A stretch of DNA of 64,000 nt from Mytilisepta virgata (taxonomy: Eukaryota; Mollusca; Bivalvia; Mytilida; Mytilidae): the NCBI GenBank assembly GCA_028015205.1, contig CM051516.1, positions 60,206,230 to 60,270,229 on the forward strand, written 5' to 3'. The notes beneath the pieces are model-generated. The model ran no database searches. It was not told where the DNA came from and was given only the letters and a program-made list of their open reading frames with translations. This document shows, one piece after another, positions 1 through 64,000 of this stretch. A program made the translations under genes and the position numbers. The stretch's first letter is position 1. Each line of letters opens with the position of its first letter.

Positions 1-1698
1 TTTCATACATTTGCCTAGAGGATGGTTTAAAATGTTAGATAATTAAAGGCCATACTGGTCGAAAGCTTGGGCAATTTTAACTTTTAACTTTTGTTGTTTT
101 TTTTATGATTTTGTATTTGTTTTTTTTTTTTTCGAATTGTGTATTTTGTACATTTTAGTCGTTTTATGCCCCTTTTAACGGCTTACCATTTTCATATTTC
201 CTCGTATTCTTTTGTTGTGTGAGCTGTATTGCAACATACTTACTTAAAATGGATTCCGTTCGATAATTGTATAAGAAATGTTAAAAACTGTAAATTCCTG
301 ATTGCCCCAGAGCCACACTGCATACGTTTAAAACTGGTAAATATTGAAAACACAATATCAAAATTTTTCTAATTTTAGATAAATTTTTCTGCCGAGAACA
401 CTGTGTATGTTTCGCCTCAGTTACCATTTGAATCATTTCAGCCAAATTAAGATTAAAACTATTGACGGGTCTATAGTAGTGGAAACTATTGACCGGTCAA
501 AATAGTAAAATTATTGTCTTAATTTTTAAATAGAAACTGAGGTGTAATACTGACCGGATATTCTTGGACTAGTAAATTTATTGTTCCGTCGGTTCCAACT
601 ATTGCCCTCGGCAATACTATTAACTTCAGTTCTAAGCAGTTCTCTTGTCATAATTTGCAGTATACTACATTTTTTGTGACAAATTTAAAAAAAAATTATA
701 CATGTGCAAGTGGCTTTGAAAATAATTAGATTGTTAAAACATTCGGACATAGATACTAGTATTTTTGCTTAAATTCCGCATACACCTGCAATTTTGCTCA
801 AGTTATTAACAATAAAAATTACATGGATATTGTGAAATAGACAAATTGAAACAATTAGAAAAGAATAATAAGGAAATTCAGAACCTTTGTCACGATTCCA
901 TTTCAGAGCCCAAACTGCAAAGTCACGTGTGTCTCAAAATAGCTTTACATATTAACCCCTACTAGCCGTCTGAACCATTCACAAGCTTAGGTCAAGGGCA
1001 TAGATCTTACTCATTTCTTTTTTTTGTGGACAGTTTATCAACGAACAATTTATTGTGTGTTTTTCTTAATAAATGCAAGTGTTGTAATAATGAATATTTT
1101 TATTGTCTCAGACAATATACTATTTATCTTTTGTACGAAAATTATGTCTTTTGTGGTTATCATATATATCTGCTGTAACATTTGAAGGTCAGAGGAAATA
1201 CTGTACATATGAGTGATTATGACATATTTTTTATGTTGATACATGTAAATTAATAAAATAATGTTACTCGGTGTGTAATAAACTGAAGCATGTTGCTGCA
1301 TCTCTCCAATTCATTGTTTCAAATCGTTGCTGATTGAACATTTTTGACATGATATTTATATTTAGTCTGATAGATACTCCTTTCTATTAAATTGGTATTA
1401 AAGCAATTGGAATTTGATGGAGGCATGGGTTCCAAAGTTTGATTGATTGTATATTAATACACGTATGTTTACTTTATATATGTTTGTTTCTTTAATCATG
1501 TTCATGTTCTTGTTTGTTATATTTTGGTGACAATCCTTGTGTTTTGGATTTTGGACCAATAAATATTTTGATTCTGATTCTATACAATGTGCACATTAAT
1601 GTGACAAGCAGTTGATTTTATGGGTTATCGTAATAAAAGGAACTTAAACATTAAAACCAGCCCCAGATTTGATAGAAAAGGGAAATTGAAGTGAATAT
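1..1698. other. Gene-free AT-rich sequence
   Basis: No supported exon. A 12-bp perfect palindrome (TTGACCGGTCAA, 489-500) lies among short repeats of an 'aaactattgac' motif at about 450-560. At 1555-1580 an AATAAA is followed by a short GATTCT-type simple repeat, which resembles the 3' tail of a LINE. The reading frame at 1050-1301 (-) is low-complexity and looks like chance. Confidence 0.6.
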
Positions 1699-2705
1699 AT
1701 ATACACTCTGCCATAAGTTAAGCACCACCCATATTTTTTATAATGGGAAATTTTCAAATTCAAAATTTAAATATCTTTGAATAAGAGTCAATCGTGTTGA
1801 CATTGTTTGAATAAAATTCAAATCTTGTACAATATAAAGAATATAAAAAATTGGGTTTTTGTCATACTTTTTGCTTAGTAAAGGGAACATTCAATTTTAC
1901 GTAAAAAACAAGAAGTTAAAATCACAATAAAAAGTTTGTTCATCATTTTGACTAATTGCAAATAATGATACAATTTTCAACTTTTCGGGACACAATCAAG
2001 TATACATTTACTGTCAACTAAGGTTAATAATGTCAATATCGTGTTTAGCTTCCGCTCATCCGGTGGCGATTAAATACACGTCTCCTCATTTCTTGCACTA
2101 GTCGTCGTAGCTTATACTGTGGAAATCTCTGCCATTCCTGTACCAAAGCGACCCTCAATTCTGGTATTGTTGTACATTTTGGTTGTCTCTGGTTAAGTTT
2201 ACGGCCGATAAAGTCTCATACATGTTCAATTTGGTTCATATCAGGTGACATGGCCGGCCAAGGTAAAGTGTCTATGATTCCGACGTCAGGTGTGCGTTTA
2301 CAATTCGCGCGCGATGAGGTTTCGCATTGTCATCTTGGGAGACTGATCTATCAGTTAGCGTGATTATCAAAATGGGGCGATACTATGGTGTTAAGGATGT
2401 CATCCCGGTATCTTTGTCCATTCAGAGTACCGCCAATAATATGCATATCAAGCTTACAGTCATGAGAAAAACATCATCATACTGTTACACCGCCGCAACC
2501 GAAAACTGGTGTACCAAGAATATTATTGTCCCGATATGCGGTGTTTCTTTCCCTCCAAACCCGTGTTCTGCTGTCGACGGGCTTCAGCCAAAAACGATTT
2601 TCATCGGACCAGTGAATTCTTCTACAGTTGCGTAAAGTCCTTCGATGATGGTTCCTAGCCCATTATTATCTTGCTCTACGGTGTCTTAAAGTTAATTCTG
2701 GGCGC
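1699..2705 (-). pseudogene. Decayed Tc1/mariner transposase with one possible TIR
   Basis: Read on the minus strand from 2705 down to about 2050, the translation matches a Tc1-type transposase but jumps frame several times. In order I see a basic stretch ending in HRRAR, a SDENRFWL-type block around the first catalytic Asp, a GGV block, a QDDNAKPHRAR block with the second Asp, and a MSPDMNQIEHV block with the catalytic Glu followed by a TGA where Trp is expected. A C-terminal EWQRFPQ stretch follows. The N-terminal DNA-binding part is missing or displaced by the repeat at 2.8 kb. A TIR-like sequence (ACACTCTGCCATAAG) starts near 1702, at a plausible distance downstream of the transposase; I found no partner TIR. 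It is a different family from the intact element at 22 kb. The plus-strand frame at 2327-2635 is only the antisense shadow. Confidence 0.8.
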
Positions 2706-2789
2706 TTTATTAATCTCCCAACAAGGTTGGATTAAATCAAGGAATAAAATTATGAAAATGTATGGTAGTCCTCATTGCAAACATATTTT

Positions 2790-2893
2790 GCATCTGGATC
2801 AACGAGAATTGTTATATACAATCAAACCGATGAGTCGTAAATCGACGAAATGTGCACATCTTGTGCATCAAAATTGGTATCAAAGATTTTTAT
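2790..2893 (+). repeat. 3' fragment of hammerhead-bearing repeat (copy a)
   Basis: Matches the terminal part of the repeat also found at 12.1, 30.0 and 47.8 kb, ending in the shared TTGGTATCAAAG terminus. It lies just upstream of the transposase remnant and is 5'-truncated. Confidence 0.85.
2821..2866 (+). ncRNA. Hammerhead ribozyme-like motif, copy a
   Basis: Core order: CCGATGA (consensus CUGAUGA, here with U4 changed to C), helix II GTCG/CGAC around a TAAAT loop, GAAA, palindromic ATGTGCACAT as helix III, cleavage-site C, then TTGTGC. The helix I 5' strand is lost (it reads ATCAAA instead of GCACAA), so this copy should be inactive in isolation. Confidence 0.6.
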
Positions 2894-2899
2894 TTTGAA

Positions 2900-3660
2900 T
2901 CATCTACTAGAAATTTAGAAAATGTAATTAAATTGCAGTTATGCCTTACATTTCAAATGTCAAGCTCGTAGAAATAGTTCTTTATTAGTTTCTTTGTCTT
3001 GGAGTAAGCCTCTTTGTTGATCTTTCCTGCTGTTGTGAGGTTTAATTGAGGGGGAAGGGGAGAATGCGTAGGAACTAAACTTAAGTAATCTCACAAACGC
3101 CATTAAACACTATTTCCTATTGTTCCTGTATTTTGTAATAGAACTTTATTTCGGACCTTTTGTGGTTTTGATAGGAATTTCTTAACATCCTTATTTAAGG
3201 GCTGTTAGGAGTTTGCAAAGGGGTGCGGCCACATATTTTTATTTATAATATTTTAGACAAAGCTTAATTTCATATTAATTACTTGGTCCTATTGAACAAG
3301 TAAAATAGAACTTTCAACCTAAGATATCCTTCCTGTTTACAATACGAGTTTACTATGAATTAACAATATTCTCCATTGGTAACACAGTGTGCAATATGCC
3401 TTTCTTCTGTAGACAAGATACGGACCTCGCGGTATGTTTGAACTTATAAGACTTATAAGAAAATATACGTGCAGACGACAATTGAACAAAACATCATATC
3501 ATACAAAGAAAGTATTTCCATATGACACATGCCTCTGAAACCACATATGGATTTCAGTCACTGGATAAATATTCACGCGTCAGTGCATAAATTAGATCGT
3601 TACATCATACCCGATTACCCGTGTCATAACCCCAGCGCGTGCTTGTTAATTGCACTACGC
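2900..3660. other. Gene-free sequence
   Basis: No exon or repeat recognised. From about 3540 the base composition becomes less AT-rich and leads into the candidate regulatory block. Confidence 0.5.
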
Positions 3661-3810
3661 ACGTGTCATTAGATACTATAGATAACGGATGATAACTTTG
3701 TTTATCTCTGCAGATGACCCGTTGTTAATTTTTTGTTGAAACATCAATGTTTCAGCTGTAATTGTCAACCAATGGCGATCTCCTCGGGGGTTTTCTATAA
3801 ATGCTTAAAT
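3661..3810 (+). promoter_or_regulatory. Candidate orphan promoter or enhancer block
   Basis: Three GATA-type motifs are clustered (GATAAC at 3681 and 3691, TTATCT at 3702). They are followed by a CCAAT box near 3770 and a TATA-like CTATAAAT near 3795, in promoter-like order and spacing. No credible ORF follows: the frame at 3856 opens on TTG and is lysine-rich low-complexity sequence. It could be the promoter of a non-coding RNA, a distal enhancer, or chance. Confidence 0.3.
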
Positions 3811-5567
3811 GACAATTAAATAATTGATTTTGAATATAATGTAGAATCTAGGAGTTTGTCAAGAAATTGGCATTTTGATCTTTTAAAATTGTTCTTAAAT
3901 TATAACGTCAAAGAAATAGTATCTTTTGAAAAATTTTCATTTAAACGGAAATTTGATTTCGTAGGCAACCGGAAAAAGAAAAATCTATATAAAATAAAAC
4001 GGTATGAACAGAAAATAAAATGTGAATTTTCTCAACATGACAAGTAATAATAATTATGCGACTGCCAAGGGATCTTACCAGGGACCTTTTTTATTGTAAA
4101 CACTGGGTCGATTTTGCTATACAGAATAACATCAATTTTTATTCATTTAAGGATGCTAAAGGTCAACGAATTTTGATTTTTACCACATTTAACAAGTGAA
4201 ATTGGCCTATCTTAATAAAAATTCATTTTTAGTGCCTGTTCATCTAGGTTTCAACACAGACTCGCAACATAGTAATTATTATTCTTATGCGGTCTGGACA
4301 CCAATTCTATGTATTTTTTTATTGTTTTGAAGGCAATATATTAGGTTTAGATTTCAAACAGGTTTTTATTTTCTATTTTCGATAGTCGAGAAAGTAAAGA
4401 GATAGCTTTAAAAGATGAACAGTCTAGACTTAGGATAATTTGTATGAAATAAAAATGTTCTCTTTTTTGTATCCATTACGGTCAAACTAGCATACTAATT
4501 ATCAAACATAAGTCCATCAGAAGTGATACGTATGAACCGCCCATCTCCGCTGTTGTGTGATTAGATTCAGGGTTAATTACAAACTCTGATATTAAAATTA
4601 GTAGATTGAAAATTAAGAAAAATCAATTAGAAAGTGTCGTTGGGTTGGTAAAAATCACTTTGAAGTGTTTGTGAAACAAGGTAACAATACTTCCGTAGAA
4701 TAGCTATATTACTTTCTGTATTTCACATATCAAAAACGAATGTCAATCAAATTAGTGATAATTTGCATATTTTCATGTTTTCTACACCTGTAATCTCGGT
4801 TCATAAAGTACGTATTAGAAAAATTAAAAAGCAGAAAATTGTATTTATGAGGATCACTTCAGAGCTGGTTTGATCGATGTCCTTTCATCTGAGACTTTGT
4901 TGTGAAATTAAAATCTAAAAAAAAAACAAAAAAATTATGAAGAAATTTCGGAAATGTGAAATAATTATGTACTAAAAGTCCAATTCATTAGTTGAAACAC
5001 CATTCGTGTTTTCAAATAAACTGTATTAACATGATTAGACTTTTCTGTTTTTTTTTCTGAAGGACTTTTAAATTATAAGTTTTTTTTCAGTTTGTTTTAC
5101 ATGCATTGTTTCATTACAAAGTTTTTGACACCAATATTATTGACGTCTCTTTCGGTACATGTAGTTAGCGGTTATGACGGTTATTTCATATGCTATTTCT
5201 TTCCATCCTAAAAAAATCTTCAAAAATACTTTTATTAAATGTTTATCGATAGTACATAAACTACTAAAAATTCTTCTTTCATGAATACGACATTTTCAAA
5301 ATGGAATCCGATACCTATCTCGATAATTGTTGTATAGATATCCATTTTTGCCGTTTATAGAACCAGTTTGGTATGTTCTAATTATCCGCCTACAAGCAAG
5401 CATGGGGTATTGAAAACAATTATGACGTAATAAATAAGATGTTGTGTCATCATCCACACATTCCCATTTAAAACGATACTTTGGAATGAATAAAAACAAA
5501 TAAATGAGCCTTCTAAGCAAGCGGGAAGACCAAAAATGGTTTGATGCACCCACGTAACATGGCTCCA
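3811..5567. other. Gene-free AT-rich sequence
   Basis: No exon, repeat family or RNA gene recognised. The minus-strand frame at 5296-5568 has no family I know, and its ATG lies directly beside a homopolymer run. Confidence 0.5.
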
Positions 5568-5594
5568 TTTTTTTTTTTTTTTTTTTTTTTTTTT
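5568..5594. repeat. Poly(T) tract, 27 bp
   Basis: Uninterrupted T run. It could be the reverse-strand poly(A) of a retroposed sequence, but no retroposon body is recognisable beside it. Confidence 0.95.
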
Positions 5595-5621
5595 GGAAGC
5601 TAGGAAGTAAGCCTTTCCAAC

Positions 5622-5925
5622 TACGGTGGTCTGGTCAGAGATTTTTCTGATGTCAAACGGACTTTTTTTCTAGAATTGGCAGGTGGCTCGGGATTTTAGG
5701 TTGAGGGACAAGATTTTTGAAAAGAATTATTCACGTAAGTAAAGCAAATAAGGATTTCCAGGTAAAAAATTAATTTTTAAAGTCGAAAATTATTGGAAAA
5801 ATTTGTTTTAAAATCTTAACAGTTTTATGTATGGAGTGCGATCTAACGCCCCACGGATCCAGCGAGTTCTAGAAAAATCCCTTTGACATCAGAGGAATCT
5901 TTACGCCTGTCGTGACAGCAGAAGA
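5622..5925. mobile_element. Possible degenerate inverted-repeat element
   Basis: A stretch near 5638 (CTGATGTCAAACGGAC, then TTCTAGAA) matches the reverse complement of the stretch at about 5868-5910 (CTGATGTCAAAGGGA, then TTCTAGAA). The arms are roughly 40-55 bp and imperfect. This fits an old MITE, but ends and target duplications are unclear. Confidence 0.4.
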
Positions 5926-7084
5926 GTGCATGATCATATGTTCAAAACAAATAAGGTTATAGTTCAATATATAAATATCTTTTAAAAATTGGTATTATTT
6001 TTCCAAATGGATTTAAATTGAATTTGTTCATTTGAAGTAAAATTTCTTTATTTCTTTAAACATTTATGATACAGTTTTAAATAATGTTCTGAGAAAATGT
6101 CTGAACAAATCGAAACGGAATTTGGCTCAAAAAAGTATTCTTCATATGTACAAAGACACAAAAAATAAAATTTAAAAAATGACCGCCATTTTCAACATAA
6201 CCGCCATCAAAATTCAGAATAAATTCTTAAAAAAACTTATTTAATTGTGAATCGAAATGAAAGTTGGCATATAAATAGCAAAACACACTGCCTATACCTA
6301 CCGCGTGTTTCAAAATTTAGCTCATTGCGGCCATCTTGGCCATCAAATATCTCAGGAACGGTTTAACTACTAGTAAAAAAGTACTCTATATATGTTTGTA
6401 ATTCTTTAGTTGACTTTGTTTTACAGCATTTTTTGGTCATTGTTTTGTCTTTCCACATTATCAGTATTGAGCATTGCTGATGAAGCTTAATTCAATAATA
6501 TATGTATTTAAAGTGATTTTAAACGTTTATTGCTACCAATAAGGTGGACACAAGTATTTAAACCAGCATATCACCGATAGTCATCTATCATTTTGATGTT
6601 AACGTGAAATTGATTCTTTTAGTTTACTGCTTTAAAATTGCTAACATTTTGGCACCTCTTCTAAATAGCTAAAGTGTTGGTTTAAAAATCATAAAATTGT
6701 TGTTTTCTTATCATATATGTATCGTTCATTCTTTTCTATTACTTTCAAATATAGAATTGCGAATAACATGCCATTTCTATGGTTTTATATTGAAAAGCAC
6801 TAGCTGGAGGATAGTAATTCGGGATGGCCTATCCATACAAGGTATACAAGTCTTCTTCTATCAGAAAATTTTCGCATTTTTCCTATCAGAATCTAAATAA
6901 TTAATGACAGCATACGCCTGTTTTGTAGATTTTAGTGTAGTTAGACAGTATTTGAGAAAAGTTTTGAGCGGCAGGACCTGCCATTAATTCTTTCTTAATC
7001 AAAATATTTTTTAAACGTTTGTTCAGTGCATAAAAAGTCGACATTAAGTACCTTCTAATAATTCCATCGATACAAAAAATGCAA
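5926..7084. other. Gene-free sequence
   Basis: Nothing coding is seen. Short related motifs of the type CCGCCATTTT and GGCCATCTTGGCCATC occur at 6180-6350. Confidence 0.5.
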
Positions 7085-7850
7085 TAAAACATAACAAGAG
7101 GCTCATCTGACTTCTATCAGCTCATTTTAAAATGTAAGTTCTGCTGTATCCACCAGGCTGTTAAAGAAATGTGAAATGTCAAAATGACCTTGACATTTGA
7201 CCTTTGATCTGAAAAAAGGGATGATTTGCACATTTCCTTCCATTCATCATTCCTGTCAATATTGGGTACAATCTGCCCATTATTTCCAGATCAAATGAAA
7301 AAAAAAGTCATTTCCCGAATATGGTTTCCCATTGAAACGTCGGGTAAGCGGCTGAATCTCAAACAAAAGTTGATAATTTGTAGAGGGTATTGCTGTAATC
7401 AATGTTGCGAACATTCAAACATTTCATAATATAGTTTCAGAGGTAAAGATTTTTGAAAATTGGCAAATGGAAATGAAAGATGGCCTTTGGCGGCCATTTT
7501 TTTATCCAACCAAGACCAAATGATAGATCATTTGTAGTGGTACTTCCGTATATTATTCCTGCCAACTTTGGTTACAATCTGCAAATGACATTTCGCCCAT
7601 GGTTTCCATGGAAACTTTGAGCAACCGCAGCCGTAGTGGAAGAATTTCAACCAAGGGTGGATCGTTTGTAAAGATTATTGCCGTCATAATCCTGCAAAGT
7701 TTCAAAGTATTTTATAATGTAGTTTTAGAGGAGAAGATTTTTGAAAATTGAACGATCAAAATAAAAAAAATAGGCTCTGGCGACAATGTTGTTCATCCAA
7801 CCGGAACCAAAGGTGGATTGTTTGTATGGCTCTTATTTGTTCTTAGGAGT
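7085..7850 (+). repeat. Dispersed repeat with a 306-bp internal duplication
   Basis: Two diverged tandem units align with a period of about 306 bp. The first starts near TCCTGTCAAT at 7251 and the second near TCCTGCCAAC at 7557. Shared blocks in order are a GGTACAATCTGC / GGTTACAATCTGC type block, a GGTTTCC block, TTGAAAATTG, a TGGCGGCCAT / TGGCGACAAT type block, and CATCCAACC. No protein is recognised; it is probably the internal part of a non-coding repeat. Confidence 0.65.
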
Positions 7851-8370
7851 AGTCCTACGTGTACCATAAGAATAGTGGACATATATTAGTCCCGTAACTT
7901 CTGATGGCTCTGTTTACTATCCATTTTTGTAACATTTTTCATTATTTTACCCTACGTTGAACTTAATGAAAACATGATATTTTAGAAACTTTGTGCAATC
8001 AAATATTTTCACTATTACCCTAATCTTTATCTTTGACCTATGGTGTAAATTAATTTTTCAAAATCTCCAAAACACAAGAAAAGTATTTTGATTCGTCAGA
8101 ACACATTCTCAAGCACTATTATCAAGGTTACTTCACACAATTTAGAATTTGAAAACCTACATGTACAAATACTTTCCAAAAGGCGTTCGGCTAAGCAAGA
8201 AAAACAACTGCTAGTATTCCAAAGCTTCTTATCCAGGGTTTTATCAGGGATAAGTTGATGTCTTCACTTAGGAAATTTTATGGTCATCATCACGAATTGA
8301 TTGACCATTACAGCGTCCCAATATCTAAGATGATGTTGGACCTGTTCCCACCGTCATAAACTTTCATGCG

Positions 8371-8622
8371 CCTCCACCGATTTGTGACTTCCCCGGATTG
8401 ACTTTGTTGAACTTCACGACGGATGCCGTATACGGAGCAGGAACTGCTTATCCTTCCGGAGCACCTGGGTTCAATCCTGGCTTTTATAGGAGTTCGTTTT
8501 GTTCATTGTTTTTTAGTTTTCTGTGTTTATTTGTTGTGCTTGTGGTTGTTCATTTGTCTTCCCGGGTTTGTCTGTCCAATGGATTACGTTTTTTTATTGC
8601 TCCTTAGGTATATTTGTCCTTT
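8371..8622 (+). repeat. Dispersed element with YPSGAPEF-type frame, copy 1
   Basis: Shares its whole length with 39907-40164 and its first part with 58417-58572. The boundaries on the left (CCTCCACCGATTTGTGAC) and right (TATATTTGTCCT) are common to copies 1 and 2. The frame starting at 8398 reads TAYPSGAPGFNPGF, followed by a hydrophobic Phe/Cys/Val-rich tail, and ends at a TAG shared with copy 2. The family is unknown to me; it is probably the end of a mobile element. The frame opens on TTG, so it is not an independent gene. Confidence 0.75.
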
Positions 8623-8639
8623 CTATACCTTAATATGAC

Positions 8640-10840
8640 CGCAAAGTACTTGTTGCCATATAAAAAATATTTCGATTTTTGCCCTTTGACCTTAAAGACG
8701 ATTGCCTATGGTAACCGCACGGCAGTTGTCAATTACTAGTGCTCTTCTGTGATTTGACGAAATGAATTTACTTTTGATGTTCGAAAAAAAATGTCTTTGG
8801 TTAATTTGTTCAATATGTGAATATTAAGATTCATATATCATTAAAGTCTTATCTTATAACAATACAATTCTTAAAAATAGAGTTTTTGATAAATATCTTT
8901 CTCTTATTCTGTGCGCATTTATACATCTCTTGACCCGTTTGATAAGTTCTGATATCACCACACGTTGGACAATAAATGCTCGCGAAATTTCAAGCCAAAT
9001 ATGTTCGGAAGACCTCTCGGTGTTTTACATTGTCATTAGAGAAAAAGATTCTAAAACTCTTGGCGCGTTAATTATCAAATTTATCCATTCTTGATAATTT
9101 TATTTTTTAAAAAATGAAAATTTAATTTTCTCGAGTTGATAAATTTCATAATCAACTGGTCATCGTTGTAGAATCTATATATCTCCTACAACTATAAAAT
9201 ACATACTGCAAGCGGACAATTATGATTTTTAACCCCAACTATCATGTGAGATATGTAAACAAATGCACTGGTTAATGCAGGGTTTTAAAGTAAACAAACA
9301 TGAACATCATAAATTGCGTCGGATATCTTCTTTTTTTTTTTAGATATAGTACTTGTTTATGATATACCAGTAGTAGAATATGACATTTCAGTATAGACTG
9401 TAATTGATGCTGATTGAAAGTTTAACTCATATCATTCCCCTGATGATATATCAATATCAGTAATGTCTTTTGTAAATGACCAATGAGATATACGATATGG
9501 GTATATATGATACATCGAATATCGTATCAATACTCGACTCCTATCAGACCCTCCAGAAAAGGTATCAGGATATACTGTTGTAATATGAAAAACAAAACTC
9601 GTATGATACTTTATATTTCTATTGTTCTCAGTAGTACCCTAAAAGCTTGTACTTAAGTTTCTTCTACATGAACAAAAAGGACATAAGGGTTCAGCTAGGT
9701 TTGGACTCACCGGCGAAGTTATGTTGCTTAAGTTTCTAAAAGTTAATAGAAGATCACAAGAGATAAAAAAAAATGACTAGTCCTGTCTGGTGGTTAAGGA
9801 CTCAATTATTTCATCCTTCAACAATTTTCCTCTAACTCTGTTGCGATATTTTAGCAATAATCCCTCATTGTGTACTTATTTTCACAATATAATTTTACAG
9901 GAAACATTACCGTATATTGTAATCCTGTTAAGAATTCTCCATAGTCTTCGTTTCTACAACCTGTCATAAAGAATGAAAAACTAAACTAGACGATGAAAAA
10001 ATAACATATTTTTCGAAAAGAAAATTACAGAGAAGAAAAATAGTTTCGGTGTGGGCTGTATTTAGGACTGCAATGTAAAACGACCAAACATCATTAAGGA
10101 GTAGATATGATTACACAAACGTCACAATTTAAACAGACAGAAGATGATCATTTTGTCATTAAATTAAATCTTTGTGTGGGTCCACTCGATACATTATACT
10201 ATGGTATTCACACAAGTATTATCTTTTATTTCCTCCCAAGTGTTGAATTTCAAGTGTTAATTGTCGCACGTCAAATCCAATAATGTGATTAAATTTATTA
10301 TATGCTTCATTTCAAACTTTAAATAAAACAAATATATTCGATATCTGGTTGAATTATGTAATTAATTATTTTTATTTATATTTTGTTGTTGCATTTAAAA
10401 ATTAAATGGTGTTTAATAACGGTATAGTCACCTGTCGAAATCATGCTCTTTTGAAGTCCTTTGATTTTGTTAAATTCTATAAACTACTGTTGGAACATAA
10501 TTACAAATCGTTAAATTCTCAAACAAAAAGAACAAAATGTAATTTGTAAAAGAAATGAATTAAGATGATTTATTTAGAATTTGCACTTCTGATGATCTCT
10601 TATTGAAATATGTTGTGCTGTATCTATATCTTCATCCATTCTCGTTTAAGGAATTTATTAATATTACACGTGTCATACACCCATTGTTTGTATTTTCCCA
10701 CAGATTTATTGTCCAGAAGAATTGTTAACCTGATTTTACAACTGAAAAAAATCCGGTTATGAGTTTGGCGATGTAGGACAGGGAAACAGTGATGACGGGA
10801 AATCCGATTTGCTGTCAATCAGACAGCCTCTTTGTCAAAT
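8640..10840. other. Gene-free AT-rich sequence
   Basis: No exon, RNA gene or repeat family recognised. Only short reading frames occur. Confidence 0.5.
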
Positions 10841-10850
10841 GTATTCTGCA

Positions 10851-10919
10851 CTAACCAGGGATCGAACCGTGAACCTTTGGTACAGTAGTCCACCGCTCTA
10901 CCAACTGAGCTAAGAAGTA
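10851..10919 (-). repeat. tRNA-derived SINE head or tRNA pseudogene
   Basis: On the minus strand there is an A-box (TAGCTCAGTTGG, complement of 10901-10912) and a B-box (GGTTCGATCCC, complement of 10858-10868) at tRNA spacing, with GTA in the anticodon region as in tRNA-Tyr. The acceptor strands do not pair and the T stem has two mismatches, so a working tRNA gene is unlikely. A SINE body probably runs toward lower coordinates, but I could not set its 3' end. Confidence 0.7.
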
Positions 10920-11586
10920 TTCCACTATAGCACAGCTATAAATAACATATAATCCCTGTTACGGTTCGTACACTAAGGAAGCCAGTTATAGAGTAGGTTA
11001 TGGAAACTAAAAGTACTAGATTTATATTTTACCTATTCTAAAATGTGCATACTTCTAAAGTGTAAAGAGTCAAATGTATTGCTTTTTGGCATTGGCTTGC
11101 GAATCCCATTATCAGATAGTTACAAGGAAGTTGAATCCTGAGATAACGCTGCGACTTTCTTGTCTTCCGGTCTGCAACATATCGTATGGTAGTGTTATTG
11201 TACCTGATGTATAAACGAGGTGTCGAGGTTGTCCATGGATTGACATACCCTGTAGCTATAAACAAAATTTAACATATATTCCCCAAAAGAAATAACCAAG
11301 CTATGCGCTACAATATTCCTGAAACCAGTTGAAATTTTTCCCGGTCCTTAAACTGCATTTGAAAGTCTGTCCAATCACTAACTAGACTGACAAAATGACA
11401 GACGCGTCGATTTGATATTGAGCCTGAACAATGAGCCATAATGTGTAGAAATGTCCATCTATCGCAACTAAATTTTTACCTTTCAACATCTTGTTCGTTA
11501 TTAAGTTTTAAATCTATGTTTAATTCTAAACTATTTTGATTGCCTGGATTTGGAGACAGCCATGGCCCTTTGATAAATCTTTTTGT
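10920..11586. other. Gene-free sequence
   Basis: Nothing recognised. The frame at 11038-11265 (-) has no familiar motif. Confidence 0.45.
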
Positions 11587-11604
11587 TTTGATAACAATTT
11601 TGAT

Positions 11605-11650
11605 GCACAAGATGTGCACATTACCTCGATTTATGACTCATCAGTTGTGC
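11605..11650 (-). ncRNA. Hammerhead ribozyme-like motif, copy b
   Basis: On the minus strand: helix I GCACAA/TTGTGC is perfect, CTGATGA is intact, and helix III ATGTGCACAT is intact. Helix II (GTCA/CGAG) is damaged and the GAAA is altered to GTAA. Probably inactive. Confidence 0.6.
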
Positions 11651-12057
11651 TCAAGGCCTAAAATGTAGAAAACTTCAAGAATAATCCAAACGGTTGAAGT
11701 GCAAAATCAAAAATACCAAAATGACCAAAATGTGTAAACCCAAAACCATCTAATGATAAAACTATGCAATGGGGAGATAACTCCTTAGTTTTCACAAAAT
11801 CTAACATTTTTGTAACAGTAAATTTTAAGTATAATTTTCGGGATAGTTTTGAAATAGAAGAAACTGAGCTGGTGATTCCCCTTTTTATACCAGGAGATTT
11901 TCACGTTACAAAATTGTAAAATTTGTGAAAACTAAGGAGTATCTCCGTCGTGCATAAGTCTTTCCTTTACCCCTTTTGAACATTTTGGCATTTTTTGAAT
12001 TTGCTCTTCAACTATTTTTATTGTTGTTTTGGCTTTCAACATTATAGGCCTGGCAAT

Positions 12058-12105
12058 GAGCACACCTGATAAGTTGTATATCGACGAAATGTGCACATCT
12101 TGTGC
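12058..12105 (+). ncRNA. Hammerhead ribozyme-like motif, copy c
   Basis: Reads CTGATAA (G8 changed to A), helix II GTTG/CGAC closable through a G-U pair, GAAA, ATGTGCACAT, cleavage-site C, then TTGTGC facing GCACAC upstream. The G8 change removes the usual general acid, so activity is doubtful. Confidence 0.6.
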
Positions 12106-12338
12106 GTCAAAATTGGTATCAAAGAATTTGATTACATGTAGCACCTTCAGATAGTATTATACATGTAGTACTTTTTTTATCCTGGCTGTAAGACGTTCTT
12201 ATTCAGTCATTGTCTTCAGGGCCATTTAGTACTTAAGACTATTTATTCTATTGGTCCTTTTTCAAGTCTACATGACGACTCTTATATGTCTTTTCACATG
12301 TCCTGTTGGAAATGGCGAATACCCATTATGTGATTGAT

Positions 12339-12545
12339 GCACATCTCACCAGTTGTGCTCAAGGGCTAAAACGATAATCCAAAAAGACCAATGGTTAAAG
12401 GCCAAACCATCTAAGGATATATTTATTCACAAGGGAGATAACCCTTATAGTTTTCACAAAATTTAACATGTTTGTAATAGTAAATTTAAAGTTATAATTT
12501 CGGGCTAGTATCGAAATACTAACAACTGATCTGGGATGCCCTCGT
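12339..12545 (-). repeat. Hammerhead-bearing repeat, copy d, ribozyme deleted
   Basis: This minus-orientation unit includes the 5' part (complement of a GGGCATCCCAG-like start near 12540) and the body. At 12339-12358 the sequence passes directly from helix III to the CTGGTGA-like core, so helix II and GAAA have been deleted. Confidence 0.75.
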
Positions 12546-12575
12546 GGACTTTGAGTCCACCAGCTCAAAGTCCAC
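12544..12575. repeat. 12-bp hairpin beside copy d
   Basis: GTGGACTTTGAG at 12544-12555 is perfectly complementary to CTCAAAGTCCAC at 12564-12575, with an 8-nt loop. I recall similar 'gtggactttgagtccac' sequences in mytilid repeats, so it is probably part of a repeat abutting copy d. Confidence 0.8.
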
Positions 12576-12599
12576 CAGCAGAGGTATCAAACTGATTTT

Positions 12600-15500
12600 G
12601 ACAAATATTTCGTTAAGCTCTTCATTTTAAAAGTCACACAGGGGCCTTCAATGTGAAGAAACATCTCACAAGTACTGCATAAGACGTATCATTAAAAACC
12701 ATTTCGTATCATTTAAATTTGTCTTTAACGTTTTTATCCAGTTTGATCTGCGGTGCTGGGTCTTAATTTCGAGGTTGTGGCCCCTTGAATATTTTGAATT
12801 TAAATGATTGTGCCATACTTTTTATTTTTTGTGATGCATGCCCTTAATTCTTTACTAAACTGCACAATGTGTTGGAATATCGAGAATGATTTAATTGTAA
12901 AATCTTTTACTCGATGCTACATGACTGTTAAGAGGTATCTACCACAACTTTGATGTTATAGTGCTATTTTGACTGTAGATAATCGATTTGGTACCATTTT
13001 AAACTATTTTATACATACTATAAATTGCTTCCTCCGAACAAAAAGTTCAAAAGCATTGTTTTAGTGATTGTTGATAGCCTTTCCTTTCTTTAACACACGA
13101 CTTGACCGTTATAGTTTCCCTTAATAAATAACTTTTATAAGAATTAATTTTACGGTACATTTTGGAATGAGATTATGGTAATTTTGTCGATTTACGTGCG
13201 GTAAAGTGTGTGTAGTTTATCATTTATAGATATAAACAGTATTAGAGGAAATTTTCGAAGGGAATATTGCTTCCAAATTTATGATAGGGAAGTTAAAACA
13301 AAGAACTGATTAAAAAGAAAAATACTTAATTAATTTTAAATTCGCGTCAAAGTGTTCTAAAACTAGGTTAATTAATTTTTTTTCGCTTTTTGAAAGTTTT
13401 TGATTTGTATTGAGGTGTATTTGAAATTTACTTTAGCCTCTATACTTCTGTGGGACCCGTTTTTATTTATTTTATTGGTTTATTTTTTTCAGATTCTTTT
13501 AATTGTTTTGAAGTCCAGACCAAGGTAAATATATTTTACTTCGAAAATAATGTTATATCCAGCGAATGTTAAACCAAAATATATGTTTTGCATCTGAATA
13601 AAAACCAGAAAATAACAACATGTTCATTTATTTATTTATTCGTCAATCAATTTTATCTATTATGTATGAATGAATATTGTACTCATAAGTATTATATCAT
13701 TTTCATATCTCATTTTAAACTAAAAATTTAAATTTGTAGCTAAATACACATTTATTTTTGTGTCAAACCCTCTTCAAGTAACCTCGCGACCAAAATCTCA
13801 GAAAGCCTGAAGTATGAGAATTTTAAAATGAAAACTGCTTAACTCCATTTTTTTGGTAACAATATATGAGTCGGACCCTTGGAGAGAAGAACGTTACAAT
13901 TTGCAATGTTTTCGAATTTATATGACATATTGTAATCCAATAACCAATGAAAAACTTTTTTCCTTATATAATCGACACCCATTGGTATTTTATTTCGACA
14001 TGGCTACATGGTAAGAAATAATCCCTTTGAAAAACTTTTTAGGAATCAAGGTGTATGATAACTTTTCTACAGAGTAATACTGCACAGATCTATATCTGAT
14101 AACTAGTATTAAAATATGCAAAGGGAAATAATATGTTTCAAATTATAGTTCAAATTTTTAGTATAGAAAAATGACTTTATAAAAGAAACATTTGCAATAT
14201 ACATTTTTTTCATAGAGATCTTAAACTGTTAAAGATGATAGTCTTCGAATCCCACATGTATAATGTTATATAAAATTGCTCTTTTGTCATAAGGAATTCA
14301 AGGTCACTCTTTCAAAATAACTTATCAAAAGTACAAAAAAATATAAAATGACAAATCATAATAATCATGAAATAAGGAATATTAAAAGGTCGGATGTTTC
14401 TTAGACAATCAATTTTTATCTTGATAGACAGAGTCAACTTCAGCGCCTGCAAATTTAGACATCTTCTCTCAATTTGCAAATTCTGGTTGACATTTCTCAT
14501 TGTATAATGGAATTGCTGAGATGGAAATTTGTGAGATTCTAGACCTGTCACCACGTGCCCGTTGTCTCTTGTGTTTACTAAAGCTGAAAATTCAGGAAAT
14601 TAGTTGACACTACACAGGGTAATGTGTCAATACATTGAATGTCCATTCCATGGTCATTAGACAGGACATTTTATTACTTTTATTTGTATATTTGCATATT
14701 TTTTAAAATGAAAATGTATATTAGAGTAAATTTCCTAATATTTTGCAATTTTAAACAGGGATTTTTGTAAAATCTTTGATTTTAAATCATATATGTAAAT
14801 AATTTTGTATATTATAAACTAATTTATTTACTGGATTGATTCCACGCTAAAAAAAAAACCTGAAATATCATACAAATCTAATGTAATAAAATAATAATCA
14901 ACAAGAGTTCAATATAAGTTTCTGATTTTTTTTAAATAAGGTTTAAAAGTTTGACATACGATGATTTGAACTATATAGACATGATATATACTGAAAAACT
15001 TCAAACTCTTACGAAAAACGTTGATTTTATTTCCTGCAACAAGGGTAATATAAGATATCGGTTATATGCAGTAATGTTTCGTCGTGTATTTCAAACCTTT
15101 TGAGGCTCCTAAAATTTTTTTATTAAAGTACACACAAATACATTTCCTTAATTCTATATTATTTGATAGCTAATTTAAATTTGTTGATAAATGTAGATTT
15201 AATTGAGAATCTGAACGTGACATACAATCTTAACGTTATTAATTAAAATATCCTCAATGAGGCAGAAACGTATTTCAACAGGTTTCGAGTGTCAGGATGT
15301 AAATAAACCTTCATCGCATCTTTTGTGGTGTACCCTAGTGGATGAAAAACAGGACGAAACTATAACTCTGTACGTTTAATAGCTTTTTGTGTTTTTATTT
15401 CGACATGGCTACATTTCAGACTTCGCGCTGAAGAAAAAATAATGAAATGCGAGAATACTTAATGATAAGATAGAGAACTAGACAGAAACAAAATACAGTA

Positions 15501-16264
15501 ATAAAACTCCATTGTATTTAAACATTTTTATACATCTCTTCTTAATAACAGCTTTTAATGATATCAAGTTTCTTTATCAAAAACATTAGAATGGATTTTC
15601 AACAAAGGAAAAAATAAACCGAAATACCTGCCAAAAAAGATAATTAACTTTTGGCTTGTTTTTTGGGGAAAGATCAACATTGAAGTCACCTGCTATAATT
15701 AAAATTTTCGGATTGTGTATTAATCCCACAGAAAAGTTTCAAACTATTTCACACTTGGCGTTGATATAAACCAGCATAGGTCGCTATTTATAAATAGGTT
15801 TTTGAACACTTCGCACCTTTTTATTTAAAGATTGTACCATCCTGTTGTTGTAAAATCTCGGTGATGTTCAGTTATCTGTTTACGCACCGATACACATCAC
15901 TGATTTGCCTACAGATGTGATGTTCGGTTTAATTAAAAATTGTCAAAAGAGTTTCAAATAACTTTATAAAAATTCGTTGATGCATTGAAATGTAATACTG
16001 TTCCTTCCTTACCCTAGATATACTTTTTGTTGTCGTTTATATCTCAGAATATATCTTGATAAATAAAAAACGACATTTTAAAATATAATTACGAACGAAG
16101 GGCGACTTTAGATAATAAGTTTATTTATTTCTGAGATTATTCTGGCTAATATTATTACTGGCTCTAATTTCATATGTTCTTGTTTTATTTTGTAAGAAAA
16201 CAAACAAAAGAAAAGTGTTTGTTTAAGATACTTTAATTATACGATCATAACATGATCCCAAATG
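12600..16264. other. Gene-free region upstream of the POU gene
   Basis: No exon or clear repeat. A 22-bp sequence ending in CGACATGGCTACAT is duplicated near 13989 and 15395 (see findings). The region is very AT-rich, with many homeodomain-like TAAT cores that I do not treat as specific sites. Confidence 0.5.
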
Positions 16265-16565
16265 TATTCTGTCATACAGTGGTAAACAGTGACAGCCAAT
16301 CGGCAATCGTCTACGGTGACTTGTTGTAATTTAATCGCCCATATGATGTCAATCACGCCCCTTTCAACCAATCATGAGGCGTATATTCCCAACATCAATC
16401 AACGGATGAAAATGTGACTGCGGTGAAGAACAAGACGACTTTAGTTTAGGTTAATGCATAACTCATAAGAGTCGTTTGAGTAAAGGCGTTTTGCAATTCA
16501 GATCAGTGAAAACTTATGTGTAAACTATTAGAACAACTTAATGTGTACGAAATAGTATAATTGAT
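16265..16565 (+). promoter_or_regulatory. Promoter and 5' UTR region of the POU gene
   Basis: This block is less AT-rich than its surroundings. It has two CCAAT boxes in the same orientation (16296-16300 and 16368-16372) and no convincing TATA box. TTAATGCAT at 16451-16459 read on the other strand gives a CAT directly followed by TAA, close to the CAT-TAAT arrangement bound by class III POU proteins, which would suit autoregulation (inference). In the frame of the coding sequence a TAA at 16539-16541 precedes the ATG, fixing the start. The start context is GATATGG, with purine at -3 and G at +4. Confidence 0.55.
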
Positions 16566-17876
16566 ATGGCTACAAGTGCAGGACTGTATCTGGCATCCAA
16601 TACTCCACCACAGTTAAATCCAACTTCATTAGGAGACCAGATTCATAACATGCAGTGTGGAATTTCTCAACAAGCTCAATATCACCACAGAAATGACTTA
16701 CAGGAATTAAAATATCAGGAAATGAAATATATGCCCCCGCAGCACCAAAATGGGCATCGTTTGGACTACCATAACCCTTGGGGTATTCCGTGCGCGGACG
16801 CTTGGAACAATTCAGCTATGCCCCAACTTCAGGATATGAGGGATATTCGGGATAGTGTTGTTATGAGGGACATAAAATATGATATTAAGCAAAATCAAGG
16901 AAATGATGGAAGTCAGCTGGCTACTTTACATCACAGACCCCAGCAGATTCACTCGCCACACGCCTGGCACACACAACTGTCATCACCCCATTTAAACTTA
17001 CCAAATGGTGGGGGTCAAATGCAGCACCACGGTTACGGGATGCCAATGAATGGAATGTTGTCTCCCCATGGTATGCACCCAGCAATGAGGGACCCTGAAC
17101 ACGAACTGGACCATCACAATCCATCGGATGAGGATGCCCCATCATCTGATGATCTGGAAGCTTTTGCAAAACAGTTCAAACAGAGACGTATAAAGCTAGG
17201 ATTCACTCAAGCTGACGTTGGACTCGCTCTAGGTACTTTATATGGTAATGTTTTTTCTCAAACGACAATTTGTAGATTTGAAGCTCTTCAGTTAAGTTTT
17301 AAAAATATGTGTAAACTAAAACCTTTATTGCAAAAGTGGTTAGAGGAAGCAGACTCCACCACGGGGTCTACTACTAGTATGGACAAAATTGCCGCTCAGG
17401 GTAGGAAACGAAAGAAGCGTACAAGTATAGAAGTGACAGTTAAAGGTGCGCTGGAACAACACTTTATAAAACAACCAAAACCAACTGCACAAGAAATATT
17501 GCATTTAGCAGACTCTTTACAGCTGGAGAAAGAAGTTGTGCGTGTTTGGTTTTGTAATCGTCGACAGAAAGAAAAGCGAATGACCCCTCCAGGGGTGGGA
17601 GCCAACGGTGAATTGCTTATGACTGATTCTGATCAGGGTGAAAATTCTAGTGATAGGAGTCCGATGTCACCTCCGATGAGCCAAAATGGACTTAACGGGG
17701 TACCTCAACACCCTGGAAATCAGAACGGACTAGTAAATATGTCTATACCCTCATCAATGAACTCACATGGTATGTCACCGACTGGTCACTTAGAAATTGG
17801 TCAGTTATTAAACTCTCACCTTCAACAGCCTCCGGTTCATCATTACAATACACAAAACCACTCACCGACCCACTGA
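16566..17876 (+). CDS. pou3f: POU class III homeobox transcription factor (Brn1/2/4, Oct6, drifter type)
   Basis: Sequence-specific nuclear transcription factor; class III POU proteins act in neural, glial, ectodermal and excretory development in animals. The 436-residue frame runs from ATG to TGA without an intron, as in vertebrate POU3F genes and insect drifter. The first ~185 residues are rich in His, Gln, Pro, Met and Asn and are probably unstructured or activating. The POU-specific domain is about residues 189-263 ([20 protein letters not shown] ... [20 protein letters not shown] ... LQKWLEEAD). A Ser/Thr linker is followed by the homeodomain, about 281-340, opening with [10 protein letters not shown] and ending in the recognition helix [15 protein letters not shown], with the POU-typical Cys at homeodomain position 50 and Asn at 51. 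The [20 protein letters not shown] and [10 protein letters not shown] blocks place it in class III rather than II, IV or VI. The C-terminal tail (341-436) is Ser/Pro/Asn/His-rich. No frameshift or missing key residue is seen. Frames on the opposite strand here are shadows. Confidence 0.97.
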
Positions 17877-19100
17877 TAAACTTTAGTGTTAAAACTGATG
17901 TGAAACGGCCCTTAGGGCATCCAATGGTTTAATTCTTAACTTTTAAAAGAATGTGTATTTGCCGTACGAATGTGTGAAAGAGGTATCGTCCCAAGATTAG
18001 TACACGGTGATGTATTCACAAATACTTTTTTATATGCATTTCATTTTAATTTATGGCAAGAATAATATGTAAAACAGAAAAAAAGGCCAGAATTGTTTTG
18101 AAATACTCCGAAAGATTTTGTGGTATATGTATATAATAGTAAAATATTTTAGGGAGTTTAATTTAAATATTTAATGAAAAATGTCTGAATAGTGCAATTT
18201 GTGAATTCTACCAATTATGTGCCTATATACTTGACTGTCTGTTTCATAAAAGAAATTTTTAAAATTATATAAAAGGATCGTCTTTCTAAATAAACACGAA
18301 GAAAGTTGATCATCTCCATAGAAGACAAATATTTAAAGTTATCATTTGTATTATATATCCCAGAAAGTCAACAAATAAAATCTCTTATTTTAAACAAGAT
18401 TTTTTTTTAAAGAATATAAGTGGGATTTAAAGACATTTAAACTATAATTAATTACACGACAAAATTTAATATACTTAGAATTACACTTTACCATTAAGAG
18501 TTTTATTTGTCGCCGTGATTTTAATTTTTTATAACTTACAAACCAGTAACTTGCATGCATTTGGTTTATTTTTTTACAATTTTTTCAATTTTCTGATTCA
18601 GAATAAAGTTATATATCGTTAAATTATAGAACTTATCAACATCGTAATTGGTCCAAAACTAATTTATTTAATTTTGATAATAAAATGTGTTTGACCTTGT
18701 TAGTTATCGCGTGTCGCTTATTAATCACGGTTATCAGTTTCATGATAATTGTAATCATTCCGCCTGTTTACATTTTGTTGGCTGGTTTGTAATTTCCCAG
18801 AAAAAATTCGAATTAAGAATTTTTCATTCCATTTTTTTTTAAAGATAATTTATTTTATTGTGGAACAGTTATTTATATATGTTCTGAGATGTCTCCGGAC
18901 CCTAATTATATAATGTGTGTTTTTATTTGTTATTTGTTTTCTTAACTTGTAAGAATATATTGTGATTTTGATTAATTTAAAAATTACATGTCCATGTTCA
19001 GGGTTTGAAGAGTTGCCTGTACATTAATAATAAATATTTTTTAACAACTTGAAAGTATTTTATATTATTTATTTTCCCGTCAGTGGACCCCTGCAATAAA
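17877..19100 (+). other. Probable 3' UTR and downstream region of the POU gene
   Basis: There is no second gene. Candidate AATAAA polyadenylation signals on the plus strand lie at 18289-18294, 18374-18379, 18602-18607 and 18679-18684, with another near 19095; which is used cannot be told. A less AT-rich patch at 18695-18800 has TTATTAATCACGG, GGTTATCAG, TGATAATTGTAATCATT and a forkhead-like TGTTTAC, and may be regulatory. Confidence 0.5.
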
Positions 19101-22014
19101 GTTTATATCAGATCCATGGATAAATTGTACCGAATTAAGTTGAATTATGTATAATCAAGTGTATCACACACCCATAAATTCCATACATTTTATAAAATAA
19201 TTGTACAAAATATTTCTAATTACTTTTTGTTGCGACACAACGGCTTGAGTGCAGATCGACAAAATCTTTGATAAAAGTTCAAATGTGCTTTTTCTCTCCG
19301 ATATAATTATTTAAAATCAAATTAATGTTAAGTGATAATAATACTTTTAGTAAATCTCCTTATTTTTATCTTCGTGAAAATATTGTTGATTTCCTCACCC
19401 ATAATGGGAAATTAATTTATATTTTTACGTTATGTGACACAGAACAATGTTGATGAATTTGTGTTAATTCTGTATACGATTTTTACTAGTAAGGGTTTCA
19501 AAGTAAATGAGGTTTAAACGATATAAAATTGATGAACTATAGAACGATTTAAGATGTCTAAGTCCGTGTTTTAACTCGATAATTCGCCATGAAGTCATTT
19601 CTTTGTAACAGCTGTGTCTTAAGTTGATAAGAATATATCCTATGCTCATGATTATATTATTGATGAAAAAATATTTAGTTTGCTTGAGAAATTGTGAAAT
19701 ATGAACTGTTTTCATACATTTATTTTAGGTCTATTATCAAATAAATTATTTTGATAATTTAGCTATGATATAAATATGACTTTCTACAACAGCCAAAAAT
19801 TTTAATATATAGCAAATTTCTAGATTTAATAATTTTTTACTGTATGGACGAAATTATCAAAATTTGTTATGCACTTTAACTGCATGTTCAGCAGTAAAGT
19901 GTAGATTTTATATAAAATTAACCTGCTATAAAGTGTGTATTTTATTTTGAATTAACCTACATCATTAAGTGATTTGTCAGGGGTAATTCATAACACTGAT
20001 TAATTAGTACATTACACCTTATCAGTCAGGACTAGTTAACATAACATTACAAAATATATTTTCACTTGTATATTTCAAGATATCATTTTGACCTATTTTT
20101 GCACTTAAAATGAACTTTTTTTACTTAGAAAATAAAAACAGATATGGATCCAAAATTTGGGGAGGTTGTATTTTTGTTCAGAAACTTGTTGTTATAGTTA
20201 TTGCAGTTTGATTATATTGGATTTTTACAAAATAGGAAACAAACAAACAAACATCGTTTTAATTTTGTTTTTTTTTGTAAATTAAACCATAAGTTCTGGA
20301 AAGAGGAAGAAAATCAGAGGAAATCTGATTAGCCCTGATCTATCTTTTTTACTAACTTCGTATAGTTTTAACGTATTATTTCTAAATAAAATTTATATAA
20401 CCACAAAAGCAAATATACCAATATTTTCTTGTAGATAAATAGGATTTCACTGAATAAAAATTATTACATTTCGACATAGGACAGGAATTTAGTTTAAAAA
20501 AAAGCTGTTGTTTTGCCACAAAAATTTAAACTGATCTAAAGTGTTATGGTCCGTTTCAGTGAAATAGTACATAAAATCCATCCGACCTTATGGTTTTCGG
20601 CAGGGCTTTTTACTACCATTTTAAAGGATATGGTGGAAGTTAGGTATGGTTTTCGAAATCCTGCTTTATATATCCAATCTGATGAATATCTGATTTATAT
20701 ATCGGAATGTCTTATTTGGAATATAATCTTTGTTTTTTTTTTACGTACTTCCTATCTGAATATCAAGTATTAGTATTATACGGCCACACTTGTGTGTGTG
20801 TATACTGGCAGACTTGTGTGTGTGTCTGTATGTATATTTCCTTTCTTTTACTTGTTTTATAATTTGACTTTTGTTCAGTCTCTGCGGATGATGGACCAAT
20901 TAATGTTTTGAGACCCAGCGATTTATTTGAAAGATATTTTAAAACTATTTCTGCTTACTCCCCCACCCATGTTCCCCATATCATAATGTCGTACATTATA
21001 AATACTTAAAAATGTATGTGTAATTTAATTTTGTACATCCGTATGAATATTGAATGAGACAGAATTTTAGCATCTACATGCACTTTCCGGGCTGTAGTCA
21101 GCATAGATCACACGAATTCAATGGTCTGTTACATAAACTTAATACCATTATTAATAATTTGTTGTTCAGCCCTGAAATTTCAATACATCCAACCGTAATT
21201 AGATATTATTACAATCTACGATCAATGATATTTATTAAATATTATAGTTACAAAAATTTCAATATGAAATACCAATATATATTTTAAAGGTGATTTTCCA
21301 TTTAATATCCATATTTGTTCAATAGACACATTCATACAGACATGCACATTTATATGTGTATTTAAAAAAATTGTGTGATTTTAGCGAAGTTGGTTACCAT
21401 GGTAAAATTCGGAAATTCAGAACATCGCACATTCATGTTATAGTATTCTAATTCCAATGTATAATTGTCTGCAATGTTCTACGTGTACGTCCCCCTCCTA
21501 TACCTTACAGTCAATTAAATTATATTCTATCTTCATAATACAACCAAAAGATGTGCACATAGAACAGGCGTATTGAAATAGCTAGATTGTGTCCTCCACC
21601 TTTTTCCCATCTCCAAAACTTTTTAATCTTTTTCAATTTCCTATAAGATTTACTAGACAATATTTGTTACGAGAATTGCTTAAATCACACTTTCTGGTTT
21701 CTTTACTGCTATTCCATATTGGATCATTACTTGAAATATATTTTTGCAAGAATATTACCTAGAAAGTATTACGATGAGATGAAAAAAATGAATATTAAAT
21801 ATGAAAGGTGGGAGGCAAAAATTGTGCCTACGGTCCATAGCTGTTGCAACGATTATGCAAGGCTTCAACTCCACTTGCAAAGTTGACCTCAACTACAGTA
21901 GATTTTAAGTGAAATGTTAAAGCCATTTTTTAATATTGTTCACCACACAAGGTCTTTATAATTTATTGCTTTTCAAAGTTATGAGAAGACCCGATGGAGT
22001 TCTTTCGTAGATAC
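19101..22014. other. Gene-free AT-rich sequence
   Basis: No exon recognised. Two short GT runs lie near 20790-20825. The frames at 19464 (-), 20546 (+) and 21054 (+) are AT-driven with no family resemblance. Confidence 0.5.
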
Positions 22015-23543
22015 ATATACTCTCTCAAAAAAGAAACGCAACATCAGATTATCTTTTTGAAATATTATTTTTCCGGACAAATAACCAATAAATATGAAAA
22101 TATATGTACACATGATCATAATTACACCTTCATAAAAAGTTTCCAGGTACAATCATTTAAATTCATCCACCCGTAAACGACTTTGGTCGCAATCTGGGAC
22201 ACCCTACGATTTACGCATTGCCAAAAACTGGGTCGACTTTCACGTGCAAATCATGGGTTATTTTTTAGCTCAGTCAGTCGGTATAAAAACCCGGTATTTC
22301 TTTTCATGAATGCATTCGTAAAATAAAATTCTGATGAGGTGACGCTATGCCAAGGTTAGACGCTGCTACCCGGAATATCGCTATCGGACGACTAGAGGCC
22401 GGAGAATCACAGAATGCTGTTGCTGTAACGTACAATGTTCATCGTAGCACAATTTCACGCCTTTGGGGACGCTACCTGCAGCTTGGTACTACGACAGATC
22501 GGCCACGTTCAGGGCGCCCGCGTGTTACAACCAGGGCGCAAGATCGTTACATCAGACTTTTCCATCTGCGGAATAGGACTATTGCTGCAACAGAAACAGC
22601 TGTAAACGTCCCTGGGTTGCGCCGTGTATCAGCACAGACAGTACGCAATCGGTTACGTTCTCATGGATTGAGGGCAAGAAGACCTTACTTTGGAGCAACA
22701 CTGAGACGCCAACACCGCCGAGCGAGGGTTAGATGGTGTACTACAGTTCGTGCATGGAATTTACAGAACTGGAGAAGAGTATGGTTCAGCGATAAGTCAC
22801 GTTTTCAACTGGAAAAGCGAGATGGTCGCATACGTGTGTATAGGCGCCGAAACGAACGTTTTGCGCAAAACTGTGTTGTGGAGAGAGACAATTTTGGCGG
22901 AGGCAGTGTTATGATGTGGGCCGCTATTTCTTATGCCAGAAACACACAGCTGATACATATCCAAGGCAATCTGAACGCTGTTAGGTATAGAGACGAAATT
23001 TTACGACCTCATTTATTGCCCGTAATTGACATTCGGAGAGAAATTTTTCAGCACGACAATGCCCGACCACATACAGCACGTGTAACAGTAGACTTTTTAG
23101 AACAACAGAATGTCAATGTGATCCGTTGGCCGTCACGATCACCCGATCTTAATCCAATTGAACATTTGTGGGATGAAGTGGATCGGCGCGTGCGCCAACG
23201 ACAACCACCACCGCAAAATCTGCAACAATTACAGCAGGCACTTCAGTTTGAGTGGCAAAGGATACCGCGTGTTCGAACTCAGCGTTTAATTCAATCTATG
23301 CCAAGAAGAGTCGGGGCTGTGTTACAAGCAAATGGTGGACATACCAGATATTGACAATTTATGAGTGATTTATTGACAATATGTGACAAACTGTGATATT
23401 CCAAGGTAAAAGAACTCATGAACAAGAAGTGTGCCAATTTTTGCATTCCTGTGTAAATTATTTATATCATAAATTATGAAAATAATATATGAAGTAAATT
23501 TCCTATTTTCTGTATGTTGCGTTTCTTTTTTGAGAGAGTATAT
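22015..23543 (+). mobile_element. Complete Tc1/mariner transposon
   Basis: Perfect 30-bp inverted repeats, including the TA target dinucleotides, lie at 22015-22044 and 23514-23543; the inner part reads CTCTCTCAAAAAAGAAACGC. They bound a 1.53-kb element with a single intronless transposase. The flanks outside show no further inverted similarity. Identical ends plus an open frame suggest recent insertion. A TATA-like GGTATAAAAACC near 22280 precedes the gene and may be the transposase promoter. Confidence 0.95.
22347..23354 (+). CDS. Tc1-like DD34E transposase
   Basis: Cut-and-paste transposase that binds the element's terminal repeats and inserts at TA. It has 335 residues, the usual Tc1 length. 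Residues 1-60 carry a helix-turn-helix (about 15-45, ending STISRLWGRY) and a GRPR-type AT-hook motif at 56-59; a second helix-turn-helix is around 61-110. The catalytic triad is visible: Asp149 in VWFSDKSRF, Asp237 in QHDNARPH, and Glu272 in SPDLNPIEHLWDE, with exactly 34 residues between the last two (DD34E). A GGGSVMMW block, typical of Tc1, is at 184-191. The common Glu after the first catalytic Asp is Lys here (SDKS rather than SDES). No stop or frameshift interrupts it, so it may be functional. ATG 22347 is the first start after the TATA-like box. Confidence 0.95.
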   Translation: MPRLDAATRNIAIGRLEAGESQNAVAVTYNVHRSTISRLWGRYLQLGTTTDRPRSGRPRVTTRAQDRYIRLFHLRNRTIAATETAVNVPGLRRVSAQTVRNRLRSHGLRARRPYFGATLRRQHRRARVRWCTTVRAWNLQNWRRVWFSDKSRFQLEKRDGRIRVYRRRNERFAQNCVVERDNFGGGSVMMWAAISYARNTQLIHIQGNLNAVRYRDEILRPHLLPVIDIRREIFQHDNARPHTARVTVDFLEQQNVNVIRWPSRSPDLNPIEHLWDEVDRRVRQRQPPPQNLQQLQQALQFEWQRIPRVRTQRLIQSMPRRVGAVLQANGGHTRY

Positions 23544-24454
23544 AAGCATATAATATGGTATTAGATCTTAGGACTTGCTTCCCGCTCTGAAAACGACTAT
23601 CCATATAGACAGTAAGCGAAATTTGCATATATATCTTGTGTATCAAAATCGGTAGTATAGCGAGCGCAGCGAGCGCTATAGGAGCATATGCATTCTCTAC
23701 ATATGGGTCATTTAGAAAAGTCTTTGTTTAATGGGCACGCCCATATTGTTGCTACATACTAAGGCTAGAAAAAGTTTCGTTCGCCGGAAATGGAATTAAG
23801 GGAAATAACTTGCTTCAAATTATAACTTTAGACTCAGAATCGTGATACCGAAAATGACTTTCTTGAAAGAGCTATTGCTGTGCTCGCATCATTGGCCACG
23901 CCAACAGCATATTAGAACACTTGTTCAAGTTTTAGTTGGACGAATTATTTGATATCTTGTAGCTTTATTCACCTTGGCAAAAGCAATTGTTGTTTGATTC
24001 TGCTAAGGATTGTTTTGGCTATACACTTGCGTGAGGATTGAAGTTGCCAACGATAAAGTATTTATGCTTTGCTTCTGTGTCTGTTGAATAAACAATTCTA
24101 GTTATTATACTGAATTTGTTTGAATCATAAGTCAGACATTGTTTCATGCGTATCAGCTTTACTTATAGCGGGACTGTATCAATTTATGCCAGCACATGAC
24201 GTGTCACCAAAAGTGTGACAATCCTGTTGAAGCCTGAAATCGTGCATCGTATTCATTCGGTGGTTGATTTATTTATTGCAGTAAGGAAAATAATATATGA
24301 ACATTTATGAAGGTCATTTGTCAGATAGAAGATATTGTTTGATGTTGGTTATTATATATTTGATGACAATACCGTAATTAAACACAATTTATCAGTCACA
24401 TTACTATTGGTGTGTATTGCCAGTCTGAAGCCATTTAAGGTCATTTATTTGTAG

Positions 24455-24473
24455 ATATATATATATATATATA
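24455..24473. repeat. AT dinucleotide microsatellite
   Basis: Uninterrupted AT repeat of about nine units. Confidence 0.9.
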
Positions 24474-25614
24474 GGTCGATGTTTTATATACTGCCTGAGG
24501 CTTAGCCAATACACACTTTCATATTTCGATGATTTTAACGATAAAGTTATCAGATTTTTGTATTGTTCTACATGGTGAAATCAACAGTAAATGTCACCTA
24601 TACATTACCTATAAATGCCATAGTATTTTGGTTTAAGAAAGATACAAAGTTTTTTGTTGAAAAATTTATTACACTGGTTGTGAATAAAGTTTTCTAATTA
24701 AAAGCGCAGTAAATATTTTTTGTGAACAACTTACGCAAGTGTTTTGTTCGGCACGTACTAAAACCTGCCACATATGACTATCAAATCATAAATTCTACAG
24801 CAACATCTAAAAAAACAATAATTGTTCTTCTTTAATTTTTGTACTTTTTATAAAAGCTTCTAATTTCATGTCGAGCATTGAGATGAATACCACACAAATA
24901 ACACTGACTCAGTTACACTTGTATTATAGGTAAGCTTACGAATTTTATGGTGTTGACAAATATGAAACAGAAAATTTTTGACAATAAATACTGTATCAAA
25001 TTTTAGGTGTATATTGGAATATTCCCTTTATCGGGAAATAAAATGAGAATGTGATCAGGTGGCGTACTTTAGTAGTTATATATCCGTTTTGTAGAACAAT
25101 TAAAATTTAAGATCAAAAGTAGGAGAAAGTTTAAACGATTTATCGCCCAATTTTGTGGTCCGTTTAGTATTTTATTTGTGGTACCAGTATTACTGAACTA
25201 ATAAACTTCAATATTACATAGACCCTGTCTGATAATTTTATATGAGGAAATATTTGATATTAGATGCTGCAAATTAAGATTGATGTGTTTGCACTTGTCG
25301 CATGTTGTTAATTATATATCTAATTGTTTGAAATTAATATATGTAAAAAAACGAAATAAAATACAAACATAATTATATCTTTTTCTGTTACATCAAACAA
25401 ACATACAACAGCACAAACATTTCATTGTGACTTGAAAGGAGCCTATCTGCCCAAAAGGTCGAAGAAGACATCATTTCCAAGCAGCGAATAAACATGTTTT
25501 TTTCTGTACGCGTATATTTGTGTTTTATAATAATATTTCTTCAACATAATTCACTTTCAACAAATAATCACGCATGATATATATATTGTAGTGCGGAGAC
25601 GACTGTAATCAAGT

Positions 25615-25653
25615 ATGTGTGTGTGTGTGTTTTGTGTGTGTGTGTGTGTGTGT
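25615..25653. repeat. GT dinucleotide microsatellite
   Basis: Two GT runs (25615-25630 and 25633-25653) separated by an interruption of Ts. Confidence 0.95.
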
Positions 25654-26450
25654 ATTAATATATTTTGTGAAAACCCGGTAATTCATTTGGATTTTTTTCT
25701 TCATTGAAAACCCAATTTCTCTATTGTTTTGTTTAAAATCAATTAATTATTCAAATATATAACAAATGATTTCTGTAAAATATTAACTTTCATTTGTTAA
25801 TGAAATATTATTTATCAAAAATGATTATCTAAAAATAACCTAGTGTGACCAAATGGTTTATAGGAAAAGTGTTAAGTTTCTCTCCAATCACATAAATATA
25901 TCTATCAGAAAATTGACATGCCATAAACATGTAGTTTTATCATGTCTTAACGATAATCGATAAAAAGGTGTTCTTTTTTTCAGTTGATCAAAAATCATGA
26001 GTAATGAGTTTTTTGTTATAAAAAATGAAATTTTAGACAATAAAAAGAGGCTGGCGCTATAATATTAATATAGATTAGATTATTTGATCAAACGAAAATA
26101 AATAATAAAAAAACCGAGAGAACATTGTTAATCTGCCATTTTACATTGAAACAGTAAACTCGTGAATATTTAATTAGTAATTATTCTGTTAAACATGTTC
26201 AACTATAAAGCCGTGAAAAGTACATTTAATAATGTAATCGAAATGATGAAAAGTTGCTATTTATATGTATAAATATTCAAAGTCACCATGCATTTAGTTT
26301 CGGATTATATACAGTAACGTTTGTGTTGATTTATTAACCATATTAAAACTTATTGCACTTTGTATTTAACAAAAAATCTAATGTTTATGTGATAACTTTC
26401 TCATAAATTAAATCACCAGCTTCCTCTTGAAATTCCTTATTGCAATTTTG

Positions 26451-26465
26451 CCCCCCCCCCCCCCC

Positions 26466-26496
<31 letters not shown>
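26451..26496. repeat. C16-A30 homopolymer junction
   Basis: Sixteen C residues (26451-26466) run directly into thirty A residues (26467-26496). It may be real or an assembly/sequencing artefact. Another A-rich run lies near 26738-26754. Confidence 0.9.
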
Positions 26497-26497
<1 letters not shown>

Positions 26498-27126
26498 AGA
26501 ATCGTTACTTTTAGTTTATTTTACTGGTTTTTCTTTATTGTTTTGATCAAAATAGGACAACTTGTTTATAGGTGGCTTAGGTGTTTTATTTCAGATATGA
26601 ATACAAAACAATTTTCTATAGCAACGTTCTTACTCCTATATATTTTCCATATTCAGGTACACATGTTCACATAGGAAAATGAATCAACATTATTTTCTAT
26701 ATTTAGATTAATTCTCATATCTTCAATAGAAAAATGTAAAAAAAAAAAAAAAAAGGTTCGGTGAGTGTAATATTTTTTTCCGTAAAGTTCGTTAACTTTT
26801 TTCACTAATATGAACATATTGACCAGCGACATATTATTTATCTTCACGGATGATTTCCTTGTGACATTTAGTACTGCTGCCTTCTGATACTGCGTACCAT
26901 GTGTATATTATGAACAGATGTAACAGAAACACTTTGTCCTGCGGTTACTAAATACTCCTGTATATTGCTTCAACTATGAAAAATTGTCGAATTATGATAT
27001 ATTTTGACGTAAAAATGCCCACCAGTCATTTATGGTAACGAAAATTAATAGGACAAATAAATAATTATTTTATTTCAATATCATTCGGAAATTTTTCTAA
27101 TCACTTAATAACGCTAGGAAGAAAAA

Positions 27127-27304
27127 CACTCAAACCTGCTTTAGAGGACTCCTCTATAGAAACTCACTGTCTATAAAGGACACGGTGAAAAATCCCCATT
27201 TATGAATGAAAACATGTAAAATTAATCTCTGTATAAAGGGCACCTGCTCATAAAGGGGCTTCTTTTCTGGTACCATGGGTGCCCTTTATAAACAGGTTTG
27301 ACTG
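27127..27304. mobile_element. MITE with CAGTCAAACCTG-type ends, copy 1
   Basis: The right end reads CAGGTTTGACTG followed by TA; the left end reads CACTCAAACCTG, nearly its complement. Internal blocks such as TATAAAGGGCAC and TTCTGG recur in the same order at 62247-62422. The small size, CAGT-like termini and adjoining TA fit a pogo/Tc1-type non-autonomous element. No coding capacity. Confidence 0.75.
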
Positions 27305-29202
27305 TACTACTGATAGCGTTGAGAGAAGTGTTTGATTAGTCATTACATCCACTATGAAAATGTTGCCTTGGTGCTAAATTGCATTACTGTATTTTAATTT
27401 CCTGCAAAACAAACAAATGAATGAGTATCTGTTTCGAATGTTGAATTACGGCTCAAATTAAAATCGGATGTTGATCTACTATATTAAAACACAATGTAAC
27501 AGTACAAAGTTTGCTTAGGTTTTGTTTCACCCTTTCTTTGTCGGAGACACTCATTTTAATGGCTTGAAATATAAACAATTTCTGCAATAACAATCAAAGC
27601 TTCAATTTTTTTGGCATGAAGAATGTCTGATTTATATCTTTAATGGAAGCGTATGCTAGCCAAACCAGATTCGTGCGCAAACTATATCAGTTTTCGTTTT
27701 TTCTTAATTAAGTAGACTTTATTGACGATAATTGTAGAGATACGACTGATCTTGTCTCAATACTGTCAACTAATTTGACGAAATATCACAATTTGTATCA
27801 AATTAAATGAATCCAGGTACCTAAAACCATGCGTGTTTCCTCGCCGTGTTTTACCAGCGTGAAGTTATCGCCACCAATCACGAAAGCGTATTTATTCAGT
27901 CCGTAACTGTATCGCAATGTGTAATATTGTTTTATGGGAAAACAAATTAATATCAAATTAATGATATAATTAGTAGAACTCAATGCTGTGAAACACTTAA
28001 AATAATTAGAATAAAAACAATGACTTTTTGTGATCAACTGTGCATGAAATTCATCAAAATTGACCTAGTACTCTCACGGGACAAGAAAAGGTTGCTAATG
28101 CCAAACCTATTTTTTTTTTTTTTTTTTTTTTTTTTTGTTATTTGCCGACAGGTTAGAGCGGGGATATGTATTTGATGAAACTGTAGGTTACAGAAACCAA
28201 AAAGAAATATAATAGATATGAAATGGATCGCTGCTCAAACACGTCATCAACACATTTAACAAGAGTTGATACTACCCGTTTGAATTGTTTTAATGTGCTT
28301 TTTAATTTATTTTAAACATTTCATGTCATTTTTATGAATTTAACAACAGCTGTCACGCTCGCTTTTTCTAGATGATAAGTAATTTCTCGTTTTTGAGAAC
28401 TGTTGCTTCTTCGATTCGAAAAGGAAAAATTCTAACAAGGATGATCTTTGAATTTTAGTACAGACTATCTGGCTTTCAACATGATAATATTGTGAAAGAA
28501 AAGTATGAAGCTCAAACTGAAGTAATAAAGCACGATAAAACACATAGTTTGTTGAAGAAATGCATCAGAATAATACGGGTGAAAATGTTTGTAATGAGTT
28601 GGAGCCATTTCATATAACTGTCAAAACTTTACATAAACGGTAACCATGGTAACTAGAATATAATCGTGCATATATACTTGAAAGTTTGTTTATATTTATA
28701 ATTAGAATTTAACAAGGTTAAATTCTCTGTCATATCCACAAATTTCTAAGATTTTTGTATCTTATAAATTTAGCTATCTTAGACGGGCAATGATTAGGAT
28801 GCACACTTTGAGTGGGAAGACGTGGTCCGAACATCCCAAAGAATAGTATTAGATAAGCATTTCCTGTTTATCCACAAAGGAACGGATACAATGAAGTAAA
28901 AAAACACAGACTTCAAAAAGTGTACTATTAGAGTGATGCATATTTTTCTTGGGATCAAAGTCAAAACTACGGAAAACAGAATCAACGATACGCAATATTA
29001 TTGAGGAGGATATCAGGGCCTACCTGTTCAGAAGTAAAACAATATTTCCATTGTTACGTAATATCTCGGTACAAAACTTTGCATAGAGACAGTAAATCAT
29101 AATAATAACACATTTCAATTTTTTAGTCCTCAGGTACAAGCAAAGAAGTGAATAGTTTAAACTGAGAAAATTTTAAACAACCGAAGATATGGTTTGATAT
29201 TT
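27305..29202. other. Gene-free AT-rich sequence
   Basis: A 27-bp poly(T) lies at 28110-28136. The reading frames at 27798, 28340 and 28794 (all minus) have no recognisable family. Confidence 0.5.
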
Positions 29203-29479
29203 GACACCAATATGTTTGTTTAGTTGGGATTTTACGCCATTTTCATCACTATTTCGTGGGGGCCAGTTGTTATAGGCGGAGGAAGCCGGCGTATCCGGAG
29301 AGAACCACCTACCTTCGGTAGGAAAATTGACAATCCTTGTCAATTAAGATCGGAGTCGAACACACCCCGCCACAGGTGAGATTCTAACTCACAACCTCAG
29401 TGTTGACAGGCTAGTGATCATTAGTAGTCATGACGAACTACCTAAACCACTCGGCCACCGAGCTTGCGACACCAATATG
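29203..29479 (-). mobile_element. Complete tRNA-derived SINE with 12-bp target duplication
   Basis: The 12-bp sequence GACACCAATATG occurs at 29203-29214 and again at 29468-29479, bounding the insert 29215-29467. On the minus strand the insert starts with a Leu/Ser-tRNA-like head (GGTGGCCGAGTGGTTTAGG, then a B-box-like GTTAGAATCTC). It continues with a body containing GGTTCTCTCCGGATACGCCG and CTTCCTCCGCC, and ends in AACTAAACAAAC. The central block resembles the conserved region of SINEs widespread in molluscs (remembered; family name not assigned). Confidence 0.9.
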
Positions 29480-29762
29480 AACAATTTCCATTTAGTGCTA
29501 ATCTTAATACGATTGTGTCGACTGGTTGTTCATCATTAAAGGTTACAAGCCAAACGTTTTAGCCTATTTCCATTTGATGATGCGTTGTATTATTGACACA
29601 TACCCCATATCCATTCATGTACTTATCAAAAACAGCAAAAAAGTCTAAGGACAAAACAATTTGTATTTCACCCCTCGTAATCATCTTGTTTATAGTTTGA
29701 TATTTGTTCACTAGAACAAAACAACCTTCGCAAATTTCAGTAAATATATTATAAGATTACTC

Positions 29763-30072
29763 CGGAGTTTGTCAGTAGTTACGATTTGTCTCTCCTTCGA
29801 ATATCCCTTTGGTATTTCTTGACTTTACTTACTGTTACAAAATTGAAAAAAAATTGTAAAACCTAAGGAGTATCTTCCTCGTGCATAGAGCTCTGTCCTT
29901 AGATGGTTTTGGCTTTATCTCTTTTTTGTCAATTTGGTATTTTTTAATTTGCTCTTCAACGTTATGGATTGTTGTTTTGGTTTCAACATTTGAGGCCTTG
30001 AGCACAACTGATGAGTCGTAAATCGGGGAAATGTGCACATCTCGTGCATCAAAATTGATATCAAGAATTTTA
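29763..30072 (+). repeat. Junction of two repeats: SGAPEF-family end plus hammerhead unit (copy e)
   Basis: 29763-29832 matches the right end of the element at 42249-42500 (CGGAGTTTGTCAGT ... TTCGAATATCCCTTTGG ... CTTGACTTTACTTA). It abuts, within a few bases, a hammerhead-bearing unit that starts at GTTACAAAATTG, the same 5' truncation point as the right-hand unit at 11.9 kb. The short minus-strand frames here are not credible genes. Confidence 0.75.
30002..30047 (+). ncRNA. Hammerhead ribozyme-like motif, copy e
   Basis: CTGATGA is intact, GAAA is intact, helix III ATGTGCACAT is intact, and the cleavage-site C is present. Helix II is GTCG/CGGG, so the pair next to the core is lost. Helix I is GCACAA/TCGTGC with one mismatch. 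Confidence 0.65.
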
Positions 30073-30300
30073 TTTCAGACAATATACTAAGCTGGTACGT
30101 TTTCATTTGAAAAGTTGCTTCTAAATTTTTAACGTTAATAATATGAAATCGTTTGAGGATTCAACAGTCTGGTAATCTCAAAATATAAAAATTTGCTGTT
30201 ATAATCAGACACCTGAATTTTTCTAATTGATAAAGTCGTTTCATTGTTCTTACATATATATATTCTCATTCAAGTACTAGGAAGTGTCATTTTCTGTATT

Positions 30301-30401
30301 AGAGATACAATGGATAAGCGTTGGTTCTTGAAAAAGAAACCATGAGCCCGGAGGGCGAATGGTTTGTTTTTCATGAACCAACGCTTATCCATTGTATCTC
30401 T
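30301..30401. mobile_element. Near-perfect 43-bp hairpin
   Basis: 30301-30343 and 30359-30401 are inverted repeats with about two mismatches around a 15-nt GC-rich loop (GAGCCCGGAGGGCGA). Arm blocks include GATACAATGGATAAGCG and AAAAAGAAACC. A diverged half copy lies at 31303-31345 (GCGTTGATTCC ... AAAAAGAAACCAC). This indicates a dispersed palindromic element rather than a unique site. Confidence 0.85.
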
Positions 30402-30895
30402 TACTTAAACTATTGTTGTGACGACTTTTCCCAATTACCTTTCCTTTCTTAATTAGACCCTATTATGTGTGAGTTTAAATTAACTTAATTTTCTATACTA
30501 CAATTCAATTAGATATATATATAGTCACGTTGATGATTTTAATGGTAAATGAAAATTAATACAAAACCATATGGACTTACAGTATAAAGCATATGATTCA
30601 GAAATTTGTCCATTATTGACCAATTAAAGCATAGTCCAAATAATTTTCCAGTAAAACATAATGCTACTGAAAGAAAAAATAGTTTAAATCCACTCGATTT
30701 ACACTTTTTATATTTCAAAAATATGTCAAAATATGCAGTGAAACAGATGAAATTGACATAAACATCAAAATAACAATGTTCTAATTTTTTATTGAATTAT
30801 ATGAAATTGTCGATAATAATCAAATAAAAAAATAAAGATCTTTTCTTATTACTAAGTTATATCAATGATAACACAAAGATTTAGGAAAAAGGGAA

Positions 30896-30968
30896 TACCG
30901 AAACAGAGATTCGAACTATGTCTACAAGTGTTACTCTCAAATCATCCTAACCTTGCGGCTACCATCTT
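30896..30968 (-). repeat. Degenerate tRNA-like (Leu/Ser type) sequence
   Basis: On the minus strand an A-box-like TAGCCGCAAGG (complement of 30951-30961) and a B-box-like TAGTTCGAATCTC (complement of 30905-30917) are spaced as in tRNA-Leu/Ser with a variable arm. The acceptor does not pair, so this is a SINE head or pseudogene. Confidence 0.6.
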
Positions 30969-30992
30969 ATACTATACAAACATCCTTTTTAA

Positions 30993-31023
30993 ATATATAA
31001 AGGCGAAAGCCTTATGTATATAT
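30993..31023. repeat. Hairpin with GAAA tetraloop
   Basis: AAGGC-GAAA-GCCTT forms a perfect 5-bp stem with a GNRA-type loop, extended by imperfect AT pairing on each side. It lies between two oppositely oriented tRNA-like sequences. Confidence 0.7.
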
Positions 31024-31070
31024 TGTACCGTATCATATTGATATATGTAAAAACGACATATTGATATCAT

Positions 31071-31160
31071 CCGATTGGTAGCCGAGAGGTTTCGTCGATA
31101 TGTTCTTGAACTATGACACATAATTTACTTGAAGGAGGGAGTTCGAACCCCAGTCACGGC
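31071..31160 (+). repeat. Degenerate tRNA-like (Leu/Ser type) sequence
   Basis: A-box-like TAGCCGAGAGG at 31079-31089 and B-box AGTTCGAACCC at 31140-31150, at Leu/Ser-type spacing. The acceptor halves do not pair cleanly. It mirrors the sequence at 30896-30968, so the two form a head-to-head pair. Confidence 0.65.
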
Positions 31161-31345
31161 AATTAAAAATTTGCAAAAACCAAAGGTAAGTTTTTGAACT
31201 AATACCAGTTGTGAACAGAAATCAGTAAATTAGCCAATTCAAACTGAATGATATTAAGTACACAAAAGGAACAATTGAATATAATTTGATGACTTCATTT
31301 CAGTGACGGATTAAAGAAGCGTTGATTCCAGAAAAAGAAACCACG

Positions 31346-31779
31346 GTAAATGAATAGGCTGACGTCACAGCAGTGGTTTAATTCTATATCACTTATACAC
31401 TCGGATTAAAAATCAAAAGTTTTGCATATACATGTGCATGTATTGACAAAACTAAGGTAAATCTAAATATATTGATATTGGAGATAACTTTTATATGCTA
31501 TAGAATCTATAGGTTTATACACTCTACACCAACATATTGTTATCTTATTATGTACACTAGAATTGCAGACATTCATTCAAAAAAAGGATTCATATTCAGT
31601 CTTTGTAATATTTAATTTAAAAGAAATTGAAAAAATGTGAACATGGGGTAGCTTTGTATGATTTGACCATCCGTCTGCATAGTATGTATGCAAAATACAT
31701 TACGGTTGTATATGGATAATTCGAGAAATAACGTGTGCAAATTCTGAATGTATTTAAAATTTCAGTCGTTTCAAATTTG
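31346..31779. other. Gene-free sequence
   Basis: AT-rich. No exon or repeat recognised. Confidence 0.45.
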
Positions 31780-32272
31780 CTTTAATTTTCCTGTATATTT
31801 TATTGAAAAGATTGCGCGGTATTCTATTTGAATTAGTTTAAGTTTATTTGGTTTTTAGCTAAAGCTATATATTTGTTTGTGTTCCTTAGTTTCATACTTT
31901 CTAGACTGGGTTGCTTTTGACATTAATTACGGGTTTTACTCTACGTGAATGTTTAATTAAACCATATTGTTGGCGTAAGCCATCTGTTTTTAAAACTATT
32001 ACAGTTATTTAGCACTACACATGTTAAAGATTTATTCAGCTTAGGAAAATGTATATTTCCAGCACTTAAATTGAGAGAAGACTGTTTCTGACTTTTTATT
32101 TTGTAAATTCATATTGCCATTGTTATCTGCTATTAGGACTCAAATTGATATATTTGACTGTATTTGTATCTCCTTCTTCTGTCTGTTTGCCATGATCATA
32201 TATTTATGTTATTATGTATTTATTAATACCTATATGTTGTAAAACATTTGGTTAATAAAGAATTGAATTGAA
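31780..32272 (+). repeat. Possible LINE 3' untranslated tail
   Basis: A non-coding T-rich stretch ends in GTTAATAAAGAATTGAATTG, that is a polyadenylation signal followed by a short TTGAA-type repeat, as at the 3' ends of several non-LTR retrotransposons. No reverse transcriptase remnant is attached. Confidence 0.4.
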
Positions 32273-33107
32273 ATACTCATTCCACCATACTAAGTGATCT
32301 TTAAAAAGTTTGCATTCCTTTTGTTAGAAATGAAAGCAACACCGAATTCTTGCACAAGAGTGAAAAAAATATTGAGACAAATGCTGATATGTTGAAATAC
32401 TTGTATATCTTATTCCCACATCATTTAAAACCTGCATTTTCTGACCCCCTCCCACTGCCACAAAAAACATTTATTTATACAAAGAAAGAAATAATTCAGC
32501 AGTATCTGTTGTAAATTTCCCCCAAACGGCAAAAAATATAAAAATACTGATCACATGCTCAGACAATCTAACGTTGTTATTAGTCACCTGTTGAGAGGTA
32601 TATTATTACATACAATTGTTGTGTTTATATTACAGTTTCTGAATTTAAAGGTTTTAATTGCACCGAGGAAGTTTACATGTCGCTCTGTTATTATTATTGA
32701 CCGGAAGCCTGCGGCAGAATATGGGTTCACCTCATAATAGGTCAACAGTTGTCAATAGGTTGTTCTGACTGGTGGGGGACTTGCTGGACATAGTAAATTA
32801 TGTATTCATCCAAGCAGACGAAGTTTCCTTCTTTAAGTATTTCAGGATAACTACTTGCCATTACATCCAACTTTCAATGTATTTAATGTGTAGGGTGATC
32901 AGAGCTGGATAGCAGATCACATGCCTTGTCTATTTTCATATTATTTGGATATAATTTTTTTTATCACAACTGAATTTTGATGTACAGGAATCTTTCATCA
33001 ACCGTAAGATGTGTTGTTAGAATTTCTTATGAAAGTCCATACTTCAGAGTCGGATCAAAACATGAACAAGGAAACAGATATTTACATATCATGAATAAGC
33101 TGAATCT
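32273..33107. other. Gene-free sequence
   Basis: No exon recognised. The frame at 32555-32737 has no familiar motif. Confidence 0.45.
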
Positions 33108-33292
33108 ATCTCATTTACTTTAAGGGTCCCACTCCTTTAGGGTGAGGTTTGGTTTTGTTTAGGGTTAGGGATAAAGGTGAGGGTTAAGGGTTAGGGTTAG
33201 TTTGTGGAAGGTTTAGGGTTTGGTTAGGGTTTAGGGTTAGCGTTAGGCTAGGATTCCCCCATATGGAGTGGGACCACTAAAGTAAATGAAGA
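33108..33292. mobile_element. Palindromic element containing telomere-like TTAGGG repeats
   Basis: The left end (CATTTACTTTAAGGGTCCCA, 33112-33131) is matched by the complement of the right end (GGGACCACTAAAGTAAATG, 33270-33288), with the shared 'ATCT' continuing outside. Between the ends lie many TTAGGG, TTTAGGG and GTTAGGG units on the plus strand (about 33130-33250), imperfect and interrupted. It is short (~180 bp) and non-coding. Confidence 0.8.
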
Positions 33293-36200
33293 TCCGTAAG
33301 ATTCTCCGTTTTTAACGTCGTTTGTCATCACTAACATAATAACATATACTTTAATATACGTTATCTGAGCTCAGGTAGTGTAGAACATCAACAAGATCAC
33401 AATGCAGTCCAGCTTGTTGTATACGATTGTATATCATTCTATGTGGTGACTTTAATTGTAGTATCAAATCGTTTTCTGGACATTAATACTAGTTGTGAAG
33501 TATTGGACCTATGTTTCACACAAACATCTCGCTTTCAATTATATACCGACGTATAAAAAGCCAGCAACGAAGTTAAGACTTGGTATGCGGCTCGTCAAAT
33601 AACCACCTGCGGTCGGCAAACAGGATTTTGTCTTCTTATTGTGCTCAAATCACTTAGAGTATTTTCATAATCATCTCGACCATGAAAAGATTCTCGTTAA
33701 ACGTGTCCCTATTTTAATGTTTACCAAAGGTATAAAAATGACTTTATAGAAGACATCTTTTTAGAATATGATATGTTTGTCGATCGTTTGGACGATCTTT
33801 GTTTAAATTTTGTAAGAAAATCAAAGTCTACCACTTGTAATCAAGTTATGTAAAACTTCAAACATAAATCGAAGAGGATAATGCTTTCTATACAAAATGT
33901 ATATGCTTAATGAAATCTTAGTGGTAACGTACTAAACACTGAAAATCATCCACATATAGACGAAATTGATGACAACTGAAAATTAAGGTAGTTGACATTC
34001 GGCTACAAAGTATAAGTTATGACTGTTCGGGTGTTTTTTTCCGTAGGATGTTTCACTTCAGTTTGATGAGTTTGCACACAATATAGCATTGTTACAACTT
34101 GCTCTATTCAACTGTTCAGGTCATACTTGAAATAAAAGAAAAGGCGACAAATATTTCAAATTTATTAGTTTCATTGTGTTTTACGTTTTCGTCGGCTTTA
34201 AGATGGGATTGTTCCCAAAGTAAAAAATGAAGGATAAAATTTTATTATCTCTTGTCGCTGTTCCCTTTCAGTTCAAACATGTTACGGAAATTATTGTTTT
34301 GATTGTATTTCTAGTTGTCCCTTGCAGCTCGTGCTTAAATGTAAACATCAGAAGGATCTTTTGACTACTGAAGATGAATCGTGAGACGATTAATCATACT
34401 GATTCAAAAAGGTTTCAAGTGGGCCAATTGATCGTTCCTTCTCTACTTAACATCCCGGCAGTGCAACTGTTTCCTCTTCCCAAGTTAGGCAGATGGTTGG
34501 GTAATTTGGTTGGCAGTTAATCGATTTTCGGTTATTGTCTATTGATAGATTGTTTATTGTATCAATTTTTGCTGATCAATCATTGTGTCGAGTTGGTAGG
34601 ATAGATCTTTTCACGGTTTAACATCTCATTTTGACCCTTTCCAATTTTGAAATGCAAGAAAATCGATGTGCATGACCTAATATGGCAGGGATGCCTATAA
34701 TTGTTGGAAATTAAGACAAAGATTTTTTTCTCTTAATTTCATTAGTTAAAGTGAATAATTTGGGTTAACTAATGGCCGATAATTCCTAATCTCTTAACTT
34801 ATAATTTACGGACAAAAGAACAATGTTTGTCTCTTGTTTAGCCTTAAACAGGGATTGATATTCTCAAAGATCAAATGGACCATGACCTTCACTGCAAAAT
34901 ATCCACTGCGTTGTTTTATGAGTGCTATCTGAATTTCACTCCAAGTTCCATAGACGTTTTCATGTTTACACGTTACTGAGCGTAGCCCTACTATAGGTTG
35001 AATATCTCGGACTTGGGGTTTAAGACAAAAGATTTTATTCAGAAAAAAGATAGATAAATAGTGAAAAGACTGACGAAAGTCGGTAAGGTACACGTAGAGA
35101 ATAAATAACCCTCAGTCAAGGTTGTAACATTGGTAGATTTACAAGCAGTCAATAGAAGACATTTAAAATCCAAAATAAACCGTTATATTGTCTAAGGTTT
35201 AATGTCGATTTTAGACTAGGTCAGTATTAAAAACAGTTATTTTTAAGCAGATTACACGGATATCAAAAGGAAGAGTTTTAGAGGTGCCCTAACTAATCGC
35301 TGAAATGTCTGCAGATAATCGCTAGTTACCTAGGAAGATTTAGGAATGTGAGTTTTATACGACAACTTACTGATCATAAAGAGTGTTAATGTATATTTCT
35401 GTACCTGTTATAATATACTAAAATAAAAATATGATGAGAATTTTGTACTTACTCGCGACATTGTCTTTTCAATCATTGAACTATTACATATTCAGTACAA
35501 AAAAAAGAACAGTTACACCGCAGTGCATTTTGTATATATTTGAAAATTTATGTAAAGGTCAAACGAACTTTAAATTTTGCCCTATCAGTCATCAACTTGC
35601 CCAAATTTTGTTTAAAAACATTTCTGATGTGAATTTATGCATTCGAAATTGAGTATTGCATTTAATCTTGGAATCTACATAATAAATAAAGAGACTCTAA
35701 TTTGTGTGTCGCTTCTTCTTCTTTCGAGTAAAATCCATGATTATGTTTTTATAAAAAAAAGATCTACACACAGTGTAGTTTGTCATCAATGAGTTTGAAG
35801 ATCTATTTTCGGGGGAAAACGGAGAATAACTAGTTCGGGTATACAGTTCTTAACGTCGTCCCAACGAGAATTAAAACAAGATGTTTTATCTATTTGCAGA
35901 TGACTGTCACAAACTGTTAAGCTTTGGAATTACTGTGTACATTCAAACAAGGCTTGGACAAGGTTTATGCTGTGATTATTAGGTATTTATATGGAACTAA
36001 CAATCTGAGCTATTCCAATGGCAAGATGTTGTTTGATACGATGTCGTACTTGTATACTGACGTTTCAAGCTCATCACAGTGATTTTATCCTTATTGTTTA
36101 TCAATGGGCTTAATTTGTGTTATCTATACATAACTTTCTCAATACATTACTCTTTCATAAACGTTTTGTTTGTATTTTAATCACCTTTTTCGGTTTTTCT

Positions 36201-36480
36201 CATTTGACTGCTTTTCCAAAACCGAAGTGCACCTAATGCGAAACTAAAATAATCCTTTGTGTTACTCATTATACATATATATTTTTTTTTTCATTTTTAA
36301 TCTTTCCTGTATCTCGCATTCGTCATAAGTTACAGTAATCAAACATAAAATGAGAATCCTTGATTTAAATTATAGTGACGATTTTAACATTGCACCATAA
36401 TAAATCATTTGATAAGAACACATTAAGAAATAAAGTTATAAAGAAAAGATTTTCATTGAGTTTGACATAAAACTTTGAAC
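33293..36480. other. Gene-free, mostly unique sequence
   Basis: No exon I can defend. The minus-strand frame at 34806-35093 (95 codons) is moderately complex but resembles no family I know and lacks splice or promoter support. No repeat family is recognised. Confidence 0.45.
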
Positions 36481-36499
36481 AAGAAAAGTTAAATCCCAC

Positions 36500-37400
36500 C
36501 CAAGATTCATAAGTCTTTAATGTTCGGTGTTTAAAACACTCAACTATTTAGGATAATAACCAGTTAGTTGCAATTGTCAACAATGGCGGTTTACTTAACG
36601 AGACAGTCTCGAATACTTGAGGACGGTAACTCGCTTCCATCCAAATAAATTTGTATGTAATATCTTTTAAAGGGACATTAGATTAAAACCAGTAGGCAAT
36701 TAAAAGTACAATTGCAGTGTTTACCATCCCGCTGACTAGGGAGTTATAACCGATCGGTTTCTTAAGCTATAAAGTCTCTAGAAAATTAAACGAATTCTTG
36801 TTGGATAATATCTTCACCTGACTCGGTTTCGACCTTTTGTCAAAGAATATCATCGCAAATATTGGTATCCGAAGTAATTTTCCGCGCAATTCATGTCGGA
36901 TAAATCAGGACCTACAAATTAAATCATTAAAGCCTTAACTAGCTTAAAGAAGAAATTGAGCGAGTCGTGGTCTTATTTCCCAATAGAGATTACTTCACGA
37001 AAAGCGTTAACTTAAACCTTTTGCTTGATTTTAAAGACTTTTCCTAGGTACTCGAGAATCTCCAAGCTTTCAATGGTACAACGAACAATTGTTACAATTG
37101 CTGGTATAATTCAATTAATTTACTGAATAAGATCAGAGAGTTTCAGGGGTTGTTCTTCACATCTGCGTGCTAAATTTCCTAGATTAGATCACTTCATTCG
37201 CCACCACGTACCGCCTCGCTAATAATTGTACTCCGTAATGCAGAGTTTCGTTCTTCACGGGATCGATAGCATTAATTTGTCCATCCTTGGAGAACGTGAC
37301 CGAACAGTGATTTTCAAAGCTATTTTACTTGATTAAACATCATTTTCGGTGTGACTGGAACAACCATTTTGACTTATACCCAATCTTTCTGCATCCGTCT
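36500..37400. promoter_or_regulatory. Unique less AT-rich island, candidate enhancer
   Basis: This block lacks the simple AT runs seen around it. It contains a pair of SOX-like motifs in GAACAATTGTTACAATTG (37083-37100) and a perfect CATTAAT at 37270-37276, the arrangement favoured by class III POU proteins. SOX and POU3 factors often co-bind neural enhancers in animals, so it may control the POU gene 20 kb away. This is inference only. Confidence 0.25.
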
Positions 37401-37673
37401 ACATGGTTGATTACGTTGGGAAACGAATAGTAAAGGAACTTCGACTTAAAAGTTGTATATACCATTCTGTAATTAGGAATACATAAGTGGTTAATAATTT
37501 TAATTTTAGAAAGTAACATAATATGTTATTGATATGGGATTTTAAACAACACTACTTTGCATATTTAGAACAATGGAAAACTGATGTAAAAATAATTTTA
37601 AAAAACTACCATTTTATCTTGAAAGAGTTTTAAATTGAAAACTTTCATCAGAAAATGCAATATTAGTACATAA

Positions 37674-38008
37674 ATAGAATAGAGAACGGAAACGGGGAAT
37701 GTGTCAAAGAGACAACAACCCGACCAAAGAGCAGAAAACAGCTCAAGGCTACCAATGGGTCTTCAAGACGCAGCGAGAAAACCCCGCATCCGGAAGCGGG
37801 CTTCAGCTATCCCCTAAACAATTATGCATACTGGTTCAGCGAAATGGACGCCACGCTAAACTCCGAAACATACAAATAAACCAAAATTAAAAAAAACACA
37901 CAAGACTAACATAGGCTAGAGGTTCCTGACTTGGGACAGGCGCAAAAATGCGGCGGGGTTAAACAGGTTTTGTGAGATCTTAACTCTCCCCCTATACCTC
38001 TAGCCAAT
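37674..38008 (+). repeat. Abundant mytilid-type repeat, copy 1
   Basis: Starts ATAGAATAGAGAACGG, continues through GTCAAAGAGACAACAACCCG and AACAGCTCAAGGCTACCAAT, and ends GGCTAGAGGTTCC ... CCTCTAGCCAATAA. It is shared with 52111-52409 and, in part, 62910-62980. I recall this sequence as very common in Mytilus DNA. The reading frame at 37699-37890 is incidental. Confidence 0.85.
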
Positions 38009-39264
38009 AAAGTACGCATACTAAATGAACACCTTTAAATCTGCAAATGTCTTGTGTTTTCCGAAACTCAAACTCTTATTGTTCTTGGTACTTGTATATC
38101 TATCTTTACCCCAGAACAATATTTTCGAAGGTTATAACATATCAAACGGGTATGTTTGTATAGTCTTGTTTCTACCCGAGAAGTAGTGATCTGTTCAAAG
38201 AATTTCCCGGAGCAGAACGCTTAAATACACCTGTTTCACAATAATAACATTCTTTGGGGTATTAAAAAACCTATAAGCTGAAAAAGGTATTTATTTGAAC
38301 AATGCACAACCGAAGACAGAGGAGATACGAAATTCTTTAAATCGAACAATATTTTTTATTTACACGTATATGTAACCGCAAAAGAAGTATACAGCATGAA
38401 GGTAAACCAAAAATCCCTAACATTTTTTGTTACTTACAAATATGTTGTGGAAATAAAGTTACAGTAATTTTTGATAAATATAACTATCAAAAGATGACCA
38501 TTTGTAAGGGTCAAAGGTGCACGTGGCTTGCTTCATTCTATCTTGTAGGATTTGGTTAATTTGTCAAACCCTTCAGTGTTTTCACTTAAACTATGATCTT
38601 TCGATATATTATTTTGTCCTTGAAGAGTACATCATATAAAATAAACAGCTTTCTAATAAAATATTTTCAACGATAAAAGCAGGGTGGGTTATATATAATA
38701 AATGAAAAATTTAGTAACTTAAACAATTAAATATCGCCTAAAATGTTATCTAAGACGCACTATCCTACACATATTTTACACATTTAAAAAGGATGGTGAA
38801 GTTTATTTCCTGAAGTAAACAGATTACATTATATTGGGTTTTTATATCCTTCATTCTGTTACGGATAATTTATCCCATTTACAGATATTATTCCATGCTG
38901 TGGAAGTGGAGTCTGATGGCTAGTCAATGTATTTTTTGTTTATTTTTTGAGAGGTTGGTATTTCAACATAATTTTGGAACGATTACATTATAAGAAATGA
39001 TATAATACCATGTTTTGTATAGCAACAACTGTCCGTCAGTTAAGCTCTTCTAACAGATGTTATTATCGTCAATAATCAATTGGACAGTATAGAAAATAAT
39101 ACAACAGGGACTATCAAAACAAAACAAACAAACAAAAAAACCAACCAAACAAAACAAATACCAATGGGAAAACATTTTACTGTAATCTTGAACTCTAATT
39201 TAAATCATGGACCCCAGATACTCTGAGAATGATAAGCAGTTAATGCTCACTATATGGTTACCGT
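38009..39264. other. Gene-free AT-rich sequence
   Basis: Nothing coding. An AACAAAC-type simple stretch lies at 39118-39160. Confidence 0.5.
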
Positions 39265-39402
39265 CCTGGTCCAAGTTTCACAAGCATTCCTACGGTAACG
39301 ATTGAGACTGGTTCCAAGACATCAATAGAACCGATGCATGTAAATTCAAGACCGGGAATCAGATCACACATACAACTAATCGTAGTCTTAAGGATGCTCG
39401 CT
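39265..39402. mobile_element. Degenerate copy of GGTCCCGTTTCAC MITE
   Basis: Blocks CCTGGTCC, GTTTCACAA, ACTGGTTCCAAGAC, AATAGAAC, ACCGGGAATCAGATCAC and CTAATCGTAGTC follow the order of the better copy at 47163-47306. The inverted ends have decayed. Confidence 0.65.
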
Positions 39403-39902
39403 GGTCACATTTTAGTCTTTTTGACAGATTTTCGGAATCCTCGGGTTTTATCCATTTCTTAAACATGAAATTTTTTGCCAATGAACCCCCAATTTTTCTT
39501 TTATAATTCAATCATATATACTTTAAAATGGTATTTGACAAAATTTTATGAAATACTTTTTATTTTTTCATATATTTTTGAGAGACTGTGTTGTCAATGC
39601 AAAGAAAGTGAAAAATCCAGAGAAAACCCAATTTCTGCAAATTTTCAAGGCCTTATAGCTCTAAAATGAGCACATGAACCTATATTTTTTTCTTGCTTCT
39701 TTGTTTACTATTCATATGTTCTCTCAAACTAAAAGACCTATTTCAAATCCTATTTATTTCCTATTAGACCAGCGATCATCCTTAAGAATGTTTGTGAAAA
39801 GGGACAGTGATGCATAATCCCCCTGTACTCGCACATCAGTAGAGTTGCAGGATGTATTTTGAAGGAATTCGAATTTCATTGCCCTGAAGTATTAACATTT
39901 CA
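39403..39902. other. Gene-free sequence
   Basis: No exon or repeat family recognised. The short frame at 39475-39669 has no family resemblance. Confidence 0.4.
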
Positions 39903-40164
39903 TGTACCTCCACCGATTTGTGACTACCAATGGATTGACTTTGTTGAACTTCACGACGGGTGTCGTATACGGAGCAGGAACTGCTTACCCTTCTGGAACA
40001 CCTGAGTTTACTCCCGGTTTTTATACGAGTTCGTGTTGTTCATTGTTTTTTAGTTTTCATTGTTTATTTGTTGTTTGTGCTTGTGGTTGTTCATTTGTCT
40101 TCCCAGGTTTTGTCTGTCTAATAGATTACGTTTTTTGGATTGCTCCTTAGATATATTTGTCCTC
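39903..40164 (+). repeat. Dispersed element with YPSGAPEF-type frame, copy 2
   Basis: Full match to 8371-8622. The frame from 39902 reads GVVYGAGTAYPSGTPEFTPG followed by a Cys/Phe-rich hydrophobic tail and a TAG near 40148. The same boundaries and the same stop as copy 1 imply a fixed 3' portion of an unidentified mobile element. Confidence 0.8.
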
Positions 40165-41719
40165 TTTTTTAATTTATTAATAGGTAAGATGTTAGAGTAA
40201 CGCAAAACCACGAAATTCAAATGAATATGTATACCTGTATAAAAGACATAGCGAGAGACAATTCCGGGATCAAAGCGAAGGAGAAGAATAAAAAAAGACA
40301 AACGAACAAAACAAAGAGCCTAATGATAACCTTTAATCTAGTTGCGGTAACAGAATAAATAAACAGGACACAATACAACATTTAAACAGTAGATTATAGC
40401 AATAACACAGATCCAATAAAACTTTAGGATTTACGTCATTCAATAATCATGAACCAAAAACATCCAGTGTATTGCTCATTCTCAAGTCTGAAAAAAGAAA
40501 TGTCATATTTAATGATTGACAGAAGTTTATAAAGTATGCTTTCTAGCGATGAACTAGTACAACAACTGCATAAAAGGTGTTTGGTTTAGTCACCAAATGC
40601 ATAAACCAAATTGTAACAGGTACGACTTAGAGAGCATTTAGATAGCATTGAAAAAAGTCTCCAAAAATCGAGGAATTCAAAATCACTTTTAAATATAACT
40701 AATAAATAACATAAAAAACATGACAGTAATTTCTGACATATTTCAAAAAATTTTCCACTGCAATTTATACTTAAAAAAAACAATGAAAAGTCTGAAACAT
40801 GCCAACAAAAAAGCAACGTGACTCATAAATAGGTTACTATGATCGTAGTTGCAGACAAAAGCATTTCAGTTGCGGTCTTGAGTTACAGTGGTTTTTTTTT
40901 CATCGTGAGTGTCCAAAGTACATTACAAATGACAGTTTACATACAAAAAGATTTATAAATTGCATAAGAAACAAATGTTTTCACGACATAGTGCTGCATG
41001 ACAGGCCGATAGTGTATAACTCTACAGCAGGGCTATATAGAAATGTAAGCACACCAGTGACTATGACTAATTGTCAGGACAATGGGATATAACAAGGACT
41101 ATTTGTATGATCATTAGCGCGTCCGATTTTTGACAATGTGCAGTAACTCTTGTTGGTTATATCATGTAATTAATAGGACCAGATATTAATAGAAGCCATC
41201 ATGAAACCGCATGTCAGCAATATCACTTGCAGCTTTTACTGCACCGGAATGTAAGATAAATGGACCCTTTTATAAATAAATATTTTCTTCTTTTTTTAAG
41301 ATAAATTGTTGCTTTTAATCAAAGTAGAAATGTCATCTATTAGCTTGTTTTGTCTAAAATTTATATATATTTTTTATATCCCATTGTATACCGAAACCAT
41401 GTCAAGGATATGTCCTGCATGAAGTTTAAATGTTCGTTTTTATCCTCATTACTGGCCTTGAACACTGCAAATTAAATTATCAAAGAATGGTATCCTAGGA
41501 TATATATATTCTTTCATAAAAACCTCAGAAAATAAAGCACAGTGATGATAATAGAAAACTAGGACCTGTCTCTTCCATCTATCCCTCATTGTTTAAAAAT
41601 CATTGCGCAAATTAAACCGAAACAAAACAACATCTTTCATAACAGTTTATTTAACGTACACGTATTTGAAAGGGAGCTGACTAATTCATTCTCTTCCCCA
41701 TTCTAGAAATGTACAAGTA
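40165..41719. other. Gene-free AT-rich sequence
   Basis: Nothing recognised. The minus-strand frames near 40050 and 40586 lie over the repeat end and over AT-rich DNA. Confidence 0.45.
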
Positions 41720-41790
41720 CAGTGGAACTCCCCTAAACCGGCCCCTCTGAAAACCGGATTCCTCCGCAAACCGAACGCCTTTTTTAGTCC
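41720..41790 (+). repeat. Isolated pogo/Tigger-like terminal repeat
   Basis: CAGTGGAACTCCCCTAAACC preceded by TA, continuing with GAAAACCGGATT and CCGAACGCC, resembles the terminal repeat style of pogo/Tigger transposons. No matching opposite end is found nearby. Confidence 0.45.
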
Positions 41791-42248
41791 GAAATTTACA
41801 CCTATATATTCAAGTAAAGAAATCCTCCAAAAACATTCGATACATTAATACAAGAGTGTTTTCGTAGAAAGTATCGATAGATGCCGATGACATGCTGAAG
41901 CCTTCTTAATCGTGTGTGTCTTTTTTAAAACTGTAAGTCTTTTTTTTACAAATATCTCAACTGTTTAATTGGAATGAAAGTAAAACGTTCTACTCTACCT
42001 TTCGTTTCTCATAATCGTAATTAACTATTGTCTTTTTCACTGCTAAAATGACTCAAATATTTTACAATAGCGTATTTTCAATTTTTTGTGTGCAGTGGTT
42101 GATTTTTACTTTATTATGACGTTACCACAAACAAATGTGACGTTGCCGAATATGTTCAAGTTTTGTTTTCAAACTTTTGAACCATGTTGACCATTGGGAT
42201 ATACCAGATTGTTATTTGTTAAATGAAAATGAACCTGTTCCATTGATG

Positions 42249-42500
42249 TTATCCCTTCCTCATACCGGATTTGACATGGGCAGCATGGCGGGTGTCCTGC
42301 AGGAAGTAGAGACTGTTTACTCTTCCGGAGCACCTGAGTCTACCCCCGGTTTTTTAGTGGGGTCCATGTTGTTCATATGTTTTTAGTTTTTAATTGTAGT
42401 GCATGTATTGTTTTGGTCTTGTCTTCGTTGTTCTCCGGAGTTTGTTGTTACAATTTTTCCCTCCTTCGAATATCCTTTGGTATTTCTTGACTTACTTATT
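42249..42500 (+). repeat. SGAPES-type element, left arm of an inverted pair
   Basis: Matches 43161-43414 in opposite orientation over its whole length. Its frame reads MAGVLQEVETVYSSGAPEST, alignable residue by residue with the GVVYGAGTAYPSGTPEFTPG frame at 39.9 kb although the DNA has diverged. The right part (GTGCATGTATTGTTTTGG ... CTCCGGAGTTTG ... CTTCGAATATCC) recurs at 50.1 kb and at 29.8 kb. Confidence 0.85.
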
Positions 42501-43160
42501 TGAAATGTAAAGAATTGTAATTATGTCAGGAGTTTTTCATCGTGAAATCAATTGTCAAAGTATCTAGTTGTAACCTTTTGGCTTCCGTTGAATACCTTAC
42601 CTCTGTTCTGAAGATGAAGTGCAAGTCACTTTATATCTCATATCTGTAGGTTACTCTCTCACTTACTATGACTGCACATCCATTTTTGTTTAGTTTATGA
42701 TATGTTTTTCTTTATAAATGTATCCTTGTTGTGTTTTGTTTGTTGTGTTCTATTCTCATGACTTTGTATTTTCCTTGTATTTCTAATTTAAGGACTTTTC
42801 CCACTGCTTTGTCCCTTTTGGTATTCTTATGTCGATATTTTGTTCCTGGCTGGTTTTTGGCTTGACCGTTTTTTTTTTTTTTTTTGGTTTTTTTTCGTCA
42901 TTTTCGGTTATTACTTTGACTTCACCTTGAGTACTACTGATATGACACAATTGAACGACAGATATATATATTCACCTAAATAAATCAAGAAGCAAGTTCA
43001 ATGCGAACTTAAAAGGTGGATTTAGAGACAATATGCACTCCTGTACATCATTGTATTGTCACATTAATGACATGAAATTATTTTCTGTGAAATGTTGCAC
43101 CTGTAATTACATTTGTTAAAAGTAAATGGAATTTTATCAAATCCACAGAAAAAGAAAAAA
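42501..43160. other. Spacer between inverted arms
   Basis: Non-coding, T-rich, with a poly(T) run at about 42870-42885. It could be the interior of a composite element or unrelated sequence between two insertions. Confidence 0.5.
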
Positions 43161-43414
43161 AGTAAAGTCAAGAAATACCAAAGGGATATTCGAAGGAGAG
43201 AAAAATCGTTACAACTGACAAACTCCGGAGAACAACGAAGACAAGACCAAAACAATACATGCACTACAATTAAAAACTAAAAACGTATGACCAACATGGA
43301 CCCCACCAAAACACCGGGGGTAGACTCAGGTGCTCCGGAAGAGTAAGCAGTCTCTGCTTCCTGCAGGACACCCGCCATGCTGCTCATGTCAAATCCGGTA
43401 TGAGGAAGGGATAA
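43161..43414 (-). repeat. SGAPES-type element, right arm of an inverted pair
   Basis: Reverse-orientation copy of 42249-42500, differing at a modest number of sites. It keeps the CCTGCAGGACACCCGCCATG and GGGGGTAGACTCAGGTGCTC blocks. Confidence 0.85.
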
Positions 43415-43697
43415 TATATATTCTATGAAACAACCTTAGATGGACCAAATGTGCACATTCCGACCAACTAAAAAATAAGAAAAATTGAAAAAAAAACTTA
43501 ACATAATCCTTAACTTCCAAAATGTTATCCATGTTCATGTTTTAATTGGGACTTCTACTTTACATCGCTTTGCAAAATACCAGGAGCTGTAAAATATATA
43601 TACTTCTGGATTTTTAATAAAGAGAAAATACGTCAATTGCATTTTTTGCCATTTCTTATTACCCACGGACTATGACTGTTTTGACATTAAGATGACC

Positions 43698-43949
43698 TAA
43701 GGGACCGACCATTTAACTTCAGGGGGGTTGTCCAAGTCAGAATATTTTTTTTTAGTTTTTCAGCGCTGTCAATCAAGTTATTTTTTCTAAATTTAACACT
43801 ATACGCTATGGGGAAAATCTGGATTCAGAATATCTTTTTTGTCATCTGCTTGACCACAATATTTTTTTCATCAAATTGGGAATCCGAATATATTTTTTTA
43901 GGAAAAAACCATAACCCCCCTCCCTTAAAGTTAAATGGTCGGTCCCTAA
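43698..43949. mobile_element. PIF/Harbinger-like MITE with TAA duplication, copy 1
   Basis: Element 43701-43946 begins GGGACCGACCATTTAAC and ends with the complement GTTAAATGGTCGGTCCC (with a small indel inside the arm). It is flanked by TAA at 43698-43700 and 43947-43949. Short reading frames inside are shadows. Confidence 0.8.
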
Positions 43950-45708
43950 GTGGAAACATGGCGAATAAGAGACACAGCTTATCCTTCTTTCCCTGTTTTG
44001 TTCCAAGGCCATTGTTGCGCATGTTAAGTTTCAAGTGTTGTGTTTCTAATGTTTGTTTATTGCTTTTGAATTTATGTCATTTTTTGTGATTCCAGCAGGA
44101 ATTGTATTATTTTCTCATATATGTCTACACAATATACATTTTAATACTGAATGTACATGTATTTTGCGTGCGAGATGAGATTCTGTGTTGTTGCTGTATT
44201 TTTTTTTTTTTTTTTTTTTTTACAGTTTTGGAGTTTGCTTAATGAGACAATGTCTCACAAAATATTTTGCAAAATGTGGTAACTTACTGATGCCACCTAA
44301 CTGTTTTGTTGCCAATTTTTGCAAAATATGTTAATTTATTGGCGCCACCTACCTGTTCTGTCTTATATTTGGATAGGGAAATTTGGCCTGCTTGCACAAC
44401 ACGAAAAGACAGGATTATCGATGCTAAGAAGAAAATTTACTAATATAAAAATCAAATGGTTGCTCCCCAAGAATATAAAATACAACCAACGATTTATATA
44501 TAAAAAATATATTTATTTTATAGCACTACATAGTAAAATCATATGGTTTTAGAAATATCTTCAAGTCATCTTTCTGAATAACCTATTTTGCACACATTGA
44601 TATAATAAAAGAAAATTTTCATGCCTACATAAAGTATTATCACTTAGAGATGTGGAACAGGTTCCCTATCTATTGGTAATGAAGTGGGTCAGTTCATTTA
44701 ATAAAGAAACTTTCAATGTTATTAGTAAAGACTGCTGGAAATGTCTTAATAAATTATGCTGTTTTCAACTTCTTTAATCTGAAGTCGACAGTATCTAAGT
44801 AGGTGGCCAGCGACAGCTTTTCCCTCGGAAATATTGAGAGGAGTTTCAGTTTGAGTTATAAAGTTTTAATAGTATATCAATACTACAAAACTAACAAAGT
44901 CGTGTCAAAGACAATAAAAGGAAACTTAACAAGACAAAAAGATGTCGATTTATTGAAGCGAAGTAAATCTTTGCCTGGGTTCACTGGTTGAAGTGAGAAA
45001 TTTTCTTACCACCTACTAAGGTGCGACCACAGATGTAGGAATCTACAGCACATTATACAGTAAGACATATGTTCTTAAATCTTCAACTTAGATGAATTTT
45101 CACGTCTAACACGGTTTTCCCTAATTAATTAAAAAAAATAGATAAAATCCTATTTCACGTAATGCATATTATTACCCGTATTAAGGAATTGTAGATGTAA
45201 ATTTTTCCCATCTGTAGCACTAACGAGTAAAACACAGCACTGTGACATCTCCGCTTTGTTAGTTCTCATATGAGGCCGGATTGCTAGTCGAGATGTCCGG
45301 TATTGTTCTTGTCTCTGACAGCCATTGTGTTTCTCGGAAGATGCGGCGTGGATAAAGCAAAGAATCTTCCTATATCACACCTTGATGCAAAGGGAGTAAT
45401 GATGTCTTTTGTTTTTTTCCACCGGAAATGGGTTGGTTCTAATGATCTTAGACAACCACAGTCTTATAGATTGTATAGTCATTTGACTGTACAATGAGGT
45501 TTAAATGAATTCACCACCATAAAATAACGGAACTGCTGTTGAGAGAAATAAAAAAAAATATATGTTTCATTGTATACATTAACATTAAAGTATCGTTGAT
45601 AGATTCTGTACAATGTATGTGTCCTTGAATTTTGTTCTGTTCTACAAAAGTGCAAGCTTGAGCCTGATTCTCATGACGTCAAACGGCTTATTTTAGAATT
45701 GACTGGTA
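43950..45708. other. Gene-free sequence
   Basis: A 23-bp poly(T) lies at about 44199-44221. The phrase 'TTTTGCAAAATRTGKTAA' with 'GCCACCTAMCTGTT' occurs twice (44266 and 44320), a 54-bp duplication. No exon recognised; the frames at 44319, 44803 and 45303 show no family. Confidence 0.45.
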
Positions 45709-46616
45709 TGAAGGGCCATTCGGGTCACATTGCAATTGTTGACACGTTCGCTAGAGAAACGCGTCGCTGTTTGTTCGCGTACCCTACAGCAACGCGTTGC
45801 TGTTGGTTCGCGTACCCTAGAGCAACGCGTAACAGTTAGTTCGCGTACCCTAGAGCAAAGCGTAACAGTTAGTTCACGTATCATTGAGTAACGCGTATCA
45901 CATTATTCGCGTACGCTATAGCAACGCGTTGATTCTTAACAGAGAATGTGGTTCGCGTTTCTGTAGGTAACGTGTATCATACAAAAACCTTTCAACCCTA
46001 TTACGGTTTTGTTGGCCAATGAAATTGAGATGTCAGCAGGTTCCCATACGTGTATGCAAACAAACACACACACACACAAATTCGCTCCTAGACTAGAAGT
46101 CTGAGGTCAATAAAACCTAGGTATTTAAAATTCATATTGGCCCAACAAAGCTGTATCATAGAATACGCAGTTCAATATATCATATGTCTTGTTATATAAT
46201 GATAACCTTGAAAGAACTGATGACAGCTTTTCGTCACTTATAGGGTCTGATTATAATTTTTCTGTGACACAGACACTAAATTTTCGGTTGATATCACTCA
46301 GAAATTCCCTCGTGTTTGTGTCCTCCATTTGAAATTGTGAAGTAAGGGCAAATTTTACTCGTTAGAACATATATTTTAGAATTTCTAGAACAGACGAGTT
46401 CATTACAAATGTAAGGGATATCGTTTATACCGTGAATAACTTCAAACTTGCAACAGTTGCAACGCGTTACTCTATGTAACGCGAAGGAACTGTAACACGT
46501 TGCTCTAGGGTATGCGAACCAACAGCAACCCGTTGCTGTAGGATACGCGAAAAAACAGCAACGCGTTCTCTGGCGAACGTGTGAACAATTGCATTATGAC
46601 CCGAATGGCCCCTCAT
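45709..46616. mobile_element. Inverted-repeat element carrying a 33-bp satellite
   Basis: The ends are TATGAAGGGCCATTCGGGTC on the left and the complement of GACCCGAATGGCCCCTCATA on the right. Inside each end lies a tandem array of a 33-bp unit (TCGCGTACCCTAGAGCAACG followed by a CGTAACAGTTAGT-like part), in opposite orientation in the two arms. On the left, units begin at 45775, 45808, 45841, 45874 and 45907, then 45953 after a 13-bp expansion. On the right, 3-4 units span about 46450-46575. The centre has a CA microsatellite (about 46060-46078). TA dinucleotides at the ends may be the target site. The minus-strand frame at 45693-45884 merely translates the satellite. Confidence 0.85.
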
Positions 46617-47162
46617 AGACAAAGGCCGTATTACATTAGAGCGATGTTTACTTCTTTAACCATTTGAATGATTATCCATGGAAATTATTTTTTGAAAACC
46701 AACTACGGATTGCTGTTTTTGCCAAGTCAAAATAATGGTTGACGACACAAATTCGTCATCTATCCCAAGCACCGGTAATTAATCAACTTCATATTAATTA
46801 TATAGAAATGATAATAACATAATAATAATTATAGGAGATATTTCATAAAACTATAACTTCAATTAAGAGAAAATAATTGTAGAAGTAAAACATACACAAT
46901 GTTTTCTTGGCGGAATGTTCAAGTTTTATTTGTTCGCAATGTTTCCAAGTGCGCTGTGACGTCCCAAAGAATAAGCCAATACTAAACAGGTCGTTTGAAA
47001 TCATACGAATTTCAGATACAAGAGTGCATGCAGTCGTAAACATACACACAAAGAAATTTGTGATCGGTATCAGAAAGTATTTCTCTGTTAACCCTTAAGA
47101 TGACGTCTGAGGACTTCATATTCCCCAATTGACTTGTGATTTCTGCAAGAACAGTACGAGAG
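46617..47162. other. Gene-free sequence
   Basis: Two overlapping frames at 46843 (-) and 46907 (+) have no family resemblance. Confidence 0.4.
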
Positions 47163-47306
47163 CCTGGGTCCCGTTTCACAAACAGTTATACGACTACGAC
47201 CGAAACTGGTTCCTTGACGTAAATAGAACAAAGACATTGAAAACCGGAAATCAGATCACTTTCTACTAATCGTAGTCGTACAAATGTTTGTCAAACGGGA
47301 CCCAGG
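47163..47306. mobile_element. GGTCCCGTTTCAC MITE, well-preserved copy
   Basis: CCTGGGTCCCGTTTCACAAA at the left is complementary to the right end (GTCAAACGGGACCCAGG). The arms continue through ACGACTACGA / TCGTAGTCGT. At 144 bp it is a compact non-coding palindromic element, with a degenerate copy at 39.3 kb. Confidence 0.85.
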
Positions 47307-47555
47307 TGACACACAAAGAATATAAACGTCATACCTTCCAAAACAACCTTGCTCACTGCTGGTAATATAGGAGCGAGTTGGTATTGTCCACATATTTAAT
47401 TTTTAGTTCCTATGTATTCTGTTTTGTGCTTGTTTGTTTGTGTTTCTGGGTTTTTATGTTTCCTTTTTTATCGTCTTGTAGATGGTTCCCTTAAATAATA
47501 TTGTCAATTATTTAAAGATGCAGTGCTGCTACAGATGTCACTGTATTTCATATTT

Positions 47556-47835
47556 GGGCATCCCCAGCTCAGTTTCTAAGCCCGAAATTGTTACTTCAAA
47601 TTTACTTTTACAAAATTGCAAAATTTGTGAAAACTAAGGTGTGTGTCTCTCATGCATAGCTTTGTCCTTAGATGGTTTTGGCTTCACCCCTCTTCGTCAT
47701 TTTGGCATTCTTGAATTAGCTCTTCAGCCTTTTGGATTGTTGTTTTATTTTTCATTATTCTAGGCCTTGAGCACAACCGATGAGTCGTAAATCGACGAAA
47801 TGTGCACATATTGTGCATCAAAATTGGTATCAAAG
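47556..47835 (+). repeat. Hammerhead-bearing repeat, copy f, near full length
   Basis: Runs from GGGCATCCCCAGCTCAG through TTTACAAAATTGCAAAATTT, a TTAGATGGTTTTGGCTTCAC block and a TTGGATTGTTGTTTT block to the ribozyme motif and the TTGGTATCAAAG terminus. With copy b it defines a unit of about 280-300 bp. No conserved long frame. Confidence 0.85.
47771..47816 (+). ncRNA. Hammerhead ribozyme-like motif, copy f (best-paired)
   Basis: Helix I GCACAA/TTGTGC, helix II GTCG/CGAC with a TAAAT loop, and helix III ATGTGCACAT are all perfect. GAAA is intact, and the cleavage site is UA (A is allowed at position 17). The only core deviation is CCGATGA instead of CTGATGA (U4 to C). Helix III is only about 3 bp with a UGCA loop if folded alone, which in known small hammerheads favours action as a dimer. 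Confidence 0.7.
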
Positions 47836-50074
47836 AATTTTATTCCTTAAAGTGTTAACACTGGAACTTTTATTAAATTTTAATAACAATGTCAATGTCT
47901 TGTAATGGCAACTATAATAATTGAGTATGTATTTAGAGTGTTAATTTTTTTTCTATTTCCTTTCATTTAAAGAATTAATTTTTGTGACCATTTCATTGAC
48001 GTGTAACACATGCACAGATATATCTATAAATAACCTTCTACTGACATATGCAAACTTGTCTTTACAATATGTTTTATTTATCAACAACTAGTATCAAATA
48101 AATGACAACTTTAACAGTCATCTTCAAATTTTTGCAGAACCTATCAATACAAAAATGCATTTTCATGTGTGCTAAAAGAGAGACATGTTCTATATGAAAC
48201 AAATGGTTATATATGATCATGATATTTGTTATTAATAAATTTATTAATTTCACATTGTGTGCATTATTCTTTCCATTTTTCTATAAGTCATTTTTTCCCC
48301 ATTCTATTGATCAAGTACATCGTTTAAATTAAATGAACGAAAAAAAAAAATAGAACTCGCAAAATGAAACTGCTAGATTTCTCAGTATATGGGCAGATAG
48401 GTAATATCACTGACAAATGTGTCTGAACATTTTTTGTCTATCCTATTATAAGTTATAAAAAGCCATGAAGTGACAAGAGAGTTTATTACAGTGAAATATT
48501 GTGTGACGGTGTAAAGTTACAACTTCCGCCTCAGAAAATCGAAACTAAATTTTGTTTTGTAATCGAAACTGAATATGAAATGAACTAACGTGTAATGTTT
48601 CATTCATAACATCATTTAATAAAACTAACTCGTATTGAGATATGTAAATTTTATTTTTGCTACGAATGATATTCAATGTAAATTATTCTGGATCTAATTG
48701 CCGGCTAATTCATTCGAGGTTTAGCCTTCGCTTTTAACACCAAGTTAATACTATCCATATTATTATGCCTTGCAAATGAGTGTTTTGCTAAGCATATTTA
48801 CACAGTGTTGGCATTACAAATTAGAGTATACGGTAGTCACAAAGTGGTTTCGTCTTTCAGATAGAGCTTCTTCAGGAAATGGGCATTGATCATTTTCATC
48901 CTCTATAAAATATTAATACAATTGCATGACACCGGTTTTTTCCTCGTACTTCATTACAATTGCTAATGCGAAATCTGAATTGCACTCACAAATTTTGCAT
49001 AATACTGAAAGCTAGCGCCACAAACTATCTTTTTCCAGTAGGCGATCGGCCGTCGACAGTTAAACATTATAAAGATTTTATTTCTCTCAAAGGATATTTA
49101 CATAATTTTACTTTTCATAGTTATACATTTACGGACTCTGGAATGTAGTTGTTATTCATCTCATTAATGTGCTATCACAGATTTCAAATGAAAAATCGGG
49201 ATGCTTGTGTCAATTTCAGTCTGATTTAAGTGTTGTATCCAATCGGTTAAAGCTTTAAAGATGCAGATTCACGCAAAGGATGACCACATTACCTGTCTTA
49301 TACCCGATTTGGTACGTTAAAGAAATTTTCAAGGTAAGTGATCACACATTTAATTTATTTACAATGTGTCAGTCTACGCTCGTATTTTATCTGACGAAGT
49401 TACATCAGGTTTTATTTATAGTTATTATACGTCGAATTGTGCATGTAATTAAACCTCTCAATAAAACACTAAAATTATAACAGCACGACGATCCTTTCAT
49501 GCAACGAACTTTTTTCTTGCAGTACGATTATCGAATGCGCATGCGTGCTTTGTTTTTCAGGCTAACGACTTCAGAACAGTTGAAACAAGCATTCCATTAA
49601 AGTCTAAAATCTTTCCATTGTATTCGAGAAGATAAGATGTTTACACTTTTTTGTCTGACCTTATTTGAAATAAGACTATTATGAAGTGTAAAGTTTTTTT
49701 TAACAAAAACTGACAAAACAGAAAGTTAAATCATAATTATCTTAAACATGCATATGCTCGCACATTTGTTTACAATTAAAGATTTGCACTGTTATCTAAT
49801 CCAATAATATTTTTACTTGCATTTTCACTTGTCTGTGTAACATCTAAAACATTTTTTTTTTTTTAAATAAAACATTACTATTTTATAATCATAAATTGAT
49901 TGACTGTATGGATGGATGTCTGAGTGTCAAAAATAAATTTGTTTATTCCTCTATATTGATTTGTGATAATAGCCAGACTAACTTTACAAAATATCACGAT
50001 AGCCAAGTGAAATATATACAAAGAATAAACCTTTCCGAAACAACTCTGTTTATTTCTAGCCTCAGAGGCGTTAT
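47836..50074. other. Gene-free AT-rich sequence
   Basis: No exon recognised. TGCGCATGCGTG near 49536 resembles an NRF1 site. The frames at 48960, 49280 and 49896 have no family resemblance. Confidence 0.45.
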
Positions 50075-50248
50075 TTACACCCGAGCCTACCCCCAGTTTT
50101 TTGGTGGGGTCCATGTTGGTCGTATGTTTTTAGTTTTTAATTGTAGTGCATGTATTGTTTTGGACTTGTCTTCGTTGTTCTCCGGAGTTTGTCAGTTTTC
50201 GACCCCCCCCTTCGAATATCCCTTTGGTATTTCTTGACTTTACTTATT
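50075..50248 (+). repeat. SGAPES-type element, 5'-truncated copy
   Basis: Matches the right two thirds of 42249-42500, from GAGCCTACCCCCAGTTTTTT through GTGCATGTATTGTTTTGG and CTCCGGAGTTTGTCAG to CTTGACTTTACTTATT. A CCCCCCC run interrupts the usual TTCTCTCCTTCG block. The overlapping frames are incidental. Confidence 0.8.
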
Positions 50249-50393
50249 GGTCATGTGTTTTTTATTATTGTGTTTTGTATTTGTATGTGTTTATTTCTTG
50301 GTTTATATATGTCCCTATTCGTAACATCTTATCAATTGTTGCCGGTTTGATTTAATGCTTAAAATTGTATCAATCTTAAAATATAATGATTAT

Positions 50394-50459
50394 TTGATAT
50401 TGGGAATATAATAACCTACATTCTGCTTGATATTCGGAATATAATGACCTACATTCTGG
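50394..50459. repeat. 33-bp tandem duplication
   Basis: Two units with period 33 bp, each containing TTGATATTSGGAATATAAT and GACCTACATTCTG or AACCTACATTCTG. Confidence 0.85.
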
Positions 50460-51008
50460 ATTTTACCAAAATTTTAATCAGCAGAATAAGGAAATACTTT
50501 TTGAGACAATTATAAATGACACAACTAAATGACAAAACCCATATATGTCACTTCAAAATGAAATTATACACAGTAATGTGTTTGTTTTGATTAATTAATT
50601 TTTTGTACGTGTTCAAAAAGAACAGGAGGGGCGTTCTATAATGGAGATGTAATTTCCGTTTGTAAGAAATGTCATTTTAATTTTTACGAGATGTTGAAGA
50701 TTTTGTTTGAAGGATTCTATGCTTTTTTTTAGATTTTAGTTTTTGTTGACTTTTATACTGCTGGTGGACTGTAAGTGGCATTATCAGCCCAGTAGCCAGA
50801 ATTTTTGTCCTGGCATGATTCATAACTTAAATGCCTTTAAATTTTCCGTTCAAAATTTGACAAAAATTACTAGAAATTTCTTCCTGTTTTAGCAGAGGTA
50901 ACCCTTAGCTGAGTTTGAATCCCTTTTTATTTTAATTGTTTTGGTTTTTGGTGGTTTTGTTTATTAATTCAACATAATATAACTGGATTTCTAACATTTT
51001 GATCTCGA

Positions 51009-51052
51009 GCACTGCTGATAAGTTGTCAGTCAACGAAATGGCCATACAGTGC
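51009..51052 (+). ncRNA. Hammerhead ribozyme-like motif, copy g (covarying)
   Basis: Diverged copy in which helix I is GCACTG/CAGTGC, helix II is GTTG/CAAC and helix III is ATGGCCAT. All differ from the other copies yet remain fully paired. GAAA is intact and the cleavage dinucleotide is UA. The core reads CTGATAA (G8 to A). The surrounding body of the repeat is barely recognisable. Confidence 0.7.
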
Positions 51053-51391
51053 ATCAAAGTTATTTCGGTATTTGTGATACATTTTATTATAGTATACTTT
51101 TCAGAACCATTTCAGAGCAAAGACACTTATGTTTCTATAACTCCCTGACAATTAGCATCATTGTAAAAAGAAAATTTCTGATCAGGCTCCTTTCCAGTTT
51201 TTAATTGTTTTGATCAGAATCTTGATTAGAAACTTTAGAAATGTGTCAGCGTACTTTCCACTTTCTGTAAATTGTAGTTAATCATAATAACATGAGCCTA
51301 ATTGTCGTGAAACAATTATGTTTATGATAAAACATGTATTTCAAACAGTAAAAATAGCTCTAGCTTGAATAGTGTTAACCATGTTAAAACT

Positions 51392-51487
51392 TATGTAATC
51401 CCACCATTTGTGTGTGTCTGGACCAAATTGTCCTAACTCTATGTAATCCCACCATTTGTGTGTGTCTGGACCAAATTGTCCTTACTC
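51392..51487. repeat. 48-bp tandem duplication
   Basis: Two almost identical 48-bp units containing ATGTAATCCCACCATTTGTG and GGACCAAATTGTCC. The unit includes an 8-bp palindrome-like GGACCAAATTGTCC core. Confidence 0.9.
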
Positions 51488-52110
51488 TATGTTGTTTTTT
51501 GTCTTTCAGTCGTTTTTTTAACAGAGGCTATTTGCCTGCTTATTAATTAGTGTTCTATTCTAGACATTTCCTGAAATATTTGTTTTGAATTATCATCGGT
51601 AACTACCATATGAACATAAAAAATTTAGTAAAAATCCTTCAAAAATAATTAGTGGACTCTGCTCTGCTGTTTTTAATTTTTTTTTTTTAAAGGATTCATA
51701 TTTTGGACTGCTATGAAGATAGTGAAATCATTAAATAAACTAGTGTTTGTTAATCGGATAAATGCTACAGACTTGATTTTGAAAATGTTACAATTAAAAG
51801 GTATTAATTGCATTATTTGCATAAGATTTTTTTAGGCTTTTATAAATATTCCCTTTCTTCTATTCACTAAAAAGAACAACTTTTTCACGTTTTCTATAAT
51901 TTTTCGACTACAGGAGATATTATCAAATTAATACAATAGATATGAAAAATAAAAGTTTATGAATATAAAACAAAAAACATTTGGTATAATGAAACTTATC
52001 AGATTTAATAGCTTTGATTAATCCAAGAATTTTAAAACTATTTAAATGGAATTAAGCGTGTTGGGTTTTTACCTAAATTATTTTTGATTATTTGGAGACA
52101 TAGAATATTC

Positions 52111-52409
52111 ATAGAATAGAGAATGGAAACGGGGATTGTGTCAAAGAGACAACAACCCGACCAAAGAGCATAAAACAGCTCAATGCTACCAATGTCTCTT
52201 CAACGCAGCGAGAAAATCCCGCTTCAGCTGGCCCCTAAACAATAATTCATACTAGAACGGCACACTAAAACGACACTCGGCTCACCTCGGCCGATTAGAT
52301 GGAGAGTAGCGGAGTTGGCCGAGGTTTGCCGATTGTAAACTCCGAAATATACAAATGAACCAAAATTTTTAAAAAAAAAACACAATAGTAACAAAGGCTA
52401 GAGGTTCCA
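52111..52409 (+). repeat. Abundant mytilid-type repeat, copy 2, with GC-rich insert
   Basis: Same start and blocks as 37674-38008, but 52257-52333 holds about 77 bp not found in copy 1. That insert is GC-rich with repeated CTCGGC and GGCCGA motifs. Confidence 0.85.
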
Positions 52410-53162
52410 TAGTCCATAGACAAGCTTGGGTAGTCAGTCAGGTCAGTAATTTTAATCTAAGACAATTTCCGGTCAAAAAGTGTTTTAGCAACTTCCCTGG
52501 ATTAATTTTCGGCCTTGTTTTAAACTGTATAAAGTATGATGTCATAGAATGTTCGTACTGATGAAATTCTGACCTTGTTTTCATTGTAACGAATACTCAC
52601 ATTTTGCAAAGTGTAATATCTCGGGTTACAATAGTTATGTAACAATAATTTGAGAAGCAATCTTCATACATAGTTAATCTCTCGTCCAAACAGCCTTACA
52701 ATTATAATTCCTATAATTACCAAAACCACTCGTGCATAACAAGTGAAATGAGCCGATTCTGATATTAGCTATCCTCACATTGAGGTAAAATGTGATTTAT
52801 ACGTGCTAATTATGGGTTTTAAAAATACACGGGTAATAACATTTAAGATTATTTTATTACCTTTGAATTAACGAGTTCAACAAAACGGAAAAAAATCGTT
52901 GAGTATGTTTTATGCATATCGAAGCTAGCATACTGTCATGACGGTATTTGCTGCATGGCTATTTAGTAGTATATGACTTCAAATGATCTTAATTATTTAT
53001 CTTGAAAAACGTATTTTAAGCAAATAAGAGGGGAAAATGAAATACTATATGTGAAATGACACTCTTTAGATTAATATTGATTTTTTTTTATGATGTTTGT
53101 AAAAATTACCTAATGTTTTTGCACTTAACCTATTTGTATATAATATTGGTTACAGTAAGTAT
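52410..53162. other. Gene-free sequence
   Basis: No exon or repeat recognised. The frame at 53056-53277 overlaps the LINE tail. Confidence 0.45.
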
Positions 53163-53700
53163 CAAGACAAAGACAAAATGCTTTATTCACTCAGACACAT
53201 ACGTGTACAAGAGGACAAACACAAATAGTTACAGAAATCAGATGACACACAAGTCAGATGACACAGTAATAACATAGTCACAGTTAGAGTGACATATAAT
53301 ACAACATACACATGTAGGAAAATAATAAATTATATATCTACTTTATTATAGGTACTTAAATATTTTCTTAAGAAAAATGGAAAGTTTTTTATATAATGGA
53401 ACATTGCAAATATATAGATAACAATCCTTTCATTTTTGATAAGCTTGGATTTATGGTATAATAAGATGGTATGTACGTTTCCTGTAATTGTTTAATATTA
53501 TCATGACTACAAACAAATAAATAATGAAATTCGTTTCCTAAATCATTTTTGCACAAACGACAGAGTCTATTTTCTTTCGAAAGTCCCGACCATCTACCCG
53601 TTTCAGTTGGAAATTTTGCGTTACAAGATCTTAATTTAGAAATATTAATTCTCTCCCCGTGGTTTAATTTCAACTAGTAAGCCTGTAAGTATTTTTGAAT
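53163..53700 (-). pseudogene. 5'-truncated LINE fragment (reverse transcriptase C-terminus)
   Basis: The minus-strand frame ending at 53389 contains KLRSCNAKFPTETGRW followed by CRLCKNDLGNEFHYLFVC, a C-x2-C-x8-H-x4-C motif typical of the C-terminal part of LINE polyproteins in marine animals. An in-frame stop lies just upstream (YLQAY then stop). Toward lower coordinates a ~220-bp untranslated part ends in AATAAAGCATTTTGTCTTTG, a polyadenylation signal with a CTTTGT-type tail at about 53163-53185. The endonuclease and catalytic RT domains are absent. Confidence 0.75.
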
Positions 53701-55625
53701 AGAATTCACCCCGAGTTGTATTATCTATTTGCGAAAACCAATGCTTAATATAAACTGACCACATAATGTTTGTTTTATTACAGATTTTAAAATAGACTGA
53801 TCAGACTGTGCATTATTCTACACTATAGATGTATCTAATCATTGTCAACTTAGGTGTTTTCTTTTTGAGTCCTTTTAGTTATTGATCTAAAAACCATACC
53901 CTAAAAACTCTTCACTGAATATTATACGTCCTTTTTATATTCTGTGAAATTATATGTATACGGCGTTTTATTATTTTTTAATGGAAATCTTTTTTTAATA
54001 ACTGAAATGGACACGTACATATATTTATCAGCTTTTAGTATCTCAGATTTCCATCTCACTTTGTCTTACAATGTTGACCTTCAAAGTCTTTTACATGATA
54101 ACAAGGACAAATCCTTTTTTTCATAGGTTTGCGGAAGTAAAACACTCATACTTCACACAACTTGTAAATTTTAGTAAAAAAACCTTGCTAATTTACTTTT
54201 CGACCAAAAGAGACCTTTAGTAACAGTTGATTGAGTTTTACTTGCGCATATTTTTTCAAGTGGTTGTTATATCAGGGTTAGGACAATAATCTAACTATTT
54301 TGGACAGCTTTCAGTTATAAGGAATCTAAAATTTGTGTGAGACAAAATATACAGTTAAACACTAAAAGGATAATATACTAATATTGGTTATAGGGTAGAT
54401 TGATTGATCCACGATATATAAAACCTTAGTGAAGTCCTTAAATAGTTCTTCAAGATACCCTTTTCTATTAATTTGAATTCGACCGATCGGATTGACAATA
54501 GATTTTAAAAATTTCTAAATGTAAATTGCAATAAATTTTGCCAACATAAAGTTGAAAACTTCAACTAAAGCATGTGAGTTACTAATACTAAACTAGCATA
54601 TTGAGAATCAGCCCATGCAACAGCAACAAACCCCTGGGGATTTGAAAAGATTTATAGATTACATATGCGACGTTGTTTTTGACATTTTTTAACTTTTTGA
54701 CAGGTTATAGTTACTGTAATTTAAAAGTTTCACCTTGAATCTTTCATCATACATGTGGTAAAACACCCTTTTTCACGGGTTTTCAATATAACTCGAGCCC
54801 ATTACATCAAAAGAAGATTTTCGGATGATATACTTTTTAGGTCATCATAGCTATTAAAATAAAAGGTGTTGAGTTGACAATACTGTGTTTGAGACTGTCT
54901 TTCTCCAATTTCACGACTGATCAACACATACAATAAGCCATAAAATAGATTTACTGAACATAATGAAGAATCCTTCAGACCATAACACAACCGTTTTTAT
55001 TGCACCTCGACTACTGCTTATGATGCTTAATTTCCGGACGACTGAATTTGTTTTTCAAATTTTATAAATAATGAAGTTACATATCCTGCTGACTGATTTA
55101 CAGATATATTGTATATTGATCAGAAAGTAAAATAAATAAAGAAAACTCAAGCATTTTGTTAACCCCCCTAACCGGAAAGAAATTAGAACAGTCTGAAAAG
55201 ATAATCTAAAATAGCGATAGTTGTATTGAAGGCCCTCATTTAAGAAAAACATAGTTGTTTTGTTATTAATTATCTGACTGAAAGGTCCCTGCCTTTTAAC
55301 TACGGTTGTGTCAAACGCATTAACACTTTAACAAGAATGATCATGTGAATGGGTATTTGTCAGGAAGTTTGCCCGGAGAAAAACACATCACAGTGATAAT
55401 GATAACCCGTTGTGAGACAATTTATCACGGAGAATAAAATCCTATTCAGCTGACTAGCTGCATTTGAAGTCTCATATAAACTTCTCACCAGCAATTATTA
55501 CGTTAAAATGATTTTCTTTTCAAATTAGGAGAGAAAACTGAATGTGTCACGTTATTTACTTTAGAAAAAAGTACACATCTATTTTCTAACGTATACTATA
55601 TACGCCCTGTATTGCATATATAGGG
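53701..55625. other. Gene-free AT-rich sequence
   Basis: Nothing recognised. The frames at 53944, 54802 and 55055 are AT-driven. Confidence 0.45.
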
Positions 55626-55690
55626 GAGACAGAAATATGTTCCATCCTGATATTTCAGCAGAGACGGAAATATGTTCCATCCTGATCTGA
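55626..55690. repeat. 35-bp tandem duplication
   Basis: GAGACAGAAATATGTTCCAT and GAGACGGAAATATGTTCCAT occur with a 35-bp period, each followed by CCTGAT. Confidence 0.85.
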
Positions 55691-55970
55691 TATCCCAGAA
55701 GTTATGTCATTTTGGGTTTGTCATATATCTTTTAGAATGAAAGTATATATTAGCTTCATTTTTACCCACAATATGTATTGTACAGTCTATATTTTCTGTA
55801 TTTAAGTCATCATCTTTCTGTGAACTTGGCTTGCCTTTTTATTTACCTATTTGAGGAAAAATATTTGTCCTGAAATGAAAACATACAAGTTTACAGGTTT
55901 TCGATTCTCTGTAATAGAATAAGATACTCTACATATATTAAAAAATTATATGCTTTAAAACAATTCTTTG

Positions 55971-56195
55971 ATACAAATTTTGATGCACAAGATGTGCACA
56001 TTTAATCGATTTACGACTCGATCAGTTATGCTCAAGGCATAAACTGTTGAAAACCAAAACGACAATCCAAAAGTTTGAAGAGCAAATTCAAAAAATGCCA
56101 AAATGACCAGAAAGGGTAAAGCCAAAACCATCTAAGGACAGAGTTATGCCCGAGGGAGATACTCCTTAGTTTTTACAAATTTTAAATATTGACAG
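55971..56195 (-). repeat. Hammerhead-bearing repeat, copy h
   Basis: Minus-orientation arm from the complement of TTTGATACAAATTTTGATGC at 55971 through the TAAAGCCAAAACCATCTAAG and GGGAGATACTCCTTAG blocks. It is truncated before the 5' end of the unit. Confidence 0.8.
55985..56031 (-). ncRNA. Hammerhead ribozyme-like motif, copy h
   Basis: On the minus strand helix III ATGTGCACAT is intact. The core carries an extra base (CTGATCGA), helix II GTCG/CGAT is weakened, GAAA reads TTAAA, and helix I is GCATAA/TTGTGC with one mismatch. Probably inactive. Confidence 0.5.
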
Positions 56196-57480
56196 GAAGA
56201 CAAGAGAAGAAAGCACGATCTTGAGATTTATAATCTCTTGAAAGTAGGCAGCAGGAGACTTGCAAAGATCTTTTTACCATGTTAAAGTAAGTTGGAAGAG
56301 GCTACGTTTTCCCTTGATGGTAATTTTCATCTCTTGTTGACGGATACCGGCTTAATCTTGTAAATATACCTGTATTTCCGAAGCCTGGTTTTGATTAATA
56401 GATTTCTGATTCCCAGATGTATTCTACCTGTCTGTGAACTTTTGTTATGTTGCTTGCTTTTCAATTTTACTATCAACACGTAGAAACATATGATGTTTTA
56501 GCTCAAACAGGAGTCTTTGTATCAATGTTTCAATACTTCTGGTGTTAGTCACCCTAATCATCCCAAACAAACTTTTTGATCTTGGAAAACAGCTAAATTA
56601 AATAGCAGAACGTGAAATAACAATAGAATTTCCTCTCTATTTCAAACATTTCTTCCATTCTAATTATGACCAGATTATATCCAGTGTTACACTGATCAAT
56701 ATGAAGCACAATCGAAGTTCCATAAAATGAGATACAAAGAGAGGTTTACATTGAAATTTGCTACAATCAAAAGAAATGTATACAATAGTTGATGACTGAA
56801 TTAATCCGTCTTATACATGTTTTGTGTGTAAGAAAGATTTGATACAAAAATCTGAGAAAAGACTCTATTATCCTTTGCTAATACGGAGACAGCTCATTCC
56901 GGCGACAGGTTGACATAGGTATTTATAAACATACGGCAGAATCTGAAGCCATGAATGAAATTTCCAGGGTAGGATATATCCGTTTCCATGGTTCGTATGC
57001 GATACAATTTACTAAAGGAATGAATCGAATATTTCTGATTGGAAAAAAATCTCCATTAGTAGTATAAATTTAAAAAATCCCATCTCCACTGCTTTATTGT
57101 TTCATAAATGAATTGCAAGATGGTTGTGAACAAACATCTAAAAAGTTGCAAAACAACATCAAAATAAAACAAATAACATTTTGAATAAAACTTATATATG
57201 TGTGTGTTTTTCTTTGATACCTAGTAATTTACTTCTTCTATCGGTTTCTTTATATGGTATCTATGTGACTCCAGAATTGCAAGTTATATCCGAATGTAAA
57301 TATTGGCTACGTAATACCCAGGTAATGTCATAGGGCAGAGAAAATCCACTAGATCAAAAATACAAAGATAATACTAATTTGTAAAAACAGTAATACGAAG
57401 AACAACTGATATAACCAAATACATAAAAAAAAATAGCAATTCAAAAAGAAATAACAACAAGACAACACTAAACAAAGGGC
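56196..57480. other. Gene-free sequence
   Basis: No exon or repeat recognised. The minus-strand frame at 57349-57582 runs into the adjacent MITE. Confidence 0.45.
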
Positions 57481-57768
57481 TAAGGGAGCAACCATTTGAT
57501 ATTTAGGGGGAAGGGGGTTAGGATCAAATTTGAAATAAAAAGGAAGGACCAGGATTTTGGCAAAATAAGAAGACAGGATCACAATAGGTGTGAAAAAAAT
57601 ACAGAAGATGTGTCAATCAAGAATTGTTTTGGTTCAAATGAAAATAAAAATTTAGGCCGCAATAGCGACCGAAAAAGAATCCAGGACCAAAATTTTGACG
57701 AAAAAAATTGACAGGATCGAACATTTGATCCAAGACACTCCCCTGGAAATCAAATGGTTGCTCCCTAA
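57481..57768. mobile_element. PIF/Harbinger-like MITE with TAA duplication, copy 2
   Basis: Element 57484-57765 begins GGGAGCAACCATTTGAT and ends with the complement ATCAAATGGTTGCTCCC (read CAAATGGTTGCTCCC near 57751). TAA flanks it at 57481-57483 and 57766-57768. The termini are related to those of 43701-43946, but the interior is different. Lysine-rich frames inside are shadows. Confidence 0.8.
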
Positions 57769-58416
57769 CATAAAGACTGGGAAAGGTGACACAAAGAGGT
57801 AAATGAGACATGGACGTCTGTCAAGTTAATAAATACTTCATTTTGTCCTCTTTACATATTTTCTTGATATGCCGGAATTTAATAAATTGCTTTCTTCTTT
57901 CTATTATTGCACAGAAACTTGCAAATATGCATTTCTTGTTTGTTTAATGAAAAACACATGTAAATTCTCCCCTTCCAAGACTTTTTTATTGTTCTACATA
58001 CAATACAACATATCCATTGTATGCATCGTTCTATTTCTTAGATGGTCTTTGACCAGCATGTTTTTGGTAATTTTTTACTTAATTTTATCTAAAACATTTT
58101 ACTTGATTGTTTTGTTTTTCCTTATATTTGATGTTAAGCACATCTGAGGAAACACTCTTTGTTAAAATATGCGCGTGCCGGGGATAGAAATTTGCATGAA
58201 ATAGAATATGTTAATACATATGAGCTAAACTTCCAAGAACTTCATTATTGCTTGAATAAATGTGCTTATAGTTTACAAAATTTGAAATTCATGATCTCGA
58301 ATTACCTATATTATCATATGTATACCCATTATAAGTTTTATACCATGTAAACTTGGGTAAAATACATGTAGGTAAACCAATCCTGAAACCTGTATCCAAT
58401 TTATATATGCTAAACT
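57769..58416. other. Gene-free sequence
   Basis: The frames at 57869 (+) and 58159 (+) are low-complexity or unrecognised. Confidence 0.4.
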
Positions 58417-58572
58417 ACCACTGGTTTGACTTTGTTGAACTTCACGACGGGTATCGTATATGTACCAGGAACTACATACCCTTCCGGAGCACCTGAGTTC
58501 ACTCCTAGTTTTTATAGGAGTTCGTGTTTTTCATTGTTTTTTCGTTTTCAGTGTTTGTTTTTTCTGTGGTCC
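58417..58572 (+). repeat. Dispersed element with YPSGAPEF-type frame, copy 3
   Basis: Matches the first 155 bp of 39930-40090. The frame reads TTYPSGAPEFTPSF. The hydrophobic tail is interrupted near 58570, so the copy is 3'-truncated. Confidence 0.8.
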
Positions 58573-59735
58573 ATGCATAACATAACAGCTAGTTTCAATT
58601 TACCTTATTTTCGGTTATTGCTTGCCAAAGTACTTTTTAGATTTCTATATTTGCCTTCATAAATTGATGATAGATACATGCATTCTGCGCATTCAATTTT
58701 GTAATTTTGTGTTGCATCTTTTCAGTTCGTAACCTTAATTTAACTGTGGACTATGATTTCCTGTACACCATAACAATTGATCAGGTAGTTGCATTGTTAA
58801 TTACACAACCCAGTCATAACACCGTTTATTGCTTCAGTAGGACTCGCTAATGACAATAATATCGTTTTAACACCTAACACACAAATATCTAACTTCAATA
58901 ACTTGTATTGTGTTCTTTAGTCCAACTGATCTGAAGCAGAACATGTTAAAAAAAGACTCGCCCGTCATTTACGACTAAGAACACATTAAAAAGTTATAAA
59001 ATAAAATTGTTTATCGGGGTTAGATATCTCTCAGGCAACTAGTTTTATGCCATTATAAAGGTATTTAAACTACCTTTGTTTCTGCGCATGCGCAGATAAA
59101 TCTGCAGCTGCCGGGTGGTATGTTCTGACGATAAAATCATCACCTCTATCGCTCCCGGCCTAAATAGTAATTTAATGTCAGTTGAGATGTTTCTGTGAAT
59201 TACTGAAAAACTATACGTTGATGAAAGAAAAGGGGTATGAAATTTAAAACGGACTATATCAAACTTAACAAAATAGGAACAAATTGAGCCAAAAGTAATT
59301 CGCAATAATTGGACTCTTTACACCATTCGCTGCATGAAAACCAAGTTAATGGATAACTTTAGTTTTATTTCGACGTCAAATATTCGATTAAACAAGTTGA
59401 TAAAGTATTGGGGGTGTTTCTATCGCTCTTAAATTATTATGACGGTTGTTGTCTGCTAATTGTTTGAGAAAGATTATAAAGAACAAGTCCAATTTTTCCC
59501 TGGGAAACAGAACAATGTCAAGATTTGGATACAAATTGTCATATATTGTTCAAAATTAGGTCAGATAATGTTCAAATTAGCATTGTGTGGTACTAATTTT
59601 GATGTACTGTTTGAATATTTCAATAAATCTTGTCTAATCGGCAATACTGAAGACAACAAATATGAGAAGGCAAAACAATAACGCAGATTCTTCCTTTTGT
59701 CATTATTCTATTATTTGTAATTTAAACGTCTTTTT
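58573..59735. other. Gene-free sequence
   Basis: A 16-bp perfect palindrome with an NRF1-like core is annotated separately. The frames at 59045 (-) and 59460 (+) have no family resemblance. Confidence 0.4.
59081..59096. promoter_or_regulatory. Palindromic NRF1-type motif
   Basis: TCTGCGCATGCGCAGA is a perfect palindrome containing TGCGCATGCGCA, the consensus of NRF1/EWG-type factors. No gene start is evident beside it. Confidence 0.4.
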
Positions 59736-60029
59736 AAAGGGCGCCGTTGTGTAGCCAAAGGTCCCTGGTTCGATTCCCGTTTGGGATGAAAAGATTTAGG
59801 GATCAAATCTGCGATGTGCTATCGACACCATTTGCGAGGATGGTTTTGGTAAAAGATGCTAGTTCGTCAGATGGGGACGAAATATTGCTGTCTCTGGTTA
59901 AGGAAGAGCTACACCCTTATCACGTTAAAGACTCCTATGTAGATTTCGAAAAAGAGTATGCTAAAATGCCGCTACAGGGGCTGCTCACACCCGCCAATCC
60001 AATACAAAATAACATAGTTGGAACTAAAA
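59736..60029 (+). repeat. tRNA-derived SINE, head deleted
   Basis: A B-box T arm (GGTCCCTGGTTCGATTCCCG, about 59760-59779) is followed by a body with GTCAGATGGGGACG, GAGCTACACCCTTATCACGT, TTAAAGA and TTTCGAAAAAGAGTATG. These blocks resemble mollusc SINE bodies I remember. A possible 8-bp target duplication GTCTTTTT lies at 59728 and 60030. No A-box is seen, so the 5' part seems deleted. The 99-codon frame starting at 59747 opens on TTG and is a by-product. Confidence 0.6.
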
Positions 60030-60037
60030 GTCTTTTT

Positions 60038-60627
60038 TGGTTCTAGTAATTACTTTTGAAGGTCTTTGTAGCTGCCATTATATTCCATGTCAGTGTTAAA
60101 GTATTTATTTAACTCTGATCCCGAATATTTTGGGTTTTGGTCAACTTTTAAAAACACAGTAATGACTCCATAATTTGTTTCAGAAAGAAGAACTATATGT
60201 AATACGAGTTGGTTGATGAAACCATAACAAGTTAGATATATCTTGATACTAGCATAAGAAAATGTTTACGATATATTATATTTTCTAGTTAAGAAAATTT
60301 CTTTAAACTTATTTTACATGAATCTGTGTTCAAGGTGGTGGTTTATAATCTGAATAAAATATAGTAGGTTAATTTTTGACACAAACCATTGTCAAAACTT
60401 TGGCATTTATTAAAAAAAACCCGAAAGAACTGTCCTTTCGTAGGATTCTATATCATTAAAGGGTGTGTTATTAAACAATATTAGCGATGTTCCTGACAAA
60501 TCCGGAACAAAATTCAAAATAATATTTTACCCTTTTAAAAAATTAAGACTATATCTTCTCTAATGACATTTATCCTGCAATCAAGCAATTTCCGGTCTAA
60601 TGAAAGGGGTAGAATAAACTTTAGTCG
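60038..60627. other. Gene-free sequence
   Basis: AT-rich. Nothing recognised. Confidence 0.4.
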
Positions 60628-60648
60628 TATTAGGTCATTGACCTAATA
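60628..60648. promoter_or_regulatory. 21-bp palindrome with perfect IR1 nuclear-receptor site
   Basis: TATT-AGGTCA-T-TGACCT-AATA: two nuclear-receptor half-sites inverted with one spacer base, the arrangement bound by EcR/USP- or FXR-type receptors, inside a longer perfect palindrome. It lies about 150 bp from a hairpin element and may belong to a repeat. Confidence 0.4.
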
Positions 60649-60793
60649 AAAGTCTACTGGTGCTTGTTTACATGAAGAGCGCGAGGAGCCTAGCGAATGT
60701 ACCAGATGACGTCGTGGCGTTTCCAGCGTTTTCACTGCAGTTGAAGTAATTTTAAGGCATTTTACGAATATGAAGGGCATTGAAGGATAAAGA

Positions 60794-60940
60794 CAATACG
60801 AAGTCATTGTCGGAAAAGTATGAAATTTATTTGGGCTCGCTGCTAAACATGGGGAAAAGGCTCATTAAAGCTCGCCTTTTCTCATGTTTCTAAAGTTCGT
60901 CCAAATAAATTTTATATTTTCCGACAATGACTATGTATTG
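60794..60940. mobile_element. Hairpin MITE, ~65-bp arms
   Basis: CAATACGAAGTCATTGTCGG ... AAATTTATTTGG at the left is matched by the complement of the right end (CCAAATAAATTTTATATTTT CCGACAATGACTATGTATTG read backwards). The arms meet near GGAAAAGGC / GCCTTTTC. Non-coding. Confidence 0.8.
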
Positions 60941-62246
60941 TATATATATTCGTCAATCAAGCGCCGTAGAGGACACCATATGTGTCCGTATATGATTGAT
61001 GTTTTCTCGGGCTATTGTTTCAGTTTAAAAAATGGTTTGGCTTCAAAAGCATCACTTTGGAAGCTTAATTTATCAAAATGCTTATCAGGTGCATTGAATG
61101 GAAACAATAGAATGTACAAATGTAGATGGAAACAAAATTAACACCTAGAAATCACTTGGTTTTTTTAACAAAAAGTAACTGAACTTCAAAATAATTTGAC
61201 CAAAACCTGCATTTTTTTCGATTCAATTAGTCTTTGTGTAGACGTTTAATAAAATGCCCCTAAAATGTTATATATAATTGACATTTATATAGATATTCGC
61301 GCGACAAATTTTTGTGATCACCAAACCATATCCTGTCCTCTGTTGACATTTGACTTTAAACTTGACCTACTAACTCTTCAATCATAGTGGTCACTAGTGT
61401 CCAGCTGTGATAGACGCCATGTTGGATAAAGAATATTAACCGCTTCATTACCCATAGTTCGCCTGAGATAACCTCTTAACAATAATACGTGTCGGTGTCC
61501 CGGCTTTTGATTGTGACCCCTGAACAACCAAACAACATCTCCGGTCTGCTGGAGTATGTTTTTTCTTCAGGCATGTAGAACTCGGACAGGTTTATGCGTT
61601 AGATTTTTTTTCTGTCAGTCAAGTGGAAGTGTTGTGGTATTTATTAGACAGTTACGTATTTTTCTATAAAAGAAAATTTAGATAATATAATATGTTATGA
61701 CCATCAGAATGATTTATTGAAATTAATAAAACAAACACTAAGTAATAACTGTTACTTGGAATAAATGTCATTCTACTTATAGCAGAGGTACAACATGTCC
61801 TGGTTTTATATATATTTGGTAATAAAGATTTTTTTCTCATGGACGTTACCACCGTCAAAGCGCTGTGACGTAATTTTAGGCGTCAGCTCTTCATCTTTGA
61901 TATTTCCAACTGTGAATGATTTAAACAGTGTACTATGAAACCTTAGAAAAAAACTAATTTGACTTTATATACCACCCACCCACACTACAACCGGAAATAT
62001 GATTTATTGAAAATAATGAATTAGTCTGTTTTAAGTAAATAATATTAGTACAAACAATAAGTAATGTGTTATTTGCGTTGTGGAATCCTAATAAAGGGTG
62101 CCCTTTCAGGCAATACAATAAGTCATGGTTTAGAAAATACATGTACAATTTAACCAAATGGAGGGTAATAATTCAACTGAAAACCTGAAACTTGCAGTAA
62201 GAATTAAGAGACTACTAGTGTTTTCGTGCAGTTTCATATTTATATA
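60941..62246. other. Gene-free sequence
   Basis: A less AT-rich unique patch occurs at 61370-61600. No exon is supported; the frames at 60884, 61664 and 61954 have no family resemblance. Confidence 0.4.
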
Positions 62247-62422
62247 GTTAACCTTGCTTTCAAGAGCACCTGTATATAGCAAATAACTGTTTATAAAGGG
62301 CACTGTGAAAATGTCCCAAATTAACAAAGCTTGTAAAATAAAGCTGTATATATGAAGGGCACTTGCTTATAAATCGCTCTGTCTTCTGGCCCATTGTGTG
62401 CTCTTTATAATCAGGTTTGACT
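62247..62422. mobile_element. MITE with CAGTCAAACCTG-type ends, copy 2
   Basis: The right end CAGGTTTGACTA and internal blocks TATAAAGGGCACTGTGAAAA, GAAGGGCAC and TTCTGG follow the order of 27127-27304. The left end (AGTTAACCTTGC) is decayed. Confidence 0.7.
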
Positions 62423-62909
62423 ACTATATATCAACTTGTTGACTGGACCTTCAAAAATGATTAGAGGTAAAAGTAATTATAAGATTTTAGAACTAAATAC
62501 TGTAACGAATTTTCTTGAAACAAACAAATTACCTTCATAAAATTTGTAGATATAATAGTTTGACATCACGTTGACGTTTGACGATAGATTAATATTTGGA
62601 TCTTAAAAAGTGTATGTATCTTTTAACAGCGTTGATATTTGGATCTTGAAATAATGTCAAGGTTTGACGTCTACAGCCCTTTTATAGTAACAACCCATAT
62701 CTTTTCTCCAATTCTGGCCTTGTTTAATCTTATTTATCTGCATGCGTCATAAAATTTTCAAGAAATAAGACCTTGTTTTGGTTTTCTTATCTTAATGTTG
62801 TCTGAAAATTCAGACATTGTAAAATTAAAGGTAGAAAAATTCAAACAAATTTGAAATGGCTTAACAGATACTCAAATCTTAATTCCAAATCTACAAACAT
62901 GAAACTTGA

Positions 62910-62980
62910 GCTGTTTTCTGCTCTTTGGTCGGGTTGTTGCTTCTTTGACTCATTCCCCGTTTCCATTCTCTATTCTATTA
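62910..62980 (-). repeat. Abundant mytilid-type repeat, 5' fragment
   Basis: The complement reads TAGAATAGAGAATGGAAACG followed by the AACAACCCGACCAAAGAGCA block, identical in order to the start of the copies at 37.7 and 52.1 kb. Confidence 0.85.
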
Positions 62981-64000
62981 AAGTCAGTATTTTGAGTAAA
63001 AAATGAAAAAAAACCACAAAGCTAATATGTCAGTGTGTGTTTGTTTCTTTCTTGTTCAAATTTCAAGTTTCAAATTTATGTATATGTATATATAATTGAA
63101 TTAGTTAAAACCTCATGGATAAAAACAGGAAGTGTGTATAAATAAATATTCCGGTATGAATTTTTAATTTTGTGACTGTTCGAGAATATACAAGCACATT
63201 ATAAACAGAAAATTAAAACCCTACGATAATGCAATACCCAAAACCATTGCAGAATTGTATAACAAAATGATTCTACTATTGAATTTAAAAATTTATATTG
63301 TATTTCAGTTTAACTAATTAAAATCTAGACCATGAATACTTAATGAAAAAATAAAGTCGGTAATTATGTACATGTATTAAGTATAGCAATTCAGCATTGT
63401 ATCAGAACGGTTTATATATTTAAATGAACTTTTAATACAAAACTTCGATAAAAGTTATATATAAACCCATAATAAATACAAATGTTCCGTGCTCTAATTT
63501 CAGTGTTGTGGGGGAAATGCTCTTATTTCAGAATAATGCATTTAAAATTATATCTTAAAGCATCGAATGCCTTCTGGTTTCAGCTCGTTTGAACCAAATT
63601 TTCAATGCAGACCATGGGATTGTTTTTTGATAAACCTTCAGTTATAAATGATGGCAATGATATCAGAATATTATAAGCGTTTTATCCAATAGGGTAAGAT
63701 CCAAAGATGTGGAAAGCAAAATCAGTGACCCAGAATTTGTAGATGAAGAATCAAATTTCAAAATGAGTATAAAGACATAGACGTAAATTATCTAAAGACA
63801 GAGATTTCTGTCAAAAAGAAACATCTTTTTCTTTTATCTGTTTCCTATATTTTTCTTTATCTGCTTTTAACTTTAATTTTTCCTTTCTTTTTCTACTGAT
63901 TATATACAGTACATCCGATAATGTATATACTAGTACCAATTCTTAAAAGCACAAATTGCATTTTTCAAAAAATAAATTTTAATCAATATTGTCTAAAGTA
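62981..64000. other. Gene-free AT-rich sequence
   Basis: Nothing recognised up to the window end. Confidence 0.45.

Follow-up and report, generated by a model that had tools for sequence, protein, structure and literature searches.

Introduction

The described systems closest to the repeat family analysed here are the non-LTR retrozymes of animals, as reported for the mussel Mytilus galloprovincialis (PMC7229834). According to this account most of the usual loop contacts are missing from the mussel ribozymes, and target-site duplications are a trait of retrozymes "when present", such that their absence does not exclude a retrozyme. For the spread of animal retrozymes, LINEs or Penelope-like elements acting on RNA rings were proposed in 2020 (PMC7229834, Discussion).

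Here we characterize a repeat family from the mussel Mytilisepta virgata, starting from a stretch of 64,000 nucleotides that is referred to as the window. At a probability of roughly 0.85 we consider the repeats to be the decayed remains of a non-autonomous retrozyme of the animal non-LTR kind, i.e. a non-coding unit of ~350 nt that carries a single type I hammerhead and would be copied from an RNA ring by a borrowed reverse transcriptase. The family is best filed with the kind already described in M. galloprovincialis (PMC7229834). Which enzyme spreads such elements, and from which template, can be tested here from the genome sequence, because the family is large, carries an intact motif at 199 places and has a sharp 3' end.

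Results

Repeat copies in the window

The initial annotation had placed eight copies or fragments of one repeat at positions 2821, 11605, 12058, 12339, 30002, 47771, 51009 and 55985 of the window. All eight are real: a profile of the unit recovered them with E-values from 7e-82 to 1e-15. The loci that went into this profile lie outside the window, all of them on contig C1, while the window is on contig C9. The reversed window gave a best E-value of 2.3. The same profile found older relics (58021-58199, 6410-6493 and 63832-63701; E 4e-7 to 9e-6), and with a covariance model of the ribozyme, for which seven window copies were used, we located a further relic at 59589-59650 on the minus strand (E 3.4e-5), which had not gone into the model. 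The copies are listed below, with u denoting positions of the unit profile.

2825..2886, plus strand: 5'-truncated copy (u275-336); ribozyme U4 changed to C, 5' strand of helix I lost
6410..6655, plus strand: old relic in two pieces, u211-293 and then u40-133, the latter at only E 7e-5
11587..11881, minus strand: copy (u42-334); helix II broken and core GAA replaced by GUA in the ribozyme (11590-11653)
11899..12127, plus strand: 5'-truncated copy (u101-338); ribozyme 12057-12120, core CUGAUAA
12345..12565, minus strand: copy 12339 (u19-284); most of the ribozyme deleted
29827..30068, plus strand: 5'-truncated copy (u100-338); ribozyme 29999-30062, every core base kept
47556..47838, plus strand: top-scoring copy (u43-338); A at the cleavage position and core CCGAUGA in the ribozyme (47768-47831)
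50756..51061, plus strand: old-subfamily copy (u16-325); ribozyme 51006-51067, core CUGAUAA
55963..56189, minus strand: 5'-truncated copy (u114-338); ribozyme 55970-56034, core base insertion, G12 changed
58021..58199, plus strand: old unit relic (u152-332); profile match
59589..59650, minus strand: older relic, missed by the initial annotation; helix I GUAUUG/CAGUAC, core decayed
63701..63832, minus strand: weak relic of the unit body (u131-264); profile match

All ribozymes in the window are decayed and none is intact. The truncation of copy 2821 falls within helix I, the copies at 11587..11881 (minus) and 11899..12127 (plus) lie head to head, and the relic at 6410..6655 is possibly a decayed two-lap copy. 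Two core variants occur twice each, CTGATAA in copies 12058 and 51009 and CCGATGA in copies 2821 and 47771. The earlier statement that no copy has every core base needs correction: copy 30002 has them all, while its helix II pair 10.1-11.1 is a broken G-G. With at most one mismatch ATGTGCACAT was found 14 times in the window compared to 3.2 expected, a number reached by none of 100 shuffles. A type I hammerhead descriptor gave 1 core-perfect match in the window, 4 at up to one core mismatch and 4 at up to two. Since 60 simulated windows summed to 0, 4 and 76 matches, only the first two levels stand out. No stop-to-stop frame of at least 90 aa overlaps the eight copies, and a scan of the window with ARAGORN gave no tRNA gene. 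Rfam also returned weak SNORD82 matches in the window, which overlie the ribozyme end and were not considered further.

The shared end as a type I hammerhead

Across the 1.03-Gb genome that contains the window we counted 1,855 instances of the core together with helix II and 199 of the exact 46-nt consensus motif; neither pattern was found when written backward. The parts of a type I hammerhead (core CUGANGA...GAA...UH, three helices, helix I open) were thus found genome-wide. An A is bulged 6 bp into helix I, and loop 2 reads UAAAU. For the covariance-model check proposed in the initial annotation the outcome was divided: scanning the window with Rfam returned no hammerhead even at E <= 10, while three intact genomic copies aligned over all 45 positions (1-45) of Hammerhead_1 (RF00163) with 29.8 bits and E 4.2e-4, the best score in the five loci searched and below the curated cut-off of 34.

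Compensatory changes affected 3 pairs among the seven window copies, which was matched by 2 of 500 shuffles. For 97 distinct rows 34 cells were changed on both sides compared to 9.4 for shuffles (0/500), spread over 10 pairs compared to 6.5 (18/500); most of these rows had been chosen because their core and helix II are perfect, which biases helix II. Sliding the alignment by one column left 36 cells changed on both sides, yet only 18.6% of the cells then paired versus 88.2% before. Copy 51009 has compensatory changes in helices I and II and a different palindrome, ATGGCCAT. Compared to the five younger copies the values are 68-74% for its ribozyme and 49-55% for its body, i.e. the ribozyme is kept better than the body between subfamilies. 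For the oldest relic, 59589, the values against younger copies are 54-61% and 51-63%, and the ribozyme is not better kept.

An unconstrained fold of two consensus strands reached -38.5 kcal/mol and gave a dimeric hammerhead with a shared 10-bp helix III. The lone strand folded at -13.6 with helices I and II formed and helix III absent. Taken together, the sequence comparisons support the assignment of the repeat's shared end to the type I hammerheads with a 3-bp palindromic helix III. The originally proposed helices (helix I GCACAA/TTGTGC, helix II GTCG/CGAC, a 3-bp helix III with UGCA loop), here mapped with the cleavage site after C, are upheld by the genomic counts with their empty controls, the Rfam match below the cut-off and the compensatory changes. 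Self-cleavage by the motif would be expected.

Unit length and copy ends

Two head-to-tail dimers (L060 and L044) define units of 355 and 348 nt with GC contents of 0.39 and 0.36. The unit is thus about 350 nt long, and the earlier estimate of 280-300 was too small. At least two loci are HH-unit-HH dimers. We further mapped 85 core-bearing copies outside the window onto the 338-position unit profile, in which cleavage falls after u310. These copies were selected for a perfect core, so that each spans the ribozyme, and some duplicate one insertion.

The 3' ends were clustered: 74 fell at u>=329, within the last ten profile positions and about 30-35 nt beyond the cleavage site, and 80 at u>=321; the unit tail has the sequence ATCAAAATTGGTATCAAAGAATTTTATT. 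The 5' ends were ragged and spread. The junction from tail to start was crossed in 21 of the 85 copies, 13 with a second lap and 8 starting just before the junction, and was not crossed in the remaining 64. Regular copies with more than two laps were absent from the mapped set. In 24 segments that extend to the unit start we looked by eye for tail or junction sequence ahead of it and saw such sequence in 21, although in L018, L066 and L069 it amounts to only ~12 T-rich bases; L038 is ambiguous, and L035 and L039 have no such sequence. Target-site duplications, scored for 74 copies, were not clearly above chance: the mean score was 5.36 versus 5.21 for shuffled sequences (sd 0.13), and 7 copies scored at least 8 versus 3.3 expected, the shuffled maximum being 9.

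Template of the copies

Clustered 3' ends, ragged 5' ends and junction crossing together fit a circular (or multimeric) RNA that was reverse-transcribed from a fixed site. For the retrozyme reading this suggests the following cycle. Transcripts holding more than one unit would cut themselves at ...CACAUC^UUGUGC, with two hammerheads probably joining via the 10-nt palindrome. A host ligase would close the monomer into a ring, on which a reverse transcriptase from another element would start at a fixed place, roughly 30-35 nt past the cleavage site, and circle for up to about 1.7 laps. Such copying would explain why the copies share a 3' end, are ragged at the 5' end and in some cases hold two laps. 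The cleavage site itself is the 3' end in 2 and the 5' start in 0 of the 85 copies, so the usual template is something other than a cleaved linear monomer with priming at its end.

The template may instead be a linear multimeric RNA transcribed from genomic dimers, with no ring involved and the hammerhead trimming transcripts. Genomic dimers do exist, and junction crossing alone cannot separate a ring from a multimer, but a regular array of more than two laps as a rich source is missing from the mapped copies; we regard this explanation as unlikely, though a real contender. Considerably less probable is a SINE-like origin, in which a linear transcript ending in the conserved tail was copied and the hammerhead is a passenger. 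Target-primed reverse transcription of linear RNA leaves clustered 3' and ragged 5' ends as well, and most copies stay within one unit. Linear RNA of unit length would, however, not yield the junction-crossing copies and the HH-unit-HH dimers, the spread of the 5' ends differs from the single fixed 5' end of a SINE, and the ribozyme of copy 51009 outlasted its body.

GIY-YIG matches are abundant in the genome (95 among 150 scored of 491 candidates). We surveyed ~1.5 kb on each side of 30 of the 95 matched loci, flanks that may miss some pseudo-LTRs, and found a strong ribozyme-model match at 4 and any unit match at 5, in scattered places; the strict hammerhead descriptor matched at 0 and a loose one (core plus helix II) at 1. 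That the repeat is part of a Penelope-like element with the hammerhead in its pseudo-LTR is thus very improbable despite the minimal type I hammerheads known from such elements (PMC6155905, PMC7761336), given this survey and the lack of long frames over the window's copies, and a regular link to such elements finds no support in the loci surveyed.

The retrozyme reading of the initial annotation holds, given the head-to-tail dimers, the ~350-nt unit and the copies wrapping round it. The unit traits of retrozymes (non-coding, ~170-400 nt, low GC, type I hammerhead) are found, with a second head-to-tail lap in 13 of 85 copies.

Discussion

At slightly less than even odds, we propose that the copies arose when a ribozyme-made RNA ring was reverse-transcribed in rolling-circle fashion from one fixed place, with the tail as docking site for the borrowed reverse transcriptase, and that this may be a general rule for animal retrozymes. 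A partner element should then share the tail or the insertion habit, and its enzyme could be identified by its own 3' end.

Searches elsewhere returned little. Pattern scans of viral and bacterial collections found one viral-collection contig with hammerhead-like motifs of its own (L001); a second candidate (L002) was a chance match. A BLAST search with copy 47771 found no match among phages and plasmids, and in a literature search by motif letters none of the matches listed was, by title, a natural mollusc repeat.

Compared by description, the family is closest to the published M. galloprovincialis families (PMC7229834). Their non-LTR retrozymes are repeats of ~350-390 bp with a type I hammerhead, similar to the 348 and 355 nt found here, and low GC, thousands of copies and head-to-tail units are common to both, as is a genome shared with Penelope-like elements (PMC7229834). 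Unlike in the M. galloprovincialis account, 3' ends are clustered here and most mapped copies are single-lap (PMC7229834). Published rings are called highly self-paired, whereas our two unit rings, folded as circles, did not exceed shuffled sequences in stability (z -0.27 and 0.08).

The hammerheads of Penelope-like elements and Terminons are minimal type I motifs, many of them dispersed and probably acting as dimers, as is predicted here; in contrast to these elements our unit lacks a long reading frame and its motif is not regularly near GIY-YIG matches at the 30 loci surveyed (PMC6155905, PMC7761336). The family adds a well-populated case for dimeric hammerheads via a palindromic helix III. 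Amphibian retrozymes and newt satellite hammerheads share with it a very weak helix III and a (palindromic) tetraloop, with 1-2 bp in these unrelated hosts compared to 3 bp here (PMC7229834). The amphibian and newt hammerheads work better as dimers (PMC7229834), and dimer activity is predicted by folding for the mussel motif as well.

Copies of the repeat in the window

In the window (C9:60206230-60270229, in a genome of 1.034 Gb in 109 contigs) the initial annotation had placed a single repeat, as eight copies or fragments, at 2821, 11605, 12058, 12339, 30002, 47771, 51009 and 55985. All eight were seen on direct reading and were recovered, together with several older relics, by a unit profile built solely from loci on another contig; the reversed window gave no comparable match to this profile. 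The ribozyme-like end was decayed in every window copy, through a wrong core base, an inserted base, a broken helix II, truncation or deletion. Contrary to the claim that no copy here has every core base, copy 30002 retains them all; in its helix II the first pair is lost. Scanning with a descriptor gave one core-perfect site in the window versus none in 60 simulated windows together, and four sites with at most one core mismatch versus four in the 60. The level of two mismatches (4 versus 76 sites) says little because of the many sites in the simulated windows.

Other features of the window are:
16566-17873: POU class 3 gene (Pfam Pou and Homeodomain)
22344-23351, plus strand: 336-aa open frame with DDE_3 and HTH_Tnp_Tc3_2 matches, a Tc/mariner-like transposase
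30301-30401: inverted repeat of 49 nt, its arms 92% complementary across a 3-nt spacer, located some 230 bp downstream from copy 30002
42246-42445 and 43218-43417: inverted repeat of 200 nt, 96% complementary
45745-45942 and 46462-46567: tandem repeat of 33 bp; an inverted copy lies close to it

The POU class 3 gene is 94% identical to an unnamed protein, and its best named relative (71%) is from the scallop Argopecten irradians, which makes a bivalve the most probable host; COX1 was searched for without a match. The 200-nt inverted repeat recurs at 50078, has less closely related sequences at 8386, 39923 and 58414, and represents another mobile-element family.

Identity of the hammerhead motif

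The consensus has a helix I of 6 bp followed by a bulged A and more pairs, a helix II of 4 bp with the loop UAAAU, and a helix III of 3 bp within the palindrome AUGUGCACAU. Its mapping onto the hammerhead is supported genome-wide: the core and helix II pattern CTGATGAGTCG-N(2-20)-CGACGAAA occurs 915 + 940 times and the exact 46-nt motif 95 + 104 times, while both are absent (0) when read backwards. Intact copies at three loci elsewhere (L019, L041, L065) matched Hammerhead_1 (RF00163) over its full length with 29.8 bits (E 4.2e-4), but this score is below the curated cut-off of 34; copies in L060 and L044 scored 24.7-28.2 bits.

Among seven window copies, changes on both sides were found in three helix pairs, which was equalled in 2 of 500 shuffles. 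For 97 distinct rows from 65 sources, most of them selected for having both core and helix II perfect, which biases helix II, 34 cells were changed on both sides versus 9.4 (0/500 shuffles), spread over 10 pairs versus 6.5 (18/500 shuffles). Sliding the pairing by one column left 36 such cells, yet 18.6% of the cells paired compared with 88.2% unslid. In the old copy 51009 helix I is new (GCACUG/CAGUGC), one pair of helix II is altered and the palindrome differs; identity to the five younger copies is 68-74% in the ribozyme versus 49-55% in the body. The relic at 59589-59650 is older again, and its corresponding values against the younger copies (54-61% and 51-63%) showed no clear difference.

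When folded alone, the consensus reached its minimum (-13.6) with helices I and II formed and III absent; the full hammerhead on a single strand came to -10.7. Unconstrained co-folding of two strands yielded, at -38.5, a dimeric hammerhead in which both strands contribute to one helix III of 10 bp. A perfect 10-nt palindrome follows GAA in 25 of 64 perfect cores; in 19 of these the cleavage base is suitable too, and helix I keeps at least 5 of its 6 pairs.

Unit length and ends of the copies

From the 1,855 perfect-core sites we sampled 64, at 60 loci on C1: the first listed sites and two later places, L029 and L030, chosen because of the close spacing of their sites. A further 20 loci, on C2 and C3, were included for their exact 46-nt motif and hold 21 of its 199 copies. 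A hammerhead-unit-hammerhead arrangement was found at L034, L044 and L060, and with an altered joint at L035. The cleavage-site positions are 355 nt apart in L060 and 348 nt in L044, which corrects the unit of about 280-300 bp assumed initially.

Of 85 copies, 74 have their 3' end at or beyond position u329 of the 338-position unit profile and 80 at or beyond u321; the remaining five end at u141-308. Sampled copies must span the ribozyme because they were picked for a perfect core; within this limit the 3' clustering is real. The cleavage point lies at u310, with 2/85 copies ending at u305-315 and 0/85 starting at u303-320. The profile stops 28 nt beyond the cleavage point. In terminal copies the tail TTTTATT can be followed for about six bases more, which places the copy ends approximately 30-35 nt past that point. 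In two of the five early-ending copies (L061, L068) the second lap passes abruptly from the unit body to the tail where the two share a short word, a pattern expected from template switching.

The 5' ends are scattered along the unit (median copy 217 unit positions, longest 591). Thirteen copies, L029 and L030 not among them, continue past the tail into a second lap, 8 more start a few bases before the junction and 64 do not cross it. By eye, tail or junction sequence precedes 21 of 24 unit-start segments, including three in which it amounts to about 12 T-rich bases (L018, L066, L069); L038 is ambiguous, and L035 and L039 lack such sequence. Shared flanks suggest later duplication of one insertion for L011-L013, L028, L029, L041-L043, L052-L053 and L119, as well as for a single copy in L018 and another in L066; some of the counted copies thus do not represent independent events. 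Near retrozyme copies, tRNA-like matches just over the Rfam cut-off were seen at L065 (1283-1374, plus strand) and L019 (1316-1412, minus strand), perhaps a tRNA-derived SINE.

Search for a partner element

GIY-YIG matches are expected of Penelope-like elements. They numbered 95 among the 150 scored of 491 candidates in the genome. At 30 of these 95 loci the ribozyme model matched strongly in 4 and the unit profile in 5, at scattered positions, so that within about 1.5 kb the motif does not form a regular component of them. In many places of the genome GIY-YIG matches occur in close, oppositely oriented pairs.

Proposed mechanism and comparison with known retrozymes

Copies passing seamlessly from tail to start cannot derive from a unit-length linear RNA and require a ring or multimer. 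Since the 3' ends cluster at a distance from the cleavage site, priming at the terminus of a linear monomer left by cleavage is disfavoured. The simplest account of the copies is an RNA ring, which would form by self-cleavage and host ligation and serve as template for reverse transcription that begins at one fixed site and covers up to about 1.7 laps. By analogy with mussel retrozymes (PMC7229834) we infer the cleavage, the ligation step and the enzyme. Target-site duplications clearly above chance were absent from the mapped copies.

The layout of the window repeat is shared by two further mussel repeat ends. Used as a lead against the window copies, one of these ends matched with E up to 8e-6 and the other with only 0.07, values that are not evidence of identity. 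On the minus strand of L001, a viral-collection contig, inspection by eye showed two motifs resembling type I hammerheads and separated by about 250 nt (about 4440-4380 and 4190-4130). In the mostly open-access literature on hammerheads in bivalves, molluscs and mussels, SINEs, Penelope-like elements and retrozymes, no title or abstract described the family for a host other than those named here, although an earlier description may exist.

For Mytilus galloprovincialis, published work reports type I hammerheads in repeats of about 350-390 bp (about 5,000 copies, two families) with ring RNAs, the rings being shown by Northern blot, and self-cleavage of a cloned repeat at about 0.1 per min (PMC7229834). 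Predicted ring folds here were no better than shuffles, at odds with the published description of mussel retrozyme rings. Set beside the published families by description rather than by sequence, the repeat most probably belongs to this already described kind.
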